A stretch of DNA of 64,000 nt, taken from positions 124,001 to 188,000 of the forward strand of contig JAQJVL010001201.1 of the NCBI GenBank assembly GCA_035578905.1, read 5' to 3'. The position numbers and the translations under genes were made by a program. The number at the start of each line of letters is the position of its first letter. Position 1 is the first letter of the stretch. The notes beneath the pieces were generated by a model. That model saw only the letters and a list, made by a program, of their open reading frames with translations, ran no database searches and was not told the origin of the DNA. Positions 1 to 64,000 of this stretch are shown here, piece after piece. Source of the DNA: Stictocephala bisonia. Lineage: Eukaryota > Arthropoda > Insecta > Hemiptera > Membracidae.

Positions 1-2035
1 ATGTTAAACCGTGTAGAGGCCTTTTCCCCTTAAGAGTATTGTCATAAATTAATTTCTTATGTTACAATCACGAAAAACATTACATGACATTTTTCTAAGT
101 TGTAATGATACGCCCGAGTTTGTTTGTGAATTATATTTATTTAATTGTTTGTGAATATTATAAATATAAAAATCAATTGTGAAAAATATGCCCGTTGATG
201 GTGAAGATGTGATCGTCAAGAGTTAAATTCAGATTAACTACTGTGAAACCATACATCCAAACTTGTTTACTGGAATGGTTCCATTGTACATTACTAGAGA
301 AATTTACAACTATCAAAGAAGTGCATTAAATCACGAAAACATTATATCCATCAGAATGCTTTTCGACTACCACTTTGAGAGTCGAACAGAGTTTAAAATA
401 AATGCACAGGTGTTTTTTTAAGTGGATGAGATCGTACTTGGCTGAGTCAGTTGGCCGAATAAATGGTTTCAAAGAAGCCTAGCAGTGCCAAATAAACCCT
501 ACACTGGTTCAATATAAGTCATAAACGAAATTACGTTCCATTTCACTTCTTCCAAAAGAACCAAACCAAATTTTACTGTGATGTAAAAAACACGTGTTTC
601 ACAATGGCTCATGCTTAATTAAACCATTATATTTCCAAAGAAAATGTTCAAATGCAATCAGTTATACCAATATTATTGTCTTTACTACTAAAGTTCACAT
701 TACAAAACAAATTTTTCCTTTTTTAGAACAATCATTGCCAAAATTTAACGTTTAGTCTTATTGGTATAGATGAATCTAATTACACTAGTGGTAAACAATT
801 ACCTGGGAAAGATATCCCGCATAGTTTGTAATTAAAATCCCTCAGCAGTCTCTGCGGTGTAATCACATGCCCCCCTACAAAGTGACAATTATTCTGTACC
901 CACGGGTAAACAATTACCTCTGTAATTACAGTTCTATCACTCAGGTCTATTTATAGGAAGGACTTGGCTGGCTGTCCTCGATCATTGAACGATCCCATCT
1001 ATCCCTTTGATCTCTTACCTTCCAGGGTTACTGGCTTTGTACTTATCAACGGTCTAATCCATATACCCTAAAAGTGTTTTGACTAAAAATTTTATAAATA
1101 ATATTACCAGATTTACATTTTTTTAATTTTAAAAAGTTTATAAATTACGACATATTACCTATTAAAATAATTGAACATAACTTCTAAGGGTTAAAATGTT
1201 TTTACATATTGTCATGAGACTTACGTTTACATAATGACAGGCGATCATCTTTCACTTTAGTCCATTCCATTTACCATACAAAATGTATCACCATTACTAT
1301 GCAATTGAAATGTTTAAATTAGAAGAATGAGTCCAATATAAATATATTAGTGAATAAGCTTCTTAAATATATGAAATTTGTATATACAAAATTGGACAAA
1401 CTATTTTTTCTTATTATCAATACCAATATTGTTGCAATGTTAAGCAAAGACCACTTTCGTTAATACTACACAGAAACACTTTTGTTAGACCATAGTTTTA
1501 CTTTAGTCTGGCATCGCTTGTATCAACTGAAAACTAAAAAAAAAAAAAAAACGCCTTCAAAATCACAATGCTACGTACACACTCCACTACTTTCGTAATC
1601 AGCAGTTGCTGACAAATGCAATGTAAATCAAGGATATTTGGAAGGTCTCCACTGCACTAGTTTATTTATTATTATGAGATCATACTATTTTTCTTTGATT
1701 AGGCTGATAACTGTCATTCATTTATGTATATATTTAAATTATTTTATATATGCCTCACAAGCAGAATAAATGTTTAAATTGCATTTGGCAGGCCTTATCA
1801 AAACTAAATTTTAAAATTTTACCATTCCATCGGACTTTTTGTTGTAGTGTACTCAACTTTTATAAGTGCAGTATACTTCTCTTAACTTCATTCTATGTCA
1901 TTATGTGATTTTATATCTACAATTTTGTATAGCTTCATTTTATAATAATATTATTGTTTTTCTTGCTAATATTTTGTAAATTTATTTATTACCCTTAATT
2001 TACGTAAAAACCTCAATAGTCCAGGAGCCTTTTTA

Positions 2036-2091
2036 ATCTGGCAGGCACTGGGTCTACAAGGCGCTGGATTAAAGAAGTTCCATTATACTAA
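2036..2091. mobile_element. Possible pogo-like element end
   Basis: The sequence GGATTAAAGAAGTTCCATTA resembles the right end of pogo/Tigger-type elements (their left ends read roughly CAGTxxAACxxC...TTAATCC). No matching left end was found, so this is at best a solo relic. Confidence 0.3.
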
Positions 2092-3035
2092 TTTTCAGCT
2101 TTAAGTAAAAAAATCAACTACACATCCAATCAGAAGAGTTTAGACTTAAAACAAATTGTGTAGTTCTTCGAATCAAATATGGTAAGATTGCTGCCTAAAA
2201 GCATTGTAAACACTTTTAACAGACCTTTTTCAGGTCATACACCCAACTCCTGCCAAGATACTAGCTTTTGTTTAATCCATTGCCAACACGAAATCAGTGT
2301 ATGCATTTTATTTCAGTTCATAAATAATAGCCAAAAGAAGCACTAGTACACAAATTTACTAACAACAATTTTACAAAAGGAATTACTCCCTGCATGGACC
2401 AGAATAATCTGTGCATGGTGATGATTCTCCATCATAAAAAACCAACTGGAAGATCAATAATGAAGGAAACTTACAATGTTACAATTAAACTAAATTGAAC
2501 AGATACAAGATGGTTTGAAGTTTATAAATGTTAAAAAATTAGATTCTTTAGATTCTGGAGATGAATGCAATATGCTCTTCATTAATTTTATATGTAAATG
2601 TAGATCACTATTTTGTTTTCAATGGGCGGCAATTCATATTCATTATTATTTTGCTTTACAATACATGTGTAAACATTTAATAAGTATAATAACCCTTGAA
2701 TGTATGACTTTTAATGTTCTAAATTTATTGCTTAGTTATTAATTGAAATGTTCATTGTATGCATTTTCCAGTTATTTTAATGCCTATTTTTTAAGACCCA
2801 TCTTTTAATGCTTTTTATAAATAATATATTAAAAATAAATATAAAAAATACAGCCAATTGGAAATGAACAAGAAAAACGTGCCCCCCTCCTCCTGTTCTT
2901 ATCAAAATAAAAAGCATCAAAATAGTTTTTGTTCTATACAACTATAATAGAATCACCGATCTCATCAACTTTCACTCTTCCTGCTGGACACCATTTATTT
3001 AAGGTAGAGTTCTACTCCAACTATGTCACAGACCA

Positions 3036-3135
3036 AAGCCTTTACACAGTTGTATAGAAAGTACCAGCCCGAACTGGATTCAAACTGACGACCCCTGTAC
3101 CTGGCCACACTCCTTAAGACTCTTCAACCCTTTCA
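3036..3135 (-). repeat. Possible tRNA-derived SINE relic
   Basis: The reverse strand contains GGTCGTCAGTTTGAATCC, similar to a tRNA B box, preceded by GGCCAGGTACAGG. No second copy in the window supports it. Confidence 0.25.
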
Positions 3136-4596
3136 ACACAGACGGTGACTTGGTATTTTTGCGTTAATAGACCCTGATATATACTATGTACATCAAAGGG
3201 TTAATTTTTTATTAATATCCATCAATGTCTTGTCTTGAAGAACATGTAAGCAATTCCAGCATGTAATGGGATTTACGTAAGTTATAAATTATGCCAGGTT
3301 TATACGTAAAAAAGTATATCTATAACAACTAGTCACCAGTTATACATATACATGTAGTTATAACTAATAAATAATTGAATTTTACATAACTACAATTTGA
3401 AGTTATACTTTTTATTTGAACTTTTTAAACATACAACTTTTTTATAATAATTTTTCTGAAATAGTATAAAAAATGTCAGGTGGGACTTAAAATTTAATGT
3501 TAAATATTTATTTTAAAAATGTTCACCAACATCCCTAAATCAAACAAATACACCATAAAAAAGAATGTGACATTTTACCATTGAGCTGCAAGTGAGTTGA
3601 GTGTAAATGGCTCTGATTATTTTACTTATCTCAGATAATATGCAGTTTGCTGTAAACATGCATATTATGTAGGTTTACAACAAACTTCATGATGAGATAC
3701 AACAAACAATTGTACAAGATAGCCACATTTCTTTGTTAATGCCTCTGGTCCTATGATATTAAACTCGATATACCTGCTTGTACACATATTCTAATTTCTA
3801 CAAGTACATAATATGGTAACTAAGAACGTTATTTGAAATTACATTTTACATCAATGAGTAAAACAAAGCAGGTTTTCTATGTGCAATGATGAAACTTTCT
3901 CGTGATTAATTAGTCAGCATAAGGTATCATTAAAGAACAACAAAGAGGAATTTATGTAATAATTTTTATAAAAATGGCTTATTAATAAAATCAGCTTAAA
4001 AATATTTATAAAATTTATTTTTCTCTGTTAAAAATTTTGTCAACAATAGCTTAATAATACAAAGGCAAATAGCTTGTTTAAATAATTAAGTTGGTAGTTA
4101 GATAAGATGTTTTAAGTAAAATCTAAATTCAAATGAAAAAAGCACTGTTTCAGATGTTAAAAAAACTGTTATTTGCCTTTAGTAAATGGATTTTAAAACA
4201 TTTTTAGGAATTTTGCAACAGAATTGAGATGGCAATGATCTATATTTAGATTATATTTCATACCTATTTGCCTATCTCAATAACTACTATTAATTTGAAA
4301 AAGAGAGCCATTTTATTACCAAACTAAAGTAAATATAAAAAAACAATGAAAGTTTCTTGAACAAGTTGATATATTTAATGCAATACATGACTTGAAACCA
4401 CAGAACTATTATTAACCTTATGAATGAGTAAACTGGTTGCCATAGAGTAAATCTATCAATACAACAGTTTAAAACATATTCTACTATTTTCAACTAAACT
4501 GTACCATATAATATTTAAATAACTGTGCTCTAGATCCCAACATATGAGTCTAGTTCACACTTGTATATCACTGATATGGCCTAGACAAACCACCAC

Positions 4597-4745
4597 AACA
4601 AAGGCAGAACACTACCATAATCACCAGATAATTCTTTTCTGAATTCTTCAATTGCATTTTTTAATTCTGAAGCTAATGGGGTGGATGTAGCTACGAGTCC
4701 AGCGGTTTTCAGAGCATCTTGCATGAAGCTCATCGAATGATCTCA
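4597..4745 (-). other. Unrecognised short open stretch
   Basis: On the - strand an ATG near 4733 opens about 47 codons (MSFMQDALKTAGLVATST...) of balanced composition, unlike the AT-rich background. It matches no part of DIPP that I know. It could be a transposon relic or an exon of an unknown gene; no function is proposed. Confidence 0.25.
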
Positions 4746-5592
4746 AATCACATCACAGATAATATTTAATTTTTTTTAAATTTAGTCTAGTTTTTTTTAA
4801 GCTTTTTTTATTGTGTGAGTATTATGACCTTCTTTTCAACAAGTCCGTAGATAATTACTTCAATTTGCGATTGCAGCCAATTATATATTATAATATGAAA
4901 TATTTTTGAATAGGCCTATAGGATATTTGTATTCTTTACAGTTAACGTTTGCAACATTTTTTTCTACTTATATAAATTAATTAATAGTTCTGTCGATTCT
5001 TATATATAAAATTGCCGACATAGGTGAAATATTTTCATTAATTTTATGCGACCCTTATAATTGGATCGTCAGATCTATTAGGGGAGCAATTGTAGGTTCA
5101 GCAATAGATGTTGTATTGATGTATAATTAATAATCTTCATAAAGGTTTTAGTTTTGTTTTCATTTTGTTTAAATTATTTTCCATACTTACATAAAGTATT
5201 ATACTATTTTATTTATATTTGCTTGTTAAATTATTATTAAAATTGTATTTTGGTTTAGAGACTTTACAAGTTGTAATTTAAATTGAAATATTGTATATTT
5301 TAAAAATGATTTGTTTATTGAATGAAGTTTTAATTTATATTGTATTGAACTACAAAAAAGATATTATAAGTGAAGTATCCAAAAGTTTCCAAAAGGTTAC
5401 CAGAGCCCTCAAAATGTATCATGTTTGTTGGCACTCTAACTACAGGTGAAACATTTTTTTTTTTAGACCAAAGTTTATCTCTTACTCAGTCTTCCTTATA
5501 TGTAAAATCATTAGGATTATGCTAATCAAACAGAAGAAAATAAATAAAAATGAAAAAAAAAGTAAAAAGGGAGGAACAATACATACTCTTAC

Positions 5593-5748
5593 CTCGAAGA
5601 CGCCCAAGCAGCGCACAAGCTTGCCCAAGACTCCAGCCTCTTCCTCAACCTCTCGGATGGCGGTGTTTCGTGGATCTTCATCAGGCTCTACACCCCCACC
5701 AGGCACAATCCAGTGGTCTGGTCGACTTGATGATGTTACCAGCAGAAC
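5593..5748 (-). CDS. Aps: Aps coding exon 2 (Nudix box)
   Basis: 52 codons beginning VLLVTSSSRPDHWIVPGGG and ending RCLGVFE. Acceptor TTTCAG and donor GTAAGA flank it exactly at phase 0 on both sides. All catalytic Nudix-box residues are present. The next exon should begin with the loop that follows GVFE in DIPPs; I did not find it in bases 1-5592. Confidence 0.95.
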
Positions 5749-8700
5749 CTGAAACAAGTTGATTTGATTTAAATGCTTTTAAGTTGATTCTTTACAAAAA
5801 TGTTTCTATTAACCCTTCCCACAAAAAACTTTTAAACTTGTTGAATTATTACACGTACTATGGACGCTTGACTATCCGGATCAACATGGTGGCAAAATAA
5901 AACAGATAACATTAATTCTGTGAATGACGTAATTCAAGATTGTGTGGTCTGTATAAAGTTGACACCTTTCAAACATTAATAATACCCAAGTTATAAATGT
6001 ATATTAGATACTTCCTGCCCTTATATTATAATTACAAGCTTGTTATTTTAAACATTCTTCAAATAAGGTTGATAACCTAATTCTAAAAGACTCGTGTGTA
6101 AATTTTGTAGTCACTTACAGTGGTTGTTTAACAAGAAATCATATTTTCAGAAGTGGTGTGCAAGTGTATAATTACCGAAACTATATTAATAAACAGTTTT
6201 AATTTAATTTTGGCCAACTGTTTGGCCTCGTTCTCACAAGCATTAAGGCCCACTCTTAATGTTGAACTGATCTTTCTAGCAGATTCACCAGAATCTAACG
6301 ATTCCATCATATGCAGTTTTTCTTCTGAGCTGTTAGCGCCTTTATATTCTTTTAATTTATTGAGTTGTGTTTATTTCTGTGTACGTATGTGATGTTTTAT
6401 TGTTTTGGCTAAAAAATGGAAGGACGTAATTACAACTCACTATTTGGCAGGGTCACTGGCTCTGGCTATTGGTAAAAAGACTACTACAAACAACATTGGC
6501 GATTATTTGTATATATCAGTATTTGCCAAAAAGTAATAGATTGACGTAGAATGTTGGAATTCATGAATTAGTTTAGTCTACTTATTTAAAAAGTTACTAA
6601 TAGAAACTGTAAATTCGTAGGCTAATTTAGTAAGTACGCCTGAAGGAGTTTGTTACACCTGTCGAAACGTTGTGTTCTTCCCTAAATATTGGAAATTTCC
6701 AAATATCATATACCAATCAGAAAATGTACATTGTACTCTTTTTCTGTATGTTCCATGATTTCATTTACTGAGTGCACTGGCTTCAATTACATTATACTTG
6801 CGTTGACGATTTCATTATCGTGGCAATATTATTTTACTTACTGTATGTGATATCAATATTGGGATTCAAGTAAATGAGAATTTCATAAACACTATAACAG
6901 TTAATTTTAATCAACTCATTCATAGCTATTAATTTACTGTGGGGTTAATGAGCAAAAAAAGCAACTTTAATGAAGGCTAATTTTCCGCTACACGTGAGTT
7001 TATAAATAAATATCAATAATATTCTCATACATATGCATTGATGTTAATTTCAATAATTGCACGTAGAAACCAAAATTTTCCACATTAAGCCAAAGTTATT
7101 ACTGTCAGATTCAAAAAGCAATGAATACTCATCCGATTTCATTGTGTCATATAGACCAAAATTTTGCTTTTTTAATTTTACATAGTATCATATATCATGC
7201 AAATTTTTTTTAAAAACTTTACAAAATATTTATAGCGGGTAGAATACAACATGTTAGCACTTTTGGTGTAAAGCTCAACTTCAAACATTTTTTAATAAAA
7301 ACTACTAAAGATAAGTCAATGAAACTTAACCACATGTGAAGAAGGTTGTTTTTTGTAGTATGTCCAAATTAAGAATTGTTACTCTTTTGCAAAATTGTTT
7401 GTTGTAATTTTTGTAACCCTTGCAAATCTTAAAAATAGCTGGTCATACAAACTTCCAAAACGGTTAAAAAATACCAGAATGAAAAATAAAGTAAGATTAT
7501 AAAACAGTAAGTGCAATAAAAAACTTGTGATTTTATATCACATGATAATTTAACAGGCCAATTATGAGTAACTCACGCGACCGGTCAAGCCACTGGACAT
7601 GGTGTTGCCACGTCATGCACAGACATGTTACAGCTAAAGGCTGATGAATCACTGACAGTTACTAGAAAAGTGATCGGTATACCCTGCAAATCAACAGGGG
7701 TGATGGGTGACTCTCATTTTCACGTTACATTCTGATTGTTACATGTGAAAAATGAACATCCTGGAAACCATGCCCCCACCTTTATCAGAGCAAGTGATTT
7801 CTATATATTGAATGCAACTGCTTTTTTTTAAGACTGAAGGTAAACGCTTAAATGACAAAATATATCCTAAGAATGTAAAAGTACATCAATGTTTAGGGAT
7901 ACTTCTACAAAGCTTCAATGAAGGAAAACCTGGAGAATGAAGATTTGTAGATTCATGAAGGAAAACCTGGATGCCCCGGGATAGAACTAGACGGTTTTAG
8001 CTGAAGTTTAGTCAGAAAGACAATATTTGACTTTTACACGAATAACATTTTTCCTAGAATCTAAGCTCTTCTAGAAGTGTTAAAGAAAATATGCCTGATT
8101 TTCCTGATATCTCTAAATCGACGTTGTGTAGAGGAGTAAGAAAAATTGAAACCAGTGCTTATGCAATCTTCATTTACTGCAGCATCAAGACGATCTTATC
8201 TAGAAAACATCAAGCATCTTCCTTTGACTGGCTAGAATATATTTTGTACAGATGAAATCTGGAGTGGCTAAAACCACACAATGAAACGAGGATGGCAGGA
8301 ATCAGTGATTGATTCTTTGAATGAGGAGTTCAGTACAGGGCTCACATTCAAGAAATATACCGTGAGAGGGATGTTTCAAGACACTTCAGGAGCTGGGAAG
8401 AGAATAATAATTCTCCACATTGGAAACGAGAATGGTTTCATTGAAGGTGCTGAGCTATGCCTCATTTGAAAAAAATTCAAGTGATTACCACAATGAAATG
8501 AATTCAAGGCATTTCGTTAAGTGGTTTAAACTTGATTTTTATTACCTGAAAAATCTACCATAGTAATCAACCGAGCACCGTATCATATTATGATGGACCC
8601 AGCAACAAAAAACGTGAATATGTCTTGGAGGAAAAATGAAATAATCGATTGGATTGTGAAGAAGATCCTTTCTATAGCTCAATAACCAAACGAAATCCAA

Positions 8701-11700
8701 ACTGATCATCCACGCTACTCTCTTCTTTCGAACGTCAAAAAAAATCTTTGTGGAAAACATTATTGTGTACTAGTTATAAATAAGTTATTTTTTAATTTGA
8801 CAATATTTTTAGAGCTATAACATTTTTAAACCTGCCATTGGAGGTCTAAAGCCCTCATGAGTAAAGGTGATGGAAAATGGTTTGAATTTAGATGGAAAAC
8901 ATGATTGTTTAACTGTTCAACGCTTCCATCGTAATAAACCTTTCGTGCACTGTTTAAAACTGGTTTTGAAGTTCTGGGCCGTATGAGTTACTTACACATG
9001 ACCGAACATTGATTTCTGTTGAATTATCATGTGATATAAAATCGCAAGAATTGGTTATCACATTTTCCATTTTATAATCTTATTTTAATTTTTAATGCAG
9101 TATTTTTTAACTGATTTGAATGTTCGTATGATCAGTCATTAAAATATTGCAAGGGTTTACAAAAATTACAACAACAAATTTAGTAAGAGTAAAATTTCTA
9201 GAATTCGGACACTACAAAAAACTATCTTCTTGAGATATGGTTAATATGTCACTGACTTTTGTTTAGTAGTTTTTGTTTTAGAAATTTTTGAAATTGACCT
9301 TCACTCCAAAAGTGCTAAAATGTTATGTTTTTTTTAATTATACTCCCTATAAAAAATGCCTTGTCTTTAAAAAAATACATAAGTTATATGATATTACGTA
9401 GAATAAAATAAGCTAAATATTGGTGTATAACACAGTGAAATCGCATGAGTATTTATTTTGTAGCACAGGTTGAAACTCGAGTAGTAGAAACTCGAGTACT
9501 GCTTTTTGAATCCGACAGTAAGAACAATTTTACCATTTACACAAATACACAACCAATCTGTTGCTTTTGTTACTAAGAATACAAGCTAATTAGCTAGACC
9601 TTTTGTGAACTTGAACATGAAACCTCATTACAAGAGTATTAACAATCTTTATGACTAAAATCAGACGTTACTTGTATAAACAATTCTGAAAAATAAATTA
9701 CTGCATTTTACCAAATTATTGTTTATTGTAAAAAAGTGACTAAATGAATTAAATTCTATTTCAATATTTAGTTTATATAATTTATACTAGTCTTTTTGAC
9801 TTAGTAAAAAGTCTACTAAAGCTTTCAATTTATTGTTTACTTGATTTTTTATTTTATGTAAGGGTTCATTTTTTGACATATAAAAGAAACTGTTAACATC
9901 TATGGTACTATTTTACATTTGTAGGATTAAGAGTCTGCAGAGGCTGTCGGCCATGTATGTTTTAATCCCATTAGAATCAATGTTATTTGCGTATTATTTT
10001 TTCGTTATTTATTGACCAAAATTGATGTATGAGGTGTCATTTTAAACATTATAATATTACGCATTTGGTTTGCTTTTCATATTTAGAACACATAAACCTA
10101 ATTTGGAAAATAGGTGAAAATAAAAACTTCAAACTAAATACTTTTTATTTTATTTTCTATAAAACTAATTAGGAATTCACAAAGAATTCCATTGCACAAT
10201 TTCATCCTTGATAAAATGCAATTTGTTTGGAAAAAATCTGTTAAAAAGTAATTGTTTAATTTGGGTACAAGTGATCGTATGTCTGTTTTGAAAATAACAT
10301 TGTTAATATGGCACTAAAACTAACATGACCAACAGCCTCTGCAGACTCTTAATTACAAATTTAAATGAGTAGATTGTAAGCTCATTGTAACCAAAACCAA
10401 ATGACAGCTGTAAGGATTTCATCCCTGATACAGGTGTTATTGTTGTGAGCGCACCAATTCTATGTAAGCATGTTTTACAATGACAATAATATACAAAATT
10501 ATATACTTCATGCAACAATATCAAAGAATTTGCTATTCTAAATATTGAATAAGGTTGTTAATATTTGTTGTAACACCAGAACTAAAATGAAATAATGAAA
10601 TAATGATTTATTCCGTGAAATAATACATGATTATAGACAAAAAATTACAATTCTCGGAATTAATCAACCACAGTTTTCCAGTAGTTGTGGTTGATGAGTC
10701 CAGTCCATTTACATAATTAATAGATAAAAATGGCTCACTGTGGCATCTGCTTAAATAGTAATAAAGATATATTTACATATATACAAGAGTAATACTACAA
10801 ATGTAGACTAAAACATTTTTATATTTGAGACAAATACCCAAATACATCAAATATAATACACAGAAATTATGTCATATGTACTTAGAATAATATAGACAGA
10901 ATTAAACAAAACATCGAACAACCAAACGAAAAACTATCAACCATCATAACTTTAAACAAAAATCAACAAGAAAAACATAAAATGAAAATATACAAACCTA
11001 TTTAACACAGTATTTACATCAATATATAATCTGTTGAAATAGGTTAAATAATGAAAATTATATATGCCACCGAATACTATCATTTATATTTCGAAAATAC
11101 AAAAAAGGAGCAAAATCAGCTCATGCGAGATATTCCTCCAAAAAAGAAGTGTCATGTAAAGTAAACAACCAATATTTTACCCTTTTGCAAAAGGCTTTTA
11201 AATTTGGACTTTCTTTAATTTTTGAATTTAGTTGATTAAAATAATTTGGTACAAAATATAGATAAGAGTGCCTGAAGAAAAATTTATTAACTTTCGGTTT
11301 TATGAATAGTCTTTGAATGTTGCTTCTAAGTTCAGGACGCACCCTGGTTGAGCCTCTATTTCCATTCTTTATATAAAATTGCTTTAGTGTTTTGAAAATA
11401 AACAAATGTTGTAAAGGCATTACACCCGTTTGACAATATAAAGGAAAAGAATGCTCTTGTCTATTTTTCTTAAGAATTAATTTAATAAATTTATTTTGAG
11501 ATTTTCTTAAATTATTGATGAGATATTTATAAGTTCCTCCCCAGCATAAAATTCCGTACTGCAATCTAGACTGAATTAAGGCATAATATAGAGAAATTAA
11601 AAGTTGTGTGTGACAAGTTTCTTAAAAAGAAGAATTTTCTAACGTTAAATTTAATCTGTCTGTGCAATTGTAATATATGTTTCTTCCAAGATAAACGTTC

Positions 11701-14700
11701 ATCAAGATAGACCCCTAAATATTTGAAACTGTCAACCTTTTCAACTGGTACACAGTTACATCCAGTACTACCCTTACAGTCAATAGAGTGATAATATAGT
11801 GGATAGTCAAAATTAAAGCTCTTGTAACCAAAATTAATAAATTTAGTTTTTGAAACATTAACTATCATTTTATTATTAATACACCAGTTTCTCAGAGTAA
11901 TCAAGTCTTTGTTTATTTCCGAATATACAGTTTGTTTGTTTTTGTTGTTATAGTTAAAAGCGATGTCATCTGCAAATGCACTTATTCTTCCAATAAAATG
12001 TTGCTTTAGTAAATCATTAATAAAAATTATAGAGATTTGCTGAGAGTACAGCACCCTGAGGAACACCCCTTTTTATAACAAGCGGGGCGCTTAAATTGTC
12101 TTGTATTTTAACCTGTTGTACCCTACCACTGAGATAACTCTGAAACCACTGCTTTGCCACACCCCTGATACCAATAGATTCCATTTTTTCTATCAAAATG
12201 TCGTGGTCAACTAGATCGAATGCCTTCCTAAAGTCAATAAATAAACCTGATATTTTCATTCAAACTAAAATAAATGTTGTTCACATAATTCAATAAAGCA
12301 TCCTCAGTAGATTTTTCTTTTGTAAAACCGAATTGAGCTTCATGTTGAAAATTTATTGAGTGAAGATAATGGATTAACCTTACTTTCATACACTTTTCAA
12401 TTATTTTAGAAAAACGGATAATAAACTAATTGGGCGTATACTATCAATACTGTAAGAATTTTTCTTTTTCAAAATTGGTACAATTTTACTATTTTTTAGT
12501 AATTCGGGAAAAACGCCAGTAGAAAAGCTTAAATTTATAATGTAAGTTAAAATTGGAGCAATGATCTCTGAAACATGCTTAATTAAAGCAACTGGTACTC
12601 TGTCAAAGCCAGTGGATTTTTTATTTTTTAAATTTTTAATAATCTTTAACATTTCCCGTTCATTTGTTCTATCGATAAAGAAGGAATGTGGTAGATTTCT
12701 GTCATGCATTTGAGTCGCTGCCTGGCTATTGTTATCAGTGAAATTCTCAAGTTCGATAAGGTGGGTGTTTATTGTGTCGGCAATTGTTTGCGGATCACTT
12801 ATACATTCCCCGTCCTCTAAGACTAATTTGCTTACATTTTTACTGTTTTCACAACCTGTCAATTGATTTATAATTTTCCATTGTTGACTATTATCCCCAT
12901 TACAATTATTTATCAAATTAGTATAATAATTATTCTTGTTATTGTCTATATCAAGTTTTAGGGTATTACAAAAGGAATCGTAATACCGTTTGAAAACTAA
13001 ATCATACGGTCTCCTTTTTTGTACTTTATACAACCTTTCTCTTTTTTTAAGTTTATTTAGAATGTTATTAGTTATCCATGGACTTAGAATTTTAGCTTTA
13101 CTTAGATTACTGTTATTATTACTAACTGATACATTTCTAACAACTATTTCATTAAACAATGTGTGGAATGTTTCGTAACATTTATTTACGTCGTTACATG
13201 AATAGATTGAATTCCAATTAACTTCAGATAGGTTAAATTTAATTTTTTCATAATTATATATCAACCTAGTTATATTTTTATTTCTTTTTTCTTTATTGTC
13301 TGAAATATCAGCAGTCACTCCCAACATACAATGATCTGTGATTCCTATGTCAAATATGGCTGTTTTGAAAATTTCTAAATTTCTAAACCTTACAAGAATA
13401 TGATCAACACAACTTGATGAATTTGGTGTAATACGTGTTGGCTGATCAACCAGTGAATAGAATCCACTGTTACTAACTAAATTATAATATTTACTAACAT
13501 AATGGTAATCGCTCAATATGTCAATGTTGACATCACCTATTATTATTGTATTTAAATTTAATGATTGTAATTCCGCTTTAAGCTCTTCAATAAAGTTCAT
13601 TTCAGAAAATCTTTGCATTCTGTATAAAAAAATTAAATTAAACTTAACCCTCCGATGGTTTGATGTCGAAAAATCGACCTTTACAACGTATCTGCCATGG
13701 TTTAGAGTCGAAAAATCGACCTTCACTATTTCGTTTCTTACGGGTGTTCATCCTTCACTAAACATCCTATATCATATGTCATTTGAAACAGCTGGTTCTA
13801 CTGTTTAGTCTGGTGAAAGTTTTATTTGGATGGCGTTGGCCTAGACTAAAAAAAATACAATTCCATAATTGACAGTTCCAACTGTCAGCGCACCATTGTT
13901 GTTTACTACTGTGTCGCATCTTCGTTGTTTTGGTCGTAATAATGTTTTGTTTTAGTGGTTTTTACGTGAAAATGTCTGAATTACATACGAGTGGGATTGA
14001 TAGGGAGTTGTTCAATGATTCTGGAGACTCCAAATTACAACACTTCTGGAGACCATCTAGGGGTAACAGGAAAAGAAGAGCTCCCATCAGCGGGAGTGAG
14101 TCAGATTGAGCGGTTTTCACCATTGCGCCTGTAGTTTTTTGTACATAACTTATTTATTTCAGTAATGAAGTCCTTATAAGTTTATATTTTCTTATTCAGT
14201 TATAAATTCTGCACAAAAGGGCTATCTTAGAATTTTTGTATTGTACATAGTGAAAATTTTGTGTGTGTGTAAAGTGTGAAAAACATTGTGGATTTTCTTC
14301 TTCTTCTTATTCTCTCCGTTAAAGAAAATCCCAAACTACTTGTTAAGTCATTTTGAAATACATATAATAATACTCCATAGTTTTATGAACTAAATGATGT
14401 ATAATAAGCCCTATTTAGATAAAAAATAAATTTTTTACAGATTTTTAAAAATAAGGCTGCAAATTGGCAAAAATGGGCTGAACCACCAGAGGTAAAATAG
14501 TGAACCATCGGAGGGTTAAATCTTCCAACTTTTACTTCCAACAATAAACAATCAGCTGTTATCATTTGACATTCCTTCTCAATTATTTCATAATCTTCTC
14601 TTACAAAACAAACAACACCCCCAGCACGATATGAGTCATTACACTTACTTATTGCCTTAAAACCAGGTATTTTATATAAATTTAATTCTTCACTATTGAT

Positions 14701-17700
14701 CCATACTTCACTTAAAATAATAAAGGACAATTTATTTAGTAATTTATTAATTTCTGCGAGAAAAGTATTAAAGTTACTTCTCATACTTCTAATATTTATA
14801 TATACAATATTTACATTATTAATGGAGTCAAAGAAATTTGTATCTAGGCTAGTGTATGATTTACATGAATGCACTTTTTTAGACATTTAGTTTGTTTAAT
14901 AAGTAGTTTAAAATAAAATTAGCTTTTTCTAAACTAAAATAACAAGAAGGAGAAATTATACATTCTCTTAACAGTTTAATTTATATTTCATACATGCTTA
15001 ACCATCAAGATCACTAAGCCTGCTTATTTTGTAACATCTTTCCCTGTCATTTTTTCTTACATAGAAGTTTCCCTCTCTGACCCATACATATTTGTAGTTT
15101 CTCTGTTTACATTTTTCCTTTAATTGAGCTAGGAACAGTTTATTTTCTGGCGACAAGTGTTCATTTAAAAATATACGGTGACTTGGAAATGATTTGTTTA
15201 CCTCGTTTGCTGTCATTCCTTTTTCCCCCTTAAAGCTTCCATCCAGAAAGCAGGCGATCCAGGCTGCTTTCTGACCACGAGTTTGGAACTGTACGATGAG
15301 TGACGGCGCCTTGTTTTTCTTGAAGGATGGGACCCGATGGACTGCCATGACCTCGTTGTCTCGCAGCTCCTCGCCGATAGCTTTACCCACGTCTCGCAGT
15401 ATGCCGATAGGGTCTTCTCCAGGTGTCATAGGGAGTCCGCTGATCTCTAGGTTGCATCTTCTTGAGTATTGTTCCAATCCTCGCATCCTTACTTGAAGAC
15501 ATGATACTTCATCGTTGAGCCGCTTGTTTTCCTTCTTCAGATCTTCATTTCTTTTCCTCAACTCAGCAAATTCTTTCTTTCTTCATCTCAATCATTAATT
15601 TTTTGGACGTATCCACTTGATCGGACAAAAATTGAATAGTCTGTCGAAACTCCTCTGTCTGAGATGAATAAGTTTTCAGCTCATTGAAAACATCTTTTTT
15701 AAATGACTCGAGAACTGAGACCAGAAACTCCTTAGTTAAAGGGGCTGTTTCTGTTGAAGACTTGCTACTAGTCGATACGGAGCACTCTTCACATTTCCAC
15801 TCTTTGTTTCCAGCTCGGGTTTTCACTCCTTCGGTTTTCACACACTGGATATGAAAATACCGGCCACAGGATCCACCACACTTAACTGATAAATCGCCTC
15901 TTTACATTCTAACTCACAGATACCACAAAAAGCCGCCATATTAAGTTTTATAGCATAAAAACTAGTAAATTAAACCTTGTCACAACGTGATTGAACGCGC
16001 AACGGTAGCTAACCACACCACACAGATCGAGCTTGCCGGAGCGTAAATAGCAATAGCTGTTATATTGTTTTGACTGGTAATTTAAGTAAATAAAACAAGT
16101 TGTGAATGTTATATTCCAATCTAATTACAGTGGTTTTAAACAATGAAATAAGTGATTTTGAACAGATAATATTCATAAACAAAAATAAGTATTAATTATT
16201 TTGTAGTAATTATGGTCTGCGATGAGTTGTCTTGGAAAATGAAAGGACCCACAGAGTAAAGAGAACTCTTTACTCTGTGGGTCCTTTCATTTTCTAAGAC
16301 AACACATCGCAGACCAAAATTACTACAAAATAATTAGTACTTAGAACACATTTCTTAGAAAAAGTGTCACTATATTAAAAGAAGAGTTCAGACACAACCC
16401 AGAGAATAAAATTAAAATGTCTAATGATTGCATTAGGGAATTACTATATATTTGTTTTTTTTTTTTTTTTTACTAATAACCTTTCGTTACAGTGAATTTA
16501 GTCTGTTCTTAAGTGAGATTCACTTTAATTTTGCAAAAAAAGCATAAAATATTTCAAATTTTTTAATGCTTTTCAAGATTGTAGATTTTCAAATTTCAAA
16601 AATGTTATATGAGTAAGTATTTTTAGAATCTGTGACTTACAAAAATATGAAATTTATCTTAATGTATAAAATCTTACTCATCACAAAATCACCAGAACCA
16701 CTGAAAAAATTTCAATGAAATGAAGGAGGAAGTTGGCTTTTATATCGTAGATACCCGCTAAGAAAGGATTCTCTCAACATTCCTTTCCTAGAGGGAACTT
16801 TTCTTTTTTTCTATAAGAGTAACATTGGCATTAATTTAATTTAATCATTTATTAAAACAGCTGTTTACTAAAAAAAAAAAAAAAAAATCTACATAAAAGC
16901 TTACTAATTTGGTTTTCATTCAGATATGTTTAAGGTCATTTCTACTAACTGTGACGTAATTGCACTACTTTGCATCCTACTAAGGTAGATAGACTTAGAA
17001 GGGTTTTCTGGACTATAAAACGTTGTTATCTAGGATAATGGCAGCAGGCTGAGCTTTTATATTGATGAGATGGTTTAGATAGCCATGGAAGGAAAGGTAA
17101 GCAAGCGTAGAGAACCACCCAGTAGGGAAGCAATGGCTATTGGCTAGTATATATAGATTACTATTAAAATATTTTTTTTATTTTATTTTTTAGTTTCTTA
17201 TTAAATAGCAAATATCTTGTTAATTGTTTTGCTAATATTGTGTTAGAATTTTTCTTTAAATTTGTTATTTTAATACATTTTTTATTATTGTAGGTTTATA
17301 GTATGTTTTATAATTGTTCTGTTCTCCTTTGTAATATTAATATAACATTTGTTTCATTGAAGTGCCAAAATTTAGCTAGGTACTAACATATTTGGTAAGA
17401 AAATAAATAAATAATTTTACATCTTCCCTTCCTGAGTTGCATCCCCAACTAAATACTCAATGAAAGGATATAGCCAGAAGAAAAGTCTAGAAATGACTAA
17501 AACCCTAAAAGTGTTCAGCAATTTTGTTGTACTATTGAAGAAACAATTTAAACATTTGTCGGTAACTTCTTAAGATATTTATCTCATATTAAGATTTCTC
17601 TTGGAAGCAATATTTAGTAAAATTGTCAATTACTAAAAAAAGGCTCTTTATTAGAGCAAAATTAATTACAATGACTGTCTATTCAGCCACAGATTAATGG

Positions 17701-20153
17701 ACGTTGTATCTTTATCTCAACTCACGTTCATTGCCGTTACGCTTGAGCAAATCAAACGGCCATCAACTTTCATCAGACTCTTTTATTCGCTTCACAAAAT
17801 CATATTACCACTGACGTTTCCCATATACATGCAAATTGGATGTCCCGTTCACCTTGTTTAATTTGCGCTGGCAGTGTTTAGTAGTCTCTTGTTTTGTCAA
17901 TTAGATGATCACTCCGGAGGGCTATCACTCATTGAAATGTATTATTTGATCGAACACAGTCTGGGTTAGATACCCTAATTAACTTTTTTGCAATTAATTT
18001 TGTTATTATTTTATTTGATTTTTATAATTTAAACTATGGTAAGAAGCTCATAACATCTTTTGTACCATTTTATAATCTCAAAAGTAAAAAAATCTTTTAG
18101 CTTAATTAAAAAAATAAAAATTATTTAGATCATAGGTATATAAAATAAATGATTCCAAAGAATTGGCATAAGCATTCTCCCATAGTAAACACTAAAAATC
18201 AAAACTATGTTTTTTGTGCATAAAAGTAAAAAAAATAAGATTTCAAAAATAGTGAAAAAAACGGTCTGGAGATATTGGCTAAATACACCTTCATACTAAA
18301 TTTCATAAAAATTGATCCATCCATTTGGTCTCCTGCGAAGTGCACATACGGACAGACACAGCATTTTTTTCAATAAACTACTTTTTTGGGTTCAGGGGAC
18401 CCTAAAATGGATTTTTAGACCAACTTGAAAAATTTTTTTTGGACGATCACAACACTTTCTATATGCTAACGCATATGGGAGAAAGTGAAATGACAAACAA
18501 GACGTCTTAAAGCAGTTTTCATTTCAGCTTTATTTCGAAAATGATCCCAAATTGATAGTGCTATTAAAATATATATTTAACTAAGAAGTAGGTTTGCAGC
18601 AAGGTAAAGTTATCAGAGTTGAACGGACGAGTGCTGCATAATTCACGGCTAAACTTCGCTAATGAGCATATATTAAGTCTGAAAAGGTTAACTACCTCAT
18701 AAAATTAATGATAAAAAATGTTTGCATATATTTTAGCCCAACTGATAATCAGTAACCTGTCTTAGCGGCCTGGATCTTAATTTTATTTTATTGTTTTTTC
18801 GAACAGAGTATCGTTTTATGTTCCAACTGTAACAATTATGATATAATTATTATAATTTTAGTTTGTTAAACATATGAATATTCCAGTTGAACACATTGTA
18901 TAGCAGCACTACCAACAATTTGAGAATTTCATATTATTTAAAACTAAAAATTTCAATATGATCCGACTGAATCAAATATCTAGTTTTACTCAAATCAGGG
19001 TGGCAAATTACTATTAACTCTCTTATCTTCCAATCTTATTCTAGGAAGATTAAAGAGCATTTACTATCCACATTTCAGAGTAAACTATCTTTGATCTGAT
19101 TAAGAGCATTGTAAAATATAACTGAAAACTGTTCTATTTGGGTAAATTACAATAAAAATTGTTTTCTACTGATGTTAACATGACTAAACGATGCTAAAAT
19201 ATAAATTAAACATGACGAGCCCAACATGCCGTACCATAGAATAACCCCAAAGAACCATGAAAAAGACCTATTCAAACAACTTTTGGAAGGTATTATCACT
19301 AATATCTTAATATAAAGATTAAAAGATTTAATTGTCTTCTCCAAAATTGCAAAAAAAAATCTCATTTAGTCTAAACCAAAAGAAAACTTAAATTCATAAT
19401 CTCTATGCTAATATCTAAATGTAGAATTTCATTACCAACAGTATTTAACTGAAAAGTAAGTAATAAGCCATCGAGGTAGACGAATAAACTTGTTCTACAG
19501 CCACATGACCAGATGGCAAGAGACATGCTCAGCTTGTCCTAGAGACGGAATTGTAATTTTAGCTGAATTGCTTTGCTGATAGATAATGTGTGTATGCTAT
19601 TATCAGAAATTTTTATGTGAAATGGATTTTGGTAGTAAGATTCCTGAAACCATTCAGTTATTTTTCAGACTATGCGCCGTGTTTATGGTAATGACTTGTA
19701 AAAGACTGCGTAATTTTGAGTTAAATTTATAGTTAGACGATGATTATAAATTTAGCAGACATGACAGTAAATATTATGATAGTACAAGTGACAAAAGTGT
19801 GGAGGGAGTTATTATGTATCAATCGTCTAAATTAGAAAATTGGCAGTCTCTAATTTTGACGATTTTGATGTTGAAAGTCCAGCAACAAAGAATTTCAACA
19901 TCAAAAATTACAAAACGCTAAAATTAGCTTTTTCAGACCCCTCCCCTGTGTAACAATCTTGTAACAGTAATACTAAACTCCCCTCAAAAATTACGTAATG
20001 CTGTCATCAACCCCTCCTCTAATTTTTGTCATCCACTTTCATGCATATTTTTATTTATGATAGTCATTGTTTAGACTTTTTACCATTTGTTTTCTAATGG
20101 GCGGTGAGTGAGTGAGTGAGTGCGTGCGTGCGTGCGTGAGTGAGTGGGTGAGT

Positions 20154-20187
<34 letters not shown>

Positions 20188-23100
20188 GAAATTTAATCTT
20201 TTTTTAAAAATCTTGTTTTTTGGTGAAAAACAATAACATTTTCTGAATAAATTTAAACAATTTGCTGAGATTTAATTGATACGTAACAATACAAAGAACT
20301 CCCCTCCCCCGTAACAGTGCATAATGCTACTGAAACCCCCCTTCCCCCTTCAAGCGTTACGTAATTTATGGACGGCCCCAAATTGTAATCCTAGCATTTA
20401 TTTGCAGGACAAAATAATGCATCCCATTTACTCCATTAACAACAGCTAATAATATTCCACCACATGCATCTGGACCAAGTACTATTTTCAAATTAAAAAG
20501 CAGAAACGTATTGGGCCACACGATTGTGGATAACAGTTTGTGGATGGTTATACAAGTGCTTGGCAGTTTATATGACACAAAGACAGCTGACTGAGGCAGA
20601 GTTTTCATATCACCATCGTGTGGTGACGGAGGTATACACTGCCAGCTAACAACCCCAAACCTCAGCCAGATAGCGGATATGTGAAGTACCTGAGAATGGA
20701 ACAGACTACACGATTAGGCAACGCCGGAGTTCAACCTTACCAAAGACTACAAAAATCTCTAGCTCAAACCTACTGGCCAATTCTAGAATGGTTTTGACTC
20801 AGCCTCAAATACAAAATATGAGCAGTAAGTTTGTAGTTTTAGGCCTGATATATTTTTAAAAATGAGGATAATCCGCACACAAAAAAAACTTAAAACTTAA
20901 TCCCAAAATTTAACAGGTCTAAGACACAGTGCCTTTGTGAGAGATATCAAGGACTTCCACACAGCAAGTGCCTTTAGAAATGTGTAAATAGTGTTTTTCC
21001 AAACTATATATTTAAAAATTAGTGTACTTAAATTCAATATTTTACTTAAGTAATAAAATAATGAAATGTTCCATCACAAACTGTACAACCTCAATGAGAA
21101 AAAAAAAAAACAAAGGCTTCGGTCTTTTATATAATTTTACTTCCTTTTATCTGGCCTCTTATACGCTTCCTGTATCAATAAAAAGCTAGATATGACTAAA
21201 CTATTCATTAATTGTACCAGATTGTTACTTGAATGCTTAAAAATTAAGACTGGTAAAAAGACAATAGTTTGTAAAAAAAGATTTCAACATTGTTCATGTG
21301 ATTAACAAAAGAAAAGGGATGCTATTTGTTTATTTCTCAAAATAGCATCTCCAATGAAGTATTGTTGTTTCAAAGTGGATAGCTGATTAACGTTGATAAT
21401 GTAGTGTTGAACATTGTATTAAAACAAATCTAAACAAAATCATATACATATATATAAAAAAAAAACTAAAATCATCCCATTTTATGTTCATAAACTATAT
21501 AATAAGATCATACTATTATGCCCATGAATAAATAAAACATTGACATTTTTTAGTCTTTTCAGCTTTATAACTAGCAACCTGCGAATTTTGATCTGTTTCT
21601 GATCATTACAACAAATAAAACTTGTATACAATGATTTCAAAATAAAATACAATTCAAATTTAAAAAAATATATAAATATTAAAACTTTTACAATAGAGTT
21701 GTCTAAATAACCTCAATCAGTAGCCTATTCATTCATCAATTATAGCAGTTAATTGACTCCAAGAATGAATGAGTTTCTAGAGGAAGTCTAGCCCACATCC
21801 TGGCTCCTGTCAAGGTCAACCACTCCAGCTGTTTCTTTCTCCAACACTTTGACAGTAAGCTTTCAAATGTAAACAGCTTGCTTTATCTCAAACACATTTT
21901 TCTGGTTAAATTCAACTACACAAGTTAAAAAGTTATTAAAGAGTTTGAATGATTACATGACAAACTACTAACTATATTGAAAATGATTTATATTTTTATA
22001 AATTACAAATAAAATAAAAATAACTTTTCAAAGGAAATTTTGCTAACAAGAAAACCTTTACGTTAAGTCAGCAATAAAAATCTAATAATAAGATACAACT
22101 AAACAATTATTATTTTGAACCCCGCTACAAAATAATAAAACCTAAAAAGAATAGTTTAGTTGTCTTTGGTAAAGCTGTCTCTACAAACATACATTATTGT
22201 ACATTTAGAACTTAAAACTTGGGTCAAAGCTTATGCACAAATGATGTTATGAAATCTTTCAATAGTAATTGAGAAATATAATGTTCAGGCGGTATTTTTA
22301 ACTACCCATATGAATGATAAATAATGAAAAGAAATCGGTAAACATATAAATTGAATTGCAAAAGTTCAAACCATAGCATTAATTACTTTCAGTAACTAAC
22401 CAATTTCAAAATAGTTATGTACCTATTCACACCCTACAATGTACTCTTACAGCTAAAAACAAATAACCACAACAAACTATGTGGCCACTGAAAACATCAG
22501 CGTTTAAAGATTATTTACAAAAACACTGAATAAACACACATTAATATGTTAAGTTCTCGACCAATTTTTTAAAATCATAATTGCCAGTGTTCACAGGCCT
22601 TATTAAGGTGTTTGTCCGGGCACCCTCTAAGGAATTTAGTTCTAGATTTTACCGCAACTGCCGCTAATAGTAGAGACCATTTCAACAGTTTCACTATCTG
22701 ACTTCAACCATCTGACTCACTAATGAACAAGCAATGTTTCATTGCTCCCCTCTCTCCCACTCATAGACCCTGCCCCGCAAATTAGACAGAACATAACTCC
22801 CTCATAAATAGTAAACTCTAGCAATGAATTTTATATTAACATTATTAATCTACTTTTTTATCCGAAGATGATTGATCAAATATCAACTCAAAATCTGAAC
22901 AAACATCATTATTTATAGAAAAATAATTGGTTACACTTAAGAAAAATATAAAAATTTTAGATTTATCATACATTATTATACTGTTACTGGATTAAACTTG
23001 AATTCAACATACTTTTTTGTGTTAATTACTCCACTAATGAACTAAAACAATGTATGCCGTATTCAGTAATACAGTATTACAGTAGTACTGTATTACTAAT

Positions 23101-24643
23101 ACAGTATTAGATTCCAACATTGGAGTGTCCTATGCAGCAAATCTAGCATTAGCATTTAACCCAACCGCCCACCCATACACGTACAGTAGTATAGACCCAC
23201 ACGCCCACCCATACACGTACAGTGGTCCTTTGGTCCACTATATTCTCCAGATATTAATAAAATATATCACACGGTTCCTTCATGAGTTATATACCAAAAA
23301 GGGCAAATTAGTCACTTTGGGCAGCCATATCTCCATAAAGAAATTTAAAAAATTTTTCCTGTAACACATTTGTTACTTACATGGATATTAACAATTTTAT
23401 TTTTAAAAAATGTCAAAAATAATTGTTGATAGAACACCCTTAACCCTTTCCATTCCAGCGTCCGGTTTTCTAGATCCCAAAAGGATGTTTACCAGACATC
23501 CGAAAAATGTTTCTAAATTCCCGATATCCGCTTTACCGGATGTTTAGAAAATAATCTTTTATAAATATTTATTAACTCTAAACATATATATATATATATA
23601 TATTTAACCCTTTCAGTGCCGGACATTTTTTTTAAAAATGTCCCTATGTTGCCGGGCATTTTTTCACTAGTTTTACCTTATGTTGCCGGGCAATTTTAAG
23701 CGGTTTTGCAAGCTATTTAAAAAAAAATCATAACTAATTTATTTATCAAGGTAAAACAATGATTTTTTTTGTTATTTTCCAAAATGTATGCACAACACCA
23801 TAAAACAACAGAAACCATATAATATTATGGTTAACACTATATAAAAATATATGTACTTACCAATTTTTTTTTTTTTTTTTTTTTTTTAATCCAAAAAGAA
23901 TGCCTTTTAACCATGATGAAAAAAATCTGTTTGTTATAGATGTGCACTTCACTAATTAAAACAATCATTTAAGAATATAAATACAAATTTTCAGGTCCAT
24001 AGCTTCAAAAATAACTAATTGGTTCACATTTTTGTAAATTCTGGCGCATTTCAGTTTTTCACTACAATAACCGGTAATACATGAGGATATTCTATTATTG
24101 ATTTCCATCCAAATAAGTTCAATGAAGTTCATACATGTTGCATAATATTATATAATTAATAGTAAAAAAATGAACTAGGCTAACATATTTACAATTTTTA
24201 TGATAAATAAAAAAAATTAAAATATTTTTAGCAATGGTGTTTGCTAAGGCACTTGTTATGTATGCCTTTCTTACATTTACTACACATGAAAGTGGACTTC
24301 TTCCTTTTGCCACCTTTTTGCGTACTTTCCTTACTGCAAACACAGCAATTTTTTTCACGGTCATCAGGAATTTTTTGAATTGGAGGAATTGGAGGAATAA
24401 CAATGACGTTGCGTCAGACAGCTGACCGAGAGCGCTGCTGACTTGATCACGTTGTGATGTGTTTATTATTCTTTTTATATACTGAATGTACACAGTTAAA
24501 TGCTTTATAAATATTGAAAACGGATAAAGAATATTATTCTTAATACTATTGTTAAAGTTTCAAAGCTAAAAATTATTATATTTATTTTTTACGATTTTTT
24601 TACGAAACGTCCGGGAAAACCGGACGTTGGCACTACGCGACCA

Positions 24644-24692
<49 letters not shown>

Positions 24693-27600
24693 GATATATA
24701 AATGTTTGGAATAGTATTTTCTATTATAAAAACACTGATCTGTTATAATAGAATGCCTTATTACTGTACAACAACTTGTATTATTTTGATGATTTGTTTT
24801 GCATTAACAGCTGTGTTGATTTTCGTCAGCTGTGATCATCAGCTAAGGTTAATTATTGTTTCATGACTGATGTGATTATTTGTGTAGTATGGGAGGTAAA
24901 AATAATTAAAATAAAACGTAGTAGGTTGCCAATAAGTGATAATACAATTGGTAATTGCATGTATGAAGAGAGCGATGAATCAGACCACACACATGACTTA
25001 GTTGTCGTGTAGGATAAAAACTCGAACTGCAGTGTTTTTTTTTTTTTTAAGGGCCATCACTTTTTTCATTTCAAACATAGCATTGTGAAATATGAATTTC
25101 TTTGAATAACCAAATGGTGTTTTAAAAAGTGTTATTAGCTCTGGTCAATGATTTTTTGTGTGCCATACACAAAGGAACAAACTCAAAGACATTTTCAAAT
25201 ATTTTGCTGTACATTTCAAATACAAAAAAGTTGTACATTTTAAAGTAGCCTACTTTTTTATGTCTTTTTATATATTGTGATTACAGGTAATCTCTTTAGG
25301 AAACTAATAAATTTGCTTCATAAATAGAATGTTTATAAATATTTTAGTAAAATGCGACAAAATCGATAAAAGAGCCTAAGATTTTTGGGTATGTCACATG
25401 AAAATACCTGAGATTTTTGGGACAACTTAAAAAAATGTCTGGGATGGAAAGGGTTAATAACAGTCTGGTGCCATAACCTCAATCATTATTGATCAGAGTA
25501 GGAAAAATAATGTTTGTTGATCAGAAGAATGGACTTAATAAAATAACAATGAACATAGATTGAATTAACAATAATAAGCATATGGAAACTATTTGTATAA
25601 AATGGTTTAGAAAGTTCACCAGATTTGCTTTTAGTTATAATATAAATAGGACTTTTTTTTAGAATAAAGTTTTAGTCTTCGATTGGTAACTTCATAAAAC
25701 TGACTATAAAACCTTAACAGACACAAAGTCCACGTGGATAACCCAGTTTAACCTGGATTTAATGCAAATAAACAAATATTTTGAAGAATAGATTCTATGG
25801 TTGAATGAGAAAGAAAGAGAAATATCCTGAGGATTGCTCACAATGAAACATTGATCATTAGGTTACACAAGAGCTTTAAACTTGATTATCAGGTTTTATA
25901 ATATTGGCTTAAATACCAAACTACTATGGTATAGTTACAGCCAGATCACCAACTAATAGATACAGTTTATGCTACTTACGTTTAGGAATCAATATTGATC
26001 AGATAATAAATAACCATTTACCACTTTCGCTCTCAAGACAACTTACCGAGACTTGACAGTCACTTTTGTCTTGAGACCAGGAATATTTCATGTAAAATTG
26101 AGAGTCCGCTCAGTTGTCTGATTTGATCGCATTGTTGTTAACTCTCTTTGGAAATGGATCTGCAGCAGACCCTAGCTTTAATTTTTTCATAAAAAATTGC
26201 CAAAAAGCGGAAAATGAAAAAAAAGAAAATGTTGGGTGAATAAATGGGTAGATCGACAATTTTAATTAGCGGCTTGTTCAACACTCGTAAATGAGTTGAG
26301 GTTTGAAGAAGCACAACAATTCTTCTGGAATTATCTCCACCTAAAGTCCGGATGGAGATGAAGGTGGGTTGAATTTTGTAGTCTTTAAATTTCGTAGCAA
26401 ACTCGTCATGATTCCAATGCAAAATATGTTTACATTTTACAAACATTCATTTTCTATTTTGATAGATAATTTAATTGCATCACTCCACTCTCTGAACACT
26501 TTTTTATCACATATTTTGAACAAGAATTAAATTTAAAAAAGCAAAATAAAATAAATTAAATTGAAGAATTAAAAAACACACACTGAATTCAACAACACTC
26601 CAGTCTCAAAAAGCAGCAAAAATCTTCAAGCACGGACGTAAGACCGGAGGCAGAGCCATAAGAGCTAGAATACGTGTATCCACTTGATGATCAATGCCAG
26701 ATCATAGCATTCTCTGAGATCTGTGCGTACTTGTCTCTGATACGGCTCTCATGCCTTTATCCACCTGTGAGTCGAGTCTCAAGACTACTATTGAAGTCAA
26801 GATTAAAAAAAAAAATGTTTAACTCTGTTTAAAAATGGCAAGTCAACACATTGTATCAAAATAGGCTATCTCTTTCTTCAATAGTCAGTAATTGTTTCAA
26901 AGAATCCGTAAGCTCTGACATATTTCTATTTATTATTGATTCCATAATAGTAAATGGTGTTTGTAAAATTAGTTTAATTTTAAAATACTTGTCAATTTAA
27001 TCCTGGAACATACAGCCAATGCATTTGTTTTGTACTGCCAGCGTTTATTACACAGTTTGTAAAGGTTTTTTTTAACAACAACAATTATCTGTTTACTTAA
27101 AGTAGTCATATTGTATACCATTCTGACGGAAACAAACAGGAAAATACATCTTTATTTAAGTTTCATTATATCTTTTAGCTTTACCTAACCACTCAGAACT
27201 TGAAATTAAGGTATATTTGGAAGCGAACGCTATCCGGCAATAGTTTAATGGTAAACAATTGGAAGCCAATAGCGACAAAACAAATATTATTAACTTCCAA
27301 TTAAAAAAATACAACAAATTCCCAATATTTATTAGTGGTGATGAAATTATGCCTACTGAGGTAGCTAAATTCCTGGGTGTACTAATTAATTGATGAGAAC
27401 TTGAAATTCTAGCAACAAGTTGATATTTTTGTATAATTCAGGAATGTAATTAATTTATTGATGTACAGTTCTGGAATTTTTGCACTTGAATTATCAAAAT
27501 ATTTTGACTCTTCCACCCTTCCCAACTGCATACTGCAGTCTTTTTTCCTCTCTTTTCATAAAATTCTAAGTTAACTTAATATAGATTCTAAGTTAAAATG

Positions 27601-30600
27601 GGTTAGTCATATATATAAGATAGGCAATAATTTGAATAGAGGTATTTTTAAGCTTAGGAGGTTAAGGTCTAGTGTTAGTTTGGATGTATTTATTTATTTA
27701 TTCATAAGACGCCAATCGTCAAGATATGGGCAAATATGGATTTCGAATGAGTGTAGATGAGCGAATGTAGTCATTGTTACAAACTAAAGCCGACTATTCC
27801 TTAGAAAGTGTCATTAATTAATAGCCCAATGACAAATGAACAGCCGGTGGCTATTAGCTGATCCTTCATAAAATGTATTATGACTCTGATTGGGATCGAA
27901 CTGAGAACCTTTAGCACATGAAGCTGGGATTGAACCAACTACGCTACCGACCAATTTGTTGTATTGAAAGTAGTTTATTTTGCACATATACATAGTCATC
28001 TGTCTTACGGTACATTATTATGGGGTGGTCAAAATTATAGTCTCAAACTTTTCCGATTAAAGAAAAGAGCTATATTAGATTGATCTGTGGTCTTCCTTCC
28101 AGGGACCATTGTAGGGATAGTTTTAAGAAAATTCAAGTCATGACACTTCCTGGATTATTTATATTTCAATGATTGTTATATAAAAAAGAAAATTATAATA
28201 AATACTATGAACATGGCATGTGTCATTAATATAACACTAGGGGGAAAAACAATGTAATGATAAACTTTGGCAATTATTCAAAGACACAATTAAGTTTCAC
28301 CAATGTAGCTATAAAAATGTTTAATAAGCTACCACTTAGTATTAGAAAATCCCCTTTGGATTTATACAAGAAAACTATAAAGGGATTTCTTCTTAATAAT
28401 CCAATATACAGTAAAACCCCGATTATCAGAACCCTGATTATCAGAAACCTGGGTTATCCGAAACATGATCTAATGAGAAAAGGAATAATCAACATTAATT
28501 GTAAAAACACTTTGGTAAAACAATTGACATTATATCTGTCAATTATTGTGTTCTAAAACAATTACAAAAATTAATTTATACAGTAAGCATGGCAAAGTGT
28601 TAAAAAAACTATACATAAATTGTGCACTTTTACAGTAGTGTAGTTGTTTGATTTAGGATTTCAGCCAAACAAAGAAGAGGGATTGTAACCATTAAAACAA
28701 AATAAAATACTTTTTAAAACAATTAAAAATATTATATTGTACTGTAATGTAATGTTTACATAGTTTTAAAATAATACTTATTCAATTTGGGTACACGATT
28801 ACTGTCCACAATTACTAATATAATGTAACATCTGACTATCGGAAATTTCCATTATCGGAAATGGGTCCAGCCCCAATTAGTTCTGATAATCGGGGTTCTA
28901 CTGTATCTTGTTTGTGAATTTTATGATTTAATTATTACAAAAATGTAAAGCAAGTGTATATAGCTTTGGAGTGGTATTTGAATATCTATAGCTTTTACTT
29001 TCTGTATGTCATGTATTCTATTTTAAGCTGGTTGAACAAATGTTTTCCAATATATATTTTAGCTATTTTTTTGTATAGAATTTAACTGTTTATCATAACG
29101 TTCATAACATGTTTTTTTTTTTTGTTTTTTAGCATTCTAGATCTTGATATTTTATAATTTATTATTGTACCATAATGTTTCTGTACTTTTAGATTATGTT
29201 ATTGTTCCATAATTATGTTATTAGTTTTTAAGGTCACTTGACGTTTGTAATGCTTACTGATGTACTCAGAAGTTTCTGTAATAAAGATTGATTTGATAAG
29301 GAGTCCTCTATCTGGGGATATGAAAGTGAGAAGACAATATTTTTATTCAAGCTACAAAAAAGTCAATTGAGCAATCTCTTAAATGAACCAGAACAATTTT
29401 TTTACCGTTCAATTTTTCAATAAAATAATATTTTTAATTTCCCTTCAATTTATATTTTGAATTGTATTATTTATCTGACAAAACAATAGCCTCTAATAGA
29501 ATAAATAAAACCACGCAGGGAAAGAATTTGACTTGGCACGGCAAAGCATAAAACGACGTTTTGTGAAACATGTTAATTGCAATGCTACCAAACTCTTAAA
29601 CTAACTGCCAGAAGACATAAAAATGTATGTGGCATGAGTTGTTTTGTTAAGAAAGTGAAAAGATATTTATCAGCCCATTCCTTTGTGTTTAAGAGTATGT
29701 TGATGCCAAGCCAAGAATATAAATATTAGGCCTACACGATTTATTGCACATAACACTTCTATGGAATTGTTCTGTTACAGTTTTTTTTAATAAAGAATCT
29801 TGATTGATTGATAATGATGCTATAAAATTATAAACAAATTTACAAATAAAAATATCAAAGAAAAGGAGTAAGCCTTGTTAGGTACGCTAGTGTATAAAAA
29901 ACTTTATGGTATTTGAGAATTTTACTATGTTATACTAACAACCTTGACATAAACAGTGTCTTGGAAAAATTCGGGTGCATTCACGAATTCCTTTTATTAA
30001 ACTAAACTCGCTATTTTTATTAGGATTTTTTTTTAATCACAAATGTAAGACATTTTAATTTTAATTAAATTTAAAAGTTTGTCGTAACTTCAAATCACTT
30101 TGAATTTTAATTATGTTTATTATTAACTTTGTATATTTTTACATTTTGAAAGTAAAGAAATAAACAACCTACACATATGAATTATTTTGCCCATACAAAA
30201 TACATATTTGTATGCATTCACAAATTGCTTTTGTTAAACTAAATTAGCTATTTTTATCAGGGTTTTGTTTAGTCACAAATGTAAGAAATTTAAATTAAAT
30301 TAAAAAGTTTTTCATAACTCCAAATTACTTTGAATTTTAATTATAATCATTATTAACTTCGCATATTTTTACATTTTGAAAGTAAGATAAACATAACTTA
30401 CACATATAAATTTTTTTGTCCATACAAAATACACATTTGTATGTTCAGAACCGCTGTTTAAACATGTCTCAATAAACATATCTGTTACAAATGTAAACTA
30501 CGGTATACATTTAGATTTATGACAGAAAACAGAAATTTGTAAGAAGAATAATCCTGAAGAATAATCCTACCCCCATGTAAACAACATTTTTGACATTGCC

Positions 30601-33563
30601 TGATTGTCACTGAGATTGAAATACATATAAATAGATTGTATAAAATTATACATTAAAAACCATACAATGAACACTTTTGAATACCTTCAAAATCTATTGG
30701 CACCACAATTTAGAAACATTTTACAAGAGAAGTCATCTTATTTTATGTTTCTAAAAAGTGTAAAATATTTTAATAAAATAATTGTCAATATGACATACAA
30801 AATTTTGTGTCGTAAAGAATTCTCTACACATTTGGAAATAAAACAGTACGGTATATGATATATCCCTCTCAGTAGTATATTTATAATTTATACAATTTTT
30901 CAATAATATGTTTTCAAAATAACCGAAAATTACATGCTAGTAAAGGAATTTTCTCCTGCTAGGGTTAAGGTTAATAAGAAACTAGGAGATATCTGTATAA
31001 AATCCTTTAACAAGTATATTGAAACAATCTAAAAGATTGTTGTAACGCCAATAGTTTTGTGCCAATTTTTATTTTATTTTGTAACACAATATTCACAGTA
31101 TTTTTATTCCCTACTATTGCAGACAAAATATCAAAATAAAAAACTAGCACATCAAATACTGTGAGAGCATACTTAAAATAAGTAGCTTAACATATTCACT
31201 GTAGAGGAAGTCTAAAGATACCTCACACAACTTGCAAGTTCCTCTCGAACTTCCAATACAGTGTTATAATGTGAACTTACTCATTGCTGGAGAAAGTTTT
31301 ATTTGATCACCATTATGTGTGTTAATCAAAGTCCTTTTCCTTTATTGTATAGCATTTCCGAATCCACATTATTGTACTTAGCCTATGTAAACTTATCATA
31401 ACTACATATGATTAACTTATTTGTTATCAAAGTAGTTCTAGCCTATGAGGATAGTCAAATCGTTCATGTTAAGTATAGTATCATGTGGTAGGCCTAAATA
31501 TAGAGTGTCCCAAAACTAAACTTCCATGGCTCAATATACATACATAAACGTTCCTAGAAACAGGTAATCAAAATGATTTGTTATCCATCTGACTGGACTG
31601 TCTATTTTTATTATGAAATAATAACTAACTTATGAACAACAGTCATTAAAATTTAGTATAACAAGTAAACCCATTGGATGCTAAAGTCCTTGAAGAGCAA
31701 TATGCTGTCTCTTTTGCTTGAAGGCATGTAGACAGCAGACAGGATCCCATTTCCTGCTTTTCCAGCTTCAAATTTCAACTTTTCCATTAAAACTAGGCCT
31801 ACTGTAATAAAAGGTTAGTTGTGACCTGCAGTATATACATTTTAAAACATATTTTCTGTCTAACCTTTTCATTCTCATTCTGTTAATCGATATGTACTGT
31901 ACAGCATTTAAATTTAACGTGCATAAGTACTAATAATAAGTTTCCAGCGATATAAGTGTGTTTGGGTGAATTCTCTATAATCCGTCTATTCTCCAATCCT
32001 TCATGGCCGTGGTCCCGACCCCTGACAGAAAATAGGGTTTCTACTGTAATTGGGTTTTCAAAAAAATTCAGTCCAAAATTGCACTTTTTACTGACATAAC
32101 CTAAATCATCATAATTGTCTATTTAGGGTACTTGACAAAATTCATAATTTGTGTTGAATTCTAGTGCCTGGCCTCGATGATGGCCTGCTGTCTCGTCACT
32201 CCGGTGTGGATATAGGTGAATTCTGTTTAAGTGGTTAATATTTGTTGCATATAATGATCCTGTAATGGCCACTAATCGTGATTCACCGCAAAAGTAGTTT
32301 TTCCGTTATATCTCGAGAAATAATTAATATAGGCTTAGACCAAAAGAATTTTCAACTTGGGATTCAGTGCGAAAAACGCATCAAAATAAAAAAAACTGAT
32401 TAAATTACAATTAAATTTAATGGAAATATAATTATATAAAAAATACTAAAAGTTGTAAATTGGTTTTTTCGAATTTTTCGGTACCGAACTCACCTATATT
32501 CCTGCCAGAGTGATGGCCAGCAAGCCGTCACAAAAGCCAAACACTCGAATTTAATGCAAATTACGAATTTTTGTTGAGAAAATAGACAGATAGGATAAGT
32601 TAGGTTAGGTCAGTAAAAAATGCATTTTTCAGGCTGAAAAATAATTTTATTACAAAACCAGTTATACATAGGCCTATGTGTTTAGCATTAAAACACGATA
32701 CCGGTATGAAAAAGTTTTCGAAAAATAAGGATTTTTAACAAAGTAGATTTTGTTCACTATCAGATAAAAAACTAGTTTTCGATTTTTCTGCAAAAAACCA
32801 GTTTTCTGCCGATGAAATCAAGCTCCTCAAGAGATATAAACTCATATTTTACTACTTTTTCAACAAGAAATCGTCTTTTCAGAAGCGGCAAGAATGTGCA
32901 TAATTACCAAATTTTCAGTAAAATAATTTTTTAGGTGGCAAGAAACTGCATAAATACCTTAATCTATCTTTTTACATATAGGATAAATTGATCGAAAAAC
33001 AACAAATGTTGTAACCATGCATACTTAGGACTAATTTCTTTTCCATATTTTCAAGTTGGATACTGTTGAAGTAATAAACTCTGCAGGTCGTTACAGATGT
33101 AATGAACTATCTGTTAAACTTGCATCCAACTGTGACTAATTATAAGTAATGTTGGTTTACATGTTTCTTACAATTCTTAATTCCGAACCTCTTGTTGAGC
33201 TAAGAAAGAGAGCTTCCAGTTATAGATAATCAGTAGAATATGCTATGAAGTAGTAACTCATATACAAAACATTACTGTTATGACTAAATACATGCTAGAT
33301 AGGACTTAAATAATAATAAAAAAACTAGGTCTATGAATATTGATTTAGAGAACATGTGGCAATCACGTAAAAAAATAAACTGCTTCTCACTGAGGACACT
33401 GTAAAAATCATGAAAATACAATTAATTAATGATTAAATGGAAAATGCTATTAAATTAGACTTGCCTCATTTTCTGATTCGCTCCTCACACAAATGCAGGC
33501 AGCGCGTCTCCTGAATCCATCCTCATCATATATTCTTGTAGAACCAGGCTTCTCTTTAACCAT
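5593..33563 (-). CDS. Aps: Diphosphoinositol polyphosphate phosphohydrolase, 5' two exons
   Basis: Nudix hydrolase of the DIPP family (Drosophila Aps, vertebrate NUDT3/4/10/11): it removes the beta-phosphate of IP7/IP8 and also cleaves diadenosine polyphosphates. Two exons are in the window (33465-33563 and 5593-5748), giving residues 1-85 of an expected ~150-180; the C-terminal exons must lie left of base 1. Exon 1 encodes MVKEKPGSTRIYDEDGF, the conserved DIPP N-terminus. Exon 2 carries the complete Nudix box, G51-x5-E57-x7-R65-E66-V67-x-E69-E70-x-G72-V73, with the DIPP-typical WIVPGGG before it. The two exons join in phase 0. The intron between them is 27.7 kb, begins with GC rather than GT and is full of transposons. 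The start lies 346 bp from the divergent IP6K start. Confidence 0.92.
6128..6350 (-). pseudogene. Possible pogo/Tigger transposase DNA-binding relic
   Basis: The - strand reads EEKLHMMESLDSGESARKIS followed by STLRVG, which resembles the helix-turn-helix at the start of pogo/Tigger (CENP-B-like) transposases, then continues KQLAKIKLKLF before decaying. A 50 bp stretch beside it (from 6130) recurs near 32864, so the locus belongs to a dispersed repeat. The family call rests on a short similarity judged by eye. Confidence 0.35.
7099..9522 (+). mobile_element. Tc1/mariner-like element with ~500 bp inverted ends
   Basis: Both ends match as inverted repeats over roughly 500 bp: TTACTGTCAGATTCAAAAAG at the left pairs with CTTTTTGAATCCGACAGTAA at the right, and the arms continue to the shared TTTTATATCACATGATAATT near 7531 and 9015 (reverse complement). 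The right arm has a ~50 bp insertion. The centre holds a broken DDE transposase. It lies in Aps intron 1. Confidence 0.75.
8060..8760 (+). pseudogene. Decayed IS630/Tc1/mariner DDE transposase
   Basis: Pieces in several frames read FCTDEIWSG (first catalytic Asp, near 8250), MKRGWQESVIDSL, GKRIIILHIGNENGFIEGAEL, DYHNEMNSRHFVKW and NRAPYHIMMDPATKN, in the order of the catalytic core of this superfamily (DETW, GWQ, GxGKRLIIVHAG, YHxEMN, DNAxYHN). The second catalytic Asp before NxAPYH is not visible. Stops and frameshifts make it inactive. Longest open piece: 8281-8469. Confidence 0.7.
9917..10360. mobile_element. MITE with inverted ends
   Basis: TTAAGAGTCTGCAGAGGCTG at the left is repeated inverted at the right (10330-10352), and the similarity runs on to about 40 bp at each end. 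No coding potential inside. Family not recognised; similarity continues outside the TTAA, so a TTAA target duplication is not supported. Confidence 0.6.
13648..14515 (+). mobile_element. piggyBac-like element, non-autonomous, in LINE ORF2
   Basis: 868 bp flanked by TTAA on both sides (13644-13647 and 14516-14519), with perfect 13 bp inverted ends CCCTCCGATGGTT. TTAA duplication and CCC ends are the mark of piggyBac. The palindrome GTCGAAAAATCGAC occurs twice close to the left end (13665 and 13707, 42 bp apart). The LINE reading frame resumes cleanly once the insertion and one TTAA are removed, so it is younger than the LINE. Confidence 0.88.
13972..14109 (+). CDS. Short ORF, possible piggyBac transposase N-terminal relic
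   Basis: 45 residues starting MSELHTSGIDRELFNDSGDS and ending in KRRAPISGSESD. The acidic Ser/Asp-rich stretch followed by basic residues resembles the disordered start of piggyBac transposases. No catalytic domain follows, so this would be the stub left after an internal deletion. Confidence 0.45.
   Translation: MSELHTSGIDRELFNDSGDSKLQHFWRPSRGNRKRRAPISGSESD
14998..15939 (-). pseudogene. LINE ORF1: PHD finger, coiled coil, RNA-binding domain
   Basis: Begins MAAFCGICELECKEA at 15939, shifts frame and continues KCGGSCGRYFHIQCVK and EWKCEECS, giving the C-C...C-C...H-C...C-C pattern of a PHD finger. A Lys/Glu-rich coiled coil follows (about 15600-15480), then LEQYSRRCNLEISGLP, the start of the RRM-like domain typical of LINE ORF1 proteins, and VRKNDRERCYKI near the end. 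Two frameshifts, near 15870 and 15562. ORF1p coats the element RNA in related LINEs. Confidence 0.8.
16187..16342. repeat. Long near-perfect palindrome
   Basis: Arms of 77 bp (16187-16263 and 16266-16342) differ at only 4 positions and are separated by AA. Such DNA can extrude a cruciform, and its transcript would fold into a 77 bp hairpin. The arms match nothing else I noticed in the window. May be a fold-back element or an assembly artefact. Confidence 0.9.
16343..20100. other. Aps intron 1 stretch without recognised elements
   Basis: No gene. Contains poly(T)/poly(A) runs, a more complex segment at 17680-17960 and, at 18180-18490, a segment with TTCATAAAAATTGATCCATC and CACATACGGACAGACACAGC, a wording common in arthropod retroelement 3' ends; its family is not identified. 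Confidence 0.5.
20101..20188 (+). repeat. Compound microsatellite (GTGA)n (GTGC)n (GA)n
   Basis: Runs of GAGT, GCGT and then GA repeats, with few interruptions. Confidence 0.95.
20350..20379. mobile_element. Possible DNA-transposon terminal motif
   Basis: Contains CGTTACGTAATTTATGGACG followed by GCCCC; the reverse complement, GGGGCCGTCCATAAATTACG, has the look of a transposon end common in arthropod DNA. Related fragments (AAATTACGTAATGCT near 19988) lie to the left, but a matching left end was not found. Confidence 0.35.
20380..23156. other. Aps intron 1 stretch, nothing recognised
   Basis: AT-rich sequence without coding or repeat signatures that I can support, apart from a short run of CAGTATTA repeats near 23065-23110. 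Confidence 0.5.
23157..23228 (-). repeat. Two-unit fragment of the 36-bp minisatellite
   Basis: GCCCACCCATACACGTACAG occurs twice here. It is the reverse complement of the unit arrayed at 42924-43360, nearly 20 kb away, which shows the same repeat has moved. Confidence 0.75.
23608..24645 (-). mobile_element. Second piggyBac-like element nested inside
   Basis: Begins TTAA plus CCCTTTCAGTGCC at 23604, followed by three subterminal copies of TGCCGGRCAWT. A transposase C-terminus is encoded on the - strand. The right end is decayed: it carries the palindromic ACGTCCGG-(AAAACC)-type repeat near 24609 and runs into an (AT)n tract, so the right boundary is uncertain. Confidence 0.6.
24228..24405 (-). 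pseudogene. piggyBac transposase C-terminal cysteine-rich domain relic
   Basis: The - strand reads KNCCVCSKE, then TFMCSKCKKGIHNKCLSKHH ending C-stop at 24228. This C-x2-C ... C-x2-C-x4-H-x3-C ... H-x-C layout is the zinc-binding tail of piggyBac transposases, which binds the subterminal DNA. A stop lies just upstream in frame (near 24418) and the catalytic DDD domain is missing. Confidence 0.75.
24646..24688. repeat. (AT)n microsatellite
   Basis: About 20 uninterrupted AT units at the decayed edge of the nested piggyBac-like element. A shorter (AT)n lies at 23585-23603. Confidence 0.95.
24905..25015 (+). pseudogene. Possible piggyBac transposase N-terminal relic
   Basis: The frame KRSRLPISDNTIGN followed by YEESDESDH resembles the acidic start of piggyBac transposases; it lacks an ATG in place and stops after about 35 codons. 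Confidence 0.35.
26138..26446 (-). CDS. Unrecognised 102-residue ORF
   Basis: Starts MFVKCKHILHWNHDEFATKF and includes TFISIRTLGGDNSRRIVVLL and VLNKPLIKIVDL. The first ~75 residues have normal composition for a soluble protein; the end becomes hydrophobic and Phe-rich. Upstream in another frame, VFREWSDAIKLSIKIENE suggests the ORF once extended further. No splice sites or relatives are recognised; a transposon-derived ORF is as likely as an exon. Confidence 0.3.
   Translation of the reverse strand: MFVKCKHILHWNHDEFATKFKDYKIQPTFISIRTLGGDNSRRIVVLLQTSTHLRVLNKPLIKIVDLPIYSPNIFFFFIFRFLAIFYEKIKARVCCRSISKES
27687..27953 (-). mobile_element. SINE family A, full length
   Basis: Inverse copy of the family at 39084 and 61370: tRNA-like head with A box (TAGCGTAGTTGG) and B box (GTTCGATCCC), a unique body with TCATTTGTCATTGGGCTATT, and an AATA-repeat tail (here TTTATTTATTTATT). 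Inserted in the LINE fragment. Confidence 0.88.
28409..28903. mobile_element. pogo/Tigger-like MITE
   Basis: 495 bp flanked by TA, with ends CAGTAAAACCCCGATTATCA and, inverted, CAGTAGAACCCCGATTATCA. CAGT ends with TA duplication and GATTATC are typical of pogo-group elements. No transposase inside. Inserted in the LINE fragment. Confidence 0.8.
29505..29812 (+). mobile_element. LINE 3' fragment
   Basis: Reads CNATKLLN-LPEDIKM in frame pieces, the C-terminal motif of LINE ORF2 seen elsewhere in the window, and ends in AATAAAGAATCTTGATTGAT. Confidence 0.55.
29975..30445. repeat. Tandem duplication, ~237 bp period
   Basis: TGCATTCACGAATTCCTTTT at 29976 recurs, diverged, as TGCATTCACAAATTGCTTTT at 30212, and the two copies stay alignable to CATACAAAATACA near their ends. 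Non-coding. Confidence 0.8.
30446..33464. other. Aps intron 1, proximal part
   Basis: No gene recognised. Contains an imperfect inverted repeat (32178-32531) and, at 32864, a second copy of the dispersed repeat also seen at 6130. AT-rich throughout. Confidence 0.5.
32178..32531. mobile_element. Possible MITE, imperfect inverted ends
   Basis: The left arm with GGATATAGGTGAATTC pairs with the right arm GAACTCACCTATATTCC; further paired blocks are TCACTCCGG / CCAGAGTGA and GGCCTGCTG / CAGCAAGCC-like. Arms of about 50 bp with many mismatches. Confidence 0.4.
33465..33563 (-). CDS. Aps: Aps coding exon 1
   Basis: 33 codons from the ATG at 33563, ending RSESENE. The region FRRRAACICVRSESE aligns with the conserved start of animal DIPPs. 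The exon ends AATGAG followed by GCAAGT, the typical form of a GC donor; no GT donor is available in frame. Confidence 0.9.
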
Positions 33564-33909
33564 GATTGATTTTTTAAACTAATTAAATAATAAGGATTAT
33601 GAAACAAACAATTCACTAAAATATGGATTCTAGGCCTATCCCTAAGGTTCTAAATCACCGCAACTTCCTAACAACCGCCATACTATGATGTTTATAATTT
33701 AGCTTGAAGAAAAAGGCATATTAATAAAGTTAAAATAAACAATTCACAGATATTAAATAAAGGTTCTGAATAAAAAGCTAGAGCACTGAATACAGTACCC
33801 TTCAATTAGGACTACGAATTGACGGGCAACATAACGGCGTCCATGTCGCGAGCTAAAGGAACTCGAACGAACTTTCGGAGTCCGCACGACCGCACGAATA
33901 GACGAGACG
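33564..33909. promoter_or_regulatory. Putative bidirectional promoter of Aps and IP6K
   Basis: The whole space between the two divergent start codons is 346 bp, so both 5' UTRs and core promoters must lie here unless there are further non-coding exons. I count 17 CpG dinucleotides in about 118 bp (33813-33930), in sequence that is otherwise CpG-poor. No clear TATA box is seen facing either gene. On the Aps side there is a short upstream ORF (33681 down to 33655, 8 codons); on the IP6K side an out-of-frame ATG lies at 33843. Promoter function is inferred from position and composition. Confidence 0.65.
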
Positions 33910-33939
33910 ATGGATGCAGAGAACGCCGTATTAGCAGAA
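33910..33939 (+). CDS. IP6K: IP6K coding exon 1 (start codon, 10 codons)
   Basis: The ATG at 33910 opens MDAENAVLAE and is followed directly by a GTGTGA donor. Joined in phase 0 to exon 2 this reads VLAEPFIHQVGGHSSM, which fits the conserved VLLEPFIHQVGGHSSM start of animal IP6Ks almost residue for residue. An in-frame stop at 33832-33834 with no ATG between makes this the first Met in frame. The donor is weaker than the GTAAGT consensus and the exon is short, so another first exon in the 7.5 kb intron is not excluded. The exon sits in a CpG-rich patch. Confidence 0.72.
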
Positions 33940-36900
33940 GTGTGATGAAGTAAAAGAAGGTAAAGAAATGACGATCGGGCTTGGTAAAATGGAATGTTGG
34001 GTATATCAGCTGTTTCACAGGTTAACATGAAAACAAACATAGTGGAATCAATTAATTGAATTCAACTATTCAAGTCAAGTTTGAAGTACAGAGAGGATAT
34101 AATTTAAAAGAGTTAAACAAATGATATAAAGTAACATAGTAAAAGCATAGAAGGTCTATGGTAAAATGACCATCCTTAATTTAAAACGTATTCTTTTTGA
34201 AGTTTTCAAACAGGCTAAGCATTATTTAAGCACTAAGCTCGGTAAAAAAGAAACGGGTTTTACAGTAATCAGATATTTACTTTACTGGTATTATATTACT
34301 GGTAAATCCTTTTAAACTGGTTTAATGTTCAGTGGCAGTTTTGTTAAAAATAAGTCAAAGCACTCTTTTGTAGCTTATAAACGATTATTTGGGGATTTTC
34401 AAAAATATAATTTTGGCCAATGTGTTTTGATCAAATAAAATGTTAATAATTAGTACAATTAAGCTCCTTTAACCAATTAAATAAGTTTATAGCCTAAGTA
34501 TCTTGTAACAGTGTTATTTCTAAAAACTTGCCGTTATACATTCTCATATAAACTAATCGAATTAGCTTATATCCTCGCTTATGAATTGTTGTCAATCAAA
34601 TTGCTACCAAACCTGGTGCTCCTGTTAAGTCAGTATTTAGGATGCGATAATTGTCATTATGAAAGTAGGTTTGGAAAAAATCGTCACAATAATAAAAAAT
34701 ATGGAGAACATGGTGCTTCCCTTACTAATGAACTAATTCCATCCCTCAATGCGTTTGAAACAAAATCAAAGAATAAATGTAGATTTCAAAGACAATTTAA
34801 ATAAAAATAAATTGTCAAATCCGATAAAAAGCTCCATTTGAAAAGCTAGTAACAGATCAAAACAAAATTAGTGATCAGGATATTAAATTCACTAACTTAA
34901 TTCAATCCTGTGAAAGTGGAATATTGAATGAGCCCTTCAACTCAAAATGAATCAGGGAATTCACGTGTAATCATCACTTCTCGTAGTAGGCTTCGAAAAT
35001 TCGAACGAAAGTCTTTGCTAATTAAGTTCATTTGAACATTTGACTCTGTGATAAAAACTAATGATATGGTCTCCTATCTAGTTGAACTTCTCAACACATG
35101 CAACTCCCCTAGCTTTCCAACCCGCAAAGTTCTACAAAATTAGGGGGGACATAGAAAACTGAGGAATATAAACACATCAAAAATATACTTGGTACAAGTT
35201 TGAAAAGTAATACTTAAATCAGGACGTAATAGATGCCAAAGTACCAACAGACAGTGCTTAGGGAGAATCAATGTTTATACCGTTCATACCGGCTGGGCTA
35301 TTGCTACCTGGAGGTCCCTGTAGAAGTCTTATCAGAAGTTTTAAATCTTCCCTCATTTGAACTGCGATGTGATGTGGATGATATGCTGATTCTCTACAAG
35401 ATTATCAACTCACTCTTGCAGTGCCCTGATCTCCTTGCACAGATCGACTTCAGAGTACCAGAGCTCAGGCAATTTTAGTCGCAGATATCATTCCACCACT
35501 TTGACTTCTATGGCCCTCTGGCAATATTTGTTCGACTTGAAAATCCACTCAGAAAAACAATCAATCAAAAATGGCGTTCCTCAAGGCTCAATTCTGGGCC
35601 CGATACTGTTCCTGATAAACGATATGGCAGAGACGGTCTCGGACCAGAACCTCTTCATTTTTGCAGATGATACCACTCTTTTCACAAAAAACAAAAATCT
35701 GGAAAATTTGGAAATTGAAACAAATGTCAAAATTAACACCCTTGCACAATTATTTGCCAGCAACAAACTCAAATTAAACACAGACAAAACTGGGTATCTC
35801 TGCTTAAATACTGCCCAAAAGAAGAGAGCCACCGAAGTAGATAAAGTAAGTGTTGTTATTGGTGAGGATATGCTGGATCCCTCTGATTCAACTGATTTTC
35901 TCGGAGTGAGGTGGGATGATGGTTTAACATGGATTGACCAGATTGAAAAAATTGAAAAGAAATTGGCATCTGGGTTGTTTGTGTTAAAAAGAGTAAATAA
36001 ATTGTGTAGCATTAATGTATCTAGAATAGTTTGTTTTAGTCTACTAGAATCTCACATTATGTATTCCATAGCCTTGTGGGGTGGATACAAATCACTTGTG
36101 GATAAAATATTTATTTGGCAAAAAAAGGCTGTTAGAACAATTTTTGATCTTCCACCTTGGGAACATTGCGGGAGATACTTCTCCAGACTTGGTATTTTAA
36201 CTGCTCCATCACTATTTTTTTGAACTAGTTACCTACATTAGAACCCAAAACCTAACAGATTATTGTTAAAAAAATCACACTCACGATACCCGGTTTAAGG
36301 CTAAATTTTTCATCACCCATAGACTGGCGGTTTTTGAAAAAAAAATTGGGTGTGCGTCGGACCACACGGTGGAAGTTATACTTCTTTGGCCATTCTCATA
36401 CACCCACTCACGCACACAAACAGACAGGATATATAAATGAAATATAAGACATTTTTCAATATTATTCAATATATTTATCTTCAATATATTATACGTGACT
36501 TCATTATTATATTATACACCTATATTATCATTATCAGTAATTTCTTCGATTAAATTTCTTCGATTAACAATCGATTAATCGATAGTTCTTAAAAATTTGT
36601 TCTTACTTTTCAGCGTGACGCGGTTTCTCGACCAACATCCCATCCCAAAGTGTCTAACGGGCGCAAAGAAGTATAACTTCAAAAACACTTTATGCTGGTC
36701 TTAAATTCTATCAATCACTTCCAAAATTTGTTTCCGAAATAACTGACAATAGAAAATTTAAAGCATATTTGAAAACATTTCTAATAGCTGACTGTTTTTA
36801 TTCTGTGGAAGACCTCACAAACCATCTAAAAATTTGTAATCCAACCTGCAACTTCCTCAACCCACCCCAACCAAATATTGGCTAACCTAGAGTTGGCACT

Positions 36901-39900
36901 TCGACCTATCCAACGCTTAAGCGCCTATGGATGGAAATAACAAGAACAAGAAGACTTGAAAACCGTGTCGCTCCTGAATGTGACTTCTTTAATGACAACT
37001 TACAGATCATCCGAATGCACGCCTTTCGCAGTCTTTCCATCTGAAACTGGTTTATTCAATTGTTACTTTTAAAGATACTTGTACCATAGACCTTGTATTA
37101 TACCTAGGTATAATAGAAGGTCTATGCTTGTACTTACAATAGTCATATTTATTCATAATGAATTCTTTTGCCTTCTTGTTAGAGCTGTTTTTATATTATA
37201 TTTGTTTTTATAGTTATTTATTTTAGTATTACATTGTTTATATTGTTGCTGGTATTTATATTATTTATCTTGTTTATATTTAACCTATTATTGTTATGTA
37301 ATTTGATGTGGCTTTTATATTACGATGTCCATCACTATATTCTGTGCCTCCTATGAAAATTGGTTTGAGCATCGGTATGTGTTGTGTGTATCTTATTTGT
37401 GACACATTTATTTATTTTATTACTTCCAACGGTACAAGACCATTTGTACAATGAATAAAGTAGATAGCTAAATATATAAGATAAGCTAACATTTAAGGCC
37501 AAGCAAATACTATATTAAATGGATGCAGTTGACAAAATTCTACTCGTAACACAAACAAAACAATTAAATAACAATAACATAATAAGAAGTGAGAATATGG
37601 ATATAGTAATACAATAAATTAGATAACAATTAAGGGCTAACAATATGTGAACATTACACATTTAATAAACAGCAATAACAACCTTAAAAGTTTGAAACTA
37701 AATAACAACAATAATGGTAGAAAAAAGGTGTAACAATAATAGGTATTCCAACATAACAATGTACACAGCTAATAACGCATACACATGACATAACGAATCA
37801 ATAACCTTAAAAGTACGTAGTAAATGACTACAATAATAATAACAAAAGATAATAAAAATAGTGTAACAATAATAAATAATCCAACATAACATATGTATAC
37901 ATCTGATAACAATAAACGCAACACATGACTTAATAGATTCATACACGTTATACCTAAGCAATTGGTACCGGTAGAAAATTAACTCAGTCATATTCCTCAT
38001 CTGGTTAAAAAGAAGCCCCCTAGAATGTAACCTCTTTACAGCTGACATATGCCCTGATTATTTTTGTACTATTTAGCAGAAAGTCTCAAGCTCAAGTAGT
38101 CGAGTAAAACTCAAACAAAGCAGACGACAAACTCAAAATTTTCAGTATTTTTTGTATTGCATAAATGTTTAAATTTCTCGATAGTTAATAACATAAATTA
38201 AGATAGTTATTTTTTAATTTTGTATAAGTATCTTGCGATTCTCAGTTTATATTAAGATTTTGTGTTGAAAAAAACCTACTAACATTTCAACTTGCATACA
38301 GGTTATGTTGAAGAAAACAATCATACATAACGTTTATTATTATTATATGCAAATATTATATAATTGGGAATCTTACTATGAATCAGAAGTCAGAAATTTT
38401 AGTAAAAGAATTTCAAACTAATCACAGAGAATGTTTTTTGGTAAGTTATGTATTGCTGTATATGGTATGACATGCTTATTTCGTAGGTTAGATAATTGCA
38501 CATTGCTATTGCATATAATGGACCATTATTTTTATTTCTAAGATCACATAGGTTCTGTTAGATAGCAGACAATTTCTATAAATCAAAAACAAATTTGGTA
38601 TGTCGGCACTGGTGGCGCAGCCTGTAACCCAGCTACACGGGGACAAAGTGTTTGGGAGATTGTAGGCGATAGGTTGGAAGCTCGGTCCTCTTAATACCGA
38701 TATGGCGTCCGTTTGATGGTTGCTATTGGCGTGGACACTACTAGAGAAGTCTGGGGTGTCCATGTTGGGTGGTAATCATTGTGCGGATGTTGTGTGGGGG
38801 AGATAACCGAGTATTAGGCTTGTAAATTAGCTGAAAATCAAACCAGCACTACGTGGTTAAGATTCCACGTAAAGCTGTAGGTCCCTTAGTTGCTCTGGCT
38901 GTTGGGATATTAATAAATTGCCCTTTCTGAGGAACAGTTGAACTCAGATAGTAACCAGACTACACTCATCCTACACTCATATAACCATTCATATTCGCCT
39001 TAAAATACCAACAACATCGGCGTCTCATATGTAAGAATATGCGTTTACTAGATGCCTTGCCAATTTTAACTTTTTATTATCATTGTCGGTATCGTAGTTG
39101 GTTCAATCTCAGCTTCATGTGCTAAAGGTTCTCAGTTCGATTCCAATCAGAGTCAATGCATTTTGAGAAGGATCAGCTGATAGTCACTGGCTGTTCATTT
39201 GTCATTGGGCTATTAATTAATGACACTTTCTAAGGAATAGTCGGCCTTAATTTGTAACAATGACTACATTCGCTCATCTACACTCATCACACTCATTCGA
39301 AATCCATATTCGCCCATACTTTGATGATGGGCGTCTTATGAATAAATAAAATAATAAAATAAATAAGAGTCAATCCTAAATGATAATAAAATTTCATAAC
39401 AGAAAAACAATAACAAATGGACAAATAGAAAGATAATAGTTAATTTAATAAGAACATACACTATATCCCAGACTCTGTTTTTATTTTACCTCCTTGTTCA
39501 TTTTATATGCATTTTTAATAAGGATGTAATTTATAAATTCTGTGGGTCACCATTTTAAAAATAGCAAGATATTGATTTGCTCGAGTGGAGATTTTACATA
39601 GGTAAGGTTCTTCTTAAATGCTGTATTAGCATTGTTATCTTTCATTAAAATACCAAGTTCCAGACAGTATGCAGAATCTGTTTAAAATACTAATTTATTA
39701 AATAAAATAGAAGGTGGGTCTTTTGCAGCTTCACTTTTGGTGAAAGGGAGTAATCTAAGCTTAAAAGCTACATGCACCCCTTCATCTAGTAAATTATTTC
39801 AGGCAGTTGAGAAACATCATTTGGAAAGTTTAAGAAAGTGAGGTTAGATATTTTTCTCAAGCATTTAGATAAGAATTATTTTCATGTAGATCAATTGTTG

Positions 39901-42900
39901 GCAAGTTTTTATCAAACAGTGAGTATCTAAACTATTAGAAACTATATGAAAAGTAACTCAGTTTGTGTATGTAAGGTTGTACATCCAAACTAAGCTTATT
40001 AGAATTTACTTGGATGTATGATAAACAAGACAAGTATACTCCTCATGTTTGCGAGGGTCTTTTTTGGGAGATACATGCAGGGTGTTTATTTCAAAACCTA
40101 CCACATTGATGCTTCAATATCTAACAAGTTAGCAAAGTTTATGTTTAAAGAGGGACCTTTATTACTTATTGGAGGTACCAAAAAGAAAATATTTCTAAGA
40201 ATAGGTTGTTACCCTCCCCTCTCAGTCAAACTAAACATTTTCAATCTAAATCTTATAGTACCTCTAATGAAAGCCTGTTCAAAATTTAAAGTTTTGTTAC
40301 AAACATTTTAAAATCCCACCAATTGTTTAGTCACTTGTAAAAGCCTATTTTCGGCGTTTCCAAAAAACATTTTTTAATATGTGCTAAAGGTAAAGTTATA
40401 CTAAAAACATTGTCAAAGTATTAAAACATGTATAACTTGGATTGTTTTGGTAACATGCTTGTAATATAATAGTCATAAACAACACTACTTCTATTTTTGG
40501 TTTTTAAACATTTTAACTAAACATTTTCAAATAGAGGTGAGTGACAACTCATTGTATGCCCTAACAACGCAGAGTAATTTGCCATAAAACGTTTTTAAAT
40601 TGGTGTACTAGCTATGTTGTTTGGTTGAAATAGTAATTTTTACACTGGTATAAATTACATACACATGACTAAACTGTTATTTCAATTTAAACATTTTTTT
40701 TCCAAAACTTTACATTTTGAATGGGTTTTCATAAAATGTACTACATGGTATAGGATGCAGTTTGAACATTTTTTAGTTTGAGTGGGGGAAGGGGCTTAGT
40801 GGTAACAACCCATTTTTGGAAATATTTTCCTGTTGGTTCAAGCATTAAGTAATAAAGGTCCCTTTAAACATAACTTTGCTAACTTGTTTGGTATTGAAGC
40901 AACAAATGTGGAAAGTTTTCAAATGAACCCTCTGTATATATAACATGCTTTAATGAGCATTGGCTGACAGACATTCATTCTGAAATCACAAGAAGCATCT
41001 ATATTGCATCATATATACATACATAGACATTATTCATATTTGGTGATGTTGAATGAGTTTTGGCATCTATTTTATTTTGATGCTGCACTGTTATCGGAAA
41101 AAAATCTGTTTTGTTGTATGAATAACTAAACAAATTATTAGGAAAAAGGATTAATCTTGAGCATTAGGAACATTTGATGGTTATTAGGACAACTCTATCA
41201 CTATTTTTCTACAAGTTTTCTCAGATCTTTGGATAAACTTAACTGTGACATTTTCCAACTGTTCATTACTCTTTTTTTCATTGCCATCTAATGTAAGAAT
41301 TCCTCAAGCTTCTAATATTAAAATGTGGACTTTATTTAATCATTAGTATAAAATACATAAAAATACAAGGATGCTGTCTGTACTTATAACAAGCGCTGTT
41401 CTTCAGTCATAAAGACGAAATACTGCTACTGTAGACTATACAGGTGCCTTCAGTTACAGCCATTTATTCACCAAGTCGGTGGACACTCTTCCATGCTCTG
41501 TCTCGATGAAGCAACTGTATGCAAGCCTGTTGTAACACAAGAGCTACAATTTTACAAAACCATTCCAGAATGTTTGAAACAGTTTGTGCCAATGTACTAT
41601 GGAACAGTGAAAGTCGATCCTATTCAAGATGGAGACTATATAATTCTTTCAGCCACGAAACCATCTAACTATAGCCCACAGCCTTCTAAAACCTTGAAAC
41701 AGTAAGTTCAATTTTTTATTTAGCTGTAATTAGATACATATTTCTTTGTTCATACAACTGTTTATCTATTTTGTACATTAAACGTTACGTTTCTTTAGTG
41801 AACGCATGACATTACATTACTATTTTGTGTATTTTTAACTATTATATTTCTATTTCATGGTTTTGTAATATTATAACATATCATATATTACTCATAAGTT
41901 TTTCTCTTTATATTTAAATTAGTATCTATTTTACTAATACTAATTATTATTCGTGGATTGTAATAAGCGGTATTCGTGGATTGCCTCTCTAGTGGATAGA
42001 ATCGTACTTGAGTGATCGGATACAGCAAGTCAAAGTAAACGACAAGCTTTCAGAAAAAATTAAAATAACGAATGGCGTCCCACAGGAGTCAATTCTTGGG
42101 CCGATTCTGTTCCTTTCTTACGTGAACGACCTAAATTTGACTTTGTCCACTGGAGGAGTAGTACAGTACGCCGATGACACTACCCTTATTTTTAAAAGCG
42201 AATCCAAAGAATCTCTGGAAATTTTAACTTACCGGAAAGTAAATGCTTGCATCCAACATTTTTCTGAAAACCGACTAGACATGAATAAATCAAAGACTAA
42301 TTTTATTTGCTTTGCTCCTCGCAGAAGAGTTGGCAGGTGCAGTTTGAACGTCATAATTGATAATACCCTTATTGAAGAAGTTAACTGCACCAAGTTCTTG
42401 GGTATGCACCTAGATAAAGGGCTGACTTGGGACTGCCATGTAGACTCAGTCTGTGCAAAGCTGTCTTCAAACTTATTTGTTCTCAGATATTTCGCAAAAG
42501 TGTGCTCACTACATGTATTAAAAATGGTGTATTATGGCCTCGTGTACCCGCATTTGTGTTACGGAATTACACTGTGGGGAAGTTGCACGAATACTAATTT
42601 TCAAAGAGCATTCGTTTTGCAGAAAAAAGCACTTAGAATTATACTTAGGCTGACTGTAGGGCGATGAAGTAGTTCCTCCGCGACACTAGTGTGGTATAGG
42701 CGGATGACTCCCACCACTGGAACTGTAAGGATGGAGCTGCCGGACAAGTAGGCTAAAAGGGACCACTATCAGATGGAGAAAAGGTCACTAATATCACCTC
42801 ACATTCGTTACCAAACTTTGACTTTTAGAATATTCTAAATTAATTGACCAGTCAGCTGTTGACGTTTTACGGTTGATTGTGTCTAAAAAAATTAATTGCT

Positions 42901-45900
42901 ACACTTACAATTACAATACTACTGTACGTGTATGGGTAGGCGGGTGGGTCAATACTACTGTACGTGTATGGGTGGGCGGGTGGGTCAATACTACTGTACG
43001 TGTATGTGTGGGCAGGTGGGTCAATACCAATGTACGTGTATGGGTGGGCAGGTGGGTCAATACCAATGTACGTGTATGGGTGGGCGGGTATGTTAATAAT
43101 AATGTATGTGTGTAGTTGAGTGGGTCAATATCACCGTACGTGTATGGGTGGGCAGGTGGGTCAATACCAATGTACGTGTATGGGTGGGCGGGTATGTTAA
43201 TAATAATGTATGTGTGTAGTTGAGTGGGTCAATATCACCGTACGTGTAAGGGTGGGGGTCAATATTACAGTATAGGTATAGGTTTCTGGGTGAGTTAGTA
43301 CACCGTACGTTAGTGCGTGTGTAGGTCAAGTGTAAGGGTGGGTAAGTGGGTAAATTTTTTCTGGTTGTCAACGAAATGCAAAAGTAAAGTTGAGGATTTT
43401 TGCTAAATAGTGTTATCACGAATGAATGGACACAATACATGCCCCATAATAATAACATACACAAATAGAAGTCATGGAAAACACGCAAGGACTTTAGGTA
43501 ACAAGAAATATAAAAAGCTCTCCGCCCACCTGAATAATTCCTGAATAAACCTGAAAAATCGAGAGTCGTGTCATGGGTCGTTTAAGGAGTTGGGTCTGCT
43601 TACTTTACCGTCTTTATACATGTACGAGACCATCATCTACTGGTCAGTTTAAATGCAGTCTGCCCCGAGGCAGTAATGTACATGAGCACGCAACGAGAGG
43701 CAGGGATGATTTTAGACAAGATCGCCACCGCCTAAAACTGTTTGAAGCGTTACCTTCCCAGGTCGGTGCTAAACTGTTAAATAAACTGCCAATAAACATA
43801 AAGTTTCAAAAAAGCGAAAAGCTATTTAAAACCAAACTTAGGAGTTTTCTTATTATGGTGCCTTTTACAGTGTGTGATTTTCTCCAGGTTTAAAGGTAAA
43901 ATGGTATGTTAGTTCTCTATTGTGGAGTGTCAAAGTGTTTTTACTATTAGTTTTGACTAGTGTTTCACGGAATTGATGACATTATTTTAGTTTATAATTT
44001 GTTAGGTTTAATGACACTTGCTGTACAATTACACATTGTGAAATGGCAAATAAAGAATATTCTATTCTATCAAATTAATTAAAATGTTTGACATTTTAAT
44101 TTTAATCAAATGCAACCATCATGATAATTGAGTCAAATGTCTAAAGAGTGATTTAGGAAGTTGGATTCCTTACAGTTTATAAGTCTTATAAACATTAGAT
44201 AGCTTTACTCTTAAGTTAAAAAAGGAAATTGCAGAATCAGGATGTTTTTAGATTTCCTTTGAGTTTTCGATTCATTTCATTCATTTTGTGAATCATGCCC
44301 TGAACTGTGCTAAATTAACTAAAGCAGGATGAGTCAGGGTACAATTTCCATTCATCCAATTGCCCTTAACTTAGACAACAAAACAAATTCACTTACACAA
44401 TCAGAATATGTTCTGACAGACCTATCTGTCCATTTAACGTTTGTCATGATAGAAATGCTATCTCATTTCTATTTTTTTTATTCAGTGTCTGCAAGATTAT
44501 AATTTAACAATTTGTAAATTAGCAAATTGCACAAGGTTTACGATAAATCAGTAAAGTTGACTAATACCATTGATTTTATTAGCACATAGATAGATTTCTC
44601 ATCCAATGTTAAATTTTGTGAATCAAATTATGAACTGTTTTTGTGGTCCATTGTTGAGTGCAAGTGCAGTCCCATGTCAATGTACTGCAGTTTAAACCAG
44701 CTGTGGTTGCGGGCCTCACTATCTAACAAATTTACTGGCACAAATATTCCTGTTTCATGAGATATCTATTTGTAAATAATAATGCAATCAAGGCTAATTA
44801 CTGATTTACCTTCCTCCACACTCAAAACATTCACTAATCAAAAATAATTTATATTGAAGTTGAAACTCAACCTACAGGATTTTATTCTAACAGTAGTGCT
44901 TGAAGTAGTTGTCAAATGTTCCAGACTGAGGCTGCATAAGAATGGTAATATAGAAGTGGATGGAATGCCAGTCTCAGCCACTTTTGAGTGCGACCAAACA
45001 ATGAGTGAAACCTCGGCGCAAGTGAACCCATGGGTACTTAAGTGCCATAGAGAGTACATTGCCAAACTGATGGATGAAAAGGGAGGCGAGTCATTGCCTC
45101 TTGGTATCCTTTATAAAGTCTTCATGAAGTGCTTTTAAAGTCCAAGGCAACACATACATCTTTATTTATTTTAATATACAAAATATTAGTGAATAGTTTC
45201 AAATCTTGAGAGAAAATGCTGATATCTAAAGTGACAGTTTTATCTTGGAACTTATGCTTAAGTGGCTGGTGTTATCACTAGAATCTATATTTTTAGGTGA
45301 CGTCCGCGTCAAGATGCTATCTACATTATGTACAAGATAACCAGACGTTTCGCCCATGCTGTGATGTGGCATCCTCGTTGGTAATGCATATCAGATATCA
45401 GTGGTGGTGGTCTCAGCGATACCACTGAGGATGCCACATCACAGCATGGGCGAAACATCAGGTTATCTTGTACATAATATAGATAGCACCTTGACACGGT
45501 TGTCACCAGAGAAAATATAGATTCTAATTATGACAGTTTTATGTTTAGACTCAATTGAGTCTCACAGTTATTTTTAAACGTTTCAATGCCTTGTCAATGT
45601 AGCATTCAGGTAATACATTATTGTGCCCTATTGTAAAAAACTTATCTTAAGAAATTTGTAATTTTACTTTTTATTGGTTCATATTTTCTAGAAGATTGAT
45701 TTTTACCTTTGAATTCTTAAAGTTAAGTCACGGGGTTTTTTTTTTAATAACTATACCTGTCGTAAATTACTCAATTTATAAAATAATATGTCTGTTTCTC
45801 AAGTACCCTAAACTACCAAAATATTCTCTTAGACTAATTTTTGTAATTGAGTTTCTGTTATCACTACGGTACCATATGATTATACGATTATGCATTTAAT

Positions 45901-48900
45901 ACAAATATAAGTATTCAAAATACAACTTATAATTATTTATGGTTTATTACAAAATGTTGACTGTGCATATTTTTGTTTACATACAATCAAGTTATAATTA
46001 CTTTATTGCCAAATAATAGAGGACACAAATTAAATTTGAATTACTACTTTTTATAATTAAATCCTTAACTGAGTTATACAGATTTCATGGTATTAGAGAA
46101 TTTGACATGGAGGTTCAGTTTACCTTGTATTTTGGATCTTAAAATGGGTACGAGACAACATGGAGACAATGATAGCTTGGCAAAACGTCAGAGAAAAATG
46201 GTAAAAGTAATTTCTACCACTACGGCAAAATTGGGTCTCAGAATTGGAGGAATGCAGGTACGGACTTTAGCTATAAAGATTTGTGGACTCTCATAATGTA
46301 ACTTTAGTATAATTTAATAGTACATCAAATAATATTTCTTAAACAACGTAAAGAATAAAAATCAATAGATTATTAATAGAAAGACAATAAATATCTTTGA
46401 AAGTTTTATGTTGCCTATCTTGGATAATTGATTAAAAAAATAGATTAATTATTTCATTTTTAATTTAATAGGACGACAAAGCTGATTTTTTATAGCTATT
46501 TTGTTACACAGTACAATTTTAAAACATATGAAATGTTTTTACCGAGCTGAATTTATTGAAAAGTTTAAAGTTTTGTTTATCTGTTTTGTCAACTACTTAA
46601 TCTTGCATCGTTCTCTAACATTGCTTATTGCTTATGTACGGAATCTGAGTCTGGGTTTCATATACCAGCTTAAAAAGGTTAATAAAATTGTATTCAGTAT
46701 AAAAACACATCTTTACTTTAGCTAATTAGTGGCTAATGATAAAGTAACCGGCAGCAGCAGATGTAGTTAGATGCTTGGTTTCAGTTCACTCAAAAGTTTC
46801 TTCACAAAACTACAGACCGGGTTTAAGAAAAGCCTCCACTTATCTTGATAACAATTAAAGACTATGTTTTGTTTCAGAACTCGGATAAAAAAAAAAAAAA
46901 AACTGCAAAATAACTATTAACAACATTGATACAGTTGAAAATGGACTACCAAATATTATTGATCAAGTACCCCAGTCGCACATGGAACTACAAATCAGGC
47001 CATTAAGAAAAGTATTCCCTCGTCACAAAAATATGCTTTAAAGAGTCAAAAACACTTGCGTTTGTGGTCTGTAATAGTCAAAGACCCAGCTACACTAGAG
47101 ACGGTTGCATGATTTTAAAGAAAACTAAAACTGACAAGTGAACCGTGCAATGGTTATGCATATCCTCGGATTCCGAGTCTGGGATGTTTCAGTTTTAAGT
47201 TAAGTTTAACTTTAATTTAAAACTAAAACTGAAACTGAAACATCTCAGACTCAGAATCTGAGACTGTGCACAACCATTGCATGGTTTACTTGTCTGATAG
47301 TTAAATGTGCTTTATACGAGGTGTATTCAGAAAGTAAGTACCATTTCAATGTACTGCCGCTGCAGCTCTGCAGTCGGCATTCTGCACATGCACTCTAGTC
47401 GTTCTTATTCACTGGCCCGAACTGATGCCATTTTGGTTGCTCTACATTGTGCTTTTAGTTTTCTTTGCTCTCCCCCTGATTGTGAGGTCCGTTCTGTAAT
47501 AAGATGCAAAGGATGTGAAACCGGCTGATTTTATTTTTAAATAATATGTAAAGTCTTATAATTGTTATTAATATGTTTCCATGTATTATGAGGTTAAGTT
47601 GTGGAGGTTAACTTCGCCTCTTGGAAAAATTAAGATGTTTTCCATTTCATTTAATCAATTCATTTTCGTTTAATTTATAGTACACTTTCAGATAGTTGAT
47701 AGTTAATCTATACACTTATTGGCCTTGTTGTAATTATGACAATTTTGAGGTTAAACAAAGATTTTAACCCTTTCGATGCTGCTGTCCGATATATCGGACC
47801 GCGGTAGTTACGCTAAAAATGCTGCGGTCCGATATATCGGACCGCTCGTAATTTTTTTTTTCGATAAGGCATTTTCGTTAATATGCCATATATACGGTAC
47901 CAATCTGTTGATAATTGATTATAGTACTCAGAAAAAGTGTTTAAAACATCTTTTAAATATGCGTTTGTTGAAATATATTTGTCACTCTTGAAATTATCGC
48001 TCAAATGTGACAAATATCTGATTTTGTACTGTCGAAAAAAGTTACGATAAATCCTGGGATTTTCTAGGTAAGACTTTGAAATTTGGTATGCATGTTAGTA
48101 ATTAAATGTTCTTTCAAATAAAGTCACTTTTATAGCCCTAGTATTTTTTTTTGTATGGTCTAAAAAGTTTCTAAATTGAAAAATTAAAAAAAAAATTTTA
48201 ATTTTTTAAAAAAGTTGATTTTACAAATTAAAACCAATATTTTATTTAAGAAAATATATAAGTAGTAAAAAGAGCATTTCAAAACAAGAAAAACCAAAAA
48301 ATAATTATGAAAATATATTGAAAAATAACAAAGTTAGAACAAAATAACGTAAACTATGCATATTCACTAAAAATACCCCCGGCATTTCTCGCATACCAAG
48401 GGAAAAAATGCCCGGCATCGAAAGGGTTAACATTTACCTTTACTATTACAATAAATTATCAGAACTATCATTAACAATATAAATAAATAAAACACATATG
48501 GAACTAAACAAAAAATAATAAATAAAACACAAAACTAAATATAAATAAAGATCAAATATTCATGAATACAATCAGCTGGAATTCTCTTATATTTTTGATT
48601 TTGTACTGATGTGAATTCTGCATGATTTTGATGATTTGAGATAAAGTGTTGAGGATATTGTTGCGATAGGCTCTATGCTTAGTGCTTTTATACCGACACA
48701 GCATCTGCTTAATGGTTGTCATCGACATAGATATTACTAGAGAAGTCTGAGGTGCCCATGTTGGATGGTAGTCAAGTTCCGGATGTTTTGTAAGGAAGAG
48801 AACCATGTTTCAGGCTTGTCAGTTAGCTGAAAATCAGACCAACACTACGTGGTTCAGATTCCACATAAAGCTGTAGGTCCCTTAGTTGCTCTGGCTATTG

Positions 48901-51900
48901 GGCTATTAATAAATAGCTCTTTCTGAGGAACAGTTGACCTTAGTTAGTAACAATGACTACACTCATCCATCTACACTCATCACATTCATTCGCTCCTCAT
49001 ATACACCCATATCTTGACGATCAGCGTCTTATGAATCAATAATTAATAAATAATAATGAATGTGCAGGTGTATCAAGCTTCATCAGGAAAATTCCTCTGC
49101 TTCAATAAACTATATGGTCGGACACTATCAGTGACAGGGTTTCACAATGCATTGCGCAAATTCCTGCATGACGGAACTTGCCTGCGTACTGATGCTTTGC
49201 CCCCACTCATCCGCAGATTAGAGGAGCTTCATAACACTCTGTCTGGTCTGGATTCCATCAGATTGTTTACTACGTCTTTGCTGCTGCTCTACCAGGGCCG
49301 GGAAGCCAGTGAGTAAGTGCAATACTATTAAATTTTATTATCGTGGGCTTTAGATATTGTGAAACTTCATTAACCTGAGAGAACTTACATTGATTTTAAA
49401 ACACAACATTTCATGTTCAGAATTTTTTCCTGGTCATAAAATAACCTTTTTTATCATGCATTAATTTATTATTTATTATCTGATGAAAACTAACTTTAAC
49501 ACACAGCTATTATAAAAAAATGTATCGTAAATGAAAAACTAATCTAAATGTATCATTAGACATGTAAAATACAATATAAGATAAACAGTTTTGATGTTTA
49601 GATTATATTTAAACCAGTCTCGAGTAAATTGATAGAAGATAAATTTGTCAGGAGACACAATATGCAAATATGTATGGTAGTGATGGAAACGAAGAGAAAT
49701 TCTTATAATAGATAAATGTAAGAGCTCATCTCTAGAAGTGTTATTTTATACAGAATTCTTGAGTGTTCTTACCTTCAATCCAACTTGATTCCTCGATCGA
49801 TTATTGAGATATCGATTTTACGTCCTTATAGCCATCATCACTTCCAAACGAAGACCAAGTTTTTTTTCGATATCGCAATAGTTGACCTAGGGATCAAGTT
49901 GGATTGCTAAGATAACAGGACAAGTATTATTAAGAAGTTAATTGGAATTATGATTAAACAAGTTTTGTACATTTGTAAAACAGTTGATTATTGAGATTAG
50001 CCACTTTTTGAATACATTGTTTTAATGCAACAGAGAAAAATATTGTAAGAATACTGGAATGCTTTTCGTTTCTCTAAAAGTAACTAAAAGTAACAAAAAC
50101 ATCAAGTAATGCACCAGTACTCACTTAGGCACGATACACTTCACTGCCCAGTTCACCGGCTTGCTCTATATGAACGGGGTGTTTTTTATTCCGCCTTAAG
50201 GCTTCACAACAATCTACCAACACATAATAAAAATCAAAGAACCCTGTCTGGGTTTAGGGGAACTCTCAGAGGCCATCTCATTGATTAGTCTTACTACTCA
50301 GTAAGAGAGTTTTTTGATAAGTAGTCATCTTAGTTGATAATGATCTAAAGTATTTACTTATATTGTTCTGTATTATTATCATTAGACAATTTTATATTAT
50401 TGTACTATAGATAATGACTAGTCATATGTTTACTGAAGACTTTCTTCTTGATTGTAAACCGATGGGACAGAAATAAATAAATAAATAAATAAACTGTAGT
50501 TTATCACATCCCTTTTCGGAATCATTTCATCAAATCATTTCATGGTTATTTCGATTGACAATTCCTATCAATACACAGTTATGATGCCAAAAAAGAGGAA
50601 AGTTTCTTAAATCTGATAACAAATTTAGAAGAAATAGAGGAAATATTAAAATTTATAAAGATTAAGTGTATAGTTTCAGTAGAAATATAAGTACAAATTG
50701 GTTTCTATAACTATTATGTTAAATATTACTGCACAATATTACTGTACTAACACAATGTACCGTTTATTACAGTGACAGGGACACTGTTAATGGTGACAGT
50801 AACGAAGTTTGCAACGCTAAGGAGTCTGAACTAGAAGAACGGGCTGGCAGAACAAGTAGTGTCGATCGACAAAGTGACTCATTAAAAGTCCACAACAACT
50901 TCCGTCACCGCAGTTCTAGCTGTAATCCTTCAAGAAAGCCGTAAGTTGTTCTGTGATTCTATTTTCAATAGAAGTAAGTTGTTCTATTTTTAATGATTAT
51001 TTTTGGCAAAATTTCTTTTTTTCAGTTACTAAATAAAGTTTTTAAATATGTATTTAGTATTCAGTTTTTGGTGGGAGTATGCCTTACAAGTAAGGTTACA
51101 GTCTGACAATAGAGAACTTACGAAAGAAAAAGCATAGAAAGTAAGAAAACTGAGAACAAGATTCCAATAAAATACAAACGAAGAGGCGCTTTTCATGTAG
51201 AGAAGTAAACAAAACCTGAGGGAATAACAACAATTCAGAAATCAGAAAACTAAGAAACACATTGGAGATAACACATAACTTAACTAACACAATAAGTTAA
51301 AAAAAATGTAATACATTTATAACTCCTCAATGTTTAATAACTGTGGTGAATGGTTTGGAAAAACCAATAAATCAACTATTTTGATATAACTAAGCCGTAA
51401 AATGAGAAAATGTTACCTTCGCCTTCATTTATTCAGTTTTTTTAATGCCATATTTGGTGACGAAAAGCAATTATTTTACCTAAACTCTGTATTAGAATGC
51501 TCAACCACTGTCACTTAATAATTTTACGATATTTCCATTTAATGATAAATAGTATTCCCTCCTATTAATTAAAAAAAAAATCGGTCACAATCCAACTTTC
51601 AAGCCTTTCATCTACCTTAAAACTTTCATAATTCAAACATTTTCTTATCTAGTTATAACTAGAATGACTTAGCTGACACCCCTTCTTTTACAGCCGTCAC
51701 CTTCACTACTTACGTATCACTCGCTTAATTTCAATTTGCAAGTTTTGTAATAAATAGATATATAACAGTTTCAGGCCTGTAGAATGGACGAAGGAAGAAC
51801 CCCTGACTGATGTTCGCATCATCGACTTTGCTCACTCGACACACCAAGCAATGGATGACTCAGTCACATACACTGGCCCTGACAGCGGCTTCTTGTTTGG

Positions 51901-51961
51901 TCTCAGCAACATGATCCAGGCTCTTAAATCAATTCAAACTGATTCTAAATCATGTCACTAA
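33910..51961 (+). CDS. IP6K: Inositol hexakisphosphate kinase, seven coding exons
   Basis: Kinase that phosphorylates IP6 to the inositol pyrophosphate 5-IP7 with ATP, in cytosol and nucleus. Exons: 33910-33939, 41460-41701, 44925-45103, 46082-46257, 49068-49312, 50773-50940 and 51775-51961. All six junctions keep frame and give 408 residues, the usual IP6K size. Seen in the protein: HQVGGHSSM at 14-22, CKP at 31-33, NPW at 125-127, the inositol-phosphate-kinase signature PCILDLKMG at 165-173 (P-x3-D-x-K-x-G), RQHGD at 175-179, TSLL at 278-281 where the family usually has SSLL, and the metal-binding IDF at 362-364. A Ser/Arg-rich, poorly conserved linker covers about 291-350. The gene lies head to head with the Nudix hydrolase Aps, which degrades its product. 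Identity is certain from the motifs; the least certain parts are exon 1 and the exon 3 donor. Introns carry LINEs, SINEs and MITEs, but the coding frame is intact. Confidence 0.93.
33940..35232. other. IP6K intron 1, proximal part
   Basis: No gene. An ORF-like stretch at 34511-34804 and fragments to 35140 may be decayed transposon coding sequence but are not recognised. Confidence 0.4.
35233..35510 (+). mobile_element. LINE ORF2 C-terminal fragment
   Basis: LNLPSFELRCDVDDMLILYK followed by INSLLQCPDLLAQIDFRVP is a typical LINE ORF2 tail. It abuts a second LINE fragment from a more upstream part of ORF2, so two insertions are joined here. Confidence 0.65.
36345..36681. mobile_element. MITE inside the LINE
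   Basis: Bounded by GAAGTTATACTTCTTTG (36373) and its inverse CAAAGAAGTATAACTTC (36665-36681); about 28 extra bases lie outside the left repeat. It interrupts the LINE frame between FEK and NTLYAGLKF. Family unknown. Confidence 0.6.
37085..37126. repeat. Compact hairpin, 19-20 bp stem
   Basis: CATAGACCTTGTATTATACC, then TA, then GGTATAATAGAAGGTCTATG: the halves pair with a single G-G mismatch. The end motif AAGGTCTATG also occurs at 34151 in the same intron. Confidence 0.85.
37462..38602. other. IP6K intron 1, no feature
   Basis: AT-rich, with many short AACAATAA-type repeats (37550-37930). Nothing coding recognised. Confidence 0.5.
38603..39040 (+). mobile_element. SINE family B
   Basis: tRNA-like A box TGGCGCAGCCTG near the start, then a body with CACTACTAGAGAAGTCTGGG, AGCACTACGTGGTTAAGATT and GCTGTAGGTCCCTTAGTTGC. 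The last third (CTATTAAT..., TTTCTGAGGAACAGTTGA) is a relative of the family A tail. A second copy lies at 48640. Confidence 0.8.
39084..39366 (+). mobile_element. SINE family A, full length
   Basis: tRNA-like head (A box ATCGTAGTTGG, B box AGTTCGATTCC), body and AATA tail as at 61370. It lies directly after a family B copy in the same orientation. Confidence 0.9.
40078..40934. mobile_element. MITE with ~230 bp inverted ends
   Basis: The left arm from CAGGGTGTTTATTTCAAAAC pairs with the right arm that reads, inverted, CAGAGGGTTCATTTGAAAAC; both continue through AACAAGTTAGCAAAGTT and GGGACCTTTATTACTTA. Non-coding middle. Lies in IP6K intron 1; family not recognised. Confidence 0.75.
41460..41701 (+). 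CDS. IP6K: IP6K coding exon 2
   Basis: Residues 11-91, beginning PFIHQVGGHSSM and including VCKPVV and FYKTIPECLKQFVPMYYGTV, a conserved N-terminal lobe of IP6K. The acceptor is TTACAG ending at 41459; a second AG at 41452-41453 would add only Leu-Gln in frame. The donor at 41702 reads GTAAGT. The exon ends after two bases of a codon. Confidence 0.92.
42665..43560. other. Insertion in the LINE carrying a minisatellite
   Basis: Separates two parts of one LINE reading frame, so it was inserted later. Starts with non-repetitive sequence (TTCCTCCGCGACACTAGTGT), then the 36-bp array, then 200 bp unique sequence. No inverted ends or duplication found; family unknown. Confidence 0.6.
42924..43360 (+). 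repeat. 36-bp minisatellite (GTGGG-rich)
   Basis: Unit roughly TACTGTACGTGTATGGGTGG plus GCGGGTGGGTCAATAC, spaced 36 bp at 42924, 42960 and 42996, then drifting. A larger block containing TTAATAATAATGTATGTGTG is duplicated (about 43090 and 43197). Strong G/T strand bias. Long ORFs here are a by-product of the 36-bp period. Confidence 0.9.
44073..44924. other. IP6K intron 2, distal part
   Basis: Unique AT-rich sequence leading to the exon 3 acceptor; nothing else recognised. Confidence 0.5.
44925..45103 (+). CDS. IP6K: IP6K coding exon 3
   Basis: Residues 91-151. The acceptor TTCCAG restores the frame left by exon 2 (CA plus A gives Gln). The exon contains VNPWVLKCHREYIAKL, matching the NPWGL-CH block of IP6Ks. 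The donor at 45104 (GTATCC) is weak but is the one whose phase fits exon 4. Confidence 0.85.
45280..45526. mobile_element. Fold-back MITE in IP6K intron 3
   Basis: Arms 45280-45376 and 45427-45526 are inverted copies (GATGTGGCATCCTC / GAGGATGCCACATC, and GAATCTATAT / ATATAGATTC at the outer ends), about 100 bp each with few mismatches. TA lies outside both ends. Confidence 0.85.
46082..46257 (+). CDS. IP6K: IP6K coding exon 4 (catalytic signature)
   Basis: Residues 151-209, starting DFMVLENLTWRF after acceptor ATACAG. It holds PCILDLKMGTRQHGD, the defining inositol-phosphate-kinase motif, and ends RIGGMQ at a consensus GTACGG donor in phase 0. Confidence 0.96.
47133..47294. repeat. Fold-back repeat in IP6K intron 4
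   Basis: GACAAGTGAACCGTGCAATG pairs with CATTGCATGGTTTACTTGTC at the far end; arms of about 68 bp with several mismatches around an AT-rich centre. Confidence 0.8.
47768..48426. mobile_element. TTAA-flanked piggyBac-like MITE in IP6K intron 4
   Basis: 659 bp between TTAA copies (47764-47767, 48427-48430), ends CCCTTTCGATGC perfect and inverted. The 16-bp perfect palindrome GTCCGATATATCGGAC occurs twice near the left end (47784 and 47827, 43 bp apart). No coding sequence. Confidence 0.85.
48640..49055 (+). mobile_element. SINE family B, at the IP6K exon 5 acceptor
   Basis: Second copy of the family at 38603 (CACTACGTGGTTCAGATTCC, GCTGTAGGTCCCTTAGTTGC), lacking the 5' head. Its tail (AATTAATAAATAATAA) ends about 12 bp before the exon 5 acceptor, so it supplies the sequence where a branch point and pyrimidine tract are expected. 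Confidence 0.82.
49068..49312 (+). CDS. IP6K: IP6K coding exon 5
   Basis: Residues 210-291, VYQASSGKFLCFNKLYGRTLSV through FTTSLLLLYQG. It contains the GRxLSV block and the SLL motif. The acceptor TGTGCAG has almost no pyrimidine tract because a SINE ends about 12 bp upstream. The donor at 49313 reads GTAAGT. Confidence 0.95.
49776..49906. mobile_element. Small inverted-repeat element in IP6K intron 5
   Basis: CAATCCAACTTGATTCCTCG pairs with GGGATCAAGTTGGATTG; arms of about 45 bp including a GATATCG block on each side. Confidence 0.65.
50097..50500 (+). mobile_element. LINE 3' fragment in IP6K intron 5
   Basis: In frame pieces read YSALRLHNNLPTHNKNQRTL and FRGTLRGHLID, a LINE ORF2 C-terminus, followed by a 3' UTR and an AATAAATAAATA tail. 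Its tail type matches that of the SINEs. Confidence 0.65.
50773..50940 (+). CDS. IP6K: IP6K coding exon 6 (linker)
   Basis: Residues 291-347. A polar linker rich in Ser, Arg, Asp and Glu with no conserved motif, as expected between the SSLL and IDF segments. Acceptor TTACAG and donor GTAAGT both fit the phases of the neighbouring exons. The start could vary by one alternative AG. Confidence 0.85.
51440..51692. repeat. Direct repeat, copy 1, before IP6K exon 7
   Basis: About 250 bp (AAAAGCAATTATTTTACCTA, GATAAATAGTATT, AGAATGACTTAGC, ACACCCCTTCTTT) repeated at 52330 with an offset of 890 bp. The two copies flank the terminal exon. Confidence 0.85.
51775..51961 (+). CDS. IP6K: IP6K coding exon 7 (terminal)
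   Basis: Residues 347-408. It contains DVRIIDFAHST, with the metal-binding Asp of the IDF motif, and GPDSGFLFGLSNMIQAL, the C-terminal GPDxGxxxGLxxL block, ending in TAA at 51959-51961. The acceptor is TTTCAG. About 250 bp direct repeats flank this exon. Confidence 0.96.
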
Positions 51962-52045
51962 TTTAAATAGTTTTAGATCTTATTGGGTCCACAGTCATTA
52001 GATTTAGAAAAACGACTGATTATTTTTTATATCATGTTACTTGAT

Positions 52046-52051
52046 AATAAA
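52046..52051 (+). promoter_or_regulatory. Likely poly(A) signal of IP6K
   Basis: AATAAA lies 85 bp after the IP6K stop codon and is the first such hexamer in the 3' UTR. Use inferred from position. Confidence 0.55.
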
Positions 52052-52329
52052 TATTTTATTAGCATGTCTGCAAAACTGTTTGTTTTTATTCTAGTTAAAT
52101 TGGGAGGTTAATTAATATTGTTATTTAATATTTTGTTGTTATTATTTATTTTCAAATCAATGCTTTAATGATGTTGTCTGTTATTATTGTCTTAATTAAA
52201 TCATATAGTTTATAAGCGTTAAAAATTTTTTCTACACTAATAAACCAGTGTGAACAGATTCATTCCATTTTAAATTAGCTGGTAATGCTTTTGAAGCATT
52301 AAACATTTATTAAATCATTTATTAAGATT

Positions 52330-52576
52330 TTTTAAAACCATGTTAGGTGAGGAAAAGCAATTATTTTACCTAAACCCTGTATTACAATGCTCAACCACTG
52401 CCACATAATGATTTTTTGATTTTTATATTTAATGATAAATAGTATTTCCTCCTATTTATTAAAAAAGTCAGTTACAATCCACCTTTCAAGCCATTCATCT
52501 ACCTTAAAACATTCATAATTCAAAAATATTCTTATGAAGCTACAGCTAGAATGACTTAGCCAACACCCCTTCTTTA
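52330..52576. repeat. Direct repeat, copy 2, after IP6K exon 7
   Basis: Diverged second copy of 51440-51692, in the IP6K 3' flank. Confidence 0.85.
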
Positions 52577-53496
52577 AAAAAGGTGTGTCTGGGTTGGGTA
52601 AAGAGCTTATCACATGTTTCAAATTATGAGGCAAGTGTATTTTTTTCACATATACTGTTAAAGATCGTTACTGTAAATGTTATACTTTCACAAATGATAT
52701 AAAATATACTTTTTTATAAAGATTGTGTGCATATGATAAATATAAAGAATGAGAAGTATTGTAAAGGCGTCATATTGAATATAGGTAATTGTTATTATAC
52801 AAAATTGTTAATATTGGAATGTGTTGGGTAGCTGTGAAGTTAACATATGATCTTTAGTTGGTTGGATTTGTAATAACAAATTGTGTATATGGAATGATGT
52901 ACCTGACAAGAATTTGTAGTGCTTCTATAAAAAATTTGTTTTAAAATTATGGGTGAGCTGTGAAAATATTGTACTCTCTCTGAGAGAGTATCCTATGTAC
53001 TTAGTGAGTGGGATATTTAAAGAACCTAAATTTGAATTTTACATTAGTTTCATTAACTAATTTAATCTTAAGTAATGAAGAAAAATTTGCCTAAATTGGC
53101 TGTTTAATATTTTATTGTTATTAATATATATATTTAATATCTATTATAGTCTGAGTCATATCAGTGCAAGCCTGGGCAATAGATAAAATAAGTGCCCCTC
53201 TTCCCACCTTATATGGAAACAAATGTCAATTAGAAGATGTGCACTTCTATAGCTGTCATCTGACAGCCTTGTGTAAATGTAATCTATACGTGCAGAAATG
53301 GCAACATTACCAAGATACTCTAGCTTGTAATGACATGTCTCGGACCGTAGTAACACTTAGCAATATTTTGTACTGAATATTGATTCAGCTATGTCATCTT
53401 TTTTATAGATTATTTTAAATTACAGTTTAAACAGTACACAATCTTGACTACAAACGATTTTAAGATCATAAAATGAGATGCAATAATCAATTGTTC
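52577..53496. other. IP6K downstream region
   Basis: AT-rich, no gene recognised. Short open stretches at 53160-53376 show no conserved motif. Confidence 0.5.
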
Positions 53497-54394
53497 AGTA
53501 ACGTAGTTGGTTAACACGTTAGCTGCCATCCTTAAAATGAGTATTTTTGCTCTAAATTGCCAAAAACTGTTATGCAAATATTTAAAACAATGATGCATTA
53601 TACTCACTATGCCACCATTTCTGAGTATAGAAATAGTACATACATAGGCATTATATGTATATAAATATGTCGGGAGTATTGGCCCGACACAGTTTTTTTA
53701 GTAGCTTATAAGGCTCATAAAAAACTGTCGGGCATATCGGCCTGACACATTTTGAGGTAAATTTGTTTTCATGGTTTGGCTACACTGACTGCATGATGAA
53801 AGTAATCCAGTATTCAATATGTATTGCGTTATTTCAATACCAACATTCACTAATTAAGTCTGTCAAGCCTATACTCCCGACAACTTGCTCGTAGAACATA
53901 CCAACATTTAAAGTTTTATGAAAAACTTTGTATACAACCAAATACTTAGAAATTCGCTCTGTAAATAGTGTGATGCTTGCAGTACAATAAAGTGTGATCG
54001 GTTTTTTTAAGAAAGCAGGACCAGTCGAGTAACAATAAAATAACCAAAAGGTTGCTTAGCAACAATGTCGGGCGTAGTGGCCCGACGTCATCTAGCTGAG
54101 ACAAAGAGCCGTCGGGCGTACTGGACTGACACGGCAGCTAAAGTGTTAAAGCCGAGCTTCATAAGCTAAAGGTTCTTAATTCAATCCTAATCAAAGTCAA
54201 AGCAAATTTTGAAAGGGATCAGCTGATAACTACCAACTGTTCATTTGTCATTGGGCTATTAATTAATGACACTTTCTAAGGAAAGGTTGGTCTTAGTTTG
54301 TAACAATGACTACTACATCCGATCACCTACACTTATCATACTCATTCGAAATCCATATATTGACAATTGGCATCTTAGTAATAAATAAATAAAA
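53497..54394 (+). mobile_element. SINE family A split by a MITE
   Basis: The A-box part (AACGTAGTTGGTT) ends at 53514; the rest (GCTTCATAAGCTAAAGGTTC ... AATAAATAAATAAA) resumes at 54146. The break falls inside the head at a TTAA made from GGTTCAA-like SINE sequence. Confidence 0.82.
53515..54145. mobile_element. TTAA-flanked MITE inside the SINE
   Basis: 631 bp between TTAA copies (53511-53514, 54146-54149); ends CACGTTAGCTGCC and, inverted, CACTTTAGCTGCC (12 of 13). Four copies of a 20-bp near-palindrome of the form GTCGGG-N8-CCCGAC lie at 53669, 53727, 54067 and 54111; the last two are 44 bp apart beside the right end. Non-coding. Confidence 0.8.
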
Positions 54395-55074
54395 TTAGTT
54401 GTGTCAAATATATTGGAGGAAGGAAGACTATTAGATTTGTTTCAAGTATAAAGTTCATTTATACTTTGTATTGGAGAAGAAAATTTCTAAAATATAATAT
54501 TGGTAATCTAATTATATTTTTATGTATAGATTTTAGGCCTTAATATTTAAGTAGCTTTATAATGTTTATGTAGCAAATGAAAAGTTTAAAAATGTTTGAT
54601 TGTATATTTAAAGTCTAGAATTATCACTTCTATTAACCATACTTTTTAATTTTCAAAATATATAACTGACAAGCATGATTAAGTAAAGAGCAAATTTTGT
54701 GTTATCCTAATAACAAAGTCTGAAACTTTGGCGAGGGAACTATTCTCTTTTTAGAGGTTAGGTTATCATTAGGCCAGGAACTGACATATTTTTAGTTTTA
54801 GTAATATTAGAGCAAAATAGTATTACAGATCTGATAATCAGCAAACTTACTTGAGAAGAAAAGTTTGTTCATAAATCACACAAGAAAACACTAAAGACAC
54901 AACACAGTTCGCATATTTTTGATGCCACTCTTTCCCTTTCCTTGTCCGATGAAGGTACCAATGACACTGAACATTTATTAACTATATTTTGTCTATTGTA
55001 TATTTTCCTGTGTGTTGTGATAGTAGAAAGTTAATGGATGTCTTATTTTACCAGACCAAGTTAGGGCTAAGAAG

Positions 55075-55262
55075 CCATCTCTAACACTTTACCTAGAGAT
55101 CAACAGCTTAAAGGTGATTTCCGAACCACCACCAGTGATTGGGTAGGTTGGCTGCATGCAAGTACAGGATCGCTTGGTCAGTCACCCATCCTTAGCTCAA
55201 TATTGCCTGGCACCGATATCTTGTGATAATGTCGGAACCCTTCGGTCAAGGCCACTTGACTT
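55075..55262 (-). repeat. Possible 5S-like repeat
   Basis: The - strand contains TTGAGCTAAGGATGGGTGAC followed by TGACCAAGCGATCC, reminiscent of the 5S rRNA internal promoter region (GGATGGGTGACC), as in 5S-derived SINEs. One copy only; weak. Confidence 0.3.
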
Positions 55263-55439
55263 TTCTTCTCAGTTAAGTTCACTGATGCAAAATATTATAT
55301 TAATTTTCTTGTTAGCATACATGTTGCAGATAAAATCTCCCCATCGTGGATTTTTGTACTTTATAAGCTGACTAAATCTTCACATCTTTTCTCAGTCATT
55401 ATCTGTAGAACAGTTTAAAAGGGGTTTCATGACACAAAT

Positions 55440-55600
55440 AATTTGTCATTGGGCTATTAATTAATGACACTTTCTAAGGAATAGTCGGCCTTAGTTTGTA
55501 ACAATAACTACATTCGCTCATCTACACTTATCACACTCATTCGAAATCAATATTCGCCCATATCTTGACGATCGGCGTCTTATGAATAAATAAATAAAAA
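55440..55600 (+). mobile_element. SINE family A, 5'-truncated
   Basis: Starts within the body (TTTGTCATTGGGCTATTAAT) and keeps the complete tail (CTTGACGATCGGCGTCTTAT, AATAAATAAATAAA). The head with the promoter boxes is missing. Confidence 0.88.
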
Positions 55601-55655
55601 TCATGATCTATAATTCTGAATTTAACTAAAGAGTTAAATACCAGCCATATGTTAA

Positions 55656-56064
55656 CTGATGATTTAAAACTTGGACCCTGTACACTCTAGTCTGAAGATT
55701 TAAAACTTGGACCCTGTACACTCTAGTCTGAAGATTTAAAACTTGGACCCTGTACACTCTAGTCTGAAGATTTAAAACTTGGACCCTGTACACTCTAGTC
55801 TGAAGATTTAAAACTTGGACCCTGTACACTCTAGTCTGAAGATTTAAAACTTGGACCCTGTACACTCTAGTCTGAAGATTTAAAACTTGGACCCTGTACA
55901 CTCTAGTCTGAAGATTTAAAACTTGGACCCTGTACACTCTAGTCTGAAGATTTAAAACTTGGACCCTGTACACTCTAGTCTGAAGATTTAAAACTTGGAC
56001 CCTGTACACTCTAGTCTGAAGATTTAAAACGTGGACCCTGTACACTCTAGTCTGAAGATTTAAA
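55656..56064. repeat. 36-bp minisatellite, ~11 units
   Basis: GATTTAAAACTTGGACCCTG followed by TACACTCTAGTCTGAA repeats every 36 bp with almost no change (one T-to-G in the last unit, one change in the first). The length is a multiple of three, so it stays open in frame; that ORF has no other coding sign. Confidence 0.97.
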
Positions 56065-56207
56065 AAAAAATGTATAGTTCCTTTCCCCTGCATTCCCATA
56101 TTTCATCATTTTCCTCCAGGAAATCATCTTTAACAAGGCGATACTTCAGTCTTTGTTAGGTCATTTAGATAGTTTAGTTTCAAGTACAGAACCGTTTATT
56201 GTTTTAA

Positions 56208-56456
56208 CACGTTGACTGCGGCTGTCTGATATTATGTAATATCTCTAGGAGCTGAAGTATAAAAATTATTATTTCACCTACCATGTTGACATGGTTTTAT
56301 ATCCATGTAAACATCCAAAAAGCTGTTTGAAGTTGATATTAAATGTATGACCCATATGTGAGTCATCAGCTCCTCTTACCACTCTATACAGTGAAATGGC
56401 CCATGGGCGGGTCAGGCGCTACCTACGTGTGTCACAGGTCATCCGCACTCAACGTG
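56208..56456. mobile_element. Small TTAA-flanked MITE
   Basis: 249 bp between TTAA copies (56204-56207, 56457-56460); ends CACGTTGACTGCGG and, inverted, CACGTTGAGTGCGG (13 of 14). Inside are two near-palindromes, TGACCCATATGTGAGTCA (56348) and one around GGCCCATGGGCGGGTCA (56398). Confidence 0.78.
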
Positions 56457-56568
56457 TTAAATGAGGTCTTTCTAATTGAATTAATCTATTATTGATCTCT
56501 TCTTTCATATTTTGTCATTTTTAGATTAAAAAACAATTCTTTCATATGTATTCTATCAGTTCCTAATA

Positions 56569-57251
56569 CAGTACAACCTTGCTTATCTAGCCTTGCTTTA
56601 TCCGGCTTGATAATCAGATGGAAATAACTTTTTATTAGATAAATTACAAATACTTGAGACAACATGAGTGAATATTGCAGGTACTGTTCTTTTAATTTGT
56701 CGTGCATTACCGGTTGTCACTGTGTTATGTGCCCAAAAATATGAGCTGACAATTTGTTTACTCCTGTAACAGAGGAGCTGAAAGAGTCCATTTCTCATAT
56801 GGGAAAGTGGAAGAGTTCATTATACACACCCCCGGCATTTTAAGACTTTTGTTTACTGTGACGGAGTGAAAACACATTCTCGTTCATCTGAAGATGTAGT
56901 TACTGTAGGCCTACATCCTTTTAAAACTATTAAAATTATTTTGTATAGAAAGTTTCTAACTAAATACTATACAGTAACTTAACATATGATGTTAGAATTT
57001 TAAATGAGTAAAACACAGTTGTTTTTAAAAACGTATGTCTTATGAGACATTAGATTTTGACAATATGCAATCAGCCGCTGTAATCTTGTCAAAATTCACC
57101 ATGCCTTCACGACTTGCTTTGTATGCAACTGTAGGCCCAACAATATGAGTTATTGAATCTGTTTTTTGTTAGGAAACAAAGTTTTTTATGACCTATGTTT
57201 TATCCGATTTGACCTGCCACCAGATTAGGCTTGATAATAGAGGTTGTACTG
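56569..57251. mobile_element. pogo/Tigger-like MITE
   Basis: 683 bp flanked by TA; ends CAGTACAACCTTGCTTATC and, inverted, CAGTACAACCTCTATTATC. Same end type as the element at 28409 but a different subfamily. No ORF. Confidence 0.72.
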
Positions 57252-57730
57252 TATTAACTTTAATATGTATCTTTATAGCATCTGTTACATTCTGGTAATA
57301 CAGTATTTTCACCTGTAAATATTAACATACTTCATGTTTAACCATAGCCTATACCTTCATCTAATTTTAATGTCATTCTAATTTTACTACGGATATCTTG
57401 TTCATAGGCATTTATATTATCAGAGGTAGAACAAGTTTTCTAATCTTGTCGCTTCCTGTTCTTTATTGAGACGTGATATCTTTTCTTAAGCCAAAGTTCC
57501 TAGTATCAAGGAAGTGTAAACAGCTTTAGCTAGGTCGATCGGTTTGTACAGTTTCTCAACTGTATTTCTTTGGCTATATGATGCATAGGTCACTATGACC
57601 TACCACGAGATATTTGCTGCCAGACATCATTATAAAGCTTTAAACAATAACACTATAAAGGACGTTCAGTAAAGATATTTAAAAAAATTATGATGTTATT
57701 GACCTGGCACCAAAATAAGGCAAACAGTTC

Positions 57731-58300
57731 TTGTAAACATCGAACCAAAAACCCTTTGTTAACCAGCTAGATGCTATTTTTATTTTTCATGTAAAATGAT
57801 CTATCTGAAAAAATGTTGACTGAAAAACTTCAAATTTTCCAAAATACTTGTTCTGGTCATTTCCAATCAAATACAAAAAACAATTTGATACAGTTGTAAT
57901 TTTCAATATGGAAGATGATTCAAATATTCAATGAACAATAATTCCAGAACTTGTAGTTTTTTAATATTCATTGCACGTGTAATATTTTATTTAAAATTTT
58001 ATTACAAATGTATAACAATATTTTGTTTTTGGAAATAAGATATAAATAAAGCAAAATGAGGCCATGAGTTCCTGTAAACATAGGTCCAAAAACCCTTCAT
58101 CAACCAGCTAGCCATCATTTTGTATTTTTCATCTAAGAAGATCACCCATAAAAATGGTCTGACTGAAAAACTTCACATTTTCCTAAATATTGTTATTTCC
58201 TAATGAATTACAAAAGCCAATGTGATACAGTCATAATTTTCAAAATTATAGCCATTCTAAACAATCAATGAATGATAACTTCACAATGGTATGACTTTAG
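57731..58300. repeat. Diverged direct duplication, 340 bp offset
   Basis: GTAAACATCGAACCAAAAAC (57733) matches GTAAACATAGGTCCAAAAAC (58073) and the copies stay alignable through AACCAGCTAG, TGACTGAAAAACTTCA and GATACAGT for about 230 bp. Confidence 0.75.
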
Positions 58301-59432
58301 GAAGTATACAAATCTGCCTAAACATTTCTTATAATTGACATATAACCTATCAAAAGACTAAAATTTGTGTTTGCAATATTATTTTTCTTAGATTACACCA
58401 CACCAACAAATGTATAGTTTTACCCTGTCCATGTCTAAGGTACTTATTTGTTTATAATTCAAATTTCTATTAAAAATACTTAAGTTAGTTCTTTGTATGT
58501 ATGTGCACATTTTTTATAACAACCATTTAACTATGTCAAATAGTGCTAGTCAAAGAGTTATAGTTAAAAGTACTGAAAAATATTGTGATAAATAATGTGA
58601 TACATAAATAACACACCCCAAAGTCTTCTTTTAAGCTATAATTAATCAGCATTTTCAAAAATCATTGTCTCAGGATATAAAGATTGAGGTTAAACACTTG
58701 TTAAATTTTCATGATTTTTTTAAATTTCATCATGTATTTTATTTCATAATGTATCGTATACAATTTTCAAGTAAGGGTTTCTATAATTTTAGCGTATTTG
58801 TAAAACAGAAAATTTTCATATCATAAAATTGTATACCAGAGAATTTATGCCAAATAACCATAAATGCTACTTAACACCTGATGAGATAATTTTCTATCTA
58901 ATAATAATATTGTTGCAAGGCTTATATCGAAAGTAAAGAATCTTTTGGTAAGACAAGATTGTTCCCTCCCATTACCAACATGCGTTTACCGATCTTGATT
59001 ACCTTCCACCTTACCGTTGGAAGTAACTATAATCTGTTATGGTTGATTACTTCTCTGATGGTCATTTGCTCATTGATTAACTTTACATGCTCGTTGATTA
59101 ATCAGCTTGTTACTGTGCCAATCCATTTTGATGATGGAATAAATAGTCCAGTAAGATCAGACATTGATTCATGCCTAAGGAAGGTCAACAGATCTGTGTT
59201 CAAAGAGCAAACAGAAGAGAAACTTTTGCAATAAAAATGAAAGCTAATTAAATTTGGTAAAATGTTGCTCCTGAGCATATTTCTAAAAATCTGATCTTTT
59301 TTCGTTGTATCATCTCCCAAGAGTAGAACATTTTCGCCGCAGATATTTTTGTAAAAGTTTTCTTCATTTCACAGAAAAATTGGCAGGAAGCAAGTTGTTG
59401 AAGAATAAATCCCCTTAAAGAATGTATATATT
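58301..59432. other. No recognised feature
   Basis: AT-rich. An open stretch at 58959-59234 (92 codons) is Leu/Ile/Thr-rich without conserved motifs or splice context; not called as a gene. Confidence 0.45.
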
Positions 59433-59642
59433 AGGAGCGGCCGTAGTTAAGGGGCTAAGGCGCTGGCTTGCCACGCAGCCGGTCCAGGTTCGATTCCTGA
59501 TATGACCACTAATGTATTTTGCCCTGCTGCTCCCGTATTTCGGAAGTCAGGTAAAGCCGTTGTTCTCCAGGTTAAGTGTTAAGGAGTGAGACGGCTACTT
59601 GCCCTAACTTCGCTTGGTTATAGAAGACGATCTTTAACTTTA
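59433..59642 (+). mobile_element. tRNA-derived SINE, third family
   Basis: Head CGGCCGTAGTTAAGGGGCTA (A-box region) and GGTTCGATTCC (B box), 50-60 bp apart as in a tRNA, then a ~130 bp body ending in a CTTTAACTTTAACT tail. The acceptor stem does not pair and no CCA context is seen, so a working tRNA is unlikely. Confidence 0.7.
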
Positions 59643-61369
59643 ACTACGTATTCTTATCAAACAGGTCTAAAGTTTCAATGGTTTTGAGATTCCCGCAAAA
59701 ATTTATTTTGACAGAAAAGTGCTAATTTTTGATGTTTTTTTTTCTTTGTTATTGGAAAAGACACTTTATTCGAGAATTTTTTAAATGAGAGGTTTGCGTT
59801 TTTCAATAGTTTCTACCAAAGATCTAGTAACAAATGAACTTTTTGACCTCTCAACACAACAAACAATGTTGTTTGTTGTGTTGACTATATTCTTCGTATG
59901 AGATCGAGGCTCATTACGATAATAGGTTATAAGATTGCAAACAATTGAATTGCACTTATTATATTTTTCATGATGTTATAGCCCTCTTGAGAGAGTGAAA
60001 TAACCACGATGTACACTATAGTTTTATTTTGACTGAAGATCTGATTAAAAGTAGCTTACATCAATATGTTCGATGAACCAAACGTAAATAACTATTTTTG
60101 TTTTATAAAATAATATTTCTCGGAAAGCTGTTATTTATTTTCTGAAGGATCCGTGTAATTTTGAAAAACTCCACGTTATTACATTTTTCAGACCTGTAAA
60201 AAAAGATTGTTACTCTGATGGTGAAAGATAAATTTGCTTTTTTATTACTATTTATTGATTTTAAAATTTTGTTATATTTAGTTTTTTATTTATTTGAATA
60301 TTACTATCTAAATTCTTAATTTGATTAATGTAACATTGGATGGTTTTAGATTTAGTTTTTACTTGGGTATACTTAGAAAAATTTGCAGCAGTATTTTTTG
60401 ATAAAATTAAGATGAATAATATTTAACTCATTATATGTATTACCCATAAGGTTAAGAATTCAACTATTTGTTGGCTTTAGTTTACAAGGTTTTAAGCTCG
60501 AGATAATTTGATACAGAATGATTGGAAATAAAAAAAAATCAAGTGCATAATTACTTCGTTAATCTAATCTAGAATGCCACTAAACATTTTGAGTTTTATC
60601 ATTTATGATTATTATTATTATTGAACAGTTTATTTGGCTGATTCTATAAATTTGTATCATTGTTCTTGAAAACATCTCTGTAGTTAGTAGATTTAATCTA
60701 CCATGTGTAAATACACATTATATCAAATCATGCCTTCAACCTAGTTATTGTTAGAGCCAAAGTACATTATGATGTTTTGTGCAATATGTAGTTTAAGTCC
60801 ATTTGTAAGATGGGTTTATTAAATGTATTTTTTTGCCATTATATATTATTAGTCTGTTTCCTGTTCTTCAGATATCCCTAGTGGTTTTAATTCATCTGGA
60901 TACAACAACTCTACCATTTTGGTATTTGAATAATGTTTTTAAGTTAAGGAAAAACAATTTCCTGGTTGGTAGTTGCTTGTTGTTAATGAAATAAATTTTT
61001 TGTTAGCGTTGACATTGGATTAAGTTTATTCATTGACATAATACAAGAGGTACCGAAAAGAAACTTGTAGTGTTGCCTGAGTGGGGCTTTTGCCATACAT
61101 TTCGCCCTTAGAAACCATTATACCAGGTGGTTCTCTATCTTTTTCAGTAGTGTACCCCTCACCAATTTTAAAAAATATTCAGCACCCATTGATTCTAAAC
61201 TTCACTTGACTACAATTACTAGGGAAGTTTGAGTTACTAGAATTTGGGTATATAATCTAAGTAGATTTACCAGAAACTAAAATTTTGGGTAGACTACCCA
61301 AAATATAAAAAAAAAAACATTTAAAAAAACCTAGTGGTAGTAAGATTTGAGTTACTGCTAAAAGGTTAA
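59643..61369. other. No recognised feature
   Basis: AT-rich; a short perfect inverted repeat of ACACAACAAACA occurs near 59855-59882. Nothing coding. Confidence 0.45.
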
Positions 61370-61639
61370 GGTCGGTAGCGTAGTTGGTTCAATCCCAGTT
61401 TCATGTGCTAAAGGTTCTCAGTTCGATCCCAATCAGAGTCAATACATTTTGAGAAGGATCAGCTGATAATCACCGGCTGTTCATTTGTCATTGGGCTATT
61501 AATTAATGACACTTTCTAAGGAATAGTCGGCCTTAGTTTGTAACAATGACTAAATTCGCTCATCACACTCATTCGAAATCCATATTCTCCCATATCTTGA
61601 CGATTTCATCTTGGCGTCTTATGAATAAATAAATAAATA
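61370..61639 (+). mobile_element. SINE family A, full length
   Basis: Best copy: GTCGGTAGCGTAGTTGG (A box), GTTCTCAGTTCGATCCC (B box), body TTGTCATTGGGCTATTAATT, GAATAGTCGGCCTTAGTTTG, and an AATAAATAAATAAATA tail. Confidence 0.93.
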
Positions 61640-63014
61640 CGATGCAGTACAATTTTTATAACCGTAGACTCTGTGCACAACTAACCTAAATGAATGAATA
61701 TAGTCCGATGAGTCATTCCTGCATCGAGTGACCTAATTTGAGTGAATGTTTGTAAGACGCCCTTTATAATGGTACTCTTCCTTGCCTATCACCAAGTCTA
61801 CCATTATAAAAATTGAACTTTACCCATTACAAGGAACTTTTGATATTTATGCAAAATCTAAGTTTCATAAAAAAATTAATGTTTTAAAAATCGATAATGA
61901 AAACTGCTTAGGAAGGTACTTGGAGCAAGTTGGCAATCGGTTAAAATTTCGTAGTATTCATCGGTATTTCAAAGAATAATATTGCCCAATCTATAGTTCT
62001 GGGCGTGTGGTTCAAGCATGTGCACCAATGGTTTTCCATTGACAGTTGGACATTCATGTTAAAAAATAAACATCTCAGACACGGTATCTAGAAAAAACTT
62101 CCACTTGATTGGTAAATTTAGTTACCAGTATTTAATAGAATAAACAAACCAGCTGATTTTGACCATGTGACGTCACAGTCTACTGCGCAGTCTCGTTGTG
62201 ATACTTACCGTATTTTCTAATTACCGTGTTCTCAGATACAACAAAATCAGGTGTTTTTATTTTCTTCTAAAATTAGGATTTTATTATTTAATGATTGTTT
62301 ACATTTAGTAAAAACTAACTCAATTATGAATTTAAAAAATACTTATATGTTCAATGATTAAATCAAACCTACTATAAATTATAAAATTTCAATAACAAGC
62401 ACCATCAAGCAAACTATATAATCATAGCAGCCTACCTAATTATAATTTTTAACAGACTGTACACAATAGATGTAGGAGAAGTATGGTGGGGGATATTCAC
62501 TATCTCACTCGCACAACCTCTCCTACATGCCTAGAACCATGGCCCGGTCTGTAGTAATAATTACTGTGTAATTTAAATTGTTGTTTTAATATTAAATAGC
62601 TCCTTATTACACCATTGGTAACTGAATACATACTAATTATTGAGTGTGAAAGAAATATTTAAGACTCATAGTCTTTTTATAAAATATTTCAATAAAGATA
62701 CAGCTCGAGCCTACACAGATTTTATTTTTTTTATCCATATGATGCTAATCTTAACTTTTTGAAGTTTTAAAACAAGAAATTTACAATTTAAAGAGTGTAT
62801 GAATTCCGATCCAATAATCATATGGTATTACCTCACTACAACAAACTAAAAGGATGGAGGATTGTTCGTTATAATGAAAGTGGTTAGTAAATATGTTGGA
62901 TATTCCAAGGCTTCAAATGTTTTAAGAAAAAAGTGTTGGAAATCTCCAACGAATTTACAAATCATGAACAATCCATTTGCAACAAATAACTTTCAAACAA
63001 CAGATAATGAAAGT
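61640..63014. other. No recognised feature
   Basis: Unique AT-rich sequence. Short open stretches (61782-61979, 62862-63086) lack any coding signature; the second runs into the minisatellite. Confidence 0.45.
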
Positions 63015-64000
63015 CGGTTTTTATCAAATAATTTGTATTGGTGTGTAATTCAACAGGACAAACACCAACAAAGTAAAAACCTGTAATTTGTATTGGTGTG
63101 TAATTCAACAGGACAAACACCAACGAAGTAAAAACCTTTAATTTGTATTGGTGTGTATTTGACAGGACAAACACCAACGAAGTAAAAACCTGTAATTTGT
63201 ATTGGTGTGTAATTCAACAGGACAAACACCAACAAAGTAAAAACCTGTAATTTGTATTGGTGTGTAATTCAACAGGACAAACACCAACGAAGTAAAAACC
63301 TGTAATTTGTATTGGTGTGTATTCGACAGGACAAACACCAAGGAAGTAAAAACCTGTAATTTGTATTGGTATGTAATTCAACAGGACAAACACCAACAAA
63401 GTAAAAACCTGTAATTTGTATTGGTGTGTAATTCAACAGGACAAACACCAAGGAAGTAAAAACCTGTAATTTGTATTGGTATGTAATTCAACAGGACAAA
63501 CACCAACAAAGTAAAAACCTGTAATTTGTATTGGTGTGTAATTCAACAGGACAAACACCAACAAAGTAAAAACCTGTAATTTGTATTGGTGTGTATTCGA
63601 CAGGACAAACACCAAGGAAGTAAAAACCTGTAATTTGTATTGGTATGTAATTCAACAGGACAAACACCAACAAAGTAAAAACCTGTAATTTGTATTGGTG
63701 TGTAATTCAACAGGACAAACACCAACAAAGTAAAAACCTGTAATTTGTATTGGTGTGTATTCGACAGGACAAACACCAAGGAAGTAAAAACCTGTAATTT
63801 GTATTGGTGTGTATTCGACAGGACAAACACCAACGAAGTAAAAACCTGTAATTTGTATTGGTATGTAATTCAACAGGACAAACACCAACAAAGTAAAAAC
63901 CTGTAATTTGTATTGGTGTGTAATTCAACAGGACAAACACCAAGGAAGTAAAAACCTGTAATTTGTATTGTTGTGTATTCGACAGGACAAACACCAACAA
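63015..64000. repeat. 55-bp minisatellite, 18 units, runs off the edge
   Basis: Unit begins AATTTGTATTGGTGTGTAAT, continues TCAACAGGACAAACACCAAC and ends AAAGTAAAAACCTGT. Two variable sites mark the units: TGTAATTCAACAGG (55 bp) or TGTATTCGACAGG (54 bp), and CCAACAAAG, CCAACGAAG or CCAAGGAAG. Each unit can form a TTGGTGT / ACACCAA hairpin. The short ORFs across it on the - strand are by-products. Confidence 0.97.

Follow-up and report, generated by a model that had tools for sequence, protein, structure and literature searches.

Phosphate sensing, energy metabolism and vesicle traffic are connected through IP7, and the balance between its making and breaking is an open question. In Stictocephala bisonia, a gene for an IP6K and a gene for a DIPP of the Aps type are neighbours pointing away from each other. 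Does this arrangement couple the two enzymes, or do they share a place and nothing else? If genes for opposing enzymes have stayed neighbours in insect orders that are only remotely related, they provide a natural test of coupled control. The window, that is, the whole 64-kb stretch analysed, corresponds to C1201:124001-188000 (base 1 is C1201:124001) in a genome of 1.68 Gb assembled in 11105 contigs.

IP6K and DIPP genes on opposite strands

The plus-strand gene at 41454-51961 is IP6K by its sequence, and 5-IP7-making activity is predicted for its product. Exons 2-7 join in phase at GT-AG sites, yielding a protein of ~410 aa, and the translation, putative exon 1 included, matches Pfam IPK (PF03770, 2.3e-50). 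The motifs by which IP6Ks are recognized are named PxxxDxKxG, IDF and SSLL. The first two are present (Table 1), and the SSLL position reads TTSLL, as it does in Homalodisca, Gryllus and Diploptera. Among the best 120 of 1230 relatives, the top matches come from the leafhoppers Homalodisca vitripennis (67% identity) and Macrosteles quadrilineatus (65%), and the products are called IP6K, Kinase or kcs1 or are unnamed, none being named IPMK or IP3K. Of the solved structures, IPMK has the top score, with Entamoeba IP6K below it.

The minus-strand gene encodes a DIPP. Its four exons join into a 148-aa frame and span 51.7 kb, of which 27.7 kb is intron 1. This intron starts with GC on both C1201 and the contig C8715 described below. 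The translation matches NUDIX (3.5e-21) over residues 18-128, and the part encoded by exons 1 and 2 aligns with human DIPP1/NUDT3 and DIPP2/NUDT4 across all 85 residues; the same two proteins are the best relatives of solved structure. The pattern of the Nudix box is GX5EX7REUXEEXGU, which is complete in Stictocephala as in the human proteins. When the genome was searched with a relative of full length, six matches were obtained, namely the four C1201 exons, a copy of exon 1 on C8715 and a distant Nudix match on C88 (33% identity). The C1201 gene is thus the sole DIPP gene found in the genome by a search that scores only the best candidates. Intron 1 also contains, at 11121-15901 (minus strand), open frames judged by eye to be LINE-retrotransposon-like (reverse transcriptase, ORF1-like).

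Table 1. Features of the IP6K-DIPP locus (positions in the window unless a contig is given)
Feature	Position	Strand	Basis or remark
DIPP exon 4	C1201:105882-105988 (same contig, outside the window)	-	
DIPP exon 3	C1201:117470-117554 (same contig, outside the window)	-	
DIPP exon 2, with Nudix box	5593..5748	-	translation, alignment to human DIPPs
DIPP exon 1 (Aps-type)	33465..33563	-	codes MVKEKPGSTRIYDEDGFRRRAACICVRSESENE; ends at GC donor (AG/gcaagt)
Spacer between DIPP ATG (33563, -) and putative IP6K ATG (33910, +)	33564..33909		346 bp
CpG-rich block, candidate promoter for one or both genes	33751..34000		CpG counts
Putative IP6K coding exon 1 (MDAENAVLAE)	33910..33939	+	donor rank 2 of 50 candidates
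IP6K exon 2	41454..41701	+	begins LQPFIHQVGGHSSM...; intact on contig C8715
IP6K exon 3	44925..45103	+	weak donor TTG/gtatcc, 1.1 bits
IP6K exon 4	46082..46257	+	PCILDLKMG motif
IP6K exon 5	49068..49312	+	TTSLL
IP6K exon 6	50773..50940	+	serine-rich linker
IP6K exon 7	51775..51961	+	IIDFAHST, stop codon

The junction and its CpG-rich block

A second contig, C8715 (18,686 bp), is collinear with 31831-36345 (97.3%) and 36681-42513 (96.3%); it includes exon 1 of DIPP, exon 2 of IP6K and the junction between them. It differs from C1201 by 172 substitutions over 10298 aligned sites and, judged by this, is probably the other haplotype and less probably a recent duplicate. An assembly join at the junction is ruled out by C8715, which carries the same junction; since the two contigs agree, this holds for either origin of C8715. 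The original prediction, which had named the two genes as IP6K (+) and DIPP/Aps (-) in divergent, head-to-head order, thus survives on both counts: the domain matches support the identities, and on one contig DIPP runs leftwards from 33563 while the IP6K exons lie at 41454-51961. The 335 bp at 36346-36680, CpG-rich at low GC, are missing from the otherwise collinear C8715 and are probably a polymorphic insertion.

The CpG maxima of the window fall at the junction, with 19 CpG per 200 bp at 33801 and 17 at 33751, and CpG observed/expected in 33801-34000 is 1.79 versus 0.61 for the window overall. Other peaks within 33401-41453 reach at most 10 per 200 bp, one of them at 38551-38850. Second in CpG density within the window is 47651-48000 (14 per 200 bp), which has low GC and contains a repeated AAVRYIGP-coding unit.

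From the position of the two genes, joint control is plausible, and a promoter shared by IP6K and DIPP is likely. Pointers to shared control are the CpG peak and, weakly, the small number of differences between the contigs, which is 2/346 in the spacer versus 172/10298 overall; DIPP exon 1 has 0/99. Low divergence is not unique to the junction, and a stretch as quiet (1/600 at 39801-40400) makes the support for constraint there weak.

A putative first exon of IP6K

The earliest homology-supported exon of IP6K, at 41454, lies 7.9 kb from the DIPP ATG. The best candidate for the start of the gene is the putative ATG at 33910. The frame that it opens meets a stop after 11 codons unless spliced at GAA/gtgtga, a weak donor of 3.9 bits by a splice-donor matrix; on the same scale the donors of IP6K exons 2-6 score 1.1-10.8 bits. 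An alternative donor at 33960 has 7.3 bits and would render exon 1 non-coding. Between 33564 and 41453, 50 candidates run from an ATG to a GT in phase 0 over 5-14 codons; ranked by donor score, the exon at 33910 comes second among them. The candidate with the better donor, at 35870-35905, sits in a reverse-transcriptase remnant and was rejected.

By similarity to the N-termini of relatives, MDAENAVLAE is outside the 15 best of 87 candidates. Peptides from the N-termini of three relatives (Homalodisca, Macrosteles and Cuerna arida), used as queries, have no match in 33400-41460 above shuffled queries (best scores 25, 24 and 33, against means of 24.3, 24.7 and 31.6 after shuffling, respectively). 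In 10 of the 15 insect IP6Ks compared, 11-13 residues precede L[EQ]PF or LQAY, and the putative Stictocephala peptide would contribute 10, though in its letters it is not significantly similar to them; the number is 3 in Pediculus and 31 in Cuerna, and the records of Ranatra, Periplaneta and Bacillus rossius have no such N-terminal segment. The distance of 346 bp originally proposed between the two gene starts therefore stands in part: the two ATGs are that far apart, and the figure applies to the genes on condition that the putative ATG at 33910 is the IP6K start. A comparison with the 1 kb within which the divergent transcription starts of a bidirectional-promoter pair should lie depends on the same condition.

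The pair in other animals

Linkage in other species was read from protein listings (the best 120 of 1230 for IP6K; the best 120 of 287 and of 467 for DIPP), as IP6K and DIPP rows with contigs of equal size, each row representing a single contig. Among the matches listed, ten species have both rows, and the contigs agree in seven of them (six of seven insects, one of three non-insects). Tight linkage is found in three insects besides Stictocephala bisonia. The cockroach Diploptera punctata has consecutive locus tags (L9F63_001705/001706) on a contig of 6,044,515 bp, and so does the dragonfly Ladona fulva (J437_LFUL006969/006968; 1,270,719 bp), which bears out the adjacency in relatives on which the original prediction depended. 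In the body louse Pediculus humanus corporis, both genes lie on one scaffold of 228,646 bp and are thus close, though not necessarily adjacent. Matches on larger contigs are weaker evidence: Thrips palmi (18.3 Mb), Schistocerca cancellata (964 Mb), Anabrus simplex (1.24 Gb) and, outside insects, Liolophura sinensis, where IP6K and one of two listed DIPPs have a 60-Mb contig in common. Homalodisca (239 versus 0.5 Mb) is uninformative, as the rows probably come from different assemblies. In Centruroides vittatus and Tegillarca granosa, the contigs disagree, so the genes are unlinked there, which counts against an old pair. Overall, the neighbourhood appears to be kept across distant insects and the pair appears to be old. 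Head-to-head order is seen in Stictocephala bisonia only, the listings giving no strand.

In mammals, the linkage is looser. The available part of one source places IP6K3 and NUDT3 of pig together between 29.48 and 31.57 Mb on chromosome 7 and lists LEMD2 and GRM4 between them, unlike in the Stictocephala pair (PMC9714057); a table in the accessible part of another includes both IP6K3 and NUDT3 for a segment of rat chromosome 20 (PMC9416443).

Many of the best 120 of 1230 IP6K relatives are unnamed. Those with a name come from barnacles, springtails, spiders, molluscs and fishes, among others, but from none of the beetles, flies, moths and wasps, all of which are represented among the DIPP matches listed. 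This suggests, as a lead, that insects with complete metamorphosis have lost or strongly changed the Stictocephala-type IP6K. Planthoppers and a whitefly also have listed DIPPs and no named IP6K partner among the best 120 of 1230. Comparison of the insects keeping the pair with its apparent losers would test joint control.

No description of IP6K-DIPP adjacency in insects was found in the titles or abstract starts of open-licence PMC papers, in line with the original statement that no linkage of these genes was known. In open-licence PMC papers, a DIPP name and "bidirectional promoter" were found together only in a reference list, and the accessible main text of a eukaryote-wide review of inositol kinases contains no "synten-" word (PMC8024741). 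The linkage in insects thus appears to be a new observation.

A second IP6K gene

The genome encodes another IP6K at C359:723571-742244, of the same family as that on C1201 and with a catalytic core split into exons in a similar way, but different in sequence; presumably, it resembles Drosophila CG10082. The 60-kb stretch around it (C359:685001-745000) holds no DIPP, which rejects a duplicated IP6K-DIPP pair within that stretch and sets this gene apart from that on C1201. Its place in the trees is uncertain. A careful tree was built from 39 proteins, the 41 rows of a quick tree less the long-branched Macrobrachium and Eurytemora; in it, the C359 protein falls with vertebrate IP6Ks on a long branch. 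Grouping with insects is borderline in the AU test (p-AU 0.051) and grouping with arthropods is not rejected (0.144). Two ancient IP6K lineages are one possible reading of this placement. The C1201 protein groups with those of Homalodisca and Macrosteles (100/100); they belong to a 15-row insect group (100/99), which contains all six insects with agreeing IP6K and DIPP contigs. Given the second gene, the C1201 pair is not the sole maker of IP7.

Origin and possible role of the arrangement

The reading that we prefer, with a probability of roughly one half, is that IP6K and DIPP are an old gene pair at one CpG-rich stretch transcribed both ways, by which the two enzymes are made together. The CpG block at 33.75-34.0 kb would start transcription in both directions, and a kinase converting IP6 to 5-IP7 would be produced jointly with a phosphohydrolase converting 5-IP7 to IP6. 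Judging by the reactions known for both families, we infer that raising the two enzymes would accelerate the IP6-IP7 cycle without fixing how much IP7 there is. The pair would thereby set how fast IP7 turns over rather than its level, and quick responses would become possible when one of the two enzymes is further controlled. Such coupling could explain why the neighbourhood has lasted despite the introns of up to 28 kb that have grown around it. The ATG at 33910, with its weak donor and no homology support, weakens this reading. That the pair sets IP7 turnover as a unit, as originally proposed, is a more tentative step, further weakened by the second IP6K and the broad substrate range of DIPPs, which also act on diadenosine polyphosphates, polyphosphate and mRNA caps.

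A bidirectional promoter of the ordinary kind, serving two broadly expressed genes, would yield the same map. The opposing activities would then be coincidental, without a turnover unit, and the pair would stay together since breaking the shared promoter would harm both genes. This account differs from joint production only in whether the relation between the enzymes matters. The CpG block is consistent with a promoter of the broad type, and with a second IP6K, IP7 synthesis need not follow the junction promoter. According to the accessible parts of two papers, head-to-head pairs are common, those within 1 kb involving ~10% of mammalian genes (PMC2194621), and their promoters are often shared (PMC2194621, PMC7817982). 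The Stictocephala genes resemble CDT2-INTS7 and SERPINI1-PDCD10, as far as the sources at hand describe these, in being close and divergent at a CpG-rich junction and in being kept in relatives. The likeness is incomplete: the Stictocephala products, unlike those of CDT2-INTS7 and SERPINI1-PDCD10, catalyse opposite directions of one reaction, and compared with known bidirectional pairs, two-way transcription is here a prediction and the divergence is known from one genome. We consider an ordinary promoter possible, if somewhat unlikely.

A broader version of joint production, which we hold to be rather unlikely, would date the divergent promoter coupling both enzymes to the ancestor of winged insects. 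Holometabola would then have lost this IP6K, and with it the unit, and kept DIPP and the other IP6K.

The genes may instead be neighbours only, the CpG block being the promoter of DIPP and IP6K starting from a promoter of its own between 34 and 41.4 kb, with no common control. Two observations agree with this: the first sure IP6K exon is distant, and the exon at 33910 is not supported by homology. Against it, the other peaks in 33401-41453 reach 10 CpG per 200 bp compared with 19 at the junction; the CpG peak at 36451-36700, tried as a rival IP6K promoter, was set aside because it overlaps the insert missing from C8715. Nor was a better first exon found outside the reverse-transcriptase remnant. 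Independent neighbours are distinctly unlikely. Highly improbable is a leftover of chromosome-scale linkage shared by many animals, with adjacency arising here by chance, which agrees with the contig-level matches of Schistocerca, Anabrus, Thrips and Liolophura and with the 2.1-Mb pig interval for which LEMD2 and GRM4 are listed between IP6K3 and NUDT3 (PMC9714057, as far as accessible) but not with the consecutive tags in cockroach and dragonfly or the 229-kb scaffold in louse.

Outside the window, the nearest conserved gene seen past the DIPP 3' end encodes a selenium-binding protein, with exons in C1201:26103-38439 (minus strand; SBP56, 3.3e-24 and 1.7e-16). The same contig contains, at C1201:224462-231198, long open frames with a repeated KISNSPTDYCMCF-like peptide, evidently a tandem array.
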